DNA of 64,000 bases from Saccharopolyspora gloriosae (GTDB lineage Bacteria; Actinomycetota; Actinomycetes; Mycobacteriales; Pseudonocardiaceae): positions 4,775,501 through 4,839,500 of the forward strand of contig NZ_JACHIV010000001.1 of assembly GCF_014203325.1 (NCBI RefSeq), written 5' to 3'. A program made the position numbers and the translations under genes. A model generated the notes under the pieces. The model was not told the DNA's origin and ran no database searches. It saw nothing but the letters and a program-made list of their open reading frames with translations. How positions within the stretch are numbered: position 1 is the first letter of the stretch; the number at the start of each line of letters is the position of its first letter. Below are positions 1 to 64,000 of this stretch, one piece after another.

Positions 1-1422
1 GCCGCGTTCGGGCACGACCACGGCGCAGACCTCCTCGCCGCGCCCCGGGTCGGGCAGGCCGATCACGGCGCACTGGGCCACCGCGGGGTGCCGGATCAGC
101 AGCTCCTCCACCTCGCGCGGGTAGATGTTGTAGCCGTTGCGGATGATCAGGTCCTTCTTGCGGTCGACGATGGACACGTAGCCCTCGGCGTCCTTGGTGC
201 CCATGTCGCCGGTGCGGAACCAGCCGTCGACGACGGCCGCCGCGGTCGCCTCCGGGTCGTCCAGGTAGCCCGCGAACACGTTGTGGCCGCGCACCACGAT
301 CTCGCCGACCTCGCCCGCGGGCAGCAGCTCGATGCGGTCCTCCACGGACGGTTCGGCGACCTCGACGTCGATGCCCCACAGCGCGTGCCCGACGGTGCCC
401 GCGCGCGGGCCGAACGCCGGTTGGTTCACCGTCGCCGTCGGCGAGGTCTCCGACAGGCCGTAGCCCTCGTGGATCGGGGCGCCGAAGCGGCGCTGGAACC
501 GCTCCAGCACCGCGACCGGCAGCGCGGCGCCACCGGAAACGCACATCCGCAGGCTCGGCACCTCGGCGTCGTCGCCCGCGGCCTCCAGCATCCGGATGTA
601 CATCGTGGGCACGCCGTTGAGCTGCGTGATCCGGTGGTCGCGGATGAGCCGCAGCGCCTCCGCCGGGTCGAACTTCGGTTGCAGCACCAGCGTGGCGCCC
701 GCGCGGAACGTGGTGTTCAGCGACACCGTCTGGCCGAACACGTGGAACAGCGGCAGGCAGCCCAGCACCAGGTCCTCGGACCGGGTGTCGTTGGCGTCGA
801 ACGCGTTCACCGTCGCGTTCATGACCAGGTTGAGGTGGGTCAGCACCGCGCCCTTGGGGCGGCCGGTGGTGCCGCTGGTGTAGAAGATCACCGCCGGGTC
901 CTCCGGGGAACGCGTCTCGAACGCGCGCACCGGTTCGGCGTCCGCAGCCTCCGCCGACAGCGACGGCGGCGCGTCCTGGCTCGGTCCGCCGGAACCGACC
1001 GACACCAGCGGGATGCCGGCCCGGCGCGCGGATTCGGCGGCCAGGGCGAGCTGGCTCGTGTGGCCGATGACGAGCTTCGCGCCCGAGTTGCGCAGCAGGT
1101 ACGCCGCCTCGTCGGGAACCAGCAGCAGCGGCACCGGAACGACGACGGCGCCCGCGGTGAGCACCGCGTAGTAGGCGCGCACGAAGTCGATGACGTTGGG
1201 CGCGACGATCGCCACCCGGTCGCCCGGTTCGACGCCGCGAGCGCGCAGCGCGGCGGCGTGCGCGCGGACCTGTTCCCACAGCTCGCCGTAGTCGACCTGC
1301 TCGGCGCCTTCGACGACCGCGGTCGCCCGTGGCGTGATCCTGGCCGGTTCGGCGAGCACCGACACCAGCGACAGCGTGGTCTGCGGCTTGATCGGCGCCG
1401 AGGACTCGTCGTCGTTGACCAT
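1..1422 (-). CDS. Acyl-CoA synthetase (AMP-binding, long-chain fatty-acid/4-coumarate CoA ligase type), 3' end outside window
   Basis: Adenylate-forming enzyme that would activate a carboxylic acid with ATP and load it on CoA. The 474 visible residues include the P-loop-like motif YTSGTTGRPKG, the adenylate motif EGYGLSETSP, the GWFRTGDMG motif and the hinge/core motif DRKKDLIIRNGYNIYPREVEE. The last part of the C-terminal subdomain, with the catalytic Lys, lies beyond position 1. The ATG at 1422 is preceded by GGAGGTGG at good spacing. It is divergent from a TetR gene with a 15-bp palindrome between them, so TetR control is likely. Substrate is unknown; a medium or long-chain acid is the family default. 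Confidence 0.93.
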   Translation of the reverse strand, partial: MVNDDESSAPIKPQTTLSLVSVLAEPARITPRATAVVEGAEQVDYGELWEQVRAHAAALRARGVEPGDRVAIVAPNVIDFVRAYYAVLTAGAVVVPVPLLLVPDEAAYLLRNSGAKLVIGHTSQLALAAESARRAGIPLVSVGSGGPSQDAPPSLSAEAADAEPVRAFETRSPEDPAVIFYTSGTTGRPKGAVLTHLNLVMNATVNAFDANDTRSEDLVLGCLPLFHVFGQTVSLNTTFRAGATLVLQPKFDPAEALRLIRDHRITQLNGVPTMYIRMLEAAGDDAEVPSLRMCVSGGAALPVAVLERFQRRFGAPIHEGYGLSETSPTATVNQPAFGPRAGTVGHALWGIDVEVAEPSVEDRIELLPAGEVGEIVVRGHNVFAGYLDDPEATAAAVVDGWFRTGDMGTKDAEGYVSIVDRKKDLIIRNGYNIYPREVEELLIRHPAVAQCAVIGLPDPGRGEEVCAVVVPERG

Positions 1423-1495
1423 CGTCCACCTCCGTGAGGACGTCGCCCGACGCCGATCGGGGGCCCGCACCGCGCCCGCCGATGGACACCTGGCG

Positions 1496-1510
1496 ACTAA
1501 CGTCGTTAGT
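1496..1510. promoter_or_regulatory. TetR-type operator between the acyl-CoA synthetase and TetR genes
   Basis: Perfect inverted repeat ACTAACG-T-CGTTAGT in the 230-bp divergent intergenic region. Length, symmetry and the TAAC/GTTA arms are typical of TetR-family operators, and the flanking regulator is TetR-like. It lies 74 bp upstream of the synthetase start and 143 bp upstream of the tetR start. Function is inferred. Confidence 0.7.
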
Positions 1511-1652
1511 TTTGGACTCTAGGACCACCCCGCGGACCGCGGCAAGACCACCGCCCCGGACACTGTGCGGAGTCGCCGCAGGGCAACCGGCCGAACACGG
1601 TGCGGCATCGGAACGCCACGGCGCAGGGCCGGATGGCAGGCAGGAGCGCGGC

Positions 1653-2300
1653 ATGGGCAGACCGAAGAGTCCCCAGCTCACACCGGAACGCATCCGCGAG
1701 CACGCGTTGGTGATCATCGACACGTCCGGGCTCGAAGCGCTGTCCATGCGCAAGCTCGCCGAAGCGCTCGGAGTCCGCGCCGCCTCGCTGTACAACCACG
1801 TCGCGACCAAGGAAGCCCTGCTGCACGACGTCGCCAACGACGTGATGGCCACCGTGGACACCACCGGCTTCGCCGCCGGCTGGACCACCGGCCTGCTGCG
1901 CTGGGCCCGCTCCTACCGGGCGGCGCTGGCCGCCCACCCGAACCTGGTGCCGTTCATGGCCTCCGGCCCGGCCCGCCGCGAAACCTCGCTGAGCCGCGCC
2001 GACGCGGTGCACGGCGGCCTGACCAGCGCGGGCTGGCCGCCCCGGTACGCCACGATGATCGGCGCCTCCACCAAGTACCTCGTCGTCGGCGCCGCGATGG
2101 GATCGTTCGCAGGCGGGTTCGTCGACGACGCCGAGATCTACGACGACCGGTTCCCGCACCTGCGCAACGCGCACCTGCTGCGCGAGCACGCGGCGGAGAT
2201 CGACGACGCCAGCTTCGAGGTCGCGCTGCAAGCCCTGGTCGACGGCCTGCGAGTGCAGTACGAGCAGGTCACGGCCCATGCGGACGACTTCGGAGGGTAA
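1653..2300 (+). CDS. TetR-family transcriptional regulator
   Basis: Protein of 215 residues. The N-terminal helix-turn-helix includes the recognition segment KLAEALGVRAASLYNHVATKEAL (about residues 32-54). The C-terminal part is an all-alpha ligand domain resembling TetR_C in repressors of lipid or small-molecule genes. I chose ATG 1653 because AGGAG lies just upstream and the protein then starts MGRPKSPQLTPERI, the usual family start; the frame is open further upstream but has no family similarity there. Likely represses the divergent acyl-CoA synthetase, and itself, through the palindrome at 1496-1510. The ligand may be an acyl-CoA, by analogy only. Confidence 0.9.
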   Translation: MGRPKSPQLTPERIREHALVIIDTSGLEALSMRKLAEALGVRAASLYNHVATKEALLHDVANDVMATVDTTGFAAGWTTGLLRWARSYRAALAAHPNLVPFMASGPARRETSLSRADAVHGGLTSAGWPPRYATMIGASTKYLVVGAAMGSFAGGFVDDAEIYDDRFPHLRNAHLLREHAAEIDDASFEVALQALVDGLRVQYEQVTAHADDFGG

Positions 2301-2321
2301 CGGGATCACGCTCACGTTCGG

Positions 2322-2350
2322 TTGACTGCGATGTGTGATCTCCGTAGCGT
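2322..2350 (+). promoter_or_regulatory. Promoter of the glycine riboswitch-gcvT transcript
   Basis: TTGACT (2322-2327), a 17-bp spacer and TAGCGT (2345-2350) form a good housekeeping-sigma promoter. The predicted transcript would start near 2357, about 35 nt before the first glycine aptamer. Confidence 0.65.
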
Positions 2351-2389
2351 TTCTGAACACAACAGAAGACGAGACGAACACGCCGACGA

Positions 2390-2612
2390 CGTCGAGCGGG
2401 AGAGTCTGCGCCCCGCCAGGAGCCCCTGGTCCGTGCAGGATGCGATTCCTGGGTGCAGCGCCGAAGGAGCAATCCTCCCCAACAAACTCTCAGGCCCCGC
2501 ACCGCACGACACCAGGCGATCACGGAGAAAAGCAGGGACACGCGTCCCTCGCCCAAGGTGCAAGCCGCCGACGCGCGGTGAAACTCTCAGGCCAATGACT
2601 CCGGGGAGACCG
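2390..2612 (+). ncRNA. Tandem glycine riboswitch upstream of gcvT
   Basis: Two aptamer-like halves in tandem. The first (about 2394-2502) has CGGGAGAGTC, the conserved GCGCCGAAGGAGCAA core and AAACTCTCAGGCCC. The second (about 2522-2612) has CACGGAGAAAAGCAGGGACA, a GCCGACG core and GAAACTCTCAGGCC. These are hallmarks of the glycine riboswitch class, which is often tandem and placed before glycine-cleavage genes. Here it precedes gcvT and glyA, so it probably turns on glycine catabolism when glycine is abundant. The second core deviates from consensus more than the first. Confidence 0.93.
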
Positions 2613-2729
2613 GCCAGCGCACGCCCGCGCCCGTCGCCGTCGAGGGACCCCGGATATGGTTTCTGCTGGAAGTGGCCGCAACCGGTCCCCTCGGACGTGA
2701 TCGGTGCCCACGAGGAGGAGTTCCGCACC

Positions 2730-3845
<1,116 letters not shown>

Positions 3846-3935
3846 GACCGCACCGCCCTCGGGGCACCACGAACCTCGAAAGGACCGCCCGGAACTTCCG
3901 GCGCAGCCCAGATCGAACACAGGAGGCAATTGCTC

Positions 3936-5216
3936 ATGTCAACACCGGACCTGTTCAACGACCAGCTCTCGGCGGTGGATCCGGAGGTGGCCGAGGCCGT
4001 CGGTGCTGAACTCGGCCGTCAGCAGAACACGCTGGAGATGATCGCGTCGGAGAACTTCGCGCCGCAGGCCGTGCTGCAGGCGCAGGGTTCGGTGTTGACG
4101 AACAAGTACGCCGAGGGCTACCCGGGCAAGCGCTACTACGGCGGCTGCGAACACGTCGACGTCGTCGAGCAACTCGCGATCGACCGCGTCAAAGAACTCT
4201 TCGGCGCCTCCTTCGCCAACGTCCAGCCCCACTCCGGCGCGCAGGCCAACGCCGCGGCGATGCACGCCCTGCTCAAGCCCGGCGACACCATCATGGGCCT
4301 CGACCTCGCCCACGGCGGGCACCTGACCCACGGCATGCGCATCAACTTCTCCGGCAAGCTCTACAACGTCGTGCCCTACCACGTCCGCGACCACGACCAC
4401 CGCGTCGACATGGACGAAGTCGCCCGCCTCGCCCGCGAGAACAAACCCCAGCTCATCATCGCCGGCTGGTCGGCCTACCCCCGCCAACTCGACTTCGCCC
4501 GCTTCCGCGAGATCGCCGACGAAGTCGGCGCCTACCTCATGGTCGACATGGCCCACTTCGCCGGACTCGTCGCCGCCGGACTCCACCCCAGCCCCCTGCC
4601 CCACGCCCACGTGGTCACCACCACCACCCACAAAACCCTCGGCGGCCCCCGCGGCGGCGTCATCCTGTCCACCAGCGACGACTTCGCCAAAAAGTTCAAC
4701 TCCGCGGTCTTCCCCGGCCAACAGGGCGGCCCCCTCGAACACGTCATCGCCGGCAAAGCCGTCCTGTTCAAAATCGCCCAAACCCCCGAGTTCGCCGACC
4801 GCCAACGCCGCACCATCGAAGGCGCCCGCATCCTCGCCGAACGCCTCCTCGCCGACGACACCACCCGAGCCGGCGTCTCCCTCGTCTCCGGCGGCACCGA
4901 CGTCCACCTCGTCCTCGTCGACCTCCGCAACAGCGAACTCGACGGCAAACAAGCCGAAGACCGCCTCCACCAGATCGGCATCACCGTCAACCGCAACGCC
5001 GTCCCCAACGACCCCCGACCCCCCATGGTCACCAGCGGCCTGCGCATCGGCACCCCCGCCCTGGCCACCCGCGGCTTCGGCACCGAAGAATTCACCGAAG
5101 TCGCCGACATCATCGCCCACGCACTCCAACCCACCCTCACCCCCGACACCACCACCCAACTCCGCAACCGCGTCGAAACACTCGCGAAAAAACACCCGCT
5201 GTACCCGAACCTGTGA
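3936..5216 (+). CDS. glyA: Serine hydroxymethyltransferase
   Basis: PLP enzyme interconverting serine plus THF and glycine plus 5,10-methylene-THF. 426 residues. Landmarks: [20 protein letters not shown], the [12 protein letters not shown] strand, and the PLP-lysine motif [14 protein letters not shown]; most SHMTs have THKTLRGPRGG, so an Arg-to-Gly change is present. The ATG at 3936 is preferred over TTG 3930 because AGGAGG lies at 3921-3926. Together with gcvT it forms a glycine/one-carbon unit under the glycine riboswitch. From about 4190 the codon style changes sharply (nearly all C-ending, unusual use of AAA for Lys), unlike the first 250 bp. Confidence 0.97.
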
Positions 5217-5260
5217 TGATCCGGTGAGGGGAACCCCCTGACCAGATCCACAATTGCGCC

Positions 5261-5310
5261 GGACGCCGCATTCCCCCTCGATTCAGGTGGGAATGCGGCG
5301 TCCGTGTTTT
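5261..5310 (+). terminator. Intrinsic terminator after glyA
   Basis: A perfect 15-bp stem (GGACGCCGCATTCCC at 5261-5275 pairing with 5289-5303) around a 13-nt loop, followed by GTGTTTT. This separates the gcvT-glyA unit from the permease gene downstream. Confidence 0.9.
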
Positions 5311-5519
5311 CGCCGCAGCGGCCGACTTTGTCCCGTGCAACAATTCCTCGGGCCGTAGCAGCAGGTCAGCGGATCATGACCGGGCCACAACGGCACATTG
5401 GCGACATTTCACCCAAGAATCGAGATCGAGTCACGCCCACCCTGCCGAGACGGTCTCACTCGGGCGTGGCACAGTACCGGTCCACAACGAGTCCTTCTTC
5501 TCTCCGCAGGAGCACGGCG

Positions 5520-6902
5520 ATGAGCGAACCCGTCCCCGAGGAATACCGCAAAGAACTGAGCAACCGGCACATCAACATGATCGCCATCGGCGGGGCGATC
5601 GGCGTGGGCCTGTTCCTCGGGTCCGGCAAGGCCCTGAACCAGGTCGGCCCCGGCCTGATGCTGATCTACGCCATCGCCGGTTTGATGATCTTCTTCGTGA
5701 TGCGCGCCCTCGGCGAACTGCTGATGTACCGCCCCGTCAGCGGCTCCTTCGCGGAGTACGCGGGCGAATTCATCGGCCCCTGGGCCAAGTTCGCCACCGG
5801 CTGGGGCTACTGGCTCGTGTGGATCGTGACCGGCATGGCCGAGATCACCGCCGTCGGCGAGTACTTCCAGTTCTGGTTCCCCGAACTGCCGCAGTGGATC
5901 CCGGCGCTCGGCGCGCTGATCGTGCTCAGCGGCGTCAACCTGATCGCGGTGAAGCTGTTCGGCGAGTTCGAGTTCTGGTTCGCGCTGATCAAGGTCGTCG
6001 CCATCGTGTCGATGATCGCCATCGTGGTGCTCATCCTGATCTTCGGGTTCAGCGACGCCGGTGACACCGCCGCCGTGAGCAACATCTGGTCGCACGGCGG
6101 CTTCTTCCCCAACGGTCCCACCTCGGCGCTGCTGGCGTTCCAGATCGTCATGTTCGCGTTCATCGGCGTGGAGATGGTCGGGCAGACCGCCAGCGAGAGC
6201 AAGAACCCGCAGCAAGTGCTGCCGAAGGCCATCAACGCCGTCATGTGGCGAATCCTGATCTTCTACGTCGGCGCCCTGGCCGCGCTGACCGCGCTGGTGC
6301 CGTGGACCAGCTTCAACGCCGACGGCAGCCCGTTCGTGCAGGCCTTCGCCCTGATCGGCATCCCCGCCGCGGCCGGGATCATCAACTTCGTGGTGATCAC
6401 CGCCGCGCTGTCGTCCTGCAACAGCGGCATCTTCTCCACCGGCCGCATGCTGCGCACCCTGTCCGAGGACGGACACGCCCCGAACGCCGTCGGCAAGCTC
6501 TCCTCCCGCGCGGTGCCCTCCCGCGCCATCGCCGTCACCTTCGGCGCGATGCTGCTCGGCGTGCTGCTCAACTACGTGGCACCGGAAGAGGCGTTCACCT
6601 ACATCACCAGCGCCAGCACCATCGGAGCCCTGTTCACCTGGGGCATGATCGTGATCGCGCACCTCGGATTCCGCCGCAAGGTCGCGCGCGGCGAGATCCA
6701 GGCGAACACGTTCCGGATGCCGTGGGCGCCGTACTCCAACTACGTGGTGCTCGCGTTCCTCGCGATGGTCGTGGTGCTGCTGGCGTTCGACTCCGACACG
6801 ATCATCGCGCTCTACATCACCCCGGTGCTCGTGATCGCGCTCGGCATCGGCTACGTCGTATCCCGGCGGCGTTCGGCCCAACGGGAGACCGCGCGCACCT
6901 GA
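5520..6902 (+). CDS. APC-superfamily amino-acid permease (CycA/GabP/AnsP type)
   Basis: Membrane protein of 460 residues with about 12 hydrophobic segments. The N-terminal signature HINMIAIGGAIGVGLFLGSG is characteristic of the amino acid transporter (AAT) family of proton symporters. Further landmarks are RALGELLMYRPVSGSFAEYA and SSCNSGIFSTGRMLRTLSEDG. The closest functional types are D-Ala/D-Ser/Gly (CycA), GABA and aromatic permeases; the sequence alone does not settle the substrate. Its position after the glycine riboswitch operon makes glycine/serine/alanine plausible. ATG 5520 follows GCAGGAG. It has its own transcription unit because a strong terminator sits upstream; a GC-rich hairpin (about 5433-5470) lies in its leader. 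Confidence 0.9.
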   Translation: MSEPVPEEYRKELSNRHINMIAIGGAIGVGLFLGSGKALNQVGPGLMLIYAIAGLMIFFVMRALGELLMYRPVSGSFAEYAGEFIGPWAKFATGWGYWLVWIVTGMAEITAVGEYFQFWFPELPQWIPALGALIVLSGVNLIAVKLFGEFEFWFALIKVVAIVSMIAIVVLILIFGFSDAGDTAAVSNIWSHGGFFPNGPTSALLAFQIVMFAFIGVEMVGQTASESKNPQQVLPKAINAVMWRILIFYVGALAALTALVPWTSFNADGSPFVQAFALIGIPAAAGIINFVVITAALSSCNSGIFSTGRMLRTLSEDGHAPNAVGKLSSRAVPSRAIAVTFGAMLLGVLLNYVAPEEAFTYITSASTIGALFTWGMIVIAHLGFRRKVARGEIQANTFRMPWAPYSNYVVLAFLAMVVVLLAFDSDTIIALYITPVLVIALGIGYVVSRRRSAQRETART

Positions 6903-7047
6903 TCCCCGCGGAAACCGTGAATTTCCCGCAGCACGGGCGGACCTGGTGCGGGAGACGTGCGAAAACCGGATCTCGGGCGAACGCCCGAGCCCGGTTGCGC
7001 CGAGTGCCGGGTTCTGTCCGCCCGCCGACCGGGGCAAGATCGTCGGC

Positions 7048-7581
7048 ATGCACCCGGCCTCCCGCGTGCTGGTGATCAGCCGGAGCACGCAGCAAGAACG
7101 CAGCATCCAGCGGGACGGCCTGCTCGTCGTGCTCACCCAGATCGCCAACGCGGTGGCCTGCGCCGCGGCGGCGGTGCTCTGGTGGTCGTGGACGGACGGG
7201 GCGTCCCGCTGGTTCGTGCTGATCCCCGTGATCGCCGCCGCCTACAGCTGCTACGTCGCCCGCGCGCAGCTGCGCTGGCGGCGCATCCACCGGAACATGC
7301 TGAACCTGCAACTGGCGCTGACCGACCTCGGCGTCACCTACGCCTCCGCCGCGGGCACCTACTCGGCGCCCTGGTCGGCGGTGCGGCAAGTGCGGTTGCG
7401 CAGCCACCGGGCCGGTTCGCCGTACCTGGTGATCGACGTGGAGGGCTGGGGCGGGCCGCTCGGCGAATGCCCCGGCGCCGACCGGCTCGCGCTCACCCTC
7501 ACCGGCACCGGTCTCCGGCCCCGCGAGGTGAGCCGGGCCGTGCACCAACTCAGCAGCGGCCAGGTGACCACCCGGAACTGA
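7048..7581 (+). CDS. Small membrane protein with two N-terminal TM segments, PH-like C-terminal half
   Basis: 177 residues. A pair of hydrophobic helices (about residues 25-45 and 52-70) is followed by a basic linker (RAQLRWRRIHRN) and a C-terminal half with the pattern of small bacterial PH-like membrane proteins (VTYASAAGTYSAPWSAVRQVRL, then SPYLVIDVEGWG). No catalytic motif is visible and I do not recognise a specific family. ATG 7048 is chosen over an upstream in-frame ATG at 6946 because the intervening residues look non-coding. It converges with a nitroreductase gene, with a palindromic repeat element between the two stops. Confidence 0.7.
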   Translation: MHPASRVLVISRSTQQERSIQRDGLLVVLTQIANAVACAAAAVLWWSWTDGASRWFVLIPVIAAAYSCYVARAQLRWRRIHRNMLNLQLALTDLGVTYASAAGTYSAPWSAVRQVRLRSHRAGSPYLVIDVEGWGGPLGECPGADRLALTLTGTGLRPREVSRAVHQLSSGQVTTRN

Positions 7582-7600
7582 ACAGCCCGTCCTTGCCTGC

Positions 7601-7708
7601 CTTTGATCTTGTCTTCCCAGGTGAGCGGCGTTCGCGGCCGCTGTCTTGTCAGCGGCGAAAGCCGCTGAGGTTCCGCCACCTGACCCGCTGCTCAAGCCAA
7701 GTTCAAAG
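7601..7708 (-). mobile_element. MITE-like palindromic element, copy A (deleted form)
   Basis: 108-bp element bounded by an imperfect 11-bp terminal inverted repeat (CTTTGATCTTG at 7601, CAAGTTCAAAG ending 7708). Read on the minus strand it carries the family consensus GGCGGAACCTCAG, then collapses directly to a short hairpin (CAGCGGC-TTTC-GCCGCTG) and the segment GACAAGATCAAAG shared with copy D. It appears to be an internal-deletion derivative of the longer copies. It ends 8 bp before the stop codon of the nitroreductase gene. Confidence 0.7.
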
Positions 7709-7715
7709 CATCTGG

Positions 7716-8138
7716 TCAGGCGCGTTCGAGTTCTACCACTGGGATGGACCGGTCGGTGTTGCGCTGGTATTCGGCGAACTGGGGGGCCACGGCGACCTGC
7801 CTGGCGTAGACCTCGTCGCGTTCCTCGCCGGTGAGCACCCGTGCGACGACGTCGACGGTCTCCGTTCCGGTCTCCACCCGCGTCCGCGGATTCGCCACCA
7901 AGTTGTGGTACCAGGCGGGGTTCTCGGCGGAGCCGCCCTTGCTGGCGAAGATGAAGATCCGCTCGCCCTCCAGCAGCGGGACCAGCGGCGAGATCCGCTC
8001 GGTGCCCGACTTGGCGCCCACGTGGTGCACCAGCACCAGCGGGAAGCCGTCGAACGCGCCGCCGACCCGCCCGTCCCGCTCGCGGAACTCGGCGATGACC
8101 TTCCGGTTCATCTCGTCGAAGTCGATCGATTCGCTCAC
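7716..8138 (-). CDS. F420-dependent nitroreductase/quinone reductase family (Ddn-like)
   Basis: 140 residues. It matches the deazaflavin-dependent nitroreductase family: FDGFPLVLVHHVGAKSGTER, then PLVPLLEGERIFIFASKGG and NPAWYHNLVANPRTRVETG, ending EYQRNTDRSIPVVELER. Members use reduced F420 to reduce quinones or nitro compounds. GTG 8138 is selected because GGAGGAG lies just upstream (CTCCTCC on the + strand); an upstream in-frame extension to 8192 is poorly conserved. Divergent from an AraC-type regulator 206 bp away, which may control it. Confidence 0.9.
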   Translation of the reverse strand: MSESIDFDEMNRKVIAEFRERDGRVGGAFDGFPLVLVHHVGAKSGTERISPLVPLLEGERIFIFASKGGSAENPAWYHNLVANPRTRVETGTETVDVVARVLTGEERDEVYARQVAVAPQFAEYQRNTDRSIPVVELERA

Positions 8139-8331
8139 TGGTCGCTCCTCCCTCGCGGGAACACCGGCTCCGGCGCCGCCCGCCCCCGACACGTCGTCGA
8201 AGCCAGCGTATGCCGCGAGCGACGATCCCGACGATGCTCAGCAGGCGCACATCGATGTCCGTCCGTCGCACAGGAGGGCGCCCGGCGCACCGAACGGTCG
8301 CCGTACCGGAGGGCCGCGTCGGCGCGGTGGA

Positions 8332-8337
8332 TATCGT
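8332..8337 (+). promoter_or_regulatory. Leaderless -10 element of the AraC gene
   Basis: TATCGT lies 7 nt upstream of ATG 8345, a position expected of a -10 box whose transcript starts at or next to the start codon. No Shine-Dalgarno sequence is present. Confidence 0.45.
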
Positions 8338-8344
8338 TGCCGAC

Positions 8345-9274
8345 ATGGACCTGCTCGCCGACGTGCTCTCCCGGACCGGGGTCCGCGGCAGCCTGGGAGC
8401 GCGGATCGCCGCCGGGCAGGACTGGGGCCTGACATGGGGCGGCGGCACCGCCGCCGGCTTCTACGCGATCACCGCGGGCGACGCGTGGCTCGGACTCCCC
8501 GGCCACGCCCCGCGGCAGCTGGTGCCCGGCGACGTCGTGCTGCTGCCCACCGGAACCGAGCACACCCTCGGCAGCTCACCCGGAGCCGCGATCGACCGCC
8601 GCGCCTGCGCCGACGCCGAACGAGCCCAAGCCGCAGGTGAAGTGCTGCACCTCGGCGGCGGCGCGCCCCGCACGCACATCCTCGGCGCCTCCTTCTCCTC
8701 CGACGCCGCCGCATCCACCCAGGTCCTCGCCGCGCTGCCGGAGATCGTCCACGTGCACGCCGAGCACGGCAGCGAACTGGAGGACACGATCCGGCTGCTC
8801 TCGCGCGAACTGGCCCGGCCCCGGATCGCCACGGCCGTCGTGCTCGACCGCCTCGTCGACATCCTGCTCATCCAGCTGCTGCGGAGCTGGCTCGACGACA
8901 ACCCCGGGCAGGTCGCGGGCACCTGGCTCGGCGTGCTCTGCGACCCGGTCGTGCGGGAGGCGATGACCGCACTACACCAGGACCCGGCGCACCCGTGGAC
9001 GACCGAAGGCCTCGCCGCCAAGGTCGCGGTCTCCCGCGCCACGCTCACCCGGAGGTTCCTGCTGACGGCGGGGGAAGCGCCGGGCGGCTACCTCACGCGG
9101 TGGCGGATGGACCTCGCCGCGACCCGGCTGCGGGACACCGACGACACCCTCGACGCGATCGCGCGCTCCGTCGGCTACACCTCGGTGCACGCGTTCAGCC
9201 GCGCTTTCAGCCGCACCCGCGGTCGCGCGCCCGGCCGGTACCGGATCGACAGCCGCGCCGCCCCAGCGCGCTGA
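8345..9274 (+). CDS. AraC-family regulator with N-terminal cupin domain
   Basis: 309 residues. The N-terminal part is a cupin_6/AraC-binding-like sensor (TAGDAWLGLPGHAPRQLVPGDVVLLPTGTEHTL, roughly residues 40-80). The C-terminal part is a double HTH of the AraC type (WTTEGLAAKVAVSRATLTRRF, then DAIARSVGYTSVHAFSRAFSR, about residues 220-295). ATG 8345 is used because a leaderless -10 element precedes it; upstream in-frame sequence back to 8210 has no family similarity. Proteins of this architecture often regulate an adjacent oxidoreductase, here the divergent Ddn-like gene. The effector is unknown. Confidence 0.88.
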   Translation: MDLLADVLSRTGVRGSLGARIAAGQDWGLTWGGGTAAGFYAITAGDAWLGLPGHAPRQLVPGDVVLLPTGTEHTLGSSPGAAIDRRACADAERAQAAGEVLHLGGGAPRTHILGASFSSDAAASTQVLAALPEIVHVHAEHGSELEDTIRLLSRELARPRIATAVVLDRLVDILLIQLLRSWLDDNPGQVAGTWLGVLCDPVVREAMTALHQDPAHPWTTEGLAAKVAVSRATLTRRFLLTAGEAPGGYLTRWRMDLAATRLRDTDDTLDAIARSVGYTSVHAFSRAFSRTRGRAPGRYRIDSRAAPAR

Positions 9275-9282
9275 GCGAGGGT

Positions 9283-9960
9283 TCAGGCCGCCCGCTCGGT
9301 CTCCACCGACTCCGGCTCCACGACCGGCTCGACCTCGTCCTGGTCCTGCGCGGTCTTGCGGGAACGCCGCCACAACCACACGCCGATGCCGATGAGCACC
9401 AGCGCTCCCAGCACGATGCCGCCCGCGCGGCCGAGCACGTGCTCGATGTACTTCGCGGACGTGCCCGCCGCCCAGCCGATACCGACGTGCAGCATCGACC
9501 AGGTCGTCGCGCCGACGATCGACGTCACCAGGAAGCGCCAGTAGCCGAGCCCGCTGGTGCCCGCCGAGACCGGCACCAGCGTGCGCACCACCGGCAGGAA
9601 ACGGGCGACGAAGACCGCCCCGATGCCGTACTTGCGCAACATCCGGCACGCCCGATCCCAATGCCGGACGCCGAGCTTCGCCACCATTCGTGTTTCCCGG
9701 ACTCGCGCGCCATAACGTCGTCCCAGGAAAAAGCCGATGTTGTCACCGATGACCGCGCACAAGGCCACGGTCAGTGACAATCCAAAGAAAAAGCCGATAT
9801 CGGTCACCGCCGCCGAAGCGACGAGCAGACCGCTCTCGCCCGGCACCAGGAAACCCAGGCCGATCGTGCACTCGCCGAGCACAAGAGCACCGGTGACCAG
9901 GATCAGCAGCGGGCGAGGAAGCCCGGCGACCATGGCCAGGAAATCGCTGACGAAGGACAC
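9283..9960 (-). CDS. DedA-family membrane protein
   Basis: 225 residues with the DedA (SNARE-associated/VTT) pattern: ECTIGLGFLVPGESGLLVASA, then GDNIGFFLGRRYG, and the conserved FVARFLPVVRTLVPVSAGTSG and YWRFL elements. Family members are inner-membrane lipid scramblase/transporter-type proteins involved in phospholipid or undecaprenyl-phosphate recycling and envelope homeostasis. The acidic C-terminal tail is not conserved. Its stop lies 8 bp from the AraC stop (convergent). Start at ATG 9960 is preceded by a GGGGAG-like sequence on the minus strand. Confidence 0.92.
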   Translation of the reverse strand: MSFVSDFLAMVAGLPRPLLILVTGALVLGECTIGLGFLVPGESGLLVASAAVTDIGFFFGLSLTVALCAVIGDNIGFFLGRRYGARVRETRMVAKLGVRHWDRACRMLRKYGIGAVFVARFLPVVRTLVPVSAGTSGLGYWRFLVTSIVGATTWSMLHVGIGWAAGTSAKYIEHVLGRAGGIVLGALVLIGIGVWLWRRSRKTAQDQDEVEPVVEPESVETERAA

Positions 9961-10169
9961 GTGGAACTCCCCAGTTCACCTGTGTGTACGGGATGGTCGA
10001 CCAACGGATGCCACGTTAGCTCCCACGACCCTACGGCAACCCCGGCATGACCCCCGCCACCCCCTGAGCCCACCCCGGCGCCGAATCGGGAAATCCCCCA
10101 TTCCACGATCTTTGCCGCACAGCACCGCTTTCCACGGTTATCCGCGCATATCCGGCAATGCGATCAGGG

Positions 10170-11735
10170 TCAGCAGGACTTCGTCCAAGAACACTCCAGA
10201 TCCGATTCCCCGCCGACTTCCGCGGTGTTCTGCCTGGGCACGGCCGGAATGCCGCTCGGCCGTTCGCCGGGGCCCGAGTACTCCGCCAGGCGCACCGCGA
10301 TCGCGTCCTCCAGATCGTTCGGCGAATCGCCCAGGAAATCGTTGAACATCACCGCGAACACCAGCGGACGCCCGTTCGCGGCCGTGACGTACCCGGACAA
10401 CGTGGTGACCCCGCTGATCGAGCCCGTCTTCGCGTGCACGTTGCCCGCCGCGGCCGTTCCCGCCATCCGGTTGCGCAGCGTGCCGCCGACGAAGCGGTCC
10501 GGTTGCGCCGCCACCGGCAGCGCCGCGTGGAAATCGGCGAACCACGGCCGCTGCCGCACGGCGTCCAGCAGCAGCGCCAGCCTGCCCGGCGACACGGCGT
10601 CCATCGACGACAACCCGGAGCCGTCGACGAGCCGCAACGCGGCCGGATCCACGCCGAGCCCCGCGAGCCGTTCGGTCAGCACCTCGATGCCCGCCGGCCA
10701 GGAACCCTCATCGCGGGCCTGCCTGCCCATGGCCTTCGTCAGCACCTCCGCGTGGCCGTTGTTGCTCAGCTTCAGGAACGGCACCAGCAGCTCCCGCAGC
10801 GGCATCGACTCGTGCTCCGCGATCGTGCGCGCACCCGCGGGAACCGTCCCCTCGGCGGTGCCCGCGACGTGGACGCCGTGGGCGCGCAACGCGCGGGCGA
10901 ACACGTCCGCCGCGTAGGCGCTGGGGTCGCGCACGGAGGTGAACTCCTCCGCCGGTTCGGCGTCGGCGGGCACCGAACCGGACACGATCACCCGGTCACC
11001 GCCGTGCTCCCTGGTCACCGACAAGGTCGACTCTGAACCCGGCTCGCCCGTGGTGGCCCGCACGTCGAGCCGCACCGCATCCGTCGCGGGCTCCGGGTCG
11101 ACCCGCACCGGCGCACCCGCCGCGGTGGGCGAGACGCGCAGCAGGACGTTGCCCGCGTCGAAGTCCTCGTTCGGCGCGACCGTCAGCGCCGAGACCGGGG
11201 CCGCGTAGTAGTACGGCTCGTCGTCCCAGGCCCAGCCGGTGCCCAGGGGCACGTCGTCGAACCAGGTGTCGTCGGTGAGCAACCTGCCCTGCACCACGCG
11301 CACCCCGGACGCCGCGACCTGCTCGGCCAGCCGGTCGTAGTCGGCGGCGAGCATCGTCGGGTCACCGGTGCCGCGCAGGTACAGGTCGCCGAGCAGCAAC
11401 GGCCCGGCCGAGGGCGCCGCGGCGCGCACCTCCGTCCGGAACCGGTGGTCCGGGCCGAGCTCCTCCAGGGCCGCCGCGGCGGTGAACAGCTTCGCCGTCG
11501 AGGCCGGGGTGGCCCGCGCCTCCGGCTGCCTGCTGTAGAGCACCTCGTCGGTCTCCGGATCCCGCACCACGACACCCGCGTGAGAACCGGCCAGCCGAGG
11601 ATCGGCGAGGATCTCGTCCAGGTCGACGCGCAGCGCGTCGGAGCCGGTCGGGGCCGCCACGACCGGCGCGGACGCCACGGGGCCCGCGACGACGCCGAGC
11701 AGGATCAGGGCGAAGACCGGTACCCAGCGACGCAT
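10170..11735 (-). CDS. dacB: D-alanyl-D-alanine carboxypeptidase/endopeptidase (PBP4 family, S13)
   Basis: 521 residues. An N-terminal signal peptide (RRWVPVFALILLGVVAGPVASA) is followed by the S13 peptidase domain. Active-site motifs are all present: S-x-x-K as PASTAKLFT (Ser79, Lys82), SNN as LKLSNNGHAE (about 320) and KTG as HAKTGSISG (about 430). Residues ~90-270 hold the insertion domain typical of PBP4. The enzyme trims peptidoglycan stem peptides and may cleave cross-links, outside the membrane. The C-terminal tail (GGESDLECSWTKSC) has two cysteines and is not a family feature. A palindromic repeat lies just upstream of its start. Confidence 0.93.
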   Translation of the reverse strand: MRRWVPVFALILLGVVAGPVASAPVVAAPTGSDALRVDLDEILADPRLAGSHAGVVVRDPETDEVLYSRQPEARATPASTAKLFTAAAALEELGPDHRFRTEVRAAAPSAGPLLLGDLYLRGTGDPTMLAADYDRLAEQVAASGVRVVQGRLLTDDTWFDDVPLGTGWAWDDEPYYYAAPVSALTVAPNEDFDAGNVLLRVSPTAAGAPVRVDPEPATDAVRLDVRATTGEPGSESTLSVTREHGGDRVIVSGSVPADAEPAEEFTSVRDPSAYAADVFARALRAHGVHVAGTAEGTVPAGARTIAEHESMPLRELLVPFLKLSNNGHAEVLTKAMGRQARDEGSWPAGIEVLTERLAGLGVDPAALRLVDGSGLSSMDAVSPGRLALLLDAVRQRPWFADFHAALPVAAQPDRFVGGTLRNRMAGTAAAGNVHAKTGSISGVTTLSGYVTAANGRPLVFAVMFNDFLGDSPNDLEDAIAVRLAEYSGPGERPSGIPAVPRQNTAEVGGESDLECSWTKSC

Positions 11736-11794
11736 CGCGCCCCCTCGTGGCGGGAAGAATCGTCCGAGCGGGTGGGTGCGCCGCCCGTGTCGGG

Positions 11795-11932
11795 GGGTCC
11801 TTTCGGAATGACCTTCGTAGGTGGTCGCTCAGCGAAAACCCGCCGGTGGCCGGCCCGCTCAAGCTGGTCGCTGCTCAGCGGCTTCGCCGCTGACAAGAAA
11901 CCCGATCAAAAGATCATTCTGCAAGGACTTCC
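11795..11932 (+). mobile_element. MITE-like palindromic element, copy B (lacking the large hairpin)
   Basis: 138-bp element. Its ends are imperfect inverted repeats: GGGTCCTTTCGGAATGACCTT at the left and, reading inward on the opposite strand, AAGTCCTTGCAGAATGATCTT at the right. Between them are AACCCGCCGGTGG, CTCAAGCTGGTCGCTGCT and the hairpin CAGCGGC-TTC-GCCGCTG-ACAAG, all shared with copy C. The large nested hairpin of other copies is missing, leaving only GCTCAGCGAAAACCCGCC. It sits between the MarR stop and the dacB start. Confidence 0.7.
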
Positions 11933-11979
11933 TGGGCGAAACCTAGACAACCTCTCGTGCCCGGTCAACGATCGAACGG

Positions 11980-12483
11980 TCAGCGGCCCGCGCTCCCGGC
12001 GCCGCGGTCCGCGAGCGCCGCCGCGCCCGCGCCGTCGGCGTCGAAGTCCCGCATCACCGCGTGCATGCGGTGCAGGAAGCGGTGGATCACGACGATCTCC
12101 GCCGGGTCGAACTCCGTCAGCACCTCCCGGCCGCGGTCGGCCAGCGCGCCGAAGTACTCCGCCGCCACCGAGCGCGCCGAGTCCGTCGGCCGCAGCTGCA
12201 CTTGGCGGCGATCGGCGCTCTCCCTGCTGCGCTGCACGTGCCGCTTGGCTTCGAGCCGGTCGACGATCGCCGTGATCGCGCCCGAGGTGAGCACCAGGTC
12301 CTGGCGCAGCGCGCGCGGCGTCGCGGGCGCGCCCCGCCGGTCCGCGTCCATGATCAGGATCAGGGCGCGCATGTCCGTCGGGTGCATGCCGTGCCTGGCC
12401 GCGAAGGCCTGCGAGATCCGCTCGCCCTCGATGCCCTGCTCGCGCAAGAGCTCCAACACCTGCTGCTCGATCGGTGCCTCCAC
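11980..12483 (-). CDS. MarR-family transcriptional regulator
   Basis: 167 residues with a MarR winged helix: HPTDMRALILIMDADRRG, then the recognition region LVLTSGAITAIVDRLEAKRHVQRSRESADRRQVQLRPT with the conserved DRR wing. I use GTG 12483, which has GGGGAGG 6-7 nt upstream; the frame is open further upstream but those residues overlap the promoter region. Divergent from an FAD monooxygenase/NAD-binding pair and probably its repressor, since a strong promoter for that pair lies in the shared intergenic region. MarR ligands are usually phenolic or lipophilic compounds, consistent with the neighbour. Confidence 0.9.
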   Translation of the reverse strand: MEAPIEQQVLELLREQGIEGERISQAFAARHGMHPTDMRALILIMDADRRGAPATPRALRQDLVLTSGAITAIVDRLEAKRHVQRSRESADRRQVQLRPTDSARSVAAEYFGALADRGREVLTEFDPAEIVVIHRFLHRMHAVMRDFDADGAGAAALADRGAGSAGR

Positions 12484-12542
12484 CGGCCGCCTCCCCTGGC
12501 TTCGCGAAACCGGGATCATAACAACGACGACTATCTCAACGA

Positions 12543-12571
12543 TTGACATTCTTGGCAACCGTCATTATCTT
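12543..12571 (+). promoter_or_regulatory. Sigma70-type promoter of the FAD monooxygenase operon
   Basis: TTGACA (12543-12548), exactly 17 bp, TATCTT (12566-12571). A consensus -35 is rare in this GC-rich window, so the promoter should be strong and to need a repressor; the divergent MarR is the obvious candidate. Confidence 0.75.
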
Positions 12572-12659
12572 GGCCGCAGAGACATCCATCCGCGGGACGA
12601 CGACGCCGTGCCCGCTCCGATCACCGCACCTCCGCGACCACCGAGACGAGGTGAAACCC

Positions 12660-13940
12660 GTGCCCGACGAGACCGGACGGCACCGCGCGCAGCACTGCGC
12701 GATCGTCGGCGGCGGGCCGGGCGGCATGGTGCTCGCGTACCTGCTCGCCCGCGCCGGTGTGCGGGTGACGCTGCTCGAATCGCGGCCGGACTTCCGGCGG
12801 GACTTCCGCGGCGACTCGCTGCACCCGTACACGCTGGAACTGATGCAGCGGCTCGGGCTTGCCGAACGGCTGCTGCGGATCGAGCACGCGCGGGCCACCA
12901 CCTTCCGGTTCCACACCACCTCCGGGACCGTCACGACCGCCGAGTACGGCGGCCTGCGCGGCCCGTTCCCCTACGTCGCGCTGATGCCGCAGGCCCGGTT
13001 CCTGGACTTCCTGGCGGCCGAGGCCGCGGCGCTACCCGGATTCCGGTTGCTGCTCGGGGCGAAGGTGACCGGAGTGGTCGACGACGGCGACCGGATCACC
13101 GGCGTGCGCTACCGGGACGACGACGGCGAGCACCGGCTGGACGTCGACCTCGTCGTGGGCGCCGACGGGAGGTTCTCCCGGATGCGGCGCCTGCTCGACC
13201 TCCCCGCCCGGTCGCTGGGGGCGAGCTCGGACATCCTGTGGTTCCGCCTGCCCCGGCGGCCCCACGACCCGCCGACGGCCGACGCGGACCTCTACTTCGG
13301 GCCGGGGCACTACGTCTCCACCCTCGGGCAGGAGGACGGCTGGCAGGTCGGCTACACCGTGCCGAAGGGCGGCTACCCGGCGGCGAAACGCGCCGGGGTC
13401 GGGCCGATCCGCGACTTCCTCGCCGCACGGGTCCCGTGGCTGGCCGACCGGGTCGACCAGCTGGCCGGCTTCGACCAGATCACCCTGCTGTCCGTGGAGA
13501 TCTCCCGCGTCGAGCGGTGGCACCGCCCCGGCGCGCTGCTCATCGGCGACGCGGCGCACGTGATCTCACCGGTGGGCGGCAACGGGATTCTGATGGCGAT
13601 CCAGGACGCCGTCACCGCCGCCAACGTGCTGATCCCCGCGCTCCGGCAGGACGACCCTCCCGGTGAGGACGTGCTCGCCGAGGTGCGGCGGCTCCGCGAA
13701 CCCGCCGTCGAACAGGTGCAGCGGCAGCAGGTCCGCACCGAGTACCGGGTGGCCGCCGTCCTCGCCGGCGACGGCGACTTCCGGCCGAACCCGCTGCTGC
13801 GCGCGGCGCTGCGGCTGCGGTCGGTGCGGCGCCGAGCCGCTCGCGCCAACGCCTACGGCCCCTTCCCGCCCGCGCTCGACACGACCCTGCTGGACCCGAA
13901 CCCCGACCCGGCCGGTGGGCCGACGCGAAGGAGCCGATGA
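12660..13940 (+). CDS. FAD-dependent aromatic-type monooxygenase (PHBH fold)
   Basis: 426 residues. N-terminal Rossmann motif CAIVGGGPGGMVLAYLLARAG with the acidic end LLES, the mid-protein DG motif (DLVVGADGRFSRMRRLL) and the second FAD motif ALLIGDAAHVISPVGGNGI are all present. These define the p-hydroxybenzoate hydroxylase-like flavoprotein monooxygenases, which hydroxylate or epoxidise aromatic or related substrates using NAD(P)H and oxygen. GTG 12660 follows GAGGTG with suitable spacing; an alternative GTG at 12651 is in frame. Overlaps the next gene by 4 nt (ATGA). Driven by a consensus promoter and likely MarR-controlled. Substrate unknown. Confidence 0.92.
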   Translation: MPDETGRHRAQHCAIVGGGPGGMVLAYLLARAGVRVTLLESRPDFRRDFRGDSLHPYTLELMQRLGLAERLLRIEHARATTFRFHTTSGTVTTAEYGGLRGPFPYVALMPQARFLDFLAAEAAALPGFRLLLGAKVTGVVDDGDRITGVRYRDDDGEHRLDVDLVVGADGRFSRMRRLLDLPARSLGASSDILWFRLPRRPHDPPTADADLYFGPGHYVSTLGQEDGWQVGYTVPKGGYPAAKRAGVGPIRDFLAARVPWLADRVDQLAGFDQITLLSVEISRVERWHRPGALLIGDAAHVISPVGGNGILMAIQDAVTAANVLIPALRQDDPPGEDVLAEVRRLREPAVEQVQRQQVRTEYRVAAVLAGDGDFRPNPLLRAALRLRSVRRRAARANAYGPFPPALDTTLLDPNPDPAGGPTRRSR

Positions 13941-14596
13941 CCATGCTCGTGACCGTGCTGGGAGCCACCGGGAAGACCGGCGCGCTGATCGTGGCGGAAC
14001 TGCTCGCGCGCGGGCTGCCGGTCCGCGGGGTGGTGCGCAGGCCGGAGGCCGCGGACGTCGTGCGGTCGCAGGGCGCCGAACCGGTGCTGGCGGATCTGCG
14101 GTCGGCGACGGAACCGCTGGCCGACGCGCTCGCCGGCTCGGACGTCGTGATCAACGCGGCCGCCGCGAGCGACCCGCAACCCGGCCTGGCCGAAGCGGTG
14201 GACCGCGACGGAGCGATCAACGCCGTCAACGCCGCGCGGAAGGCCGACGTGCCTCGGTTCCTCCAGGTGTCGTCGCTGTTCGCGGACCGCCCCGATCAGG
14301 GCCCGGAATTCCTGCACCGGGTGCTGCGCGCCAAGGAGGTCTCGGACCGGGCGCTGGCCGACTCCGACCTGTCGTGGACGATCGTGCGCCCCGGCGGCCT
14401 CACCGACGATCCCGGTACCGGCCTGGTCCGGATCGCCGACCGGCTCGACATCGCGCCGGGAGTCCCGCGCACCATCCCCCGCGCCGACGTCGCGGCGGTC
14501 ACCGTCGCCGCCATCGACGCACCGTCCAGCCGGTGCCGCGCCTTCGACCTCACCAGCGGGGACACCTCGATCCCCACGGCGCTGAGCGGCGCATGA
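13937..14596 (+). CDS. NAD(P)-binding oxidoreductase, NmrA/SDR_a5-like
   Basis: 219 residues. It starts with an atypical SDR nucleotide-binding motif, VTVLGATGKTGALIVAELLARG, and continues with RGVVRRPEAADVV, LQVSSLFADRP and LSWTIVRPGGLTDDPGTG. This is the pattern of NAD(P)H-binding NmrA-like/SDR_a5 proteins, some catalytic and some redox sensors. The classic YxxxK pair is not evident, as in many atypical SDRs. Translationally coupled to the upstream FAD monooxygenase through a 4-nt overlap, so the two probably act together on, or in response to, the same compound. Confidence 0.85.
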   Translation: MTMLVTVLGATGKTGALIVAELLARGLPVRGVVRRPEAADVVRSQGAEPVLADLRSATEPLADALAGSDVVINAAAASDPQPGLAEAVDRDGAINAVNAARKADVPRFLQVSSLFADRPDQGPEFLHRVLRAKEVSDRALADSDLSWTIVRPGGLTDDPGTGLVRIADRLDIAPGVPRTIPRADVAAVTVAAIDAPSSRCRAFDLTSGDTSIPTALSGA

Positions 14597-14686
14597 CCAC
14601 CGCGCGCCGCTGAAACGAGCAGCACGCCCGGCGGGGCGCACCGGCCGTTCCGCCGGGGGTCGGCGGGGAACCCCGCCGCACGCGAA

Positions 14687-14720
14687 ACGGGGCTCCCCGG
14701 CAACCGCCGGAGAGCCCCGT
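14687..14720. terminator. Hairpin between convergent genes (bidirectional terminator candidate)
   Basis: Stem ACGGGGCTC (14687-14695) pairs with GAGCCCCGT (14712-14720), with an inner CCGG/CCGG stem. It lies between the NAD(P)-binding gene and the convergent tesB. No long T-run follows, common in GC-rich actinomycete terminators. Confidence 0.6.
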
Positions 14721-14732
14721 CGTTCGTCGTGA

Positions 14733-15677
14733 TCAGTCCAGGACGCGCAGCAGGCCTTCCTGCACGACGGTCGCCACCAACCGCCCGTCCTGCGAGAAGA
14801 ACCGCCCCGTCGCCAGCCCACGAGCACCGGACGCGCTCGGCGAGGCGCAATCGTAGAGCAGCCACTCGTCGGCGCGGAACGGGCGGTGGAACCACATGGC
14901 GTGATCCAGGCTCGCCCCGGAGACCTTGTCCAGCATCCAGTACACGCCGTGGCGCACCAGCACCGAATCCAGCAGCGTCAGGTCGGAGGCGAACGCCGCC
15001 ATGCACACGTGCAGCAGCTTGTCGTCCGGCAGCCCGCCGTCGGCCCGCATCCAGACCTGGCTGCGCGCCTCCCGCTCGGAGTCGTCCTTGCGCACCCACG
15101 GCGGGTCGGTGACGTAGCGGACGTCGATCGGGCGGGGCTGGTACGGCGTGCCGCCCAGCTCCCCCAGCAGGCTGCCGACCTGCTCGCCGTACGTCGGCAG
15201 CGACTCCGGGTCGGGCACGTCGGGCATGGTCTCGGCGTGGTCGATGCCGTCCTCGACCAGCTGGAACGACGCCGACAGCGAGAAGATCGGCTTGCCGTGC
15301 TGCACCGCCACGACCCGGCGGGTCGTGAACGACCGGCCATCCCGGGTGCGATCCACCTCGTAGACGATCGGGACGCTCGGGTCACCGGGCCGGATGAAGT
15401 AGGCGTGCAGCGAATGCACCGGCCGGTCCTCCGGCACGGTGCGCCCGGCGGCGACGAGCGCCTGCCCGGCGACCTGGCCGCCGAAGACGCGCACCGGTGA
15501 TTCGGCGGGGCTGACCCCGCGGAAGATGTTCTCCTCGATCCGTTCCAGATCGAGCAGGGCGATCAGCCGGTCCAGCACGGGCTGGCCGTGCGGCACACCG
15601 TTGACGTCCAACGGGACCGAGCTGTCGATGTGCAGGCCTGCCGGGTCGGCGGCAGCCGCTCGTGCCGCTTCGGTCAC
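14733..15677 (-). CDS. tesB: Acyl-CoA thioesterase II
   Basis: 314 residues, double hot-dog fold. N-terminal half has IEENIFRGVSPAESPVRVFGGQVAGQALVAAGRTV and HSLHAYFIRPGDPSVPIVYEVDRTRDGRSFTTRRVVAVQHGK; the C-terminal half has SLDHAMWFHRPFRADEWLLYDCASP and GLATGRFFSQDGRLVATVVQEGLLR, as in TesB. It hydrolyses medium and long-chain acyl-CoAs to free acid and CoA. GTG 15677 is preceded by GAGGAG. Downstream of pyk on the same strand but separated from it by a terminator hairpin; pyk-tesB adjacency is common in actinobacteria. Confidence 0.95.
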   Translation of the reverse strand: MTEAARAAAADPAGLHIDSSVPLDVNGVPHGQPVLDRLIALLDLERIEENIFRGVSPAESPVRVFGGQVAGQALVAAGRTVPEDRPVHSLHAYFIRPGDPSVPIVYEVDRTRDGRSFTTRRVVAVQHGKPIFSLSASFQLVEDGIDHAETMPDVPDPESLPTYGEQVGSLLGELGGTPYQPRPIDVRYVTDPPWVRKDDSEREARSQVWMRADGGLPDDKLLHVCMAAFASDLTLLDSVLVRHGVYWMLDKVSGASLDHAMWFHRPFRADEWLLYDCASPSASGARGLATGRFFSQDGRLVATVVQEGLLRVLD

Positions 15678-15710
15678 TTCTGCTCCTCGGGCGAATCGGG
15701 GTGGATCACC

Positions 15711-15736
15711 GGGCGGGAACGACGGTGTTCCCGCCC
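15711..15736 (-). terminator. Intrinsic terminator candidate after pyk
   Basis: Perfect 10-bp stem GGGCGGGAAC/GTTCCCGCCC with a 6-nt loop, 43 bp beyond the pyk stop and before the tesB start. No T-run is present. Confidence 0.6.
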
Positions 15737-15779
15737 TTGCCGGTCAGTGCGACCGACCCACTCCGCGCGCGAACACGGA

Positions 15780-17201
15780 TCAGACGTGGTCTTCCTCGCC
15801 GAGCCGGTGCACCCGGATCAGGTTCGTCGAACCCACGGTGCCAGGCGGGGAACCCGCGACCACGACGACCATGTCGCCGCGCTGCGAACGTCCGAGCGAG
15901 AGCATCGCCTGATCCACCTGACGGACCATCTGGTCGGTCGTGTCCACTTTAGGCACGAGGAACGTCTCAGTCCCCCAAGTGAGAGCGAGCTGACTGCGGA
16001 CCGACTCCTCCGGCGTGAACGCGAGCAGCGGCAGCCGGGTGTGCAGGCGGGCGAGCCGCCGCACGGTGTCGCCGGACTGGCTGAACGCGACCAACGCCTT
16101 CGCGCTGAGCCGCTCCCCGATGTCGCGCGCCGCGTAGGAGATGACGCCCCGCTTGGTGCGCGGCACGTGGCTCAGCGGCGGCGGCGTGGGCGATCCGTCC
16201 TCCACGGCCTCGACGATGCGGGCCATCGTCTGCACGGTCTCGATCGGGTAGTCCCCGACGCTCGTCTCGCCGGAGAGCATCACCGCGTCGGTGCCGTCGA
16301 GCACGGCGTTGGCCACGTCCGAGGTCTCGGCGCGGGTCGGCCGCGAGTTGTGGATCATCGAGTCGAGCATCTGGGTGGCGACGATGACCGGCTTCGCGTT
16401 CTCCCGCGCGATCCGGATCGCCTTCTTCTGCACCAACGGGACGTGCTCGAGCGGGAGTTCCACGCCGAGGTCACCGCGGGCGACCATGACGCCGTCGAAG
16501 GCCAGCACGATGGCCTCCAGGTTGTCCACCGCCTCTGGCTTCTCCAGCTTCGCGATCACCGGAAGCCGGCGCCCGACGCGGTCCATCACCTGGTGGACCA
16601 GGTCGATGTCTGCGGGGCTGCGCACGAACGACAGCGCGATGAAGTCCACGCCGAGTTGCAGGGCGAACTCCAGGTCCGCGATGTCCTTCTCGGACAGCGC
16701 GGGCACCGAGACGTCCATGCCGGGCATGGACAGGCCCTTGTTGTCGGAAACAGGTCCGCCTTCGACGACGTCGAGGACGACGTCGTTGCCTTCGACGGCG
16801 GAGACGGTCAGGCCGACCTTGCCGTCGTCGACCAGCACCCGGTCGCCGACCTTGGCGTCGGCGGCCAGGCCCTTGTAGGTGGTGGAAACGCGATCATGAG
16901 TGCCTTGCACGTCGTCGATCGTGATTCGCACGACGTCGCCGGTGTTCCACTCGACCGGACCGTCCGCGAACTTGCCGAGGCGGATCTTCGGTCCCTGCAG
17001 GTCGCCGAGGATGCCCACGGCACGGCCACTTTCCTTCGCGGCCGTCCGCACCAGGTCGTAGACCTGCTGGTGGTCGCCATGGCTGCCGTGGCTGAAGTTC
17101 AACCGGGCGACGTCCATTCCGCTGCTGACGAGCTCGGCCACCTTCTCCGGTGAGGCGGTGGCGGGGCCCATGGTACAAACGATCTTGGCTCGTCGACTCA
17201 C
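15780..17201 (-). CDS. pyk: Pyruvate kinase
   Basis: 473 residues. Converts phosphoenolpyruvate and ADP to pyruvate and ATP, the last step of glycolysis. Landmarks: N-terminal RRAKIVCTMGPATASPEKV and MDVARLNFSHGSH, the catalytic Lys region IAKLEKPEAVDNLE, the metal/substrate motif DGVMVARGDLGVELPLE, then QKKAIRIARENAKPVIVATQML and SGETSVGDYPIETV. The C-terminal allosteric domain is complete. Starts at GTG 17201, with TAGGCT 8 nt upstream and only a distant GGAG, so the transcript may have almost no leader. Confidence 0.98.
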   Translation of the reverse strand: MSRRAKIVCTMGPATASPEKVAELVSSGMDVARLNFSHGSHGDHQQVYDLVRTAAKESGRAVGILGDLQGPKIRLGKFADGPVEWNTGDVVRITIDDVQGTHDRVSTTYKGLAADAKVGDRVLVDDGKVGLTVSAVEGNDVVLDVVEGGPVSDNKGLSMPGMDVSVPALSEKDIADLEFALQLGVDFIALSFVRSPADIDLVHQVMDRVGRRLPVIAKLEKPEAVDNLEAIVLAFDGVMVARGDLGVELPLEHVPLVQKKAIRIARENAKPVIVATQMLDSMIHNSRPTRAETSDVANAVLDGTDAVMLSGETSVGDYPIETVQTMARIVEAVEDGSPTPPPLSHVPRTKRGVISYAARDIGERLSAKALVAFSQSGDTVRRLARLHTRLPLLAFTPEESVRSQLALTWGTETFLVPKVDTTDQMVRQVDQAMLSLGRSQRGDMVVVVAGSPPGTVGSTNLIRVHRLGEEDHV

Positions 17202-17209
17202 GTTGTGTC

Positions 17210-17215
17210 AGCCTA
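17210..17215 (-). promoter_or_regulatory. -10 element of pyk
   Basis: TAGGCT on the minus strand, 8 nt upstream of GTG 17201; TTCGAC lies 16 bp further upstream as a possible -35. Suggests a leaderless or very short-leader mRNA. Confidence 0.4.
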
Positions 17216-17276
17216 GTCTCCTTGGACGCGCGTCGAATACGCAGCCACCTGGAAACGAACCGATCGGGATCTTGCG

Positions 17277-17645
17277 GTGCTGAATCATTACAGGCCACGG
17301 CCCGGTCAGCTGCTCTTCGGTGTGATCTTCGCGATCAGCCTGATCATCTTGTTCACCCCGGCGTCGGGCGTCCCGTCCGCGCCGCCGGGCACCGACAAGG
17401 TCGTGCACTTCGTGCTGTTCGCCGCCTTGGCCGCGAGCGGGACCGCCGCCCGCGTCCCCGCCGCCCCGCTCGTGGTGGGGCTCGTCGGGTACGCGGCGCT
17501 GTCCGAAGTGCTGCAGGCGGTGCTACCGCTGGGCCGCAGCGGAGACCTGCGGGACGCGCTGGTCGACGTGCTCGGCGCGCTGGTGGCCCTGCTGCTCACC
17601 GCCGCCGCTCGGTCGGTCCGACGTGGTCGGCGCACCACTGGTTGA
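17277..17645 (+). CDS. VanZ-like family membrane protein
   Basis: 122 residues, three to four hydrophobic segments. The pattern TDKVVHFVLFAALAASG, then VGYAALSEVLQAVLPLGRSGDLRDALVDVLGA, matches the VanZ-like fold (conserved DKxxHF and E/D residues in membrane helices). VanZ itself gives low-level teicoplanin resistance, but most homologues have no known role. GTG 17277 is the most upstream plausible start; no clear ribosome site is seen. The last 50 bp overlap the 3' end of the convergent DUF2461 gene. Confidence 0.82.
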   Translation: MLNHYRPRPGQLLFGVIFAISLIILFTPASGVPSAPPGTDKVVHFVLFAALAASGTAARVPAAPLVVGLVGYAALSEVLQAVLPLGRSGDLRDALVDVLGALVALLLTAAARSVRRGRRTTG

Positions 17646-18273
17646 GCTCGCGCAGCTCCCGCCAGCCCTTGCGGACGCGGCTCGCGCACCCCCGCTCGTG
17701 CAGCAGGTCGTCCGGTTCCCAGCGGCGCGCCGCGTAGAGCGTGCGGTGCCGCAGCAGTTCCAGCCGCGGATGGTCGGCGGGCACGCCGCGCGGGCGGGTG
17801 GCGAGGGTGTCGCCGGTGATCTCCCAGCGCGCCCCCAACGCGGCCAGGACCTCGCGCAACCGCTCCCCGTGGACCGGCTCGTCCACCGCCGTGCGGTAGC
17901 GCGCCAGCTGGTCGGATTCGGTGTGGAAGCAGCCGCCGGCGATCAGCATGCCCGCAACGCTGACCTCCACGTAGTAGGCCCCGCCGCCGCGCCCCGCTTC
18001 GATCACGGCGCCGCAGTGGGTCTTGTACGGCGACTTGTCGGGGCTGAACCGCACGTCCCGGTGCGGCCGGAACACCTTGCCCTTGCCGCTCGCGCCGCCG
18101 GAGCCGACCCCGGCGGCGAACTCCGGTTCCAGCTCGGCGAGCAGCGCCTCCATCGGAGCCCGCACGTGCTCGCGGTACACCGCGAGCTGATCGCCCCAGT
18201 AAGCCTTGGAGTTGTCGGCTTCGAGCCCCTCGTAGAACTCGACGGCACCGTCCCCGAACCCTTCGAAACGCAC
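17596..18273 (-). CDS. DUF2461 domain-containing protein (TIGR02453 family)
   Basis: 225 residues. Conserved family features: FYEGLEADNSKAYW at the N-terminus, FRPHRDVRFSPDKSPYKTHCGAVI, YYVEVSVAGMLIAGGCF and the basic C-terminal part. The family is widespread and uncharacterised, so no function is proposed. Start at GTG 18273 is supported by a TAGGCT-N6-GTG arrangement and absence of any ribosome site, indicating a leaderless mRNA. The 3' end overlaps the VanZ-like gene on the opposite strand by 50 bp. Confidence 0.9.
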   Translation of the reverse strand: MRFEGFGDGAVEFYEGLEADNSKAYWGDQLAVYREHVRAPMEALLAELEPEFAAGVGSGGASGKGKVFRPHRDVRFSPDKSPYKTHCGAVIEAGRGGGAYYVEVSVAGMLIAGGCFHTESDQLARYRTAVDEPVHGERLREVLAALGARWEITGDTLATRPRGVPADHPRLELLRHRTLYAARRWEPDDLLHERGCASRVRKGWRELRELNQWCADHVGPTERRR

Positions 18274-18279
18274 CCGATC

Positions 18280-18285
18280 AGCCTA
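18280..18285 (-). promoter_or_regulatory. Leaderless -10 element of the DUF2461 gene
   Basis: TAGGCT on the minus strand exactly 6 nt upstream of GTG 18273, the same arrangement as at the LuxR, hisH and lgt genes in this window. Confidence 0.5.
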
Positions 18286-18297
18286 TATCGACCGCGA

Positions 18298-18882
18298 TCA
18301 GGCACGGGTCGCGCGGGCGACCCGGTCGAGGCGGTCGTGGTGGTCGCGCCACCACTGCTCGTCGCGCGCGGGAAGGTTGCCGTTGTCGGCTCGCCGGCCC
18401 GCGGAACCGTCGACGAGTTCGCGGACGATGTCGGCGTGGCCCGCGTGCCGAGCCAGCTCGGCGAGCACGTGGCACAGGATCCGGTGCAGGGTCATGCCGC
18501 CGCGCTCCGCAGGCCACCACGGCACCCGGCCCGGCGCGTCCAGCGGCAACGCCGCGATCGTCGCGTCCGCGTGCGCCCAAGCCCGGTGGTAGAGCCCGAT
18601 GATCTGCTCCCGCGTCTCCTCCGCGGTCGCCCACATGTCGTCGTTGTCTGCCCCGTTCTCGATCCACGGCATCGGCTCCGGGAAAGGGCGGTCGAAGACG
18701 ATGCCGAAGTAGCCCACCGCGACGGTCGCGACGTGCTTGACCAGGCCCAGCAGGTTGGTGCCGGTGGGCGTCAGCGGGCGCCGGACGTCGTACTCGGAGA
18801 GCCCGTCGAGCTTCCACAGCAGGGCGTCTCGCTCCTCGCGCAGGTACTGGTGCAGGTCGTCCTTGGCATCGGTTCCGGTCTT
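18298..18882 (-). CDS. DinB/DUF664 family protein with no canonical start codon for its conserved N-terminus
   Basis: The frame shows a DinB-type (mycothiol-dependent superfamily) four-helix protein. It begins with a conserved stretch encoded about 18882-18720 (KDDLHQYLREERDALLWKLD, SEYDVRRPLTPTGTNLLGLVKHVATV), continues with GYFGIVFDRPFPEPM, and ends with the metal-site region MTLHRILCHVLAELARHAGH. The frame is open back to the TGA at 18952-18954, but the only ATG/GTG/TTG before the domain is GTG 18717, which would remove helix 1. An ATG with GGGAGAG just upstream (near 18927) is in another frame, so a frameshift or a non-standard start is likely. I give 18882 as approximate domain start. 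Confidence 0.6.
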   Translation of the reverse strand, partial: KTGTDAKDDLHQYLREERDALLWKLDGLSEYDVRRPLTPTGTNLLGLVKHVATVAVGYFGIVFDRPFPEPMPWIENGADNDDMWATAEETREQIIGLYHRAWAHADATIAALPLDAPGRVPWWPAERGGMTLHRILCHVLAELARHAGHADIVRELVDGSAGRRADNGNLPARDEQWWRDHHDRLDRVARATRA

Positions 18883-18951
18883 GCGCGCAGCCTGGCACCG
18901 GGCACCGACATCGCGCTCTCCCTTTTCCCGGCTCGCACCACGGCGGAGGGC

Positions 18952-19386
18952 TCAGCCGACGTGCACGTCGAGCTCCATTCCGACGTGCCGGTGGTTCCCG
19001 ACGGGGCACCAGAAATCGTAGGTGCCGCGGGTCAAGGTGACGGTCAGATCCGCGGACTGCCCCGTCTTCACCGTGATGGTGCGCTTGTTCTCCACACCCG
19101 GTCCTTTGACCTCCAAGGCGTGCGGCGCGATTCCCCGGTTCACCGCCCGGAACGTGTAGCGACCGGGTGGGAGGTGCGACGGCATCAGCAGCCGGTAATC
19201 GACCATCGTCACCGTCACCTTCCGCGGGGAATCGCCCTCGGCCGGTTTCGCGGCGGCACCGGCGGCGACCGCGCCGCCGCAGAGGGCCACGATCATCGTG
19301 AACGCGCTGAGCAGCACGATCAGCGTTCGCGACCTCCGCCGGGCCCGGTGGCCGGGGAACTCGTCCTCGGGCAAGTGGAATGGCAT
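18952..19386 (-). CDS. Membrane-anchored single-domain cupredoxin
   Basis: 144 residues. A cytoplasmic basic N-terminus (HRARRRSRT) and one TM helix/signal anchor (TLIVLLSAFTMIVALCGGAVAAG) precede a plastocyanin-like domain. The type-1 copper ligand pattern is present: His in IAPHALEVKG, then Cys-His-Met in DFWCPVGNHRHVGMELDVHV. It would be exposed outside the membrane as an electron carrier or copper-binding protein. No oxidase partner is adjacent. ATG 19386 is preferred to an upstream GTG because of GGGGG just before it. It ends about 70 bp before the DinB domain begins, on the same strand. Confidence 0.85.
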   Translation of the reverse strand: MPFHLPEDEFPGHRARRRSRTLIVLLSAFTMIVALCGGAVAAGAAAKPAEGDSPRKVTVTMVDYRLLMPSHLPPGRYTFRAVNRGIAPHALEVKGPGVENKRTITVKTGQSADLTVTLTRGTYDFWCPVGNHRHVGMELDVHVG

Positions 19387-19622
19387 CGCACACCCCCGGA
19401 GCACGTGGAAATGGGGATCCGATGCGCGCGGAGGAACGCCTCCGCGCGATCACCGGGCCCGTTCTACGACCGTTCCAGCGTAATTCCGCGGGCACGCCGG
19501 GTCGTGCCCGCGCGAAGGCCGCTGTGACACCCGGGAACCGCCGGGGGAATTGTGGCGCCACCGCACCCGGAAACGGTCCGAAAGTCCCGCAATTTCCGAT
19601 GACACCGCTCGCCGCCGCCCGT

Positions 19623-19628
19623 TAACGT
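19623..19628 (+). promoter_or_regulatory. Leaderless -10 element of the phosphotransferase gene
   Basis: TAACGT sits exactly 6 nt upstream of ATG 19635 and there is no ribosome-binding site. Confidence 0.45.
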
Positions 19629-19634
19629 GCCGAC

Positions 19635-20507
19635 ATGATCACCGACGTGGCCCGCACGCACGGACTGGACGTGCGCGTCGACGAGGTGAACGAGACCGGC
19701 TGGGACTTCCGCGTGCACCTCGCGACCGCCCGCGACGGGACGCGGTGGGTCCTGCGGGAACCGCGCCGGGCGGGCGTCGCGGCGCGCCTACCCGCCGAGG
19801 GCAGGCTGCTGGAGGTGCTGCGGCCACGGCTGCCGGTGGAACTGCCGCGCTGGGAGATCCGCGCTCCCGACCTGGTCGCCTACCGGCGGTTGAGCGGCGA
19901 GCCGCTGGCGGCCGAGGACCCGCTCACGCTCGACGTGGATTTCGGAACGGCCGACGAGGACTACCTGGTGCGGCTCGGCGAGGTCATCGCGGCGCTGCAC
20001 GGCACGCCACCGCACCTGCTGGCGTCCACCGGCGTCGAAGCCGGCGGACCGCGGGCGCTGCGGGCGGAGATCGACGCCGAACTCGCCGAAGGGGTCGCCC
20101 TGCTGCCCGTTCCGGAGCACCGGGCGCGGCGGTGGCGCAACTGGCTCGCCGACGACCGGTACTGGCTCGGCGCGGGCGTTCCCGTGCACCGGGACCTGAG
20201 CCCGAACCACACCCTGGTCGACGGGGCGGGGAGGCTCGTCGGGCTGCTGGACTGGGCGGACGCGGCCATCGACGACCCAGCGCAGGACTTCGCCGCCCCC
20301 TGCGCCGCCTTCGGGCCGGACGGGCTGCGACGCCTGCTGACCGCCTACACCGCCGCCGGCGGGAACGCGCGGGAATCGCTGCACGAGCACGTCGTGGAAC
20401 TCGCCGAGTTCCGGCGCACCGTCTCGCTCGGACTGCACGGGCTACGCGCCGGACAGGCCCGCTTCGTCGATCTCGCGCGCTCCAGGTTGACCTTGGCAAG
20501 CCGTTGA
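19635..20507 (+). CDS. Macrolide 2'-phosphotransferase-like / APH-family kinase
   Basis: 290 residues with the aminoglycoside/macrolide phosphotransferase fold. Visible elements: a nucleotide-binding beta sheet (DGTRWVLREPRRAG), the catalytic loop VPVHRDLSPNHTLVD (HxD with downstream Asn), and the metal-binding LVGLLDWADAAIDDPAQDFA. The arrangement resembles Mph macrolide 2'-phosphotransferases. It may inactivate a macrolide or phosphorylate an endogenous small molecule. Leaderless start at ATG 19635. The large LuxR-type regulator begins 50 bp downstream on the same strand but has its own -10 element. Confidence 0.85.
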   Translation: MITDVARTHGLDVRVDEVNETGWDFRVHLATARDGTRWVLREPRRAGVAARLPAEGRLLEVLRPRLPVELPRWEIRAPDLVAYRRLSGEPLAAEDPLTLDVDFGTADEDYLVRLGEVIAALHGTPPHLLASTGVEAGGPRALRAEIDAELAEGVALLPVPEHRARRWRNWLADDRYWLGAGVPVHRDLSPNHTLVDGAGRLVGLLDWADAAIDDPAQDFAAPCAAFGPDGLRRLLTAYTAAGGNARESLHEHVVELAEFRRTVSLGLHGLRAGQARFVDLARSRLTLASR

Positions 20508-20545
20508 CCTGCAAGATCGCCCCGACCGACAGGGCGAAGCCGGGT

Positions 20546-20551
20546 TAGGCT
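20546..20551 (+). promoter_or_regulatory. Leaderless -10 element of the NB-ARC/LuxR regulator gene
   Basis: TAGGCT followed by exactly 6 nt and GTG 20558; no Shine-Dalgarno sequence is present. Confidence 0.5.
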
Positions 20552-20557
20552 CGGGGC

Positions 20558-22891
20558 GTGGTCTCCAGTGCGCGGTCGGCCCGCGTCCGCGAGTCGGCGG
20601 GCAACCTACCGGTCGACGTCACCAGCTTCGTCGGCCGGCGACATGAGATCACCCGGACCAAACGCCTGCTCGCCGAATCCCGGCTGGTCACCCTCACCGG
20701 CCAGGGCGGGGTCGGCAAGACCCGGCTGGCGTTGCGGGTGGCCTCCAGCATGCGGCGGATCTTCCGGGACAAGGCGTGGTGCGTGGGCCTGGAGGAGCTC
20801 CGCGACGGCACCCTGCTCGCCGAAGCCGCCATCGAACAGCTCAGCCTCGGCGGACCGTCCTCGGGCACCGACGTGGACGCCGTCGTCGAACACCTGCGGC
20901 ACCGGGAGATGCTGCTGGTGCTGGACAACTGCGAGCACGTCATCGAGGACGCCGCGCTGTTCGTGGACTCGGTGCTGCGCTGGTGCCCAGGCGTGCGCAT
21001 CCTCGCCACCAGCAGGCAGTCGCTGGGCGTGGCCGGGGAGGCGACGCTGGTGGTGCCGCCGATGCAGATCCCCGACCTCGACGACCCGCCACCACCGGAG
21101 TCCTACGAGCAGTTCTCCTCGGTGCGGCTGTTCCTGGACCGGGCGCGCTCGACCGTGCCGGAGTTCGAGGTCACCGCCGAGGACGGCGCCGTGCTGATGC
21201 GGCTGTGCGCGCGGCTCGACGGCAACCCGCTGGCGATCGAGCTCGCCGCGGTGCGGCTGCGGTCGCTGTCGCTGCAGCAGCTGGAGGAGCGGCTCGTCGA
21301 GCGCTACAACCTGCTCAGCGAGGGGCGCCGCGGCGCGCCGCCGCGGCAGCAGAGCCTGCGGGCGCTGATCGACTGGAGCTACGAGCTGTGCTCCGAGCAG
21401 GACCGGATCGCGTGGGCGCGGGTGTCGGTGTTCGCCGGGAGCTTCGGGCTGGCCGCCGCCGAGCACGTGGCCAGCAACGGGCTCAGCCGCGTCGACGTGC
21501 TGGGCTCGATGCACTCGCTGGTGGACCAGTCGATCCTGGTGCGCGAGGAAGAAGCCGGTGAGGTGCGGTTCCGGTTGCTGCACGCGCTGCGCGACTACGG
21601 CCAGGAACGACTCGACGCCTCCGGGGAGCGGCAGCGGGTGCTGGCCCGCCACCACGAGTGGTACGCGGAGCTCGCCGACCGGTTCGCGGCGGACTGGCTC
21701 GGCCCGCACCAGACGGCGTGGGTGCGAGAACTGCGGCTGGACCTGGACAACCTGCGGCTCGCGCTGGACACGGCGGCGCACGAGCGGCGCACCGCGGCGG
21801 GCGCGCTGCGGCTGGCGTCGCGGCTCACGCCGTTCTGGAGCATCCGCGGGCTCAACGGGGAGGCGCGGCACTGGCTGGAGACGGCGCTCGAACACGTCCC
21901 GCCGGACACCCCGGAGCGGCCCGCGGGCCTGCGGGCCACCGCGTGGTTCGCGCTGCTGCAGGGCGACACCTCGACCGCCCTGCCGCTGCTGGAAGAGGCG
22001 GCGGCGCTGGCCGCCGAGCACGACGACGAGTACGAGGTGGCGCACGTGACGCAGATCCGGGGCATGGCGGCGTTCTTCCGCGACGACCTCGCCGAGGCCG
22101 AGGAGCTGCTCGCGGACGCGCTCGGCCGGTTCCGGGACCTGGAGGCGGTCTACGGGGAATGGTTCGGGTTGTTCGCGCTGGGCCTGGTCAAAGGGCTCCG
22201 CGGCGATCGGGACGGCGGGATCGCGCTGCTGCGGGAATGCATCGAGGCGGCGACCGGGCGCGGTGAACTGCTGTGGCGGTCGGCGGCACTGTGGGCGAGC
22301 GCGCACATCGAGATCCTGCGCGGGGCCTCGGCGCGCGCGGAGACGGCCGCGAAGGAGGCGCTGCGGTTGCAGCGCACGCTGGACAACCGGCTCTCCAGCG
22401 CGTTCACCATCGACATCCTGGCGTGGATCGCGCACGGGCTGGGTCGCGACGAGCGGGCGGCCCGCCTGTTCGGGGCGGCGTCGGCGGTGTGGGACGCGGT
22501 GCGCGCCGCACCCGAGTACTACGGGCGGTTCCAGTCCTCGCACGACGAGAACGAGCAGGGCGCGCGCCGCGCGCTGGGCGACCGCGCCTACCGGGAGGCC
22601 TTCGACCGCGGCTACGAGATGTCGCCGGAGTCGGCGGTGGACTACGCGCTGGAGCTCAAGCGGACGACGCGCAGCGTCGCCCCGGACGAGCTGACCGCGA
22701 CGACGCTGACCAAGCGGGAGCGGGAGATCGCCGAACTCGTCGCGCAGGGCAGGACGAACAAGGAGATCGCGGAGACGCTGGTCATCGCGCAGCGCACCGT
22801 GGAAGGCCACGTGCAGCACATCCTGACCAAGCTCGACTTCTCCTCCCGCGCCCAGATCGCCGGCTGGCTGGCGGGACGACGTTCTTCTTGA
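20558..22891 (+). CDS. Large STAND ATPase regulator: NB-ARC, TPR-like repeats, C-terminal LuxR HTH
   Basis: 777 residues. Domains in order: NB-ARC-type ATPase with Walker A GQGGVGKT (residues 48-55) and Walker B MLLVLDNCEH followed by EDAALFVD; a winged-helix/LRR-like linker; a helical TPR-like sensor region (about 370-690); and a LuxR/GerE HTH (LTKREREIAELVAQGRTNKEIAETLVIAQRTVEGHVQHILTKL, last 66 residues). The N-terminal NLPVDVTSFVGRRHE is the standard opening of this class. Such STAND regulators switch on ATP and ligand binding. No biosynthetic cluster is adjacent, so its targets are unknown. Confidence 0.92.
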   Translation: MVSSARSARVRESAGNLPVDVTSFVGRRHEITRTKRLLAESRLVTLTGQGGVGKTRLALRVASSMRRIFRDKAWCVGLEELRDGTLLAEAAIEQLSLGGPSSGTDVDAVVEHLRHREMLLVLDNCEHVIEDAALFVDSVLRWCPGVRILATSRQSLGVAGEATLVVPPMQIPDLDDPPPPESYEQFSSVRLFLDRARSTVPEFEVTAEDGAVLMRLCARLDGNPLAIELAAVRLRSLSLQQLEERLVERYNLLSEGRRGAPPRQQSLRALIDWSYELCSEQDRIAWARVSVFAGSFGLAAAEHVASNGLSRVDVLGSMHSLVDQSILVREEEAGEVRFRLLHALRDYGQERLDASGERQRVLARHHEWYAELADRFAADWLGPHQTAWVRELRLDLDNLRLALDTAAHERRTAAGALRLASRLTPFWSIRGLNGEARHWLETALEHVPPDTPERPAGLRATAWFALLQGDTSTALPLLEEAAALAAEHDDEYEVAHVTQIRGMAAFFRDDLAEAEELLADALGRFRDLEAVYGEWFGLFALGLVKGLRGDRDGGIALLRECIEAATGRGELLWRSAALWASAHIEILRGASARAETAAKEALRLQRTLDNRLSSAFTIDILAWIAHGLGRDERAARLFGAASAVWDAVRAAPEYYGRFQSSHDENEQGARRALGDRAYREAFDRGYEMSPESAVDYALELKRTTRSVAPDELTATTLTKREREIAELVAQGRTNKEIAETLVIAQRTVEGHVQHILTKLDFSSRAQIAGWLAGRRSS

Positions 22892-23130
22892 CGTGAGCAC
22901 CCGGCGGCGGGAAGGCTCGGCCACCGACGCCGGGCCCTCGCCGCACCGGTCGTCGCCGCGTGCCGAGCGGCTCGGAGATCGCCGCACCCGTCCGCCTCCG
23001 ACTCCCGGTCACCGGTGTACTCCGCGTGACGGGAAACGGGTTTCCCACCACGCGGATCTACGAAAGTAGGTACCTGCACACGTGGAAACCGCGATGTAGG
23101 CATACGGGCGGTGAGGGACTGTTGGTCCTC

Positions 23131-23841
23131 GTGAGTTCCCCCGACCACACCTTCCCCGAGGCCCTGACCACCCCCGACAGCACCACCGGCCCCAAGTCCC
23201 CGACCGCGCTGCTGCACCGGCTCCACGACAAAGCGGTCCCCGCGCTGCGGGAGCTGTGGAGCACCAGCGAAGCCATCGGCGCGCACCGCCTCACCCCGAA
23301 GATGCGGACCGCCCAGATCGCCGCCTCCGTCGTCGCCACCGGCGTGCTCAGCGCCGTGCTCGGCGGAGCCCCCGCGGCGGAACACACCCCCGAACCCCGC
23401 GCCGCCGCCCCGGTGGCCGGGCACGTCCAGCCCGGACCGGTGAGTCCCCCGAACACCGGTCCGGCGCTGGGCGGTGCGCCCGCCGACCCCGTGGGCGGCT
23501 GGATCAGCCAGGCCACGGCGGTGCTGGAAGCGCACGGCGTGCCCCGCGACCAGATCGACCCGGCGGCGCTGCGCACGATCATCGAGCACGAGTCCGGCGG
23601 CGACCCGATGGCCGCGAACGACTGGGACTCGAACGCGTCGGCGGGCACTCCGTCGAAGGGCCTGATGCAGACGATCGACCCGACGTTCCACTCGTTCGCG
23701 GTGCCCGGTCACCAGGACATCTGGAACCCGGTGGACAACATCGTGGCCGCGACCCGGTACTCCATCGACCGCTACGGCTCGGTCTCGAACGTGCCCGGCG
23801 TCGTCGGCGTCGGCTCCGGCGGTGGCTACGAGGGCTACTGA
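23131..23841 (+). CDS. Secreted/membrane-anchored lytic transglycosylase (SLT domain)
   Basis: 236 residues. An N-terminal cytoplasmic segment, one TM/signal segment (TAQIAASVVATGVLSAVLGGAPAAE), a Pro/Ala-rich linker and a C-terminal SLT domain with catalytic Glu in TIIEHESGGDPMAANDWDSN, then SKGLMQTIDPTFHSF and NPVDNIVAATRYSIDRYGS. It cleaves peptidoglycan glycan strands outside the cell. GTG 23131 is chosen; TTG 23122 is an alternative closer to GGTGAGGGA. A perfect palindrome (GGGAAAC-GG-GTTTCCC, 23031-23046) lies in the leader. The 3' end overlaps the convergent GntR gene by 7 bp, sharing stop-codon bases. Confidence 0.88.
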   Translation: MSSPDHTFPEALTTPDSTTGPKSPTALLHRLHDKAVPALRELWSTSEAIGAHRLTPKMRTAQIAASVVATGVLSAVLGGAPAAEHTPEPRAAAPVAGHVQPGPVSPPNTGPALGGAPADPVGGWISQATAVLEAHGVPRDQIDPAALRTIIEHESGGDPMAANDWDSNASAGTPSKGLMQTIDPTFHSFAVPGHQDIWNPVDNIVAATRYSIDRYGSVSNVPGVVGVGSGGGYEGY

Positions 23842-24545
23842 TCGCCCTGCTGCTCGGTGGTGAGGCGTTCGAGGGTCCCCTCGAACGCCTCCTGCACCAG
23901 TTCCCGCATCGCCGACTCGGCGCGTTCGTGATCGCCGCCGCGGATGCATTCGGCGATCTCGCAGTGCAGCCGGACCGCGAGCGGCTTCGGGTGCTCCGGC
24001 ATCAGGCCGTGCCCGGTGCGCCAGCGCAGCACCTCGCCGAACACGTCGCGCAGCTGCGCGAACATCTCGTTGCCGGACGCGGCCAGCACCAGGCCGTGGA
24101 AGTCGACGTCGGCCTCCAGGAAGGTCTCCAGGTCGCCGGAGCGGGCGGTGGCCACCATCCGCTCGGCCAGGCCGACGAGGCGGGCGGCCTGCTCGTGGTC
24201 GGCGTGCCTGGCCGCCGCCGCGGCGGCGACGGGTTCGACGGCGGTGCGCAGCTCCACCAGGGTCCGGACCTGCGCGGACCGGTCCACCGCGAGCAGCCAG
24301 CGGATCAGCGCCGGGTCGAAGGTGTTCCACTCGGCGCGCGGACGCACCACGACGCCGACGCGCTTGCGGCTGACCACCAGCCTGATCGACGCGAGCGTGC
24401 GCACCACCTCGCGGGCGACGCTGCGGGAGATGCCGAAGCGCTGCTCCAGCCCGTCGATGCGCAGCACGGTGCCGGGCGGGTGCTCGCCCGCGCTGATCTC
24501 GTGGCCGAGCACGTCGACCACCTGCCCGTGCAGTCCGCCGCTCAC
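23835..24545 (-). CDS. GntR/FadR-family transcriptional regulator
   Basis: 236 residues. N-terminal winged helix (LRIDGLEQRFGISRSVAREVVRTLASIRLVVSRKRVGVVVRPR) and C-terminal all-alpha FCD effector domain (about 100-225) with the metal-ligand-rich helices (EADVDFHGLVLAASGNEMFAQLRDVF, HCEIAECIRGGDHERAE). FCD regulators bind carboxylic acids or sugar acids. GTG 24545 with GAGGGGA 5 nt upstream is preferred to TTG 24572. Divergent from a GntP-type permease, which it almost certainly regulates. A 223-bp palindromic element is inserted directly behind its start, inside the shared control region. Confidence 0.92.
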   Translation of the reverse strand: MSGGLHGQVVDVLGHEISAGEHPPGTVLRIDGLEQRFGISRSVAREVVRTLASIRLVVSRKRVGVVVRPRAEWNTFDPALIRWLLAVDRSAQVRTLVELRTAVEPVAAAAAARHADHEQAARLVGLAERMVATARSGDLETFLEADVDFHGLVLAASGNEMFAQLRDVFGEVLRWRTGHGLMPEHPKPLAVRLHCEIAECIRGGDHERAESAMRELVQEAFEGTLERLTTEQQGDQ

Positions 24546-24576
24546 CAGGCTCCCCTCGTCCGTTCGCTTCAACTTA

Positions 24577-24799
24577 GGAGTCCTTTCAGCATGACCTTCG
24601 TGGCGGGTCGCTCTGCGGAACCTCAGTGGCTTCCTCGCTGCGGGATCTTTTTCCCAAGTGGCTCCGCCACGAGGGAAAAAGCCGTCCTCGCGAGGAAGCC
24701 ACTGAGAACCCGCCGGTGGTCGTTGTGCTCAAGCCGGTCACTGCTCAGCGGCTTCGCCGCTGACAAGAAAAGACCAAAAGATCATTCCGCAAGGGCTCC
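24577..24799 (+). mobile_element. MITE-like palindromic element, copy C (complete)
   Basis: 223 bp. Terminal inverted repeats of about 22 bp: GGAGTCCTTTCAGCATGACC at the left and GGAGCCCTTGCGGAATGATC (minus strand) at the right. Inside is a nested hairpin with 17-bp arms CTCAGTGGCTTCCTCGC (24622-24638) and its exact complement (24690-24706). These enclose an inner stem TTTTTCCC/GGGAAAAA and the tip GTGGC-TCC-GCCAC. A second hairpin follows (CAGCGGC-TTC-GCCGCTG-ACAAG). No open reading frame of note. Inserted in the GntR-GntP divergent promoter region. Confidence 0.8.
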
Positions 24800-24912
24800 T
24801 CATCTGGTCTCCGGACCGCTCGGCCCGCGGGGTGGCTGCGGCCGAGTGGCGGCAGGACGCGGGCCGTTCGGAGCCGGTCGTCGCCCGCACTATGCCTCGT
24901 GACTCGGTTAAC

Positions 24913-24970
24913 AGAGCAGACTTAATCGGTTCATGAGCCGGAAAAGTCATACTTTTCAGCGATCTGCTCT
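24913..24970. promoter_or_regulatory. Palindrome-rich control region of the GntP permease gene
   Basis: Three symmetric elements lie close together: AGAGCAGA (24913-24920) with TCTGCTCT (24963-24970), GAAAAGT-CAT-ACTTTTC (24941-24957), and the imperfect CGGTTCATGAGCCG (24927-24940). The 17-bp AT-rich repeat is the best candidate for the GntR operator. The permease start is 40 bp downstream. Confidence 0.5.
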
Positions 24971-25009
24971 TAAGGTGGGCCGCGCACCGAGCTCAGCGAG
25001 GAGCCCCTC

Positions 25010-26416
25010 ATGCCTCTGATGTCCCTGCCCGTCGCGGGCACCCTGCTCGCGCAGGCACCACCCGGCGCCTGGAGCGGCCACGACACCCGGCTGCTGGCCG
25101 CCGCGGTCAGCGGCATCGCCGTGATCGTCGTGCTGATCAGCTGGGTGAAGATGCACCCGTTCCTGGCGCTGGCGCTGGGCGCCACCACGCTCGGCGTGGT
25201 CGCCGGGATGCCGTTCGAAGACCTCGTCGAGACGTTCACCGACGGGCTCGGCAAGACCGTCGGCGACGTCGGTCTGCTGGTCGCGCTGGGCGCGATGCTG
25301 GGCAGGCTGCTCACCGACACCGGCGGCGCCCAGCAGATCGTGGAGACGGTGCTCGAACGCACCACCCGGCGCACCCTGCCGTGGGCGATGGTGTTCATCG
25401 CCGCGCTGCTCGGGCTGCCGATGTTCTTCGAGGTCGGCGTGGTGCTGCTGGTGCCGATCGTGGTGATGGTCGCCGCCCGCTCCGAACAGCCGATGCTGCG
25501 GATCGGGATTCCCGCGCTGGCGGGGCTGTCCATCCTGCACGGCCTGGTGCCGCCGCACCCCGGCCCGCTGGCCGCGGTGGACGCGCTCGGCGTGGACCTC
25601 GGCACCACCCTCGCGCTGGGCATCGTCGTGGCCATCCCGACGGCCGTGGTGGCCGGCCCCGTGTTCGGCTCGTTCATCGCCAAGCGCGTGGAGCTGCCCC
25701 CGGCCTCGACGCTGCTGGGCAAGACGCCCGGCCCGGACGACGAAGGCAGGCGGCCCGGTTTCGCCCTGTCCGTGGTGATGCTGCTGCTGCCGGTCGTGCT
25801 GATGCTCGGCAAGTCCGTCGCCGACCTCGCCCTGACCGAAGGCAGCCTCGGCTACGTCGCGCTGGACACGCTGGGCACCCCCGTGGTCGCGCTGACGCTG
25901 ACCGTGCTGATCGCGATGGCCACGCTCGGGCCGCGCTCCGGGCTGGGGCGCACCGCGCTGTCCGGCATCGTCGGCGGTTCGCTGCCGCCGGTCGCGGGCA
26001 TCATCCTCATCGTCGGCGCCGGCGGCGGGTTCAAGGAGACCCTGGTCGAATCCGGGGTCAACACCATGATCACCGACGTGGCGGCGGGCGCGCACCTGTC
26101 GCCGCTGCTGCTGGCCTGGCTGATCGCGGTCGGCATCCGGGTCGCGACGGGCTCGGCGACGGTGGCGACCATCTCCGCGGCCGGGATGGTGGCGCCGCTG
26201 GTCGTGGGGCTGGACCCGGTGCACGGGGCGCTCGTGGCGCTGGCCATCGGCTCCGGTTCGCTGTTCCTGTCGCACGTCAACGACGCCGGGTTCTGGCTGG
26301 TCAAGGAATACTTCGGGATGACCGTCGGGCAGACGCTCAAGACCTGGTCGGCGATGGAGACGATCCTGTCGGTCGTGTCGTTCGTGGTCATCGTCCTACT
26401 GGACCTGCTGCTGTAG
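25010..26416 (+). CDS. Gluconate:H+ symporter family permease (GntP)
   Basis: 468 residues, 12-14 hydrophobic segments, typical GntP length. Family landmarks: FEDLVETFTDGLGKTVGDVGLLVALGAMLGRLL, GLPMFFEVGVVLLVPIV, HGLVPPHPGPLAAV, and GIRVATGSATVATISAAGM with SLFLSHVNDAGFWLVKEYFG. Imports gluconate or a related sugar acid with protons. ATG 25010 follows GAGGAG. Divergent from the FCD-type GntR, giving a classic regulator-permease pair, but no gluconate kinase or dehydratase is next to it, so the substrate stays open. Confidence 0.94.
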   Translation: MPLMSLPVAGTLLAQAPPGAWSGHDTRLLAAAVSGIAVIVVLISWVKMHPFLALALGATTLGVVAGMPFEDLVETFTDGLGKTVGDVGLLVALGAMLGRLLTDTGGAQQIVETVLERTTRRTLPWAMVFIAALLGLPMFFEVGVVLLVPIVVMVAARSEQPMLRIGIPALAGLSILHGLVPPHPGPLAAVDALGVDLGTTLALGIVVAIPTAVVAGPVFGSFIAKRVELPPASTLLGKTPGPDDEGRRPGFALSVVMLLLPVVLMLGKSVADLALTEGSLGYVALDTLGTPVVALTLTVLIAMATLGPRSGLGRTALSGIVGGSLPPVAGIILIVGAGGGFKETLVESGVNTMITDVAAGAHLSPLLLAWLIAVGIRVATGSATVATISAAGMVAPLVVGLDPVHGALVALAIGSGSLFLSHVNDAGFWLVKEYFGMTVGQTLKTWSAMETILSVVSFVVIVLLDLLL

Positions 26417-26437
26417 AGCGGCGAAGGGCCGGTTGAG

Positions 26438-26473
26438 GTGCCGCCGCGGCGACTCCGGTCGCTGCGGCGGCAC
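26438..26473 (+). terminator. Hairpin after the GntP gene
   Basis: GTGCCGCCGC pairs with GCGGCGGCAC and an inner GCGAC with GTCGC, around a TCCG loop, 22 bp after the permease stop. No T-run. Confidence 0.5.
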
Positions 26474-26537
26474 AGTGCCGTCCGGTTGCCGCAGCGACCT
26501 TGGTCCGTCTTGGGTGCCTCCGGAGCAGCACGGGCGT

Positions 26538-26763
26538 CTTTGATCTTGTCGTTCCAGGTGAGCGGCGTTGTTGGTCGTTGTCTTGTCAGTGGCGGAGCCG
26601 CTGAGCAGTGATCAGCCTGAGCAGGACGACCACCGGCGGGTTCTCAGCGGCTTCCTCGCGAGGACAGCGATTTCGTGGTGTAGGGCTGCTACATGAGAAA
26701 TCGATCCCGCAACGAGGAAGCCGCTGAGGTTCCGCTGAGCGACCCACTACTCAAGCCTCAAAG
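26538..26763 (-). mobile_element. MITE-like palindromic element, copy D (complete, divergent core)
   Basis: 226 bp, minus orientation. Its ends are CTTTGATCTTG (26538) and TCAAAG (to 26763), like copy A. Outer 17-bp arms are CTCAGCGGCTTCCTCGC (26643-26659) and its complement (26712-26728) with one mismatch. The core differs completely from copies C/F/G: CGATTTC/GAAATCG stem and TGTAG-CAGCC-CTACA tip, but is still self-complementary. Flanking consensus (GCGGAACCTCAG, AACCCGCCGGTGGTCG, CACTGCTCAGCGGCTCCGCC) is retained. Lies between the GntP and HelD-like genes. Confidence 0.78.
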
Positions 26764-26907
26764 ACAGGTTCCGGGGTGCCGTCGCAGCGGGACGGGGTGG
26801 TCATCGAGTGCCGGTATGATGGTTGGTCGGACTCTCGCCGGGGACGCATTCACGGCCCGTCGGCACCTCCGGTCCGACACATCATGTGAGCACAAGGTGG
26901 AGCCAAG

Positions 26908-29196
26908 TTGTCCAACGCCCGAGCAGATCGGGGACCCGACCGCACCGACGACCTGACCGCCGAGCAGCAGTACGTCTCGACGCTCTACGACAAACTCGAC
27001 GAACTCCGCCGGGACGCCACGAAACGGCTCACCGACACGCTGCGCCAGACCGGCGGCACGCCGCAGGCGCGCACCGAACGCGACATCTCCACCACCATGT
27101 ACACCGACAAGCTGACCCAGCTCAGCGCGGTGGAGCACGGGTTGTGCTTCGGGCGGCTCGACCTCGACAGCGACGAGGTGTTCCACATCGGACGCCTCGG
27201 CCTGTTCGACGAGGAACGCGAGTACGAACCGCTGCTGATCGACTGGCGCGCGCCGGCGGCCCGGCCGTTCTACCTGGCCACCGCCGCCGCCCGCGACGGC
27301 GTGTGGCGGCGCCGCCACCTGCGCAGCAAGTGGCGCACCGTGGTCGACCTGGAAGACGAGATCCTCGACCTCGACGCCGGTGAGCAGGGCAGCGACCTCG
27401 GCCTCGCCGGGGAGGCGACGCTGCTGGCGGCGCTGGACGCGCGGCGCACCGGGCAGATGGGCGACATCGTCGCCACCATCCAGGCCGAGCAGGACCGCAT
27501 CATCCGCGCCCCCATGAACGGGGTGCTGGTCGTGCAGGGCGGTCCCGGCACCGGCAAGACGGCGGTGGCGCTGCACCGCGCGGCGTACCTGCTCTACACC
27601 TACCGCGAGCAGCTCACCAAGCGCGGCGTGCTCGTCGTCGGGCCGAACTCGACGTTCCTTCGCTACATCGGCCAGGTGCTGCCGTCGCTCGGCGAGACGG
27701 GCGTGCTGCTTTCCACCGCCGGAGAACTGTTCCCCGGCGTCTCCGCCACCGCCCCCGAATCCGCGGAGGCCGCGGAGATCAAGGGCCGCGGCGTGATGGT
27801 GAACGTGCTCAACTCGGCCGTGCGCGACCGCCAGCGGGTCCCGAAGGAACCCATCGAGGTCCTGTTCGACCGGGAACCGCTGTCGGTGGGCAAGAACCTC
27901 GTCTCGAACGCCCGCAGCCGCGCCCGCCGGTCCCGCAAGCCGCACAACCACGCGCGCAAGATCTTCCGCAAGGAGATGATCTCGGGCCTGACCAACCAGG
28001 TCGCCGACCGGCTCGGCCGGGACCTGCTGGACCGGCGCGACCTCGACGACATCGGCGCCGAACTGCGCGCCGACGACGCGGTCACCGAGGTCCTCGACTC
28101 GCTGTGGCCGCAGCTGACGCCGCAGCAGCTGCTCGACGACCTGCTCAGCACGCCGAAGCGGCTCACCACCGCCGCCCGCAAGCACCTCACCGACCAGGAA
28201 CGCCAGGCGCTGCTGCGCGCGCCCGGTTCGGACTGGACGCCCGCCGACGCGTCGCTGCTGGACGAACTGGCCGAACTGCTCGGCGAGGACGACACCAAGG
28301 CCCGCGAGGAGCAGGCCCGCCAGGAACGCGAGGAGCTCGCCTACGCCCAGGGCGTGCTGCACCTGATGGAGCAGGACGAGGAGATCGCCGACGAGGAACG
28401 GCTGCGGGTCTCCGACGTGCTCGACGCCGAACTGCTCGCGCAGCGCCACCGCACCCGCAGCGACCTCACCGCCGCCGAACGCGCCGCCGAGGACCGCACC
28501 TGGACGTTCGGGCACGTCATCGTCGACGAGGCGCAGGAGCTCTCGACGATGGCGTGGCGGGTGCTGATGCGCCGCTGCCCGAGCCGGTCGATGACGCTGG
28601 TCGGCGACATCGCGCAGACCGGTGCGCTCGGCGGCGCGGCCTCCTGGCACGAGGTGCTCTCGCCATACGTGATGGACCGGTGGCAGCTCGCCGAGCTGAC
28701 GGTGAACTACCGGACCCCCGCGGAGATCATGTCGGTGGCCGCCGACGTGCTCGCGGCTATGGACACCGACCTGGAACCGCCGGCGTCGGTGCGCACCAGC
28801 GGGCACGCGCCGTGGACCCGGCAGGTGCCGGAGTCGGACCTGCCCGCGGTGCTGCCGGAACTGGTGCGCGCCGAACTCGACGCCGTCGACGGCACGCTCG
28901 CCGTGCTGCTGCCGCCGGAACACCTCGACGAAGTCGGCGCTCGGATCGCCGAGCAGGTGCCGGAAGCGGAAGTCGGCGACCAGCAGGACGAGCTGGAAGC
29001 GCGGGTCGTGGTGCTCACCGTGGACCAGGTCAAGGGCCTGGAGTTCGACTCGGTGCTGGTGGCCGACCCGGACCGGATACTGGGCGAGTCCGCGCGCGGG
29101 CTCAACGACCTGTACGTGGCGCTCACCCGATCCACCCAGCGCCTCGGGGTCGTGCACACCTCGGGGGTGCCGTCGGTGCTCGGGGGACTCGCGTAG
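26908..29196 (+). CDS. HelD/UvrD-like superfamily 1 motor (RNA polymerase recycling factor family)
   Basis: 762 residues, SF1 helicase fold. Order: coiled-coil N-terminal arm with TAEQQYVSTLYDKLDELRRDA, the HelD-type segment EPLLIDWRAPAARPFY (about 107-122), Walker A GGPGTGKT (211-218), an insertion rich in charged helices (about 250-530), Walker B HVIVDEAQELS (about 537-547), GDIAQTGALGG, then ELTVNYRTP and DQVKGLEFDSVLV, and the C-terminal LYVALTRSTQRLGVVH. The layout fits actinobacterial HelD, which uses ATP to remove stalled RNA polymerase from nucleic acid; UvrD-type DNA helicase is the alternative. TTG 26908 follows GGTGGAG. No rifamycin-associated element was found upstream. Confidence 0.85.
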   Translation: MSNARADRGPDRTDDLTAEQQYVSTLYDKLDELRRDATKRLTDTLRQTGGTPQARTERDISTTMYTDKLTQLSAVEHGLCFGRLDLDSDEVFHIGRLGLFDEEREYEPLLIDWRAPAARPFYLATAAARDGVWRRRHLRSKWRTVVDLEDEILDLDAGEQGSDLGLAGEATLLAALDARRTGQMGDIVATIQAEQDRIIRAPMNGVLVVQGGPGTGKTAVALHRAAYLLYTYREQLTKRGVLVVGPNSTFLRYIGQVLPSLGETGVLLSTAGELFPGVSATAPESAEAAEIKGRGVMVNVLNSAVRDRQRVPKEPIEVLFDREPLSVGKNLVSNARSRARRSRKPHNHARKIFRKEMISGLTNQVADRLGRDLLDRRDLDDIGAELRADDAVTEVLDSLWPQLTPQQLLDDLLSTPKRLTTAARKHLTDQERQALLRAPGSDWTPADASLLDELAELLGEDDTKAREEQARQEREELAYAQGVLHLMEQDEEIADEERLRVSDVLDAELLAQRHRTRSDLTAAERAAEDRTWTFGHVIVDEAQELSTMAWRVLMRRCPSRSMTLVGDIAQTGALGGAASWHEVLSPYVMDRWQLAELTVNYRTPAEIMSVAADVLAAMDTDLEPPASVRTSGHAPWTRQVPESDLPAVLPELVRAELDAVDGTLAVLLPPEHLDEVGARIAEQVPEAEVGDQQDELEARVVVLTVDQVKGLEFDSVLVADPDRILGESARGLNDLYVALTRSTQRLGVVHTSGVPSVLGGLA

Positions 29197-29204
29197 GGGG
29201 CCCG

Positions 29205-29285
29205 CGGTCTCGGTGTTCTTCTCGCACGGGCGGCTCCGCCGCGCCCGGCGGTGCCGTCCTCGCGAGAAGAACGCCGAGCACCCGC
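29205..29285. repeat. Palindromic repeat, copy E (diverged hairpin only)
   Basis: Arms CTCGGTGTTCTTCTCGC (29209-29225) and GCGAGAAGAACGCCGAG (29262-29278) pair with a single G-T mismatch. The right arm is preceded by GTGCCGTCCTC, close to the GCCGTCCTC found in copies C, G and I. The inner part (GGGCGGCTCCGCCGCGCC) is again a hairpin. No terminal repeats are recognisable. Sits between the convergent HelD-like and FAH genes, so it may also help termination. Confidence 0.6.
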
Positions 29286-29301
29286 CTGCTCGGGCGCGGG
29301 C

Positions 29302-30033
29302 TCAGGCCGTGACCACTCGGCTCGTGAGCTCGCCGATGCCGTCGATCTCGGCGACCAGCGCGTCGCCCGGTTCGATCGGGCTGATCGTGCCGGGAGCGCC
29401 GGTGAGGACCACGTCCCCCTTGTTCAGCTCGACCAGCGTGGACAGGTGGGACAGGGTTTCCGGGATGCCGCGGACCAGGTCCGCGGTGGAGCCCGCCGCG
29501 ACCCGCTCACCGTTGCGGCGCAACGTGATCGCCGCGTCCGCGGGGTCGAACCGCGTCTCGATCCACGGGCCCAGCGGCGTGAACCCGCGCCTGCTCTTCG
29601 CCGCCGTCGACAGCGGATCGCGGCGCTGCTCGTCGCGGGCCGTGACGTCGAGCGCGATCGTGTAGCCGAGCACGCGGGTCAGCACCAGCTCCGGATCGGC
29701 CTGCCAGATCGGCGATCCCACGACCACCGCCAGTTCGGCCGCGGCCTCCACCAGGCCGATCCCGGACGGCAGCGGAATCGCACCGCCCGGCCCCACCACG
29801 CTGCCCACCGCCTTCAGGAACGTCGCCGGTGGCAGCACCTCGCCCGTCTCGTCGACCCGGCTCGCCACGCCGAACACCGTGCCCGGCAGCACCGGCGCCA
29901 GCAACGACTCGGGGCTGCGGAACGGGTCGCCGATCGGCACCTCCGCGGTGGGTTCCGGCAGCGGGTGCAGCACCCCGCCCACCAGCGCCCCGGACTGGGG
30001 GCCGGACGCGGCCTGGTAGCGCACCAGTCTCAT
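29302..30033 (-). CDS. Fumarylacetoacetate hydrolase (FAH) family protein
   Basis: 243 residues. C-terminal FAH fold with metal-binding acidic residues: the EAAAELAVVVGSPIWQ motif (EAELA-type), LGYTIALDVTARDEQ, SRRGFTPLGPWIETR, and NKGDVVLTGAPGTISPIEPGDALVAEIDGIGEL. The family includes fumarylpyruvate hydrolases, oxaloacetate decarboxylases/tautomerases and catechol meta-cleavage enzymes; the substrate cannot be fixed from sequence. ATG 30033 is preferred over GTG 30042 because GGAG lies 8 nt upstream of the ATG. Divergent from the DUF218 gene. Confidence 0.88.
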   Translation of the reverse strand: MRLVRYQAASGPQSGALVGGVLHPLPEPTAEVPIGDPFRSPESLLAPVLPGTVFGVASRVDETGEVLPPATFLKAVGSVVGPGGAIPLPSGIGLVEAAAELAVVVGSPIWQADPELVLTRVLGYTIALDVTARDEQRRDPLSTAAKSRRGFTPLGPWIETRFDPADAAITLRRNGERVAAGSTADLVRGIPETLSHLSTLVELNKGDVVLTGAPGTISPIEPGDALVAEIDGIGELTSRVVTA

Positions 30034-30334
30034 GCGACGCACTCCACGAGTAGTAGGGATTCCGTTCGGTCCGGAACGCGGCGCGCCGAGCCCGTGCGGT
30101 GCCGTGCGGCCATCCCATCAGGTAGGTGCCACCGCAACCAACGGTCCACGGAGGAATCGGCGAGACCGTGAACTCCCTCACGCGCCCGGCGGTGGCGGAG
30201 ATCTCGGCCGCGCGGAGAACGGGTCGCTCGCCGGGCCCCGCCGCACGACCTCGTGAGATTCTCGGGCCCCGCCGGATATCCGGTGGGTGGCCGCGAGATG
30301 AGCGATCATCGTCCGGCGGTCGGCGACGAGAGAG
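30034..30334. other. Divergent intergenic region without recognisable gene
   Basis: About 300 bp between the FAH-family gene and the DUF218 gene. It contains TTCCGTTCGG...CCGGAAC-type partial symmetry near 30057-30080 and a GC-rich hairpin CGGATATCCGG near 30272, but no convincing promoter, RNA or ORF. Confidence 0.5.
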
Positions 30335-30997
30335 GTGAGCGCGGTGGCGGTGCCGGCGGAGTCGGCGGCGGACGTGCGGACGTTGTGGGACTACCACGAC
30401 CTCCGGCAGGAACCGCGCCGCTGCGACGTGGGCGTGGGCCTCGGCAGCCACGACCTCGGCGTCGCGACGCGCACCGCCGAGCTCTACCACCAGGGCTGGT
30501 TCCCGCGGATCGTGTTCACCGGCGCCAACGCGCCCACCACCGTCGAGCGGTTCCCGCGCGGCGAGGCGGTGCACTTCCGGGAGCACGCGCTGGAACTCGG
30601 CGTCCCGGAGGCGGCCATCGAGGTCGAGACCGCGGCCACGAACACCGGGGAGAACATCGAGTTCACCCGCGCGCTGCTGGCAGAGCAGGGCCTGCTGCAC
30701 GCCCGGATCATGTTGATCTCACGCCCCTACCAGCAGCGCCGCGCCCTCGCGACGGCCCGGAAGCGCTGGCCCGAAGCCGAATTCCGCTGCGCCGCGACCG
30801 CGCAGTCGCTGGAGGAGCACGTCGAGAGCATCGGCGACGCGGACCGGGTGATCGCCATGCTGGTGGGCGACACGCAACGCATCACCCGCTACGCCGAGCT
30901 CGGCTTCGCCGTGGCGCAACCCGTGCCCGCGGAGGTGCACGCCGCCTACCTGCGGCTCGTCGACGCCGGATACACGGCGCGCCTCGTCCGGGACTGA
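30335..30997 (+). CDS. YdcF/DUF218-family protein
   Basis: 220 residues. DUF218 pattern: CDVGVGLGSHDLGVATRTAELYHQGWFPRIVFTG near the N-terminus, VETAATNTGENIEFTRALL (conserved ETxAxNTxEN motif) and IMLISRPYQQRRALATARK. Cytoplasmic YdcF-like members bind S-adenosylmethionine; other relatives are membrane proteins with envelope roles. No TM segment is visible here, so it belongs to the soluble type. GTG 30335 follows GAGAGAG; GTG 30344 is an alternative. Converges with gltD, with a short GC-rich repeat between the stops. Confidence 0.88.
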   Translation: MSAVAVPAESAADVRTLWDYHDLRQEPRRCDVGVGLGSHDLGVATRTAELYHQGWFPRIVFTGANAPTTVERFPRGEAVHFREHALELGVPEAAIEVETAATNTGENIEFTRALLAEQGLLHARIMLISRPYQQRRALATARKRWPEAEFRCAATAQSLEEHVESIGDADRVIAMLVGDTQRITRYAELGFAVAQPVPAEVHAAYLRLVDAGYTARLVRD

Positions 30998-31041
30998 CCG
31001 GTCGCACCGCCCCGCCGGGCGGGGCGGTGCGACGGGGTCGG

Positions 31042-32547
31042 CTACACCACCGCCAGCGGCAGCGCCGTCGGGTGCACCGGGGACGGCAGGTCGGAGGCAC
31101 CGGTGAGGTGCGCGTCCACCGCGTTCGCCACCGACCGGCCCTCCGCGATCGCCCACACCACCAGCGACGCCCCGCGGTGCGCGTCACCGCAGACGAACAC
31201 GCCCGGCGCGGAGGTCTCCCAGTCGGAGCCGCAGCCGATGGTGCCGCGACCGGACAGCTCGATGCCGAGGCCGTCGAGCAGCGGCATGTGCTCCACGCCC
31301 TCGAAACCGATCGCCAGCAGCGCCAGGTCGCACGGCAGCTCCTGCGGGGCGTCGGAGACGGGCACGACCTGCCGCTTGCCGTCGGCGTCGCGCTCCACGC
31401 GCACCTCGCGCAGCCGCACCGCGCGCACGTGGCCCTCGTCGTCGCCGACGAACTCCTCCACGGCGACGGCGAACTTCCGCTCCCCCGCCTCCTCGTGCGC
31501 CGGGTAGGTGCGCAGCACGTACGGCCACGTCGGCCACGGCGACAGGTCGTCGTCGCGCCGCGTCGGCGGCTGCGGGTACTGGTCGAGCTGCGTCACGCTC
31601 AGCGCGCCCTGGCGGGTCGCGGTGCCGTAGCAGTCGGCACCGGTGTCGCCGCCGCCGATGACGACGACGTGCTTGCCGCGCGCGGAGATCGGCGTCGGGC
31701 CGTCGCCCTCGACCTCCTTGTTCGCCGGCACCAGGTGCTCCATCGCCAAGTGCACGCCGTCGAGGTCCCGGCCGGGCACCGCGCGGTCGTCCCGGCCGCG
31801 CAGCGCGCCCACCGCGAGGACCACCGCGTCGTGGTCCGCCCGCAGCTGCGGCACCGTCACGTCGGCGCCGACCTCGCAGCCGGTGACGAACCTGGTGCCC
31901 TCGGCGCGCATCTGCCCCAACCGGCGGTCCAGGACGGACTTCTCCATCTTGAACTCGGGAATCCCGTAGCGGAGCAGGCCGCCGAGGCGGTCGTCGCGCT
32001 CGTAGACGGTCACCTCGTGCCCGGCGCGGGTGAGCTGCTGGGCCGCGGCGAGCCCCGCGGGCCCGGAACCGACGACGGCCACCCGGTGGCCGGTGCCGAC
32101 CTCGGCGGGCTGCGGCTGCACCTGGTCGTGCTCCCAGCCGACCTCCGCGATGGTCTCCTCGACCCGCTTGATCGTCACCGCTCCCCCGGCGTCCGGGGAG
32201 ATCGCCAGCACGCACGCCGCCTCGCAGGGGGCCGGGCAGAGCTTGCCGGTGAACTCGGGGAAGTTGTTCGTCGCGTGCAGCCGCTCGCTCGCCTGGTCCC
32301 AGTGGCCGCGGCGGACCTGGTCGTTCCACTCCGGGATGAGGTTGCCCAGCGGGCAGCCCGCGGAACCGGAGTGGCAGAACGGGATGCCGCAGTCCATGCA
32401 GCGCGCGGCCTGCGTGGACACCTCCGCCTTTCGGTCCGATGTGGACAGTGCCGCGTAGACCTCGCGCCAGTCGCCGAGCCGCTCGTCGTAGGAGCGCTTC
32501 GGGGCCTCGGCCCGGGAGAACTTCAGGAAACCCTTCGGGTCAGCCAC
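31042..32547 (-). CDS. gltD: Glutamate synthase, small (beta) subunit
   Basis: 501 residues. Supplies NADPH electrons through FAD and Fe-S centres to GltB for conversion of glutamine and 2-oxoglutarate to two glutamates. N-terminal Fe-S cysteines are in [20 protein letters not shown] and CPAPCEAAC. Two dinucleotide motifs are visible: [17 protein letters not shown] for FAD and [13 protein letters not shown] for NADPH. C-terminal FAD motif is [16 protein letters not shown]. Starts at GTG 32547, overlapping the gltB stop by 8 nt, so translation is coupled. Confidence 0.97.
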
Positions 32548-35500
32548 GGGACGCCTCCATGATCGCCTCTTCGACGTCGCGGCCCTCGGAACGGGCCAGC
32601 CGCATCGCCTCCAGCACCCGCGCGTAGTCGCGCGGCATGATCTTCGCGAACGCGGCCGAGCGCCGCGTCCAATCGCCCAGCAGCGACGCCGCCACCGTGG
32701 AACCGGTGCACTCGTGGTGGCGCCGCACGACGTCGTGCAGCCAGCGCAGGTCCTTCGCCGTCGGCTGCTGCACGTCCACCATCGCCGTGTTCACCCGCAC
32801 CGGATCCAGGTCCAGCACGTAGGCGATGCCACCGGACATGCCCGCCGCGACGTTGCGCCCGGTACCGCCGAGCACCACGGCGCGACCGCCCGTCATGTAC
32901 TCGAAGGCGTGGTCCCCGGCGCCCTCGGCGACGGCCGTGGCACCCGAGTTGCGCACGCAGAACCGCTCACCGACCTGCCCGCGCAGGAAGAGCTCGCCCG
33001 CCGTGGCGCCGTAGCCGATCACGTTGCCCGCGATCACCTGGTCCTCCGCGGCGAACGCCGAAGCCGGATCGGGACGCACCACCACGCGCCCCCCGGACAG
33101 GCCCTTGCCGACGTAGTCGTTGGCGTCGCCGATCATCTCCAGCGTCACGCCCGGCGGCAGGAACGCGCCCAGCGACTGGCCCGCCGAACCCTCCAGCTCC
33201 ACGTGGATCGTGTCGTCGGGAAGGCCGTCGCCGCCGAAGCGGCGGGTGACCTCCGCGCCCAGCAAGGTGCCGACGGTCCGGTTCACGTTGCGCACCGGCA
33301 GCCGCAGCCGCACCGGGTGCGCGTCCTCCAGCGCCGCCTCCGCCAGCTGGATCACCGTGCGGTCCAGGGCGTGCTCCAGCCCGTGGTCCTGCTCGCGCAC
33401 CCGCCGGCGCACCGGCGAATGCGGCGCCTCCGGCTCCGCGAACACCGGCGTCAGGTCCAGGCCCGTCGTCTTCCAGTGCTCCACGGCCTCATCGGTGCGC
33501 AGCGCGCCGACCTGGCCGATCGCCTCGTCCAAGGTGCGGAAGCCGAGCCGCGCCAAGTGCTCGCGGACCTCCTCGGCGACGAACTCGAAGAAGTTCACCA
33601 CGTGCTCGACCTGGCCCGTGTAGCGCTGGCGCAGCTCCGGGTTCTGGGTGGCCACGCCCACCGGGCAGGTGTCGAGGTGGCAGACGCGCATCATCACGCA
33701 GCCCTCGACGACCAGCGGGGCGGTCGCGAAGCCGTACTCCTCGGCGCCCAGCAGCGCCGCGATCACCACGTCGCGGCCGGTCTTCATGCCCCCGTCGACC
33801 TGCACCGTGATCCGGTCCCGCAGGCCGTTGAGCAGCAACGTCTGCTGCGTCTCGGCCAGCCCGATCTCCCACGGCGTGCCCGCGTGCTTGAGCGAGGTCA
33901 GCGCCGCCGCACCGGTCCCGCCGTCGTGGCCGGAGATGAGCACCACGTCGGCGTGCGCCTTGCTGACACCCGCCGCGACCGTGCCCACGCCGACCGAGCT
34001 GACCAGCTTCACGTGCACCCGCGCCCGGTCGTTGGCGTTCTTCAGGTCGTGGATGAGCTGCGCGAGGTCCTCGATCGAATAGATGTCGTGGTGCGGCGGC
34101 GGCGAGATCAACCCGACGCCCGGCGTGGAGTGCCGCGTCTTCGCGATCCACGGGTACACCTTGTGCGCGGGCAGCTGACCGCCCTCGCCCGGCTTCGCGC
34201 CCTGCGCCATCTTGATCTGCACATCGGTGGCGTTGACCAGGTATTCGCTGGTCACGCCGAACCGGCCGGAGGCGACCTGCTTGATGCCGGAGCGGCGCTC
34301 GTCGTCGTAGAGCCGGTCGGCGTCCTCCCCGCCCTCACCGGAGTTGGAGCGGCCTCCGATGCGGTTCATCGCGATGGCGAGCGTCTCGTGGGCCTCCGCG
34401 GAGATCGCGCCGTAGCTCATGCCGCCGGTCGCGAACCGCTTCATGATCTCCGAGATCGGTTCGACCTCGTCGATCGAAATCGGCTCCCGGCCGCTGCTGA
34501 GCTCGAACATGCCGCGCAACGTGCCGCCCTGGCGGGCCAGCCGGTCGCACTCGGCGGTGTAGGACCGGTACGCCTCGACCTTTCGGGTCTTCGTGGCGTG
34601 CTGGAGCAGGAACACCATCTCCGGCGAGAACAGGTGCAACTCACCCTCGCGGCGGTAGGAGTACTCGCCGCCGACCTCCAACCTGCGGTGCGCCCGCTCG
34701 GTCGGGTTCTCCGGGTAGGCGCGGCGGTGCCGCTGCGCGACCTCCTCGGCCAGCACCTCCAGCTCGACCCCGCCGAGCTGGGTGCCGGTGCCGGTGAAGT
34801 ACTCCGCGACGAGCTCCTTCGACAAGCCCACCGACTCGAAGATCTGCGCGGCCGTGTAAGCGCCGACGGTGGAGATGCCCATCTTCGACATCACCTTCAG
34901 CACGCCCTTGACCAGCGCCTGCACGTAGTTGCGGATCGCCACCCGCGGCCGGATACCGGTGATCTGGCTCGTCGAGATCATGTCCTCGATCGTCTCGAAG
35001 GCCAGGTACGGGTTGACCGCGGCGGCGCCGAACCCGAGCAGCGCGGCGATGTGGTGCACCTCGCGGGCGTCGCCGCTCTCCACCACCAGCGCGACCTTCA
35101 ACCGCTCCTTGGTCCGCACCAAGTGGTGGTGCACGGCGGAGACCAGCAGCAACGACGGGATCGGCGCCATCCGGTGATCGGAATCCCGATCGGAGAGCAC
35201 TAGTACCCGTGCGCCCGCGCTGATCGCCTCGGAAGCCTCCTGGCGCACCCGTTCGACGGCCTCGGCCAACGCCTCGCCACCACCGCCGGCCTCGTACAGG
35301 CCGGAGAGCACGGTGCAGGCGAAACCGGGCAGGTCCCCGTCGGAGTTGATGTGGATGAGCTTCGCCAGCTCATCGTTGTCGATCACCGGGGTGGGCAGCA
35401 CGACATGCCGGCAGGACGCCGCGACGGGCTCCAGCAGGTTCTGCTCCGGCCCCATCACACGCGCCACCGACGTGACGATCTCCTCCCGGATCGCATCCAG

Positions 35501-37090
35501 CGGCGGGTTCGTGACCTGCGCGAAGTGCTGCACGAAGTAGTCGTAGAGCAGCCGGGAGCGCTGCGAGAGCGCGGCCTGCGGCGTGTCCGAACCCATCGAG
35601 CCCAGCGGCTCGGCGCCACCGGAGGCCATCGGCGCCAGCAGCAGCGCCAGCTCCTCCTCGGTGTAGCCGAACGTGAGCTGGCGGCGCACCACCGACTCGT
35701 GGCTCTGCACCACGTGCTCGCGATCCGCGAGCTGCCCCAGGTTCAACTGGCCCGCGTGCAGCCACTCCTCGTAGGCGTGCTGCTCGGCCAGCGCCGTCTT
35801 GATCTCGTCGTCGTCGACGACGCGGCCCTGCTCGGTGTCGATCAGGAACATCCGGCCCGGTTGCAACCGGCCCTTCGCGACGACCTCCTCCGGCTTCAGG
35901 TTCAGCACACCCGACTCGCTGGCCAGCACCACGCGGTCGTCGGCGGTGCGCCACCACCGCGCCGGGCGCAGCCCGTTGCGGTCCAGCACCGCGCCCACCA
36001 GCGAACCATCGGTGAACGTGACGCAGGCGGGCCCGTCCCACGGCTCCATCAGGCCCGCGTGGAACCGGTAGAACGACTTGCGCTTCGGATCCATCTCGGC
36101 GTGGTTCTCCCACGCCTCCGGGATCATCATCAGCACCGCGTGCGGCAGGCTCCGCCCGCCCAGGTGCAGCAGCTCCAGCACCTCGTCGAACGAGGCCGAG
36201 TCCGAACCGTCGTCGGCGCAGATCGGGTACAGCCGGGACAGGTCGCCGGGGATCACGTCGGAGGCCAGCAGCGCCTCCCGCGACCGCATCCGGTTCCGGT
36301 TCCCGCGGATCGTGTTGATCTCGCCGTTGTGCGCCATGTAGCGGAACGGGTGCGCCAGCGGCCACGACGGGAAGGTGTTCGTGGAGAAGCGGCTGTGCAC
36401 CACCGCGATCGCCGACGCCAGCCGCTCATCGGTGAGGTCCGGGAAGAACAGCGGCAGCTGCTCGGTGGTGAGCATCCCCTTGTAGACCAAGGTGCGCGCC
36501 GACAGCGACGCGAAGTACAGCTCGGCGCCCGACCGAGCCGACTCCCGCTCGGCGCGCTTGCGCAGGCAGAACGCCAAGCGGTCCAGCTCCAGCCCGGCCT
36601 CGCCCGCGAGGCCCTCGACCAGCAGCATCGAGAAGTGCGGCATGCACTCCAGCGCGGTCGTGCCGACCCCCGCGCGCTCCGGCGTGATCGGCACATCCCG
36701 CCAGCCCAGCACGCGCAGCCCCTCCTCGGCGGCGAGGCGTTCCACGAGGGACACCGCCGCCGCGCGGCGCTGCGGATCCACCGGCAGGAACCCGATGCCC
36801 GCGGCGTAGCGCGCCCGGCCCGCCCCGTCCGGCTCCGGCAGGTCGAAACCCGGACATGAGCGCAGCAGCTCGTCCGGCAGCTGCACCAGCAGCCCCGCAC
36901 CGTCACCGCTGGTCGGTTCCGCCCCAGCGGCCCCGCGGTGATCGAGATTCGCCAGTGCGGTCAACGCGTCGGCCACGATGCCGTGCGAACGACGGCCCTG
37001 GACGTCGGCCACCATGGCGACACCGCAGGAATCGTGCTCGGCAGCGGGGTCGTACAGACCCTGCGTGGCGGGAAAGGCAGAGAAGACCAC
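32540..37090 (-). CDS. gltB: Glutamate synthase, large (alpha) subunit
   Basis: 1516 residues, the usual size. The propeptide-like N-terminus ends at the catalytic Cys22 ([22 protein letters not shown]), which starts the Ntn glutaminase domain. The central and FMN-binding synthase domains follow ([44 protein letters not shown]). The 3Fe-4S cysteines are in [19 protein letters not shown] (about residue 1130), and the C-terminal GXGXG beta-helix ends the protein. GTG 37090 is chosen: GGGAGG lies 8 nt upstream and the residues before it are not conserved. A promoter 300 bp upstream implies an unusually long leader. Confidence 0.97.
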
Positions 37091-37398
37091 TGCGCAAACC
37101 TCCCTCGTCGGTTCTCGTGCTGGGAGAACACCGCGAAGCGCGCGATGATCTCTTCCGGGCACGGGACGACGCTGGCCCGCGTGGGCGTCCGGCGCTGGAC
37201 GGATGATCGGCCGAGCCGGGCAAGGGCACCGCACTCGGCGAAAGCAGGTCCGGTCGGCGAGCCGGAACGCTGCGGTGGACCGCGTCGGCTCCAGCGGAGA
37301 GCACCGCCGTTCCGGCGGGCGGAGCGGTCGGATTCTTCAAGCACCAGGCCACGACGGGCACCCTTGCCACGACCGGAGTTCGTCGAACCTTAACAAGC

Positions 37399-37427
37399 AC
37401 GATACCCGGAAGCAGCACCGCAAGTCA
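37399..37427 (-). promoter_or_regulatory. Candidate gltBD promoter
   Basis: On the minus strand, TGACTT (37427-37422), 17 bp, TATCGT (37404-37399). A start near 37392 would give a leader of about 300 nt before GTG 37090. Confidence 0.45.
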
Positions 37428-37529
37428 GCTCTCCGCCGACGTGAATATTCCGACTTCCCGGCGAACGGCGCCACCCCGCGCAGGTCGACGGCCGGGGTGC
37501 GCACCCGGCGTCCGCGAGCGACGATCAGT

Positions 37530-37654
37530 TCCTGGTATCTTTCCAGCTCGGGGCGCTCGTGGCAGCGAATTCCGGTGCGTTCGCGCGCGGCGTCGCCGCC
37601 AGCCACCGCACCCGGCGCGCACACGTGGCGCACCGGCCCGACCACGAGGACGTC
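37530..37654 (+). promoter_or_regulatory. Promoter and leader of the BtuF-like importer operon
   Basis: Extended -10 TGGTATCTT (TATCTT at 37536-37541) followed by about 107 nt of leader. The leader contains GCGAATTCCGGTG and GCGGCGTCGCCGCCAGCCACC, which resemble, imperfectly, parts of the cobalamin riboswitch core. The BtuF-like product makes this worth testing, but the match is too poor to name the RNA. Confidence 0.3.
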
Positions 37655-38608
37655 ATGCTCGGGTTCCGCCGCATTCCCGCCCTGCTGCTGGCCGTGCTGG
37701 CCCTGCTGTTCGCCGGCACCTCGTGCGCCACGCGCACACCGTCGCCCGCACCGGAAGCCCCGGTCGAAGACCCGGCCGCCGCGTTCCCCGCGCAGATCAC
37801 CATCGAAGGCCAGGAACCGGTCACGCTGCCCCAGCAGCCCAAGAGCATCGTGTCGCTGAGCCCCACCGCCACCGAATCGCTCTACGCCATCGGCGCCGGC
37901 GAGCAGGTCAAGGCCACCGACCAGTTCTCCGACTTCCCGCAGCACGCGCCGCGCACCGACCTCAACGGCCTCACCAGTGACGCCGCGGCCGTCGCCGGCC
38001 ACGACCCGGACCTCGTCATCGCCCCCGAAGGCGCCGGCAAGCTCGTCGAAGGACTGCACGAGCTGGAGATCCCCGTGCTGGTCACGCCGTCCGCGGCGTC
38101 CCTCGACGAGGCGTACGCGCAGATCGAGACCCTCGGCCAGGCCACCGGGCACAGCAGGCAGGCCCACGACGTGACGCGGCGGATGCGCGACGACATCGCC
38201 AAGATCGTCGCCGACACCCCGAAGCCGCCGGAGCCGCTGAGCTACTTCCACGAAGTCAGCCCGGACTTCTACACCACCACCTCGCACAGCTTCATCGGCG
38301 GCGTGTACCGGCTGTTCGGCCTCACCAACATCGCCGACGAAGCGGGCGGCGCGGGCAACGACTTCCCGCAGCTCGCCCAGGAACGCATCGTGCAGGCCGA
38401 CCCCGACCTGATCTTCCTGGCCGACGCGAAGTGCTGCGGCGCCACCCCGCAGTCCGCCGCCACCCGGCCCGGCTGGGACACGCTCACCGCCGTGCGGGAG
38501 AACCGCGTCATCGCCCTCGACGACGACATCGCCGGCCGGTGGGGACCGCGCGTGGTCGACCTGGTGCGTTCGGTCAGCGACACCGTGGCCCGCACCCAGC
38601 GTCCTTGA
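37655..38608 (+). CDS. ABC importer substrate-binding lipoprotein (BtuF/FecB, cobalamin or metal-chelate type)
   Basis: 317 residues. Lipoprotein signal: RRIPALLLAVLALLFAGTSC with a near-lipobox Cys. The mature protein has the helical-backbone class III fold: PKSIVSLSPTATESLYAIGAGEQVKATDQFSDFP, DPDLVIAPEGAGKLVEGL, a long linker helix, and VQADPDLIFLADAKCCGATPQSAATRPGW with NRVIALDDDIAGRWGPRVVDLV. Binds cobalamin, haem or a ferric chelate outside the membrane; the opening SLSPTATE favours BtuF-like ligands. ATG 37655 follows GAGGA. First gene of a coupled three-gene operon. Confidence 0.9.
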   Translation: MLGFRRIPALLLAVLALLFAGTSCATRTPSPAPEAPVEDPAAAFPAQITIEGQEPVTLPQQPKSIVSLSPTATESLYAIGAGEQVKATDQFSDFPQHAPRTDLNGLTSDAAAVAGHDPDLVIAPEGAGKLVEGLHELEIPVLVTPSAASLDEAYAQIETLGQATGHSRQAHDVTRRMRDDIAKIVADTPKPPEPLSYFHEVSPDFYTTTSHSFIGGVYRLFGLTNIADEAGGAGNDFPQLAQERIVQADPDLIFLADAKCCGATPQSAATRPGWDTLTAVRENRVIALDDDIAGRWGPRVVDLVRSVSDTVARTQRP

Positions 38609-39618
38609 GCTCGCGGCTGCGGCCGGGCCCGCTGCTGGCGGGAGTCGCGGCGCTGCTGCTGGCACTGCTCGGCTCGGTGCTGCTGGGGGCCGCCGACCTC
38701 GGGTGGACGCGGGTACTCGGGGAGATCTGGGCGCAGCTCACCGGCGGGCACTCGCCGCTGTCCGAGCGGGAAGCCGCGATCCTCTGGCGGCTGCGAGTGC
38801 CGCGCGCCGTGCTCGGAGCCCTGGTCGGGGCCGCGCTCGGGGTGTCCGGCGCCGCCTTCCAAGGCGTGTTCCGCAACCCGCTGGCCGACCCGTACCTGCT
38901 CGGCGCGGCCGGCGGCGCCGGGCTCGGGGTGACGCTCGTGATCACCATGCTGCCGCAGGCCGGATCGGCGCCCGGCGCGGCGCAAGCAGCCGCGTTCGCC
39001 GGAGCGCTCGGCGGCGTGGCGCTGACCTGGCTGCTGGGGCGCTCCGCGGGCAACGACGCGGCGACGCTGGTGCTCGCCGGAGTCGCCGTCGGCGCCTTCC
39101 TCGCCGCCGGGCAGACCTTCCTGCAGCAGCTGCGGCTGGAGAGCCTGCAACAGGTCTACCTCTGGATCTTGGGCCGGTTGAGCACCGCGGGCTGGTCGGA
39201 CGTGCTGCTGGTGCTGCCGCTGCTGCTCGTCTCCGGAGCCGTGCTGTGCGCCTGCGGGCGGCTGCTGGACCTGCTCGGCACCGGCGACGAAGAGGCCGCC
39301 TCGCTCGGCGTGCACCCCGGCCGGGCCCGCGCCGTGGTGCTGGTGGCCGCATCGCTGGCCACCGCCGCCGCCGTGTCCGTGGCCGGGCTGATCGGATTCG
39401 TCGGGCTCGTCGTACCGCACCTCGTGCGGCTGGCCTTCGGCGGGACCTACCGCATCATCGTGCCGCTGTCGCTGCTGTTCGGCGGCGCCTTCCTGGTGCT
39501 GGCCGACGTGCTCGCGCGAACCGCGCTCGCCCCCGCCGAACTGCCCCTCGGCGTGATCACCGCGTTCACCGGAGCACCGTTCTTCGCGGTGCTGCTGCAG
39601 CGGAGCAGGCGCGCGTGA
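38605..39618 (+). CDS. ABC importer permease (BtuC/FecCD family)
   Basis: 337 residues with about 10 TM helices. Landmarks: LWRLRVPRAVLGALVGAALGVSGAAFQGVFRNPLADPYLLGAAGGAGLGV, WILGRLSTAGW, TGDEEAASLGVHPGRARAVVL, and GLIGFVGLVVPHLVRLAFGGTYRIIVPLS. These are standard for FecCD permeases that import cobalamin, haem and siderophores. The most likely start is TTG 38605, giving a 4-nt TTGA overlap with the binding-protein stop; upstream in-frame codons lie inside the previous gene. Confidence 0.92.
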   Translation: MSSRLRPGPLLAGVAALLLALLGSVLLGAADLGWTRVLGEIWAQLTGGHSPLSEREAAILWRLRVPRAVLGALVGAALGVSGAAFQGVFRNPLADPYLLGAAGGAGLGVTLVITMLPQAGSAPGAAQAAAFAGALGGVALTWLLGRSAGNDAATLVLAGVAVGAFLAAGQTFLQQLRLESLQQVYLWILGRLSTAGWSDVLLVLPLLLVSGAVLCACGRLLDLLGTGDEEAASLGVHPGRARAVVLVAASLATAAAVSVAGLIGFVGLVVPHLVRLAFGGTYRIIVPLSLLFGGAFLVLADVLARTALAPAELPLGVITAFTGAPFFAVLLQRSRRA

Positions 39619-40421
39619 ACGATCTGCGGATCAGCGACCTCACCGCCGGATACCGGCGGCGCACCGTGCTGACCGAGATCTCCGCGCACGTCCCCGGCGG
39701 CGGCTGGCTCGGCATCATCGGCCCCAACGGCTCCGGCAAGTCCACCCTGCTCAAAGCCATCGCCGGCCTGCTGCGCCACGAAGGCACCGTGCTCATCGGC
39801 GGACGCCCGCTGCACGACACCGGACGCCGGGAACGGGCCCGGCTGCTCGGCTACGCCCCGCAGATCCCGCAGCTGCCACCAGGACTCACCGTCACCGACT
39901 ACGTGCTGCTGGGCCGCACCCCGCACCTCGGGCCGCTCGGCCGCGAAGGACGCACCGACCGGGAAGTGGTGGGGCGAATCCTGGAACGCCTCGACCTGAC
40001 CCGGCTCGCCACCCGCCCGCTCACCGAGCTCTCCGGCGGGGAACGGCAACGAGCCGTGCTCGGGCGGGCGCTGGCGCAGCGCGCCGGAGTGCTGCTGCTC
40101 GACGAACCCACCACCGGCCTCGACATCGGCCACGCCCAAGCGCTGCTGGACCTCGTCGACGAACTGCGCCGCGAACTCGGCACCACCGTCGTCACGACCC
40201 TGCACGACCTGACGATCTCCGCGCAGTACGCCGAGAACCTGCTGCTGCTCGCCGACGGCCGCGTCGCCGTGCACGGCACACCCGCCGAAGTGCTCACCCC
40301 CGCCGTGCTCACCGACCACTACGACGCCCGAGCCACCGTCCTCACTGGTCCCGACGGTTCCCCGGTTGTCGCTCCTGTTCGGGGTGGGGGAGCCGGTCGT
40401 TCGTCTGAGGTGGGCGGGTAG
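39615..40421 (+). CDS. ABC importer ATPase (BtuD/FecE family)
   Basis: 268 residues. Walker A GPNGSGKST (about residues 36-44), Q-loop near YAPQIPQLP, signature LSGGERQRAVLGRAL, Walker B GVLLLDEPTTGLDIGH and switch His in TVVTTLHDLTISAQY. Powers import through the preceding permease. GTG 39615 overlaps the permease stop (GTGA). The coding sequence runs into palindromic repeat copy F: the stop TAG (40419-40421) is inside the repeat's GGCGGGTAGCGGAACC border, so the last residues (RSSEVGG) may derive from the element. Confidence 0.94.
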   Translation: MNDLRISDLTAGYRRRTVLTEISAHVPGGGWLGIIGPNGSGKSTLLKAIAGLLRHEGTVLIGGRPLHDTGRRERARLLGYAPQIPQLPPGLTVTDYVLLGRTPHLGPLGREGRTDREVVGRILERLDLTRLATRPLTELSGGERQRAVLGRALAQRAGVLLLDEPTTGLDIGHAQALLDLVDELRRELGTTVVTTLHDLTISAQYAENLLLLADGRVAVHGTPAEVLTPAVLTDHYDARATVLTGPDGSPVVAPVRGGGAGRSSEVGG

Positions 40422-40600
40422 CGGAACCTCAGTCGGTCTCTCGCTGCGGGATCTTTTTCCCAAGTGGCTCCGCCACGAGGGAAAAAGCTGTCCTCGCGAG
40501 AGACCGACTGAGAACCCGCCGGTGGTCGGCTTCTCGACGTGGGCTATTCGCTTCGCGAATCAGGCACGGCCTTCGGCCGCCAGGCAGACGTGGCTTCGCC
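40411..40600 (+). repeat. Palindromic repeat, copy F (large hairpin plus a second module)
   Basis: Border GGCGGGTAGCGGAAC pairs at distance with ACCCGCC. 17-bp arms CTCAGTCGGTCTCTCGC (40428-40444) and exact complement (40496-40512) enclose TTTTTCCC/GGGAAAAA and GTGGC-TCC-GCCAC. Then follows a module also present in copy I: TCGACGTGGGCTATTCGC, a small GCGAAT hairpin, and CAGGCACGGCCTTCGGCCGC (40534-40600). Overlaps the end of the importer ATPase gene and lies between it and convergent lgt. Confidence 0.75.
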
Positions 40601-40650
40601 CGTCCCGCTGCGCTGCCTTCGGCCGCTCGCGTCTAGGTCGTAGCGCGCAA

Positions 40651-40687
40651 AACGGCCGTGCCGCCGGGGTTCGGTGGCACGGCCGTT
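40651..40687 (-). terminator. Intrinsic terminator after lgt
   Basis: Perfect 12-bp stem AACGGCCGTGCC/GGCACGGCCGTT with a 13-nt loop, 19 bp beyond the lgt stop. On the minus strand the stem is followed by TTTTGCG-like sequence. Confidence 0.75.
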
Positions 40688-40705
40688 CTTCGGCTCGGCG
40701 GAGGG

Positions 40706-41824
40706 CTACTTGTCCTCGGTCTCGTCCGGCTTCTTGTCGGTGACCGCCGTGGCCGAGGCCTGCTTCGGGCGCTCGTCCGCAGCGGAGTCCTCCCGCTCCG
40801 GCGGGTCCGGGTCGGCTTCGGCCTTCGACGCGCCGGACCCCGAGGGGCGGTCGTCCTCGGTGGCGGAAGCCGTCCCGCCGGACTCGCCGTCGGCGGGCGG
40901 CTCCACGCCGTAGTCGTCGTCGCCGGGCAGGGGTTTGCCGCGCAGCGACGCCGGGTCTTCCCTCTTGCCGCGCACCACCAGCAGGTAGATCACGGCCAGC
41001 GCGAACACGATCAACGAGGTGAACACGTTGATGCGGATGCCCAGCAGGTGCGTGGCCTCGTCGGTGCGCATCATCTCGATCCACACCCGGCCCGCCGTGT
41101 AGCCCGCGACGTAGAGCGCGAACACCCGGCCACGGCCCATCCGGAACTTCCGGTCCGCCCACACGATCAGCACGGCCACCAGCAGGTTCCACAGCAGCTC
41201 GTACAGGAACGTTGGATGCACCACCGCGAGCGGCGCGGCCTGGTCGATGGCGTGCCCGTAGATCTGGTCCGCCATGCCCGTCTCCGGGTCGATGCGCCGG
41301 TAGATCTCCAAGCCCCACGGCACCGTCGTCGGGCTGCCGTAGAGCTCCTGGTTGAACCAGTTCCCCAACCGGCCCATGGCCTGCGCCGTGACCAGCGCCG
41401 GAGCGATCGCGTCGGCGAACGCCGCCAGCGGCACCCCGCGCCTGCGGCAGCCGATCCAGGCGCCGACCGCGCCCAGCGCGACCGCGCCCCAGATGCCGAG
41501 GCCGCCCTCCCAGACCTTCAGCGCGTCCAGCGGATCGCGCCCCGGACCGAAGTACTTGTACCAGTCCGTCGCGACGTGGTAGAGCCGTCCGCCGACCAGG
41601 CCGAACGGCACGGCGAACACCGCGATGTCGGTGACCAGGCCCTTGCGGCCACCGCGCGCCTGCCAGCGCCGATCACCCCACAGGATCGCCACGACGATCC
41701 CGGCGATGATGCACAGCGCGTACGCGCGCAACGGCACCGGGCCGATCTGCCAGACCCCTTGCGGAGGGCTGGGAATGTTCGCCAGGAACGAGGTCGCCGA
41801 GGCAGCGAGGTTGTGCGCGCTCAC
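40706..41824 (-). CDS. lgt: Prolipoprotein diacylglyceryl transferase
   Basis: 372 residues, polytopic. Transfers diacylglycerol from phosphatidylglycerol to the lipobox Cys of prolipoproteins in the membrane. Landmarks: GLVGGRLYHVATDW, the signature AQAMGRLGNWFNQELYGSPT, and VHPTFLYELLWNLL. The final 85 residues are a charged, low-complexity cytoplasmic tail rich in Glu, Asp, Ser and Pro, common in actinobacterial Lgt and absent in E. coli. GTG 41824 has a TACGGT-N6-GTG leaderless arrangement. Placement after trpA is conserved among actinobacteria. Confidence 0.96.
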   Translation of the reverse strand: MSAHNLAASATSFLANIPSPPQGVWQIGPVPLRAYALCIIAGIVVAILWGDRRWQARGGRKGLVTDIAVFAVPFGLVGGRLYHVATDWYKYFGPGRDPLDALKVWEGGLGIWGAVALGAVGAWIGCRRRGVPLAAFADAIAPALVTAQAMGRLGNWFNQELYGSPTTVPWGLEIYRRIDPETGMADQIYGHAIDQAAPLAVVHPTFLYELLWNLLVAVLIVWADRKFRMGRGRVFALYVAGYTAGRVWIEMMRTDEATHLLGIRINVFTSLIVFALAVIYLLVVRGKREDPASLRGKPLPGDDDYGVEPPADGESGGTASATEDDRPSGSGASKAEADPDPPEREDSAADERPKQASATAVTDKKPDETEDK

Positions 41825-41830
41825 GCGCCC

Positions 41831-41836
41831 ACCGTA
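41831..41836 (-). promoter_or_regulatory. Leaderless -10 element of lgt
   Basis: TACGGT on the minus strand exactly 6 nt upstream of GTG 41824, with no ribosome site. lgt may therefore be transcribed separately from trpA. Confidence 0.4.
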
Positions 41837-41889
41837 TCGGTCCCCATCGGACGTTCCGAGTGCTGGGGCTTTCCCGGGGAGATCTGCGC

Positions 41890-42056
41890 TGGTGGTCGGG
41901 TGGCGGAACCTCAGTCGTCTTCTCGCTGCGGGATCTTTTTCCCAAGTGGCTCCGCCACGAGGGAAAAAGCCGTCCTCGCGAGAAGACGACCGAGAACCCG
42001 CTGCTGGTCGGCTTGCGTGCGTGGTCGCTGCTCAGCGGCTTCGCCGCTGACAGGAC
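41890..42056 (+). repeat. Palindromic repeat, copy G
   Basis: Arms CTCAGTCGTCTTCTCGC (41910-41926) and GCGAGAAGACGACCGAG (41978-41994) pair with one mismatch and enclose the same TTTTTCCC/GGGAAAAA and GTGGC-TCC-GCCAC core as copies C and F. The second hairpin CAGCGGC-TTC-GCCGCTG-ACAGG follows at 42033-42053. The element separates the lgt start from the trpA stop, that is, it is inside the trp-lgt block. Confidence 0.75.
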
Positions 42057-42074
42057 AACCGCCTACCGCCGTGG

Positions 42075-42869
42075 TCAGCGGGAGCGGACGCCTCGGCCCA
42101 GCTCGGCGGCGAGCTCGCGGACGCCGTCGACGCCCTCTCGTTCGGCGCGGTCGATGAAGGCCGAGCCGACGATGACGCCGTCGGCGAACTTCGCGACCTC
42201 CGCGGCCTGCTCGCCGGAACGGACCCCGAGGCCAACGCCGATCGGCAGGTCCGTGTGCGCGCGCGTGCGCCGGACCAGGCTCTCCGCCTTGTCGCCGACG
42301 GTGGCGCGAGCACCCGTCACGCCCATCACCGAGGTGGCGTAGACGAAACCGGAACTGGCCTTCGCCGTCATCGCCAGCCGCTGCTCCGTGGACGACGGGG
42401 CGACCAGGAAGATCCGGTCCACGCCGTGCGCGTCGGAGGCGGCCATCCAGTCGTCGGCCTCGTCCGGGACGAGGTCCGGGGTGATCACCCCGAGGCCGCC
42501 CGCCGCCTTCAGGTCGCGGGCGAACGCGTCCGGGCCGTACTGGTGCACCGGGTTCCAGTAGGTCATCACGACCGCGTGCCTGCCCGCCTCGGCGACCGAG
42601 GACACCACGTCGAACAGGTCCCGGATGCGGAACCCCGCGCGCAGCGCCACGTCCCCCGCGGCCTGGATGGTCGGACCGTCGATGACCGGGTCGGAGTAAG
42701 GGACGCCGACCTCGACGATGTCGCAGCCCGGCGCGTCGTCGGTGCCGCCGAGCATCCCCGCCAGCAGCTCCTGCGAACCCGCCACCGTGGGATACCCCGC
42801 GGGCAGGTAGCCGACCAGCGCGGCGCGGTCCTCGTCGCGGCAGGCCGCGAACACCTCGTGCAGGCTCAC
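42075..42869 (-). CDS. trpA: Tryptophan synthase alpha subunit
   Basis: 264 residues, TIM barrel. Cleaves indole-3-glycerol phosphate to indole and glyceraldehyde 3-phosphate. Landmarks: [11 protein letters not shown], the catalytic Glu segment [51 protein letters not shown] and the phosphate-binding [31 protein letters not shown] 42869 overlaps the trpB stop (GTGA), so alpha and beta subunits are translated together. Confidence 0.97.
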
Positions 42870-44167
42870 CGGGCCGCCTCCCCCACTGCGTCGTCCGCGA
42901 CGGTCTCGCCGGACTCGTCGACGAGGCCGAAGTACTTCGCGGCCGTGTCCATGTCCTTGTCGCCCCGGCCCGACAGGCTCACCAGCAACGTGGCGTCCGG
43001 GCCGAGTTCCTTGCCGAGCTCCAGCGCGCCCGCGAGGGCATGCGCGGACTCGATGGCCGGGATGATGCCCTCGGTGCGGGAGAGCAGCTTGAACGCCTGC
43101 ATCGCCTCGTCGTCGGTGACGGCGCGGTACTCGGCGCGGCCGGCGTCCTTGAGGTACGAGTGCTCCGGCCCCACGCCGGGATAGTCCAGGCCCGCCGAGA
43201 TCGAATAGGCCTCGGTGATCTGCCCGTCGTCGTCCTGCAGCAGGTACGAGCGGGCGCCGTGCAGCGTGCCGGGCGTGCCCTTGCTCAAGGTCGCGCCGTG
43301 CTCACCGCTGTCGAGGCCGTGCCCCGCGGGCTCGTAGCCGACCAGGCGCACGCCCGGGTCGTCGATGAAGCCGTGGAAGATGCCGATGGCGTTGGAGCCG
43401 CCGCCGACGCAGGCGACCACCGCGTCCGGCAGGCCGCCGAACTTCTCGAGGGACTGCTCGCGCGCCTCCTCGCCGATGATCTTGTGGAAGTTGCGCACCA
43501 TCACCGGGAACGGGTGCGCCCCGGCGGCCGTGCCCAGCAGGTAATGGGTGTCCTCGACGCTGGCGACCCAGTCCCGCAGCGCCTCGTTGATCGCGTCCTT
43601 GAGCGTCGCCGAACCGTTCGCGACGGGGCGGACCTCCGCGCCGAGCAACCGCATCCGCGCCACGTTCAACGCCTGGCGCTCGGTGTCGACCTTGCCCATG
43701 TAGATCACGCAGTCGAGGTCGAGCAGCGCGCAGGCCGTCGCGGTCGCCACGCCGTGCTGACCGGCACCGGTCTCGGCGATGACGCGCTTCTTGCCCATCC
43801 GCTTGACCAGCAGCGCCTGCCCCAGCACGTTGTTGATCTTGTGTGAGCCGGTGTGGTTCAAATCCTCGCGCTTGAGCAGAATCCGCGCCCCGCCCGCGTG
43901 CTCGCCGAACCGCTTCGCCTCCGTGAGCAGCGACGGGCGCCCCGCGTAGTCCCGCAGCAGCCGCGCCAGCTCGTCGGTGAACTCCGGGTCGAGCTGCGCC
44001 TTCTCGTACTCAGCGGTCAGCTCGTCCTGCGCCGCGATCAACGCCTCCGGCATGAACCGGCCGCCGTAAGGACCGAAATGGCCCCGCTCATCCGGATCAT
44101 GCCCTTCGGGCACCGGACGGCCCGGCCGATGCGCGCGATCGTGCTGCGCGTCGTGCACCGTCGCCAT
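42866..44167 (-). CDS. trpB: Tryptophan synthase beta subunit
   Basis: 433 residues. PLP enzyme condensing indole with serine to tryptophan. Landmarks: [35 protein letters not shown] with the PLP lysine in [26 protein letters not shown], the phosphate-binding [13 protein letters not shown] and [12 protein letters not shown] 44167 follows GGAGAGGTG; the frame is open for 35 codons further but that segment (with a CxxCxC run) is in the trpC-trpB spacer and is not part of TrpB. Confidence 0.97.
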
Positions 44168-44342
44168 CAGGGTCACCTCTCCAATCGTCCTCAGAACCCG
44201 GAACACCGGCCGAATCGCCGGTACCAGGTGACACCCGCACCCCCCGCAACGCCGGGCAGGCACGTACACCACCGCGCACCTCGGGTTCCCGAAACCGGCG
44301 CCCCGACACCGGCGGAACCGGGATCGGGGCGCGGAACGGAAC

Positions 44343-45155
44343 TCAGCGGCTGGGGCGCGGGCACGCCGGGTGCGACCCGGCGGTCACCAGCTGAGTCACC
44401 GCGACCCGCGGGTTCTCACTGGTCACCAAGCCCTCACCGACGAGCACGGCGTCCGCACCGGAACCCGCGTACGCCATCAGGTCGCTCGGGCCGCGCACAC
44501 CGGACTCGGCCACCTTGAGCACGTCCGGCGGCAGTCCCGGCGCGATCCGCCCGAACACCTCCCGGTCCACGTCCAAGGTGTGCAGGTTGCGCGCGTTGAT
44601 CCCGATGACCTTCGCCCCCGCCTCCAGCGCACGGTCCGCCTCCTCGGCGGTGTGCACCTCGATGAGGGCCGTCATGCCCAGCGACTCGACCCGGTCCAGC
44701 AGGGCCTCCAGCGCGTTCTGCTCCAGCGCTGCCACGATCAGCAGCACCATGTCCGCGCCGTGCGCGCGAGCCTCGTGCACCTGGTACGGGCTGACGATGA
44801 AGTCCTTGCGCAGCAGCGGCGTGCCCCCGACCTTGGCGCGCACGTCGTCGAAGTCCGCCAGCGAACCGCCGAAGCGGCGCTGCTCGGTCAGCACGCTGAT
44901 CACCCGCGCGCCCGCCGCCGCGTAGTCCGCGGCCAGGTCGGCGGGCTCGCCGATCTCAGCGAGCTCGCCCTTGGAAGGGCTGCGCCGCTTGACCTCGGCG
45001 ATGACGCCGACACCGGGCGCGCGCAGCGCCGCCAGCGCGTCGTGCGGCGGTGGTGCCGCGGCCGACCGCTGCTTGATCTCGTCGAACGGAACGGCGGACT
45101 CGCGGACAGCCATGTCCTCGCGAACGCCCTCGATGATGGATTCCAGAACGCTCAC
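44343..45155 (-). CDS. trpC: Indole-3-glycerol phosphate synthase
   Basis: 270 residues, TIM barrel. Converts CdRP to indole-3-glycerol phosphate. Landmarks: [20 protein letters not shown] (catalytic Lys/Ser-Pro-Ser-Lys), [80 protein letters not shown] and [11 protein letters not shown] 45155 overlaps the stop of a 30-codon ORF by 4 nt. There is a 175-bp spacer before trpB with no convincing gene. Confidence 0.97.
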
Positions 45156-45244
45156 TCGAACACCTCGTCACGCGTGCCCCGAACACTCGCCCGCAGGTCT
45201 CGAAAACCGTCTTCCGCGCAGAACAACTCAAAGCGCTCGATCAC
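45152..45244 (-). CDS. Small ORF (30 aa) translationally coupled to trpC
   Basis: GTG 45244 has GGAAGGGGAG 4-5 nt upstream, a better ribosome site than trpC itself. The peptide begins [14 protein letters not shown] and ends RDEVFE; its TGA overlaps the trpC GTG (GTGA), the same coupling used for trpB-trpA and hisF-hisI. It has no Trp codons, so it is not a classic Trp attenuator peptide. I recognise no family. It may serve to load ribosomes onto trpC or be a remnant of the small protein often found at this place in actinobacterial trp operons. Confidence 0.45.
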
Positions 45245-45434
45245 GACACTCCCCTTCCCGCCGTGCCGTTCGCATGGCCGATGCTAACCCCGTGCGGTGC
45301 GGCCTCTCGCCAAGGGGTCGGTACAACGTCCCTGCACAGCAAGGACCTTCGTCCCTTGCCAGGTCCGATCGCGGGACCCCCCGCCACCACCCGGATGTAC
45401 CCGGCCTGGTGCCGGGACCACGGTAGGTGCGGCG

Positions 45435-46037
45435 CTATCGCTCATCCGTCGGGTCCGCTCCCTCGTCCAGGGCATCCCAGAGCCTTTTGTCCGGATCCGC
45501 CGACTTCGGCCGTTCCGCGCCCGGAGCGGAGTACTTCGCGCCCATCGCGGGCAACCGGCTCGCCCGCCACGCCACCAGCAGCCCCGCGCCGAACAGCGCC
45601 AGCGCCGCCAGCAGCATCAGCAGCGGCCCGTACGGCGCCCGCGACAACTCCCCGACGGGCTCGCTGCCACCGGGCACGTCCGTCGCGACGTACTCCGACG
45701 AGGCACCGAACTGCCAGGTCACCGCCCGCCACGCCAGCAGCACCCCGCCCAGCAGGGTCAGCGCGCCGATGATCCGGCGCAGCCAGCCACCCGTCGCCAG
45801 CACCGCCGCCACCGCCGTCAGCGCCGCCAACGCCAGCGGCACCAGCTCCGGGCGCACCGCCGCCCCCGTCGCCGCGGACTCGACGTCCCCGGAGAACGGG
45901 GTGCGGTACGGCCGGGACACCCAGTTCAGGGCGCTCGCCCACCACAGCAGCCCCGCGCTCCCCACCAGCAGCAGGATCACCGACCACAGCAGCCGCGGTG
46001 ACGTCGTGCGCGGCTCGGCCGCCTCCGGGGCGGTCAA
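45435..46037 (-). CDS. Trp-operon-associated membrane protein (TIGR02234 type)
   Basis: 200 residues with four TM segments: [63 protein letters not shown] and [22 protein letters not shown]. The conserved features and the location between trpE and trpC match the conserved hypothetical membrane protein of actinobacterial trp regions. Function unknown. Start TTG 46037 overlaps the trpE stop (TTGA, 46034-46037). It ends 190 bp before the small ORF/trpC; that gap holds an imperfect hairpin (GCAAGG...CCTTGC, about 45338-45363) but no further gene. Confidence 0.88.
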
Positions 46038-47620
46038 ACCCGCTCCTGCACGCCCGGCCGCGCCACCGGCTCCTCCGCCGCCGCCGGCGGGCGCAACGTC
46101 TGCGCCGTCGCGATCGCGTTGAGCACGGCCTTCGCCTTGTTCAGCGTCTCCTGGTCCTCCGCCACCGGATCCGAATCGGCGACGATGCCGCCGCCCGCCT
46201 GCACGTACGCCACCCCGTCGCGCACCAGCGCGGTGCGGATCGCGATGGCCGTGTCGGCGTCCCCGGCGAAGTCCAGGTACCCCACCACCCCGCCGTACTG
46301 GGCGCGGCGCGTCGGCTCCAGCTCCTCGATCAGCTCCAGCGCCCGCGGCTTCGGCGCCCCCGACAAGGTGCCCGCCGGGAAGCACGCCGTGACCGCGTCG
46401 AACGCGGTGCGGTCCTCCCCGAGGGTGCCGGTGACCGTGGAGACCAGGTGCATCACGTGGCTGTAGCGCTCGATGCGGAAGAACTCCACCACGTGCACCG
46501 AACCGGGACGGCACACCCGGCCCAGGTCGTTGCGGCCCAGGTCGACGAGCATCAAGTGCTCGGCCCGCTCCTTCTCATCGTTGCTGAGCTCCTTCTCCAG
46601 CCGCGCGTCCTCGTCCTCGTCCGCGCCGCGCCAGCGGGTGCCCGCGATGGGATGCGTCGTCGCCTGCCCGTCGCGGACCGTCACCAGCGACTCCGGGCTG
46701 GACCCGACGATGTCGAACGGCGGGCCGCCCTCCGGGTCCGCCATCCGCAGCAGGTACATGTACGGACTGGGGTTGGTGGTGCGCAGCACGCGGTAGACGT
46801 CCAGCGCGTCGGCGCTGGTCTCCATCTCGAAGCGCTGCGAGACGACCACCTGGAACGCCTCGCCGGAACGGATGGCCTCCTTCGCCGACTCCACCGCCGC
46901 GTAGTGCTCCTGCGGGGTCCGACGGCGCGTGAAGTCCGGCGCCGGCCGGGAGAACGCGGCGACCGTCGGCTCCGACGGCGTGCACAGCCGCTCGGTCATC
47001 TCGTCGAGCCTGCGCACCGCGTCGTCGTAGGCGGCGTCCACCCGCTCCGGGCTGTCGTCCCAGTTCACCGCGTTCGCGATGAGCGTGATCGTGCCCTCGT
47101 GGTGGTCCAGCGCGGCCAAGTCGGTGGCCAGCAGCATCACCAGCTCGGGGATCTTCAAGTCGTCCTCGGTGAGCTCCGGCAACCGCTCCAGACGGCGCAC
47201 CGCGTCATAACCGAGGTAGCCGACCATGCCCCCCGTCAACGGCGGCAGGCCCGGCAACGGATCGGTGCGCAGCAACCGCACCGTCTCCCGCAGCGCCTCC
47301 AGCGGATCGCCGCCCTCCGGCAGCCCCACCGGCGGCGTGCCCGTCCAGCACGCCTCGCCGTCGCGCACCGTCAGCGCCGCCGCGCTGCGCACCCCCACGA
47401 AGGACCAGCGCGACCAGGAACGCCCGTTCTCCGCGGACTCGAACAGGAACGTGCCCGTGCGATCACCCGCGAGCTTCCGGTACACCCCCAGCGGGGTCTC
47501 GTCGTCGGCCAACAGCCGCCGCACCACGGGGATGACCCGCCGCCCGGCGGCGAGCTCGCGGAATTCCGTGCGGTCCGGGGTGATGCAGCCGATGTCGCCG
47601 TCGCCAACCATGCCCATCAT
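46034..47620 (-). CDS. trpE: Anthranilate synthase component I
   Basis: 528 residues. Converts chorismate to anthranilate with ammonia from TrpG. Chorismate-binding domain landmarks: [108 protein letters not shown] and the metal-binding [15 protein letters not shown]. An N-terminal feedback-inhibition site element appears as [15 protein letters not shown] with FLFES. ATG 47620 is followed by in-frame ATGs at 47617 and 47611; the true start is uncertain by three codons. trpG and trpD are not in the window. Confidence 0.96.
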
Positions 47621-47719
47621 TGTGCCGACACCGCCTCCGCGCCGTCGCAGCGGTCAGGACGCCCCGCCCACGACGGGCCTTTTTTGCGACGGGCACCGGG
47701 CAGCGGCAAGGATGGCGGG

Positions 47720-48337
47720 GTGAGCAGCGGCACCTCCGACGACAGCGGCCCGAAGCGGCGCGGGCGCAGGCCCGGCGGGCAGGACACCCGCGCGGCCCTG
47801 ATCGACGCTGCCCGCGAGGTGTTCGCCGAGTACGGCTACAACGACGCCACGGTGCGGGTCATCGCCACCCGCGCAGGCGTGGACCCGGCGATGGTCAACC
47901 ACTGGTTCGGCGGCAAGGAATCCCTGTTCACCGCCGCCGTGCGCATCCCGGTGGACCCGGCTGTCCTCCTCCCGGAGCTGCTCGCCGGGGATCGGGAGAA
48001 GCTCGCCGAACGCATCCTGCACCGCTTCCTGTCGGCCTGGGACGAAGCGGGCGGCGGCGCGTTCGCCGCCTTGGTGCGCAGCGTCGCCTCCCACCGCACG
48101 GCGGTGCGGCTGCTGCGCGAGTTCGTCGCAATCGTGATCATCGACAAGCTCGCCAGGGCGCTGGACATGGACAACCCCGACCTGCGGGCCTCGCTGGCCG
48201 CCTCCCAGATCATCGGGCTGGGCATGGCCCGCTACGTGGTGGAGCTCGAACCCCTCGCCTCCGCCGACCACCGGACCATCGTCGCCACCGTCGGACCCAA
48301 CCTCCAGCGCTACCTCACGGGAGACCTCGACATCTGA
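47720..48337 (+). CDS. TetR-family transcriptional regulator
   Basis: 205 residues. HTH region: DTRAALIDAAREVFAEYGYNDATVRVIATRAGVDPAMVNHWFGGKESLFTAAV. The C-terminal half (PELLAGDREKLAERILHRFL and onward) matches the TetR_C-type domain of AcrR-like regulators. GTG 47720 is chosen; the ribosome site is weak. It is inserted on the opposite strand between hisI and trpE, breaking the leftward his-trp block. A direct repeat CGACGGGC (47671-47678 and 47687-47694), spaced 16 bp, lies in the trpE-tetR spacer next to a T6 run. Confidence 0.88.
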   Translation: MSSGTSDDSGPKRRGRRPGGQDTRAALIDAAREVFAEYGYNDATVRVIATRAGVDPAMVNHWFGGKESLFTAAVRIPVDPAVLLPELLAGDREKLAERILHRFLSAWDEAGGGAFAALVRSVASHRTAVRLLREFVAIVIIDKLARALDMDNPDLRASLAASQIIGLGMARYVVELEPLASADHRTIVATVGPNLQRYLTGDLDI

Positions 48338-48426
48338 CGGGCGCCGGAACTCGGTCCAGAACCGACGAGCCAGGCGAGTAGCGCCGCAGGGCGGCGACGG
48401 AGGCGCGGCGGCTCCACCGCGCGAAG

Positions 48427-48783
48427 CTACTCCGACGACGCGGCGGGCAGCAGGACGTCGGCGTCGAAGCAGGTGTGGTCGCCGGTGTGGCAGGCGGCGC
48501 CCTCCTGGTCCACCACCAGCAGCACGGTGTCGCCGTCGCAGTCCAACCGCACCTCGTGCACGTGCTGCACGTGCCCCGACGTCTCGCCCTTCACCCAGTA
48601 CGCGTTCCTGCTGCGGGAGAAGTAGGTGCCGCGGCGCGTCGTGAGGGTGCGGTGCAGCGCCTCGTCGTCCATCCACGCCATCATCAGCACCTCACCGGTG
48701 CCGCGCTGCTGCGCGATAGCCGCGACCAGCCCCTCGGCGTTGCGCTTGAGCCTGCCCGCGATCGCCGGGTCGAGTTCGCTCAT
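48427..48783 (-). CDS. hisI: Phosphoribosyl-AMP cyclohydrolase
   Basis: 118 residues, the standalone HisI found in actinobacteria (no fused HisE). Opens the adenine ring of PR-AMP in histidine synthesis. Landmarks: [68 protein letters not shown], including the conserved zinc and magnesium ligand cysteines and aspartates. ATG 48783 overlaps the hisF stop (ATGA). Confidence 0.96.
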
Positions 48784-49553
48784 CGGACGGTGATCCCTTC
48801 CGCGCGCATCGCCGCCTTGACCTCGCTGATCCGCAACTGCCCGAAGTGGAACACGCTGGCCGCCAGCACCGCGTCCGCACCGGCGTGCACCGCGGGCGCG
48901 AAGTGCTCCACCGCACCGGCGCCACCGCTGGCGATCAGCGGCACGTCGACGCGGGCGCGCACCGCGCGGATCAGCTCCAAGTCGAAACCGGCCTTGGTGC
49001 CGTCGGCGTCCATCGAGTTCAGCAGGATCTCGCCCACGCCGAGCTCCTGCGCCCGCTGCGCCCACTCCACCGCGCAGATGCCCGTGCCGCGCCTGCCGCC
49101 GTGCGTGGTGACCTCGAAACCGGACGCCGTCGGCCGCTCCCCCTCCGGCACCCGGCGGGCGTCGGCGGACAGCACCACGCACTGCGCGCCGAACCGGTGC
49201 GAGGACTCCCGCAGCAGCTCCGGGCGGGCGATGGCGGCCGTGTTCAAGCTGACCTTGTCCGCGCCCGCGCGCAGCAAGCGGTTGATGTCATCGGGGCTGC
49301 GCACACCGCCACCGACGGTCAACGGGATGAACACCTGCTCCGCGGTCCGGCGCACTACGTCGAACGTCGTCTCGCGGTCCGACGACGACGCCGTCACGTC
49401 CAAGAAGGTGAGCTCGTCGGCGCTCTCCGCGTCGTAGGTCTTCGCCAGCTCGACGGGATCGCCCGCGTCGACCAGGTTCGTGAAGTTGACACCCTTGACG
49501 ACCCGCCCGGCATCCACGTCCAGGCAGGGGATCACTCGCACCGCGACGCCCAT
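48780..49553 (-). CDS. hisF: Imidazole glycerol phosphate synthase, cyclase subunit
   Basis: 257 residues, TIM barrel. Combines PRFAR with ammonia from HisH to give ImGP and AICAR. Landmarks: [22 protein letters not shown] with the catalytic Asp, [54 protein letters not shown], the second catalytic Asp region [18 protein letters not shown] and [19 protein letters not shown] 49553 is the start; the open frame upstream is not HisF-like. 85 bp from priA. Confidence 0.97.
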
Positions 49554-49638
49554 GCCCCCAGGGTAGGCCGCCCGCGCGAAGCCGGGCGCACCCGGTGCGC
49601 CCGGCGGCGGAGTCGGCCACCGCCGGGCACCGGTCCGA

Positions 49639-50370
49639 TCAGGACACGGCCGCGAGGGCCTCTTCCAACGTGAAGTTCCCCGCGTACAACGCCTTGCCGA
49701 CGATGGAACCCTCCACGCCCAGCGGCGCCAATTCCGCCAACGCCCGCAGATCGTCCACACTGGACACACCGCCGGAGGCAACGACCGGCGCGTCCGTGCG
49801 GGCGCACACCTCGCGCAACAGCTCCGAATTCGGGCCCTGCAACGTGCCGTCCTTGCTCACATCCGTGACCACGTAACGACGGCACCCCGCCGCGTCCAAC
49901 CGGGCCAGCACCTCCCACAGATCACCACCGTCGCGAGTCCAGCCGCGCGCGGCCAACCGGTGGCCCTGCTCCGTGATCCGCACGTCCAAACCCACCGCGA
50001 CCTGATCCCCGTGCTCGGCCACGACACGATCCGCCCACTCCGGGTCCTCCAGAGCAGCCGTGCCCAAGTTCACCCGGTCGCAGCCCGTCGCCAACGCCGC
50101 CTTCAACGACTCGTCATCGCGGATGCCGCCCGAAAGCTCCACCCGCACGTCCAGCCGCCGCACCACGTCCGCCAACAACTCCCGGTTCGAACCACGGCCG
50201 AACGCGGCGTCGAGATCCACCAAGTGGATCCACTCAGCGCCCGCGCGCTGCCAGGCCAACGCGGCCTCCCACGGATCCCCGTAGGAAGTCTCGGTACCGG
50301 CCGCACCCTGGACCAGGCGGACAGCCTGACCATCGGCCACGTCAACAGCAGGAAGAAGCGTGAAAGTCAC
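49639..50370 (-). CDS. priA: Bifunctional phosphoribosyl isomerase A (HisA/TrpF)
   Basis: 243 residues, TIM barrel. In actinobacteria PriA isomerises both ProFAR (histidine) and PRA (tryptophan). The sequence follows characterised PriA closely: [74 protein letters not shown] and [16 protein letters not shown]. The missing trpF in the trp block supports the dual role. GTG 50370 has TAGACT 7 nt upstream and no ribosome site, so priA-hisF-hisI probably starts its own leaderless transcript. Confidence 0.95.
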
Positions 50371-50377
50371 GGCGCTT

Positions 50378-50383
50378 AGTCTA
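50378..50383 (-). promoter_or_regulatory. Leaderless -10 element of priA
   Basis: TAGACT on the minus strand, 7 nt before GTG 50370. The 485-bp region upstream is filled by tandem repeats and palindromic copy I, so a local promoter would be needed to restore priA-hisF-hisI transcription. Confidence 0.45.
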
Positions 50384-50407
50384 TCGGGCCTAGTTGGGTG
50401 CGGGGTT

Positions 50408-50540
50408 TGGAGTCTCCCCGGCTTGACGTGGGGGTTGGTTGAAGCCTCGCCGGCTTGACGTGGGGGTTGGGTTGTGGAGTCTCGCTCGGCTTGGCGTGGG
50501 GCGTCGGGTTTTAGAGCCTTCCCGGGTTGGGCGTGTGGTT
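50408..50540. repeat. Four degenerate tandem repeats of about 34 bp
   Basis: Units starting near 50408, 50439, 50474 and 50510 share GGAGTCTC-CCGGCTTGACG then TGGGGGTTGGGTT, with increasing divergence to the right. Strand composition is G-rich on the + strand. No coding potential is apparent. They lie between priA and palindromic copy I. Confidence 0.7.
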
Positions 50541-50602
50541 GCTGTGGTGCGCGGAAGGTCGGCTTTAGGGATTGCTTCCACGGCTCGTGTTGCTTGGGTG
50601 TC

Positions 50603-50788
50603 CGGGTAGCGGAACCTCAGCGGCTTCCTCGCTGCGGGATCTTTTTTCCAAGTGGCTCCGCCACGAGGAAAAAAGCCGTCCTCGCGAGGAAGCCGCTGAG
50701 AACCCGCCGGTGAGGGCTTATCGACGTGGGCTATTCGCTGCGCGAATACAGGCACGGCCTTCGGCCGCAAGGCAAGCTGGCTTCGCCG
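50603..50788 (+). repeat. Palindromic repeat, copy I (large hairpin plus second module)
   Basis: Arms CTCAGCGGCTTCCTCGC (50616-50632) and exact complement (50684-50700). The inner stem is TTTTTTCC/GGAAAAAA, differing from other copies by a compensated base-pair change, with tip GTGGC-TCC-GCCAC. The second module TCGACGTGGGCTATTCGC to CTGGCTTCGCC (50721-50788) is shared with copy F. With the tandem repeats it separates priA-hisF-hisI from hisH. Confidence 0.78.
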
Positions 50789-50855
50789 CCCACTGCACGG
50801 CTACGCCGCAAGGCACGGCGCTCGGTTTGGCGGGCGCCGTGGTCGTTGCTGCTGG

Positions 50856-51056
50856 TCAGTCGCCTTTTTTGGAGGACTTGGTGGCGGCGATGATCGGGAT
50901 CAGGAGGGCGAGGACTGTGAGCAGGAGGATCAGCCAGCCCGGCATTCCTGCTTGGACCAGGTAGGTGGAGCTGAAGCCCGCGATCACGCCGATCGCGAGG
51001 ATCAGGGCCACTACGCGTGCTGCGCCCTTGGGGTGCATCAGGCCGTGACGGCGCAT
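50856..51056 (-). CDS. Small two-TM membrane protein next to hisH
   Basis: 66 residues: short basic N-terminus (MRRHGLMHPKGAARV), two TM helices (VALILAIGVIAGFSSTYLVQ and WLILLLTVLALLIPIIAAT) and a basic C-terminus (KSSKKGD). ATG 51056 lies 1 nt beyond the hisH stop, so it is probably co-translated with hisH. Small proteins of this kind are often found between hisH and hisA in actinobacteria; the function is unknown. Confidence 0.7.
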   Translation of the reverse strand: MRRHGLMHPKGAARVVALILAIGVIAGFSSTYLVQAGMPGWLILLLTVLALLIPIIAATKSSKKGD

Positions 51057-51057
51057 G

Positions 51058-51687
51058 TCAGAGGGTTCCCAACCAGTTGCGCAGGAGCTTGGCGCCGGCC
51101 TCGCCGGACTTCTCGGGGTGGAACTGGGTCGCCGAGAGCGGGCCGTTCTCCACCGCCGCGATGAACGGTTCGCCGTGCTCGGCCCAGGTCACGCGGGCCG
51201 GGGCGATCGTCTCCGACGGGGGCAGCTCCCAGCGGCGGGCGGCGAACGAGTGCACGAAGTAGAAGCGGGTGCCGGGGTCGATGCCGGCGAACAGGACCGA
51301 ATCGGCGGGCGCCGAGACCTCGTTCCAGCCCATGTGCGGCAGCACGTCGGCCTGCAAGCGCTCCACGTCGCCCGGCCACTGCCCGCACCCGTCGGCCTGC
51401 ACTCCGTGCTCGACGCCGCGGTCGAACAGGACCTGCATGCCCACGCAGATGCCGAGCACCGGGCGGCCACCCGCCAACCGACGGTCGATGATCTTGTCAC
51501 CACCGGCGGCGAGCAGCCCCTCCATGCAGGCCGCGAACGCGCCGACGCCGGGCACGACGAGCCCGTCGGCCTCGACGGCGGCGTCCGCGTCCGAAGTCAC
51601 CCGCACGTCCGCGCCCGCGTGCTCCAAGGCGCGTTCGGCGGAGCGGAGGTTGCCGGAGCCATAGTCCAGTACGACGACGCGTGCCAC
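51058..51687 (-). CDS. hisH: Imidazole glycerol phosphate synthase, glutaminase subunit
   Basis: 209 residues, class I glutamine amidotransferase. Supplies ammonia to HisF. Landmarks: [32 protein letters not shown], the nucleophile Cys in [30 protein letters not shown] and the catalytic His-Glu in [16 protein letters not shown] 51687 has a TAGCCT-N6-GTG leaderless arrangement. It is separated from its partner hisF by the small membrane protein, repeats and priA. Confidence 0.96.
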
Positions 51688-51693
51688 GCGGCC

Positions 51694-51699
51694 AGGCTA
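51694..51699 (-). promoter_or_regulatory. Leaderless -10 element of hisH
   Basis: TAGCCT on the minus strand exactly 6 nt before GTG 51687; it overlaps the stop codon region of the transketolase C-subunit gene. Confidence 0.45.
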
Positions 51700-52656
51700 C
51701 CGGCCGCCGATGGCGAGGAACGCCCGGATCGACCGGGCGAGCTCCGCGGGCGCCAGCCCGTGCGCCGCGTCGTGCTCGTCGGCCGTGCCGTAGGCGCGGA
51801 GTTCGGCGTCGCGAGCCACCCCCAAGCCGAGCACGCGGTGCGGCAGATCGGCCAGCGCGGCGTTCGCCGACGCCGTCGAGGTGTCCCGCAGGTACGGCTC
51901 CACCAGCACCACGTCCGGAGCCGCCGCCAGCGCCGCGGACCGCAGCGCGGCGGCGTCGAACGGCCGCACCGTCGAGGCGTAGAGCACCGCCACGTCCAGC
52001 TCCGCCGTCGCCGCGAGCACCGGATCCAGCATCGGCCCCACCGCCAGCACCACGCCCGCCCGCCCCTCGCGCACCACCTGGAAACCGCGCCCGGTCGGTA
52101 GCGGACGCGCGTTGGTGCGCTCCGTCATCCGCAGGTAGACGAGGTCGTCGCCGGGCAGCGCGGCCCGCAGCAGCTCTGCGAACTCCCGCGGATGACCGGG
52201 CACGTGCACCGTCCAGTCCGGCAACGTGTCCAGCAAGGCCACATCGCCCGGCGCCATGTGGGTGCGGCCCGCCGCCGGGTAGTCGTAGGAGGCACCGGTG
52301 CTGACCAGTACCGCGCCCGCCCGCTGGTGGTTGAGGTCGAGCTTGATCTGCTCGAAGGGCCGCTCCACCAGGAACGGGGCGATCGAGTGCACCACCGGCC
52401 GCAGCCCGGTCAGCGCGAGCCCGCCCGCGACGCCGATCAGGGCCTGCTCGCGGATGCCGACGTTGAGCACCCGATCCGGGTGGCGCGCGGCGGCGCCGGT
52501 GAAGCGGTCCGCCGAGATCTCCGCGAGCACCACGGCCAGCCGCGGATCGTGGTCGAGGGCGGCGCCGACGATGTCGGTGAACTCCTCCCGCATCGGGCGC
52601 ACCGCCGCGGGCTCGCGCCGGGCCTCACCGGGTTCGGTCCGGTCGATGAGGGTCAT
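51697..52656 (-). CDS. Transketolase, C-terminal subunit
   Basis: 319 residues: the pyrimidine-binding domain of a TPP enzyme with the C-terminal regulatory domain. Landmarks: MREEFTDIVGAALDHDPRLAVVLAEI, VLNVGIREQALIGVAGGLALTGLRPVVH with the catalytic Glu in IREQ, SYDYPAAGRTHMAPGDVALLDTLPDWTVHVPGHPREFAELL and the C-terminal VLYASTVRPFDAAAL. Works with the upstream-encoded N-terminal subunit. ATG 52656 overlaps its stop by 4 nt. Its own stop is 9 bp from hisH. Confidence 0.92.
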   Translation of the reverse strand: MTLIDRTEPGEARREPAAVRPMREEFTDIVGAALDHDPRLAVVLAEISADRFTGAAARHPDRVLNVGIREQALIGVAGGLALTGLRPVVHSIAPFLVERPFEQIKLDLNHQRAGAVLVSTGASYDYPAAGRTHMAPGDVALLDTLPDWTVHVPGHPREFAELLRAALPGDDLVYLRMTERTNARPLPTGRGFQVVREGRAGVVLAVGPMLDPVLAATAELDVAVLYASTVRPFDAAALRSAALAAAPDVVLVEPYLRDTSTASANAALADLPHRVLGLGVARDAELRAYGTADEHDAAHGLAPAELARSIRAFLAIGGR

Positions 52657-53363
52657 GCGAACTCCTTCGGTTCGACGCGCGCGATCACCGCGAGCGGCTG
52701 GTCCAGGCGGGTGTCGGTCAGGGCGTGGTGCAGGGCGTCGTGGTCCCGGCCGTCGACGGTGTGCGCGGCCCAGCCCTCGCGGCTGAAGCGCTCCCCGATG
52801 CCGCCGGGCCACCCGTAGGAATCCGAGGCGTTGTCGACGACGACCGTCGTGAGCGTGCCGACGCCGCGGCGGCCCGCGACGGCGATGGCCTCGTGGTTGC
52901 TGCCCTCGCCGAGTTCGGCGTCGCCGACGAGCACCACGACCCTCGACCCGGTGCGGCCCTGCGCGCGCAAGCCCAGCGCGGTGCCCAGCGCCAGCGGCAG
53001 GCCGTGGCCGAGGGAACCGCTGCCGATCTCCACCCCCGGCACCAGCACCCGGTCCGGGTGCTGGCCGAGCCGGGAGTCGAAGGCGTTCCACCCGCCGAGC
53101 TCGGCGGGGTCGAGGAACCCCTTCGCCGCGAGCACGGCGTAGTAGGCCATCGGGCCGTGCCCCTTCGACAGCAGGAAACGGTCGCGGTCGGGGTCGTCCG
53201 GACGGGCGGGGTCGACGTGGAGGATCCGGTCGTAGAGCACCCACAGCACGTCCAGCGTGGAGACGGCGGCGGGCGAGTGCTTCTCGTCGCCGGACATCCG
53301 GCTCAGCAGCGCGGGCAGATCCGAGTACCCCGACCCGGTCCGCCCGGAAGTGGAAGTCGCCAT
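52653..53363 (-). CDS. Transketolase, N-terminal (TPP-binding) subunit
   Basis: 236 residues. TPP pyrophosphate-binding domain: FLLSKGHGPMAYYAVLAAKGFL, GVEIGSGSLGHGLPLALGTALGLRAQG, the GDG-type motif as VVVLVGDAELGEGSNHEA, and NASDSYGWPGG. Two-part transketolases occur both in the pentose-phosphate pathway and in specialised pathways; the sugar substrate here is unknown. ATG 53363 has GGGTGG upstream; the open frame further upstream (to 53516) includes the promoter/operator and is unlikely to be translated. A 13-bp palindrome sits 11-23 nt upstream of the start. Confidence 0.92.
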   Translation of the reverse strand: MATSTSGRTGSGYSDLPALLSRMSGDEKHSPAAVSTLDVLWVLYDRILHVDPARPDDPDRDRFLLSKGHGPMAYYAVLAAKGFLDPAELGGWNAFDSRLGQHPDRVLVPGVEIGSGSLGHGLPLALGTALGLRAQGRTGSRVVVLVGDAELGEGSNHEAIAVAGRRGVGTLTTVVVDNASDSYGWPGGIGERFSREGWAAHTVDGRDHDALHHALTDTRLDQPLAVIARVEPKEFA

Positions 53364-53373
53364 GGTGACCACC

Positions 53374-53386
53374 CTGAAACTTTCAG
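53374..53386. promoter_or_regulatory. Palindromic operator candidate before the split transketolase
   Basis: Perfect palindrome CTGAAA-C-TTTCAG just upstream of the transketolase start codon. AT-rich against local composition. LacI, DeoR or GntR-type regulators bind sites of this kind; no such regulator is adjacent. Confidence 0.5.
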
Positions 53387-53543
53387 TTAGCTGGAAGTCA
53401 AGCTCGGCGGGCGATGACGCCCCGGATCGACGATTCCCCTTGGCATCAGCCGAACAACCGGGTCGCTTGTCACCGGAATGACAAAAAATCCACTTCGGAC
53501 AAGGCCGAAAAGACATCCGCGGCAGCGAGATCCGAATGGAGTA

Positions 53544-53571
53544 TTGCCCGTTGACCTACCGTCAGTAGCTT
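53544..53571 (+). promoter_or_regulatory. Promoter with embedded operator for the hydrolase-R2lox operon
   Basis: TTGCCC, 16 bp, TAGCTT. The spacer and -10 contain the near-perfect palindrome CTACCGTCAGTAG (53556-53568), preceded by TTGAC. A repressor bound there would block the promoter; TetR-family regulators use similar sites. Confidence 0.5.
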
Positions 53572-53627
53572 AGGGATCCCACCGGCCGCGCCACGGCCGC
53601 GTTCGCCCGGCGACGAAAGGGTTCCCC

Positions 53628-55211
53628 ATGCTCCGCCGCACCACGCCGCTCGCCGCGCTGCTCACCGCGGCGGCCGTGCTGGCCGCCACCGCGCCCGCCG
53701 CGGCGAGCCCGGGGTCCGCCGAGACCCGGCTCGTCGACATCACCGCCGCCGACGGCACCGCGCTGCGCGCCGCGGTGTGCGAACCCGCCGACCCCGGCCC
53801 GCACCCGGTGGCGGTGTTCGTGGCCGCGTGGGGCGGCGGCAGCACGCAGAACATCATGCCCTGCCGGGCGCTCGCCTCCCGCGGCTACGTGACGGTGTCC
53901 TACGGCGCGCGGGGCTTCGGCGAATCCGGCGGCGAAGTGGAAGTGGCCGGCCCGGACGACATCAGCGACGTCTCCAACGTGATCGACTGGACGCTGGCCA
54001 ACACCGAGTCCGACCCGGCGCGGATCGGCGTCGGCGGCATCTCCTACGGCGCCGGGATCAGCGTGCTCGCGTCCGCGTTCGACCCGCGGATCCGCGCCGT
54101 CGCCTCGATGAGCGGCTGGGCGGACCTGGTGGAATCGCTGTTCGGCAACCGCACCCGGCGCGCCGCGGTCGCCATGGTGCTGCGGATCTCCGGGGAGCAG
54201 AACGGGAACCTCTCCGACGAGAGCCGGGAGATGCTGGACAAGTACATCACCGGCGAGGACCGCGACGCGGTGACCGAATGGTCCCGGCAGCGCTCACCTT
54301 CGTCCTACGTGGACCGGATCAACCGGAACCGGCCCGCGGTCCTGATGCTCAACACGTGGAGCGAGACGGTGTTCCCGCCCGGCCAGCTCGCCGACTTCCA
54401 GCAGCGGCTGAGCACACCGAGCAAGCTGGAACTGATCCCCGGCGAGCACGCGGCGGCCGAGACCAGCGGACTGCTCGGGCTCCCGAACGACGCCTGGAAC
54501 GACACCTACCGCTGGTTCGACACCCACCTGCGCGGCGCCGAACCCGACGGCGCCCCCGTCGTGCTGCAACCGCGCGGCGCCACCGACCGGCCGCGCGAGC
54601 AGTACCCGGACTGGCGGCACATCGCGACCCGCACGGACCGGTACTTCCTGTCCGCCGAGGAAGAACTCACCACCGACGCGCCCGCCGAGTGGAGCAGCAC
54701 GCTCCACAGTGGACGTGACACGATCGCGAACGGCGGGGTGCCGCTGGTGACCTACACGCTGGAGGCGCTCACCGGGAACCCGCCGACGGCGTTCCTGCCC
54801 GCGCTCGACCCGACCGCTGCCGCGCGGTGGACCGGCCCCGAACTCGCGGAACCCGAAGTGCTGCGCGGAAGTCCGCGGTTGCGGCTCACCGCAGTGCCGC
54901 CCACCCCGGAAGGCATGCTCGTCGCCTACCTCTACGACGTGGACGCCACCGGCACCGGGCGGCTCATCTCCTACATCCCCTACTCCTGGGAGGGCGCGAC
55001 GCCCGGCGCGCCGCTGCGGATCGACACCGCACTGCCGCCCACCGCCTACGACGTGCCCGCCGGGCACCGGCTGTCGCTGGTCGTCGACACCGAGGACCCG
55101 CTGTTCTTCCTCGACCACAACACCGACGGAGCCCCGCTCGAACTGCGCGGGGACGCCGCGAACCCGGCGACGCTGGAACTGGCGTCGCGCGACGGAAAGG
55201 AGCTGCCGTGA
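53628..55211 (+). CDS. Secreted CocE/NonD-type (S15) alpha/beta hydrolase
   Basis: 527 residues. A cleavable signal peptide (LRRTTPLAALLTAAAVLAATAPAAA) precedes an X-Pro dipeptidyl-peptidase-like catalytic domain with nucleophile motif GVGGISYGAG, YGARGFGESGGE and a late His in LIPGEHAAAET. A C-terminal jelly-roll (PepX_C) domain covers about residues 380-525. It probably cleaves an ester, amide or proline-linked peptide outside the cell. Translationally coupled to the R2lox gene (GTGA overlap), an unusual partner for a secreted enzyme. Confidence 0.88.
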   Translation: MLRRTTPLAALLTAAAVLAATAPAAASPGSAETRLVDITAADGTALRAAVCEPADPGPHPVAVFVAAWGGGSTQNIMPCRALASRGYVTVSYGARGFGESGGEVEVAGPDDISDVSNVIDWTLANTESDPARIGVGGISYGAGISVLASAFDPRIRAVASMSGWADLVESLFGNRTRRAAVAMVLRISGEQNGNLSDESREMLDKYITGEDRDAVTEWSRQRSPSSYVDRINRNRPAVLMLNTWSETVFPPGQLADFQQRLSTPSKLELIPGEHAAAETSGLLGLPNDAWNDTYRWFDTHLRGAEPDGAPVVLQPRGATDRPREQYPDWRHIATRTDRYFLSAEEELTTDAPAEWSSTLHSGRDTIANGGVPLVTYTLEALTGNPPTAFLPALDPTAAARWTGPELAEPEVLRGSPRLRLTAVPPTPEGMLVAYLYDVDATGTGRLISYIPYSWEGATPGAPLRIDTALPPTAYDVPAGHRLSLVVDTEDPLFFLDHNTDGAPLELRGDAANPATLELASRDGKELP

Positions 55212-56167
55212 CCACCACCCGACACGACCGCAGACCCTCCCGCCCCGACCGGGCCCGGATCAACCCGGACGCCCTGCCGTTCCGGTTGTGGGAGAAGGGG
55301 AATCGGAAGTTCTGGGACCCCGCCGCGATCGACTTCTCGCAGGACGCCGCGGACTGGCGCGGGCTCACCGACGAGCAGCGGTTCGCCGCGACCATGCTCT
55401 GCGCCCAGTTCATCGGCGGCGAAGAGGCCGTCACCGAGGACATCCGGCCGTTCCAGGCCGCGATGGCCGCCGAAGGCCGGCCCGCCGACGAGCTCTACCT
55501 GAGCCAGTTCATGTTCGAGGAGGCCAAGCACACCCAGGGCTTCCGGCGCTGGCTCGACGCCGTCGGCGTGCGCGACGACCTGCACCCGCACGTCGCCGAC
55601 AACCCCGGCTACCGGGCGATCTTCTACGAGGCGCTGCCGGAGGCGCTGCACGAGCTCAGCGACGATCCGAGCCCCGCCAACCAGGTCCGCGCCTCGGTCA
55701 CCTACAACCACCTCGTCGAAGGCGTGCTCGCGCTGACCGGCTACTTCCTGTGGAACACCACCTGCAAGCGCAACGGGATCCTGCCGGGCATGCAGGAGCT
55801 GATCCGCCGGATCAGCGAGGACGAGCGGCGGCACATGGCGTGGGGCACCTTCACCTGCCGCAGGCACGTGGCCGCCGACGACGCGAACTGGGAGATCGTG
55901 ACGACGCGGATGGAGGCGCTGCTGCCGCACGCGATCGCGCAGATCGAGCACTCGCTGGGCAACTGGGACGACGATCCGTTCGAGATGCGGATCGAGGGGC
56001 TGTTCGAGTACGCGGCGGACCGGGCCGCGCGGCGGATCAAGGCCATCGAGTCGGCGCGCGGCACGCCGGTGGAGCGCGTCGACGTGGACCACGCGCCGGA
56101 GCGGCTGGAGGAGGAGTTCGGCGCGGAGGACGAATCGGCGCTGCGCGACAGCGCGGCCACCGGCTAG
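55208..56167 (+). CDS. R2-like ligand-binding oxidase (R2lox, Mn/Fe)
   Basis: 319 residues. Ferritin-like di-metal protein related to ribonucleotide reductase R2 but of the R2lox class (M. tuberculosis Rv0233-like). Predicted ligands, by alignment with the Mtb numbering from memory (+4 offset), are Glu72, Glu105, His108, Glu171, Glu206 and His209 (motifs GGEEAVTED, FMFEEAKHTQ, SVTYNHLVEG, DERRHMAWG). The residues that form the Val-Tyr ether cross-link (Val75, Tyr166) are conserved. R2lox binds a long-chain fatty acid and a Mn/Fe cofactor; its reaction is not known. GTG 55208 overlaps the hydrolase stop. Confidence 0.93.
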   Translation: MTTTRHDRRPSRPDRARINPDALPFRLWEKGNRKFWDPAAIDFSQDAADWRGLTDEQRFAATMLCAQFIGGEEAVTEDIRPFQAAMAAEGRPADELYLSQFMFEEAKHTQGFRRWLDAVGVRDDLHPHVADNPGYRAIFYEALPEALHELSDDPSPANQVRASVTYNHLVEGVLALTGYFLWNTTCKRNGILPGMQELIRRISEDERRHMAWGTFTCRRHVAADDANWEIVTTRMEALLPHAIAQIEHSLGNWDDDPFEMRIEGLFEYAADRAARRIKAIESARGTPVERVDVDHAPERLEEEFGAEDESALRDSAATG

Positions 56168-56362
56168 CCGGTCACTACATCGATGCGGACCACGCGCCGG
56201 GCGAACGGCGGCCGAATTCGCGCCGAAAGGACGTACCCATTGCGCGAAAGCAGCTTGCCGGGAAATAATTAGGCGAATTTCTTTCACATTGACTGGGCGT
56301 AACTGGACCCACTTTCGTATTCACTCAAATTGACGGTTGGGACGAGCGCGCCGCGATCACTA

Positions 56363-56388
56363 AAGTCCCTACTCGCGAGTAGGTACTT
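56363..56388. promoter_or_regulatory. 26-bp palindromic operator upstream of the PucR-MFS operon
   Basis: Core CCTACTCG-CGAGTAGG (56368-56383) is perfect, flanked by AAGT and ACTT, so the symmetry extends to 26 bp with one mismatched pair. It lies 69 bp upstream of the PucR-type start, in an AT-richer region. Likely the site for the downstream regulator or a TetR protein. Confidence 0.6.
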
Positions 56389-56409
56389 GAGGGCGGCGCA
56401 GCCCACCGG

Positions 56410-56454
56410 CTCTTCCTGCCGGTTCGGGCGCCCGCCTCCGGCAGGAAAAGAGGA
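56410..56454 (+). promoter_or_regulatory. Leader hairpin overlapping the ribosome-binding site
   Basis: CTCTTCCTGCCGG (56410-56422) pairs with CCGGCAGG-AA-AAGAG (56438-56452) around a self-complementary CGGGCGCCCG loop. The right arm includes the Shine-Dalgarno AAGAGG for ATG 56457, so folding would hide it. Confidence 0.5.
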
Positions 56455-56456
56455 TC

Positions 56457-57776
56457 ATGCTGACGAAGGCGATCCATCCCCAGGCCCCGGATCTGTGGGC
56501 GGCCCTGCCCAGCGAACTGGCTCCGATCCTGCGTCCCGAGATGAACAGCCTGGCCACGCAGATCCTCAGCGAGATCCAGCGACGCATCCCCGAATACGCC
56601 AGGCCGATGGACGACAAATACGTGCACGCCATCCGCCGCGGCGTCGAAGAGGCGCTGAGCCAATTCGTCGACCAGATCGCCGACCCCACCGCGCCACCGG
56701 AACGCTGCGCCGAAGTGCACCGCGCGCTCGGCAAAGCCGAAATGCACGAAGGCCGCAGCCTCGACAGCCTGCAAGCCGCCTACCGGCTCGGCGCCCGCCT
56801 CGCCTGGCGGCGCACCGCCCGCATCGGCGAACGCGCCCGCGTCGCGCCCCGCACGATGCTGCTGCTCGGCGAAGCGATCTACGCCCACATCGACGAACTC
56901 GCCGCGCTGTCGGTCGAAGGCTTCGCCGAAGCGCAGGCCCGCGCCGCCGGAACCCAGGCGCGGCGCAGGCGGCGGCTGCTGGAGCTGCTGCTGACCGACC
57001 CCCAGCCACCGCACCGAATCCTGGAAGAAGCCGCCGCCGCGGCCCGCTGGAAATGGCCCCGCACCGTCATCGTCGCCGCGTTGCAACGCGCCGACCGGCA
57101 CGAACCGCACAGCAACCCGCTGGCGCGGCGGGAAGCCCTCGTCGACCTCGAATGCGCCCAGCCGCACCTGCTGCTGCCGTGCACCGACGACCCGCCCGGC
57201 GAAATCCCCTGGGAACAGCAGCTCACCGGTTGGCGGATGGTCATCGGGCCACCCGTGGAGATCTCGCAGGCACCGCACGCGCTGCGCTGGGCGCGGCGGC
57301 TGCTGGAACTGTCCAACGCGGGCGTCGTGCCGCACGAGCCGGTGCTGCACTGCAAGGACCACCTCTCCAGCCTGCTGCTGCTCAGCGACGAGAACCTCAC
57401 CCGGCAGATCGTGCACACCCGGCTGGCGCCGCTGGAGCAGCTCAAGCCGAAGCAGCAGGTCCGGCTGGCCGAGACGCTGCTGGCGTGGTTGCAGACCCGC
57501 GGCGGCGCACCGGAAGTGGCCCAGCGGTTGCGCGTGCACCCGCAGACGGTGCGCTACCGCCTGCACCAGCTCGAAGACCTCTTCGGCGCGGACCTCAACG
57601 ATCCGCAGGCGCGGTTCGAGCTGGAGATGGCGCTGCGGGCCGCCGGGCGGCTGCTGCCCTACGGCGCGCTCACCGAGGAGCACGCCGCCGGACCGGACCG
57701 GCGGGCCACCGCACCGATGCCGGCGCCCCCGGTGGCGCCGAACGGCGCCCGGAGCGCCGAAGGCGGCCCGACGTGA
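56457..57776 (+). CDS. PucR/CdaR-type transcriptional regulator
   Basis: 439 residues. An N-terminal RsbR/GGDEF-like sensor portion (about 1-190, EMNSLATQILSEIQRRIPEYARP, SLDSLQAAYRLGARLAWR) and a C-terminal PucR HTH (LAETLLAWLQTRGGAPEVAQRLRVHPQTVRYRLHQLEDLFGADLNDPQARFELEMALRA, about 340-400). The tail is Pro/Ala-rich. PucR-type proteins regulate catabolic or specialised-metabolite genes in response to small ligands. Coupled by a 4-nt overlap to an efflux pump, which it likely controls along with itself through the palindrome at 56363-56388. Confidence 0.9.
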   Translation: MLTKAIHPQAPDLWAALPSELAPILRPEMNSLATQILSEIQRRIPEYARPMDDKYVHAIRRGVEEALSQFVDQIADPTAPPERCAEVHRALGKAEMHEGRSLDSLQAAYRLGARLAWRRTARIGERARVAPRTMLLLGEAIYAHIDELAALSVEGFAEAQARAAGTQARRRRRLLELLLTDPQPPHRILEEAAAAARWKWPRTVIVAALQRADRHEPHSNPLARREALVDLECAQPHLLLPCTDDPPGEIPWEQQLTGWRMVIGPPVEISQAPHALRWARRLLELSNAGVVPHEPVLHCKDHLSSLLLLSDENLTRQIVHTRLAPLEQLKPKQQVRLAETLLAWLQTRGGAPEVAQRLRVHPQTVRYRLHQLEDLFGADLNDPQARFELEMALRAAGRLLPYGALTEEHAAGPDRRATAPMPAPPVAPNGARSAEGGPT

Positions 57777-59239
57777 GCGCGGAGACGGCGAGCGCACCGG
57801 TGCGGCAGGCACCGGTGCTGCTGGCCCTCGCCGTGGCCGGGTTCGTCACGGCGCTGGACAACAACGTCGTCAACGTCGCGCTGCCCACCGTGCAGACCGA
57901 GCTCGGCGCGACCGTCCCGCAGCTGGAGTGGATCGTCAGCGGCTACGTGCTGGCCTTCGCGAGCCTGCTCATCGTCGGCGGCAGGCTCGCCGACCTGGCC
58001 GGGCGCAGGAGGATCCTGCTGATCGGGCTCGCCGCGCTGATCGTCACCTCCGTCGCGGCCGGGTTCGCGGAGTCCGCCGAAGTGCTGATCGCGGTGCGGT
58101 TCGCCCAGGGCGCCTCCGCCGCGCTGGTGATGCCCGCGTCGCTGGCGGTGCTCGCCGCCGACATCGACCGGGAGCACCGGGACCTCGCCGCGGGCATCTG
58201 GACGGCGTCGCTGGCGGTGGCGCTCGCGCTGGGGCCGGTGGTCGGCGGCGTGCTCACCGAACACCTGCACTGGAGCTGGATCTTCTTCCTGCACCTGCCC
58301 ACCGGCCTGGTCACGATGGCGCTGGTGTGGTGGGGACTGCCCGACACCCGGCCGCGCACCGGGCGGATGCCGTTGCGGCACTTGGACCCCGCCGGGCTCG
58401 CACTGTCCACAGTGGTGCTCGCGGCGGGCAGTTTCGCGCTCGTGGAAGGGCAGAGCCTCGGGTTCGGCGCCCCGCTGATCATCGGCGCGGCGGCGGTGGC
58501 GGTGGCGGGCGTGCCGGTGCTGATCGCCGTGGAACGGCGGGTGGCGGAACCGATGCTGCGGTTGTCGCTGGTGCGCAACAGGGTCTTCGGCGGCGGCACC
58601 ATCGCCCAAGTGCTGTGGGGCGTCGGGGTGAACGGCACGCTGCTCTACACCTCGCTGTTCCTGCAGGACGTGCTGGAGCTGTCGCCCAGCGCCGCCGGGC
58701 TGGTGTTCGTGCCGCTGGCGGGACTGCTGGTGCTGTGCGTGCCGCTGGTGCCGCCGCTGAGCGCCCGGTTCGGCGCGCGCTGGATCGTGACGACCGGGAT
58801 GGCGCTGGTGGCGCTCGGGCTGTGGCTCCTGGCGCAGTCGGACGCGCAGAGCTCGGTGTGGGGGCTGATGCCGGGGCTGCTGTCCATCGGCGTCGGCTCG
58901 GCGCTGATCACGCCGTTGACTTCGGCGGTCCTGTCGGCGGCGCCGCCCGGCACGGCGGGCGTGGCCTCGGCCATGATCAGCGCCGCGCGGGAGGCGTCCG
59001 GGGTGCTCGGGGTCGCGATCGTCGGCGTCGTGCTCTCCGCGTGGAGCGGCGCCGCGCTCGCCGGCGGCGCCACCGCGGACGCCGCCTACACCAGCGGCTA
59101 CTCGGCGGGCATGCGGATGGCGGCGGGGCTGGTGCTCGTCGGCGCGGTGGCCACCGCGTTCGCGCTCGCGCCCGAGCGCTCCACGCCCAAGCGCTCGGCG
59201 AACATCGGCCAGGCGCGGTGGAGCTCCCGCTCCCAGTAG
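57773..59239 (+). CDS. MFS drug exporter, DHA2 (14-TM) family
   Basis: 488 residues with about 14 TM helices. Motif D1/A regions: FVTALDNNVVNVALPTVQTELG, EWIVSGYVLAFASLLIVGGRLADLAGRRRILL and motif C ALGPVVGGVLTEHLHWSWIFFLHLPTGLV. Proton antiporters of this family export antibiotics, dyes and lipophilic compounds. GTG 57773 overlaps the regulator stop (GTGA). The C-terminal 47 codons overlap the antigen-85-type esterase gene on the opposite strand by 142 bp. Confidence 0.92.
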   Translation: MSAETASAPVRQAPVLLALAVAGFVTALDNNVVNVALPTVQTELGATVPQLEWIVSGYVLAFASLLIVGGRLADLAGRRRILLIGLAALIVTSVAAGFAESAEVLIAVRFAQGASAALVMPASLAVLAADIDREHRDLAAGIWTASLAVALALGPVVGGVLTEHLHWSWIFFLHLPTGLVTMALVWWGLPDTRPRTGRMPLRHLDPAGLALSTVVLAAGSFALVEGQSLGFGAPLIIGAAAVAVAGVPVLIAVERRVAEPMLRLSLVRNRVFGGGTIAQVLWGVGVNGTLLYTSLFLQDVLELSPSAAGLVFVPLAGLLVLCVPLVPPLSARFGARWIVTTGMALVALGLWLLAQSDAQSSVWGLMPGLLSIGVGSALITPLTSAVLSAAPPGTAGVASAMISAAREASGVLGVAIVGVVLSAWSGAALAGGATADAAYTSGYSAGMRMAAGLVLVGAVATAFALAPERSTPKRSANIGQARWSSRSQ

Positions 59240-60183
59240 GGCCAATCGTGCAAGCCGGGGCCGTAGAAGTCCTCGGTGACGGGAATGCCCAAGTCCTTGA
59301 GCCGCGAGGTCATCACCTGCGAGGTCGACAACGCGGCGGGCTCCAGCGGGTCGGGCAGCGAGCCGGGCTCGTCGAGCGGGCCGGGCAGCCCGTTGCCGCC
59401 GGACACCCAGAGCGCGGTGCCGCGCAACTCCTCGGCGTGGTCGAACGGGTTGCGCTGCGACCAGGTCCGGTGGTCCAGCACCTCGTCGCCCCACATCGCG
59501 AACGGGTTCTCGCCCTCCCGCACCAGAATCCCCTTGATCACACCGGGCACGGCGGGTTGCAGGGTGTTGAGCAGGCCGCTGAAGGAGGCCGCCGCCTGGA
59601 ACAGTCCCGGATTCCGGAAAGCGTAGGCGAACGCCCCGTAGCCGCCGACCGACAGGCCCGCCACCGCGCGCCGCTGCCCCGCGCCGTAGTGGCGCTCCAG
59701 GATGCCGCGCAGCTCCCGCAGGTGGAACGCCTCCCAATCCGGCCCGCCCGCGCCGAAATCGCTCCAGCGGGTGTAGAAACCCGCGGGGCCGCCGCTGGGC
59801 AGGACGGTCAGCACGTCCTTGTCCGCCATGAACTCCCGCACGTCGGTGAACTCCGTCCACGCCCGGTAATCCGCGTCCTCGCAGCAACCGTGCAGCAGGT
59901 ACAGCACCGGCCACGTCCGGTCCGGGTTCCGCGACCACCCCTCGGGCAGCAGCAACCGCACCGGCGCGCTGGTGCCCAACGCGGGTGAGTAGATCAGCAG
60001 GTCGACGGTGCGGTCGTCGAGCCGGTTCTCCTGCAGCACCCGCGCCCCGTCGGCCACCGCCGGCGCAGGCGGGCCGCCCCGCTCCGCCGCGAGCGGCGGC
60101 GCCGCCACCGACCCGCCGAGCAGCGCGGTGCTCACCACCACCGACCACGCCACCGGCCGCCGCAACCACCGTGCACTGCGCAT
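59098..60183 (-). CDS. Secreted esterase of the antigen 85/esterase D superfamily
   Basis: 361 residues. Signal peptide RRPVAWSVVVSTALLGGSVAA, then the PF00756 alpha/beta hydrolase domain: RTWPVLYLLHGCCEDADYRAW, the nucleophile elbow VAGLSVGGYGAFAYAFRNP, and the late catalytic His in GPGLHDWPYWERELHRAWP. The family includes mycolyltransferases and secreted S-formylglutathione-type esterases. ATG 60183 follows GAAGGG. The last ~34 residues lie beyond the domain and are encoded antisense to the MFS gene. Located downstream of the PKS and AccD genes on the same strand, which suggests a role in release or transfer of their product. Confidence 0.88.
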   Translation of the reverse strand: MRSARWLRRPVAWSVVVSTALLGGSVAAPPLAAERGGPPAPAVADGARVLQENRLDDRTVDLLIYSPALGTSAPVRLLLPEGWSRNPDRTWPVLYLLHGCCEDADYRAWTEFTDVREFMADKDVLTVLPSGGPAGFYTRWSDFGAGGPDWEAFHLRELRGILERHYGAGQRRAVAGLSVGGYGAFAYAFRNPGLFQAAASFSGLLNTLQPAVPGVIKGILVREGENPFAMWGDEVLDHRTWSQRNPFDHAEELRGTALWVSGGNGLPGPLDEPGSLPDPLEPAALSTSQVMTSRLKDLGIPVTEDFYGPGLHDWPYWERELHRAWPMFAERLGVERSGASANAVATAPTSTSPAAIRMPAE

Positions 60184-60314
60184 GCGCTGCCCTTCGCCGA
60201 ACCTCACGTCGGCGCCGCCCCGGCCGAAGCCGAGGCGGCGCCCTTTCCTTGCCGTACCGGGGTTTTCCGCCGCGCCCTGCGCACGACCGGGCCCTCCGGC
60301 CCGTCGCGCGCGAC

Positions 60315-61874
60315 CTACAACGGCATGGTGCTGTGCTTCTTCGGAGGGACCTCCTGGCGCTTGTTCGCCAACAGCCGCAACGCCCGGCTCAGCTGCGCGC
60401 GCGTCGCCGACGGGCGGATCACGGCGTCGACGTAGCCGCGTTCGGCCGCGACGTAGGGCGTGGCCAGCGTCGACCGGTACTCCTCGACGAGCTTCGCGCG
60501 CACCGCCTCCTCGGTGCCGTTCGCCGCGGCCTCCGCGAGCTCCCGGCGGTGCAGCAGGCTCACCGCGCCGGACGCGCCCATCACCGCGATCTCCGCCGTC
60601 GGCCACGCCAGGTTCACGTCCGCGCCCAAGTGCTTGGACCCCATCACCGCGTAGCCGCCGCCGTAGGCCTTGCGCACCACGACCGTCACCTTCGGCACCG
60701 TCGCCTCGGAGTACGCGTAGATCAGCTTCGCGCCGCGGCGGATGATGCCCCGGCGCTCCTGCTCCAGCCCCGGCAGGTAGCCCGGCACGTCGGCGAACGT
60801 GAGCAGCGGCAGGTTGAACGCGTCGCAGAACCGCACGAACCGCGCCGCCTTCTCCGAGGCGTCGATGTCGATGGTGCCGGCGTTGTGCAACGGCTGGTTC
60901 GCGACCACCCCGACGCTGCGCCCGTCGATCCGGCCGAACGCGCAGAGCATGCTGCGCCCGAACAACGGCTGCACTTCCAGGAAATCGCCCTCGTCGAGGA
61001 CGAGTTCCAGCACCCGGCGCATGTCGTAGGCCTCGTGCGGCTCGTCCGGCACCAGCGCGTCCAGTTCGGCCGCGCGGCCCGGATCGCCGGCCGGCTCGTA
61101 GTCCGGCAGCGAATCCTGGTTGTTCGACGGCAGGAAACCCAGCAGCGTGCGGGCCCAGTCGATCGCGTCCGCCTCGTCCTCCGCCAAGTGGTGGGCGTTG
61201 CCGGAGAGCTCGCTGTTGATCTGCGCGCCGCCGAGCTCCTCCGCGCCGGTGCGCTGGCCCGTCACCGACCGCACCACCTCCGGCCCGGTGACGAACATGT
61301 GCGCGGTGCCGCGCACCATCACCGTGAAATCGGTGATCGCGGGCGAGTACACCGCGCCGCCCGCGCACGGCCCCATGATCAACGACAGTTGCGGGATCAC
61401 ACCCGAGGCCAGCGAATTGCGCCTGCCCAGTTCCGCGTAGTACGCCAGCGACACCACGCCCTCCTGGATGCGGGCGCCCCCGGAATCGTTGATGCCCACG
61501 ACGGGACAGCCGATGCGCATCGCCAGGTCCATGACCTTGAGCACCTTCTCCCCGCACACCTCGCCCATGCTGCCGCCGAACACGGTGAAGTCCTGCGCGA
61601 ACACGCACACCGGCCGCCCGTCCACGGTGCCGTGGCCGGTGACCACACCGTCGCCGTAGGGCCGCGGCTCCCCCGGTGCGTACGACGTCCCCCGGTGCGC
61701 GGCGAACTCGTCGAGCTCCACGAAGGAGTCCTCGTCGAGCAGCAGCGCGATGCGTTCGCGGGCGGTGAGCTTGCCCTTCGCGTGCTGCTTGATCCGCGCC
61801 CGCTGATCGGCCTCGTGCACCGCCTCACCGTGCCGCCGCCGCAGGTCCTCGATGCGTTCCGCCGTGCCGGTCAT
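60315..61874 (-). CDS. Acyl-CoA carboxylase beta (carboxyltransferase) subunit, AccD/PccB type
   Basis: 519 residues. Transfers carboxyl from biotin to an acyl-CoA, giving malonyl-, methylmalonyl- or long-chain carboxyacyl-CoA. Landmarks: KGKLTARERIALLLDEDSF, FVDQ-type QDFTVFGGSMGEVCGEKV, the acyl-CoA oxyanion motif GINDSGGARIQEGV, GPCAGGAVYSPAITDF and the biotin-side motif RKAYGGGYAVMGSKHLGAD. The biotinylated alpha subunit is elsewhere. ATG 61874 overlaps the PKS stop (ATGA), so it is dedicated to that PKS, like AccD4 next to Pks13 in mycobacteria. Confidence 0.94.
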   Translation of the reverse strand: MTGTAERIEDLRRRHGEAVHEADQRARIKQHAKGKLTARERIALLLDEDSFVELDEFAAHRGTSYAPGEPRPYGDGVVTGHGTVDGRPVCVFAQDFTVFGGSMGEVCGEKVLKVMDLAMRIGCPVVGINDSGGARIQEGVVSLAYYAELGRRNSLASGVIPQLSLIMGPCAGGAVYSPAITDFTVMVRGTAHMFVTGPEVVRSVTGQRTGAEELGGAQINSELSGNAHHLAEDEADAIDWARTLLGFLPSNNQDSLPDYEPAGDPGRAAELDALVPDEPHEAYDMRRVLELVLDEGDFLEVQPLFGRSMLCAFGRIDGRSVGVVANQPLHNAGTIDIDASEKAARFVRFCDAFNLPLLTFADVPGYLPGLEQERRGIIRRGAKLIYAYSEATVPKVTVVVRKAYGGGYAVMGSKHLGADVNLAWPTAEIAVMGASGAVSLLHRRELAEAAANGTEEAVRAKLVEEYRSTLATPYVAAERGYVDAVIRPSATRAQLSRALRLLANKRQEVPPKKHSTMPL

Positions 61875-64000
61875 GCGCCCTCCCTGGTCAACCGCGGTGC
61901 TTCCAGGTCCAGGACCCGCGCGAGGTGCGCCGTGATGACGTCCACGTTCGGCGGGTCGATCATCGAGAGGTGGTTGCCGGGAACCCGGACCACGTCGAGC
62001 CCGGGGACGATCTCGTCCCAGCCCAGCGCCTCATCGGTGCGCAGGTAGCGGGGATCCAGCGTGGTCGTGGTGGTCTCCGCCTCCTGCGCGCGGTAGAGCA
62101 GCACCCGGCCGTCGAACGGCTTCGGCCGGTACCGCTCCGCGATCCGGGCGTCCACATAGGACGTATATTGGTGGTGCAGCACGCCCGCGCCGATGCCGAT
62201 GTCCGATGAGGACAGTGCCGTCATCACCCGCCGCATCTGCTCGTCCTCGTCGAGTTCCACCATCTCCTGCCACGGCAGGTCCAGCGCCACCCCGTAGGTG
62301 CGCTCGACGTGCTCGGCGAACCGCTCGTAGCGTCGCAGCACCAGTTCCGCCTGCGTGGCGCCCGGATCGGGCAGCGGCAGGATGGTGTCGATCAGGGCGA
62401 CGAACTCGACCCGCTCGCCCAGCGCCGCGAACCGGCGCGCCGTCTCGTAGGCGAGGCAACCGCCGAACGACCAGCCGCCCAACCGGTACGGGCCCTCCGG
62501 TTGCCGCTCGCGGATCAGCTCCACGTAGCGCTCGGCCTTGAGCTCCACCGTGCCCAGGTCGTCCAGCCGCTCCAAGCCGAAGCACGGCTGGTCCGCGCCG
62601 AGCCCCGCCACCAGCGGCTGGTACACGCTGGTCGGCCCGCCCGCCGGGTGGAACAGGAACAGCGGGCGCCGCGCACCGGACTCGCGCAACGCGCGCACCG
62701 ACCCGTCCGCGCCCTCGAAGCGGTGCCGCAGCCGGTCGGCCATCGCCGCCACCGTCGGTGCCGCGAACAGCTCCGCCACCTCGTCGCGCGAGCCCAAGCG
62801 CTCCCCGATCCGCTCCGCGACCCGCTCGGCCTGCTCCGGCGTGCCGCCCAGCGCGGCGAACTCGTCGGTCACGCCGAACTCGACCGCGCCCAGCACCTGC
62901 GCCCACAGGTGCGCGAGCCAGCGCTCCGTCGCGTCCCGCGGGCCGATCGTCGTCGGCCCCGCGGTCTCCGGCGCGGCGCCGAGGTCCAACTCCGCCGCCA
63001 AGTGCCGGGCGAGCTCGTCCAGGTTCGCGCCGCGCAGCAGCAGCGCCGCCGGCAGCTGCACTCCGAAGTCGCGCTCCACCGCGTTGCGGGCCCGGGTCGC
63101 CATCAGCGAGTCCAACCCGAGCATCGTCAACGGCGTCCGCGGATCCAGCTCTTCCGCCGCACCGCCCAGGATTCCGGCGATCTCACCCATCAGGTGCTCG
63201 GTGACGGCCCGCACCGCGGCGGCCGGATCGTCCGGCAAGGCGGCCACGTCGAACCTGCTCTCCGCGCCGCGCGCCGCGGTCGTCAGCAGCGGCCCGAACA
63301 CGGGCCTGGAGCGCAGCGCCGGGAAGTGCTCCACCGCCCGGGCCGCGTCGAACCGCACCACCGCGGTCTGCGCCCGGCCCGACTTGAGCACCGCCTCCCA
63401 CGCCTCCAGGCCCTCCGCCGGGCGCAGCGGGTCCAGCACCGCCGCCAGCGGGGACGTGGTCGCGCCGCCGACCTCGCTCCACGGGCCCCACTGGATCGTC
63501 TCCGCCGCCAGCCCCTGCTCGCGACGCGCCCGCACCAGCTCGTCCACCCAGCCGTTCGCGGCGGCGTAGGCGGCCTGACCGGGCGAGCCGAGCAGCGCCG
63601 CCGCCGAGGAGAACACCACCCACCAGTCCAGCTCCAGGTGCGCGGTGGCCTCGTGCAACCGCCACGCGCCGCGCGCCTTCGGCCGCCACACCTCGGCCAT
63701 CGCGTCCTCGTCCAGCTGCGCGATCGGCCCGTCCCGCAGCACCCCGGCGGCGTGCACCGCGCCGTGCAGCGGCATCCCGCCCTCGGTTGCGGCGGCGACC
63801 AGCCGCTCGGCGACTCCCTTCGCCGCGACGTCACCGCCGACGACGCGGACCTCGACGCCCGCGTCCTCCCAGCGCGCGATCTCGGCCGCGGCCGCCGCCG
63901 ACGGGGCGCTGCGACCGCCCAGCACGACCCGGCGCGCACCGCGTTCCACGAGCCGGCCCGCGACCGCGCGGCCCAGACCGCCGAGCCCGCCGGTGATCAC
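61871..64000 (-). CDS. Type I polyketide synthase, C-terminal part (KR-ACP-degenerate carrier-TE), N-terminus outside window
   Basis: 709 residues visible. KR: ITGGLGGLGRAVAGRLVERGARRVVLGGR with catalytic Ser and Tyr in VVFSSAAALLGSPGQAAYAAANGW. ACP: LTMLGLDSLMATRARN with the phosphopantetheine Ser (codon about 63107). A second carrier-like domain follows (LAHLWAQVLGAVEFGVTDEFAALGGTPEQAERVAERI), where the usual GGHS is GGTP, so it has no attachment Ser. The final domain is a thioesterase (PLFLFHPAGG, GWSFGGCLAYETA, late His in VPGNHLSMID). The KR NADPH motif is complete. Coupled to accD downstream. Substrate and loading logic lie outside the window. Confidence 0.94.
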   Translation of the reverse strand: MITGGLGGLGRAVAGRLVERGARRVVLGGRSAPSAAAAAEIARWEDAGVEVRVVGGDVAAKGVAERLVAAATEGGMPLHGAVHAAGVLRDGPIAQLDEDAMAEVWRPKARGAWRLHEATAHLELDWWVVFSSAAALLGSPGQAAYAAANGWVDELVRARREQGLAAETIQWGPWSEVGGATTSPLAAVLDPLRPAEGLEAWEAVLKSGRAQTAVVRFDAARAVEHFPALRSRPVFGPLLTTAARGAESRFDVAALPDDPAAAVRAVTEHLMGEIAGILGGAAEELDPRTPLTMLGLDSLMATRARNAVERDFGVQLPAALLLRGANLDELARHLAAELDLGAAPETAGPTTIGPRDATERWLAHLWAQVLGAVEFGVTDEFAALGGTPEQAERVAERIGERLGSRDEVAELFAAPTVAAMADRLRHRFEGADGSVRALRESGARRPLFLFHPAGGPTSVYQPLVAGLGADQPCFGLERLDDLGTVELKAERYVELIRERQPEGPYRLGGWSFGGCLAYETARRFAALGERVEFVALIDTILPLPDPGATQAELVLRRYERFAEHVERTYGVALDLPWQEMVELDEDEQMRRVMTALSSSDIGIGAGVLHHQYTSYVDARIAERYRPKPFDGRVLLYRAQEAETTTTTLDPRYLRTDEALGWDEIVPGLDVVRVPGNHLSMIDPPNVDVITAHLARVLDLEAPRLTREGA

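Follow-up and report, generated by a model that had tools for sequence, protein, structure and literature searches.

Correia and RUP elements are bacterial MITEs with structured interiors that lie near genes. The usual proof that an RNA structure is under selection is that its paired bases covary. Among palindromic repeats of other hosts, 446 of the 4,072 putative REPs in Escherichia coli are located within 15 nt behind stop codons (PMC12306157). Moreover, template switching has been proposed (PMC8794818) to create and restore perfect stems, with multi-base compensatory changes in a single event. Here, we describe a family of nested hairpins in Saccharopolyspora gloriosae, based on a 64,000-nt stretch of its genome (the window) and on related genomes. 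Our literature search did not find a paper on this family, and a term search of the main texts of PMC3733652 and PMC12306157 gave no mention of Saccharopolyspora.

Elements of the window and the size of the family

All eight places at which a preliminary description had seen related elements were found, and the six elements said to contain a nested hairpin (C, D, E, F, G, and I) are all found by a covariance model that was built with C, D, F, G, and I, but not E, among its sequences. Element A (7600..7709, reverse strand) is a short form whose sole hairpin is small, has ends resembling those of the first insertion sequence (IS) treated below (CTTTGATCTTG / CCAAGTTCAAAGC), and has a degenerate counterpart in sister genome G005 and none in G003. 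Element B (11792..11932, forward) is a MITE whose ends resemble the second IS (GGGGGGTCCTTTCGGAATGACC .. GATCATTCTGCAAGGACTTCC) and which has lost the nested hairpin. Element C (24577..24799, forward) is likewise a MITE with second-IS-like ends (24577-24596 and 24780-24799), is flanked by TTA and TCA, and contains a nested hairpin (24617..24713, forward) with variable arms at 24627-24634 (TGGCTTCC) and 24694-24701. Element D (26536..26768, reverse) is a MITE with ends like those of the first IS (CCTGTCTTTGAGGC / GTCTTTGATCTTG); its nested hairpin (26636..26733, reverse) has arms of type CGGCTTCC and the inner stem CGATTTC/GAAATCG, which we amend from its earlier form in that the inner 5' arm ends TCGT. 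The insertions B, C, and D are polymorphic, as G005, G003, and G004 have empty sites in the corresponding positions.

The hairpin of E (29204..29285, forward) was delimited by the covariance model. In G005, its counterpart differs in the inner part and carries the 5' arm CGTTCTTC. The arms first described for E had to be corrected: a 5' arm TGTTCTTC faces the 3' arm that belongs to CGTTCTTC, which leaves one T-G. Composite element F (40384..40640, forward, with an approximate right limit) carries a small-hairpin tail behind a nested hairpin (40423..40519, forward; variable arms 40433-40440, TCGGTCTC, and 40500-40507); it is missing in G003, and G005 has the tail without the nested hairpin. The nested hairpin of G (41905..42001, forward; variable arms 41915-41922, TCGTCTTC, and 41982-41989) is absent from G003 and G004, and its locus in G005 has a 3' arm of type CTGTCTTC opposite the 5' arm CGTTCTTC. 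Finally, the nested hairpin of I (50611..50707, forward; variable arms 50621-50628, CGGCTTCC, and 50688-50695) is followed by a small-hairpin tail.

Further copies, on whose number the preliminary description had let its case depend, are plentiful. A strict match to 47 fixed bases gave 255 hairpins in 6.83 Mb (136 forward and 119 reverse), with none for the reversed-pattern control, so the family is far above chance, and of 249 genomes from the host's family, 65 contain relatives according to the covariance model. The anchor pattern misses some copies, so that the linkage and gene-position sets used below lack E and G. A search of the window and of element F gave no Rfam match for the family above the gathering score (on the window, two glycine riboswitches and nothing else; on element F, at E values up to 1, miRNA models only, far below that score), and we set aside a known RNA family.

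Transposon ends and position relative to genes

The earlier view, that neither a transposase nor a known type of repeat accounts for the family, was not supported, as the own-genome copies are classed as MITE-derived, and matching IS are found in a sister genus (G224) and in a sister species (G003). In G224, the cassette is inside elements of about 230 bp with terminal inverted repeats (TIRs) and TNA duplications, the same TNA being found on both sides in 14 of 18 complete elements. Their TIR, TGCCTGTCTTTGAACTCG, occurs 201 times in G224 with up to 2 mismatches (control 0), as against 8 times in the own genome. These ends are common to a 960-bp IS of G224, which codes for a 277-residue DUF4096 and DDE_Tnp_1 protein, and it is this first IS that the ends of window elements A and D resemble, with changes. 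The ends of B and C resemble instead those of a 908-bp IS in G003, which has TTA on both sides in all four copies. Elements E, F, G, and I have no clear TIR, and the only hint of a target duplication in the window is the near pair TTA/TCA on C. In what we examined of the window there was no transposase. A search without a positive control, at an E value of 1e-20, gave no protein match to the transposase of the first IS in the own genome or in five sister genomes. The own genome gave five DUF4096 hits, none with matching ends; for the second end type, the search around these hits covered inverted pairs with no more than one mismatch. The mover of the young copies was thus not seen.

The hairpins of the own genome lie a median of 38 nt downstream of a same-strand stop codon. 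With genes called by a home-made codon-usage finder, and with 13 of 115 copies at stretch edges left out of the position count, a same-strand stop lies within 60 nt upstream in 75 of the 81 copies that have such a gene, whereas the opposite side gives 1 of 66. Convergent gaps hold 49 of 102 copies, while they make up 103 of 517 background gaps (element-holding gaps included), and none of the 115 copies is wholly inside a predicted gene. In other genera, such a same-strand stop is found within 80 nt in 18 of 20 copies, and on the other side in 6 of 20, though on that side the test extends no further than 80 nt, which is shorter than a MITE's right part. Copy direction in G224 is seemingly mixed, and not well countable. 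While TNA is a target without direction, the own-genome copies are strongly directed, and this sense position behind stop codons makes a transcription-end or transcript role for the hairpin likely.

Pairing, covariation, and arm turnover

Covariation was scored on 77 distinct copies from five genomes, which were picked by their anchors without requiring paired arms, with window copy G included manually. Pairing in helix 1 amounts to 97.6%, and 220 cells are changed on both sides; shuffles give a mean of 66, and slid controls no more than 41. By two weaker measures, the copies are hardly above the shuffles, namely pairs with a double change (11 versus 9.8) and further pair types (32 versus 29.5). 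The predicted RNA fold is very stable (z -7.5). For the variable arms, the proposition that pairing and not sequence is kept is supported at two levels, and the covariation did not vanish as more copies were aligned. Here, it is the 8-bp arm segment that is kept only in pairing, while the cassette anchors are kept in sequence.

For the orthologue comparison, 17 of 23 pairs were used; five were not intact, and one, in opposite directions, was left out and may reflect independent insertion instead of orthology. Independent insertion at the same stop codon is an unlikely account of pairs that share idiosyncratic linkers. In the 17 pairs, the 5' arm is identical once and the 3' arm never, with a mean of 3.24 of 8 positions changed (40% divergence), while the anchors at these loci are 97.5% identical. 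Given that four-fold sites are 10.9% diverged, the arms are nearly four times as diverged as these. Arm changes are often block-wise, to types present elsewhere, and orthologous arms resemble each other slightly more than do the arms of shuffled pairs (P 0.003). For arm diversity, the other genera offer few copies. We discarded an apparent homogeneity of arms in G003 (21 copies, 19 with TTGGTCTC), as these loci had been chosen by similarity to a TCGGTCTC copy and are unfit to show it.

The linkage set comprises 125 copies (10 from loci fetched with a TCGGTCTC query), with 123 in the test and 97, those with the commonest inner stem, in its restricted form. The two arms of a hairpin share information (excess 0.85), and arm type is linked to inner stem type (0.44), to composite type (0.53), and weakly, over all 123 copies, to the loop base (0.17, P 0.0025), so that subfamilies exist and the core is not independent of the arms. 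Among the 97 copies, the arms are unlinked to the loop base (0.08, P 0.10) and to the end base (-0.05, P 0.73) between them, though these core sites may be unlinked in appearance only, possibly because of back-and-forth mutation. Since the arms are linked to each other and not to these two sites in the main inner-stem type, exchange of whole hairpins is insufficient as the sole cause of covariation, recurrent change at the two sites being possible. Moreover, 13 of 24 mismatched copies combine two known arm types, where 0.086 would be expected per point change (P 1.4e-8). In six of these, the arms differ at 2 to 5 positions, and the seven that differ at a single position could be point changes. 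Among 138 copies, single mismatches are G-T in 2, C-A in 7, and others in 4, and in these small numbers G-T pairs are not favored. We also considered the 8-bp segment as the crossover region of a site-specific recombinase, for which no inverted core was seen.

Explanations and comparison with known systems

We consider it somewhat probable that a MITE-spread cassette has undergone arm exchange between copies, with restored pairing and a likely role at transcript ends. The hairpin cassette would have been spread by MITEs using DUF4096/DDE (IS4/IS5-type) transposases and inserting at TNA, mostly within CTNAG. The host genus still carries hundreds of copies, most of them lacking recognizable ends; they lie about 38 nt past stop codons on the coding strand, often between converging genes, and most likely act there as transcription-end or mRNA 3'-end hairpins. 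Arm types would swap among copies via recombination or gene conversion, which would yield hairpins with two different known arms, and pairing would return when one arm serves as template for the other (template switching at a DNA hairpin), when mismatched copies are lost, or through both. Arm divergence, the mixed-arm copies, and the lack of preference for G-T fit such exchange and restored pairing better than slow point-by-point compensation, in line with the earlier suggestion that arms are corrected against each other. Against this account stand the subfamilies with their linked arm and core types, core sites that may be unlinked in appearance only, the slightly greater likeness of orthologous arms, the seven mixed copies that could be point changes, the transposase not seen in the own genome, and the strong direction of copies whose target, TNA, has none. 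The structured-RNA alternative, a terminator or 3'-UTR element under ordinary selection with successive compensated point mutations and no exchange, would account for the strong pairing and covariation, the sense position past stops, the very stable fold, and the greater likeness of orthologous arms than of permuted ones. However, we regard it as unlikely, as compensation should stay at or below the neutral rate and the arms diverge at nearly four times that of four-fold sites. The frequent block changes to arm types found elsewhere, the six copies whose two known arms differ at several positions, and, in small numbers, the two G-T against seven C-A and four other mismatches also count against it.

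A merely selfish MITE, whose hairpin is needed for the element's own movement or survival (it might, for instance, serve its kin as an insertion target) and has no host use, is unlikely as well. In its favor, copy presence differs between species, and G224 insertions fall into another hairpin, at its GGAACCTCA(G/T) arm, in 7 of 8 IS copies examined and in 5 of 18 MITEs. Yet the first TIR is as rare in the own genome as given above while at least 255 intact hairpins are present, so that hairpins seem to outlast ends; the matching transposase was not found there (in the E 1e-20 search without positive control), and directedness relative to genes is unexpected for a symmetric target. That the hairpins are REP/BIME moved by a RAYT (Y1) transposase, with GTRG before the hairpin as the tag, is very improbable. 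Most own-genome hairpins are indeed preceded by GGGTAG or GGGTGG, and the family is extragenic, palindromic, and present in hundreds of copies; however, a search that detected a Y1 transposase (PF01797) in 5 of 14 control genomes found none in the own genome, in G224 the hairpin often lacks GTRG (GGGAGC), and TIRs and TNA duplications are found instead. We therefore set a REP/RAYT origin aside.

Exchange with restored pairing leads to a bolder reading, which we put forward only tentatively: a transposon hairpin was adopted at gene ends throughout the genome, and its covariation is mainly a DNA-level product of shuffled arm types and arm-to-arm copying. If so, strong, RNA-like covariation could arise without point-by-point compensation. 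The paired arms exceed neutral divergence, often block-wise, and hundreds of copies and sister genomes are at hand for comparison, which makes how stems stay paired directly testable. The observations further suggest that a MITE cassette can end up past many stop codons with a single orientation, by which new transcription-end signals might arise in this family of antibiotic producers.

As compared to known systems, Correia and RUP elements have other hosts and other TIRs, and we know of no co-changing arms in them. With MITEs of the IS4/IS5 type (DUF4096), our family shares shortness, TIRs common to a full-length IS, TNA duplications, extragenic location, and many copies, while it differs in its conserved nested hairpin cassette on two end types, its one-directional position past stops in the host genus, and its fast co-changing arms. 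REP, BIME, and REPIN are similarly palindromic, extragenic, and present in hundreds of copies, and some E. coli REPs also lie close behind stop codons (PMC12306157); in contrast, we find here a nested hairpin of about 97 nt, TIR-bounded relatives, no Y1 transposase, and no invariant GTAG tag. Closest in the upkeep of stems is maintenance by template switching, which in PMC8794818 is inferred from the histories of RNA genes, whereas here hundreds of copies have apparently also traded arms, with mixed-arm hairpins as intermediates.

Form, abundance and covariation of the nested hairpin

All eight elements of the window (A to G, and I) were found where the preliminary description had placed them, and its assignment of a nested hairpin to six of these holds as well, with the covariance model recovering the same six (C, D, E, F, G, and I). 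This hairpin reads GGGTRGC, GGAACCTCAG, eight variable positions, TCGC, TGCGGGATC, one strand of an inner stem, a small hairpin, the other strand of the inner stem, GCYGTCCTC, GCGA, the eight variable positions of the opposite arm, and CTGAGAACCCGC; the fixed anchors, variable arm segments and inner stem together are here called the cassette. A genome-wide search revealed many more copies, as the 47 fixed bases are matched exactly at 255 places in the whole Saccharopolyspora gloriosae genome, with none for the reversed-pattern control. When paired arms were not required, 125 distinct copies with 32 types of 5' arm were collected from 1.204 Mb (the window and further stretches) plus 30 small loci, using an anchor pattern that overlooks some copies (e.g., window E and G). 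Here, the arms pair perfectly in 108 copies, with one mismatch in 12, and with more than one in 5. The proposal that the arms co-vary was borne out: among 77 distinct copies from five genomes, double-change cells numbered 220 versus 66 in shuffles, two weaker measures being scarcely above shuffles. Folding predictions give a highly stable structure for both RNA (-72.1 kcal/mol, z -7.5) and DNA (z -7.4), and the family has no match in Rfam.

Within the genus, matches occur in six of six genomes (own genome counted), and the covariance model (E 1e-4, with at most 16 places scored per genome) finds them in 65 of 249 genomes and 14 of 46 genera of the family Pseudonocardiaceae. Another 11 genomes yielded 20 copies, in which the blocks GGAACCTCA, GCTGTCCTCGC, and GAGAACCCGC are conserved, as is CGGGATC save for a few changes (L202, L210, and L216). 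Between genera, the arm segment and inner stem vary with paired changes, and even TCGC/GCGA and CTCAG/CTGAG are seen as TGGC/GCCA and CTCAC/GTGAG, respectively. Separately, one diverged single-locus pair (L188 6569-6649 and G005:C34 about 217060) has altered arms and even anchor positions with the stem retained.

Composite copies, in which a tail follows the hairpin, run on into arrays of small hairpins, e.g., GGCACGGCCTTCGGCCGC and GGGCTATTCGCTGCGCGAATA (window 40530-40640 and 50710-50800, and the tails of many copies). By eye, the second stem of the tail is ATTCGC or ATGTGC in most own-genome copies and ATGCGC in most copies of the sister genome G005, always paired, a pattern suggestive of homogenisation within each species. 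Shortly downstream of one element (L049 18203-18227) lies a run of 25 G, and window 2387-2611 holds two glycine riboswitch aptamers in tandem (49.9 and 43.6 bits).

Mobile element ends around the cassette

In G224, a genome of another genus, a search for the end sequence TGCCTGTCTTTGAACTCG gives 201 matches (at most two mismatches; control 0), and paired ends enclose elements of about 230 bp that contain the cassette, with an identical TNA on either side in 14 of 18, usually as CTNAG. Ends of the same kind bound two identical 960-bp stretches that encode a protein of 277 aa carrying both DUF4096 and DDE_Tnp_1 domains; DUF4096 has 10 equal-scoring matches and one weaker in this genome. Seven of eight examined copies of this first IS (L312, L315, L318, L321, L324, L327, and L331, two of which have common surroundings) are inserted in the GGAACCTCAG arm of the hairpin, which makes the cassette a favoured insertion target as well. 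MITEs nest in that arm too (L254, L255, L258, and L259, and L265 with CTCAT), and a longer common insert (CGGCCCGCCCGTC... or its complement) replaces the MITE arm segment at L254, L256, L262, L266, and L270, with a matching stretch on the opposite arm at L256.

A second IS, of 908 bp in the sister genome G003, has a 282-aa frame, ends GGGGTCCTTGCAGAATGATC, and TTA duplications flanking 4/4 copies. The ends of window B and C are of this type, and those of window A and D resemble the first IS; therefore, a single cassette is shared by elements with two different kinds of ends. We regard the own-genome copies as MITE-derived, because the first-IS transposase has no own-genome match at E 1e-20 (a search without a positive control), the first terminal inverted repeat occurs 8 times there versus 201 in G224, and window E, F, G, and I have no clear ends. 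Moreover, the five DUF4096 matches of the own genome show no matching ends.

The sister genome G005 (about 94% identity) has empty sites at B, C, and D, a degenerate counterpart of A, the tail of F with its nested hairpin missing, and altered E and G. G003 and its fellow sister G004 likewise lack B, C, D, and G.

Position and direction at gene ends

Against predicted genes over 1.2 Mb, position was scorable for 102 of 115 copies, and none of the 115 lies wholly within a predicted gene. A same-strand stop codon is found at most 60 nt upstream of the hairpin start in 75 of the 81 copies that have a gene so placed (median distance 38 nt; 69 copies at 28-48 nt), and within 60 nt on the opposite side in 1 of 66. 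Convergent pairs hold 49/102 copies versus 103/517 background gaps, divergent pairs 4/102 versus 130/517, and tandem gaps have 32 sense and 17 antisense copies (P 0.04). Likewise, in other genera, a stop ending a frame of at least 100 codons lies within 80 nt upstream on the sense side in 18/20 and on the other side in 6/20. Since TGA is the usual stop, both beside copies and across all genes, the TNA target partly explains this closeness, but it leaves the hairpin direction unexplained, as TNA has none. We infer that copies are retained for use at transcript ends. At one orthologous gap (G000:C1 about 5243836 and G005:C30 about 24108), and by eye at a second (G000:C1 about 1603403 and G005:C69), the own-genome and G005 elements point in opposite directions.

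Arm turnover and comparison with known elements

Comparison of the own genome with G005 gave 23 orthologous pairs, of which 17 are intact in both genomes and share their direction. Among these, the 5' arm is identical in 1/17 and the 3' arm in 0/17, with a mean difference of 3.24 of 8 positions, anchors 97.5% identical, and four-fold site divergence of 10.9% (62,668 sites). Ordinary compensation should not outpace neutral change, so some arm changes at least must be blocks. Other polymorphic core sites turn over too (loop base in 6/9 and end base in 10/17 pairs). Both arms are known from perfect copies in 13 of 24 mismatched copies, where a single point change would give 8.6%; seven of these 13 differ at one position only and six at two to five, and the same mixed arms CTGTCTTC/CCGGTCTC stand at two G005 loci. 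Wobble is not favoured, given, in small numbers, 2 G-T, 7 C-A, and 4 other pairs in single-mismatch copies (among 138 copies), and a full reshuffling of arms is disfavoured because orthologous arms are closer than permuted ones (P 0.003).

Exchange between copies would yield block swaps, mixed-arm copies, and turnover of other sites. Alone, however, it is insufficient for an arm-arm linkage (mutual information excess 0.85) so much tighter than that of arm and core: arm type is weakly linked to the loop base over 123 copies (0.17, P 0.0025), and to neither loop base (0.08, P 0.10) nor end base (-0.05, P 0.73) in the 97 copies sharing the most frequent inner stem. Pairing may be maintained by loss of mismatched copies or by copying one arm onto the other, for which template switching at inverted repeats is a published mechanism (PMC8794818). 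As speculation, a direct link of arm change to the transposase is possible because the variable segment starts at the CTCAG landing site. We lean towards a cassette spread by MITEs and used at transcript ends, with arms exchanged between copies and pairing then restored. That covariation in an adopted gene-end hairpin arises mainly from DNA-level arm shuffling and arm-to-arm copying seems to us rather doubtful. Arm type is also linked to inner stem type (excess 0.44) and to composite type (0.53), and the inner-stem linkage slightly lowered our confidence in both readings.

In the literature searched, with most subscription journals outside its coverage, no description of the family was found. 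It resembles REP elements in position at gene ends, though identity with these is rejected as the own genome lacks a Y1 transposase. In origin it is like MITEs, among which a cassette common to two end types, a one-directional site behind stop codons, and co-changing arms are new.
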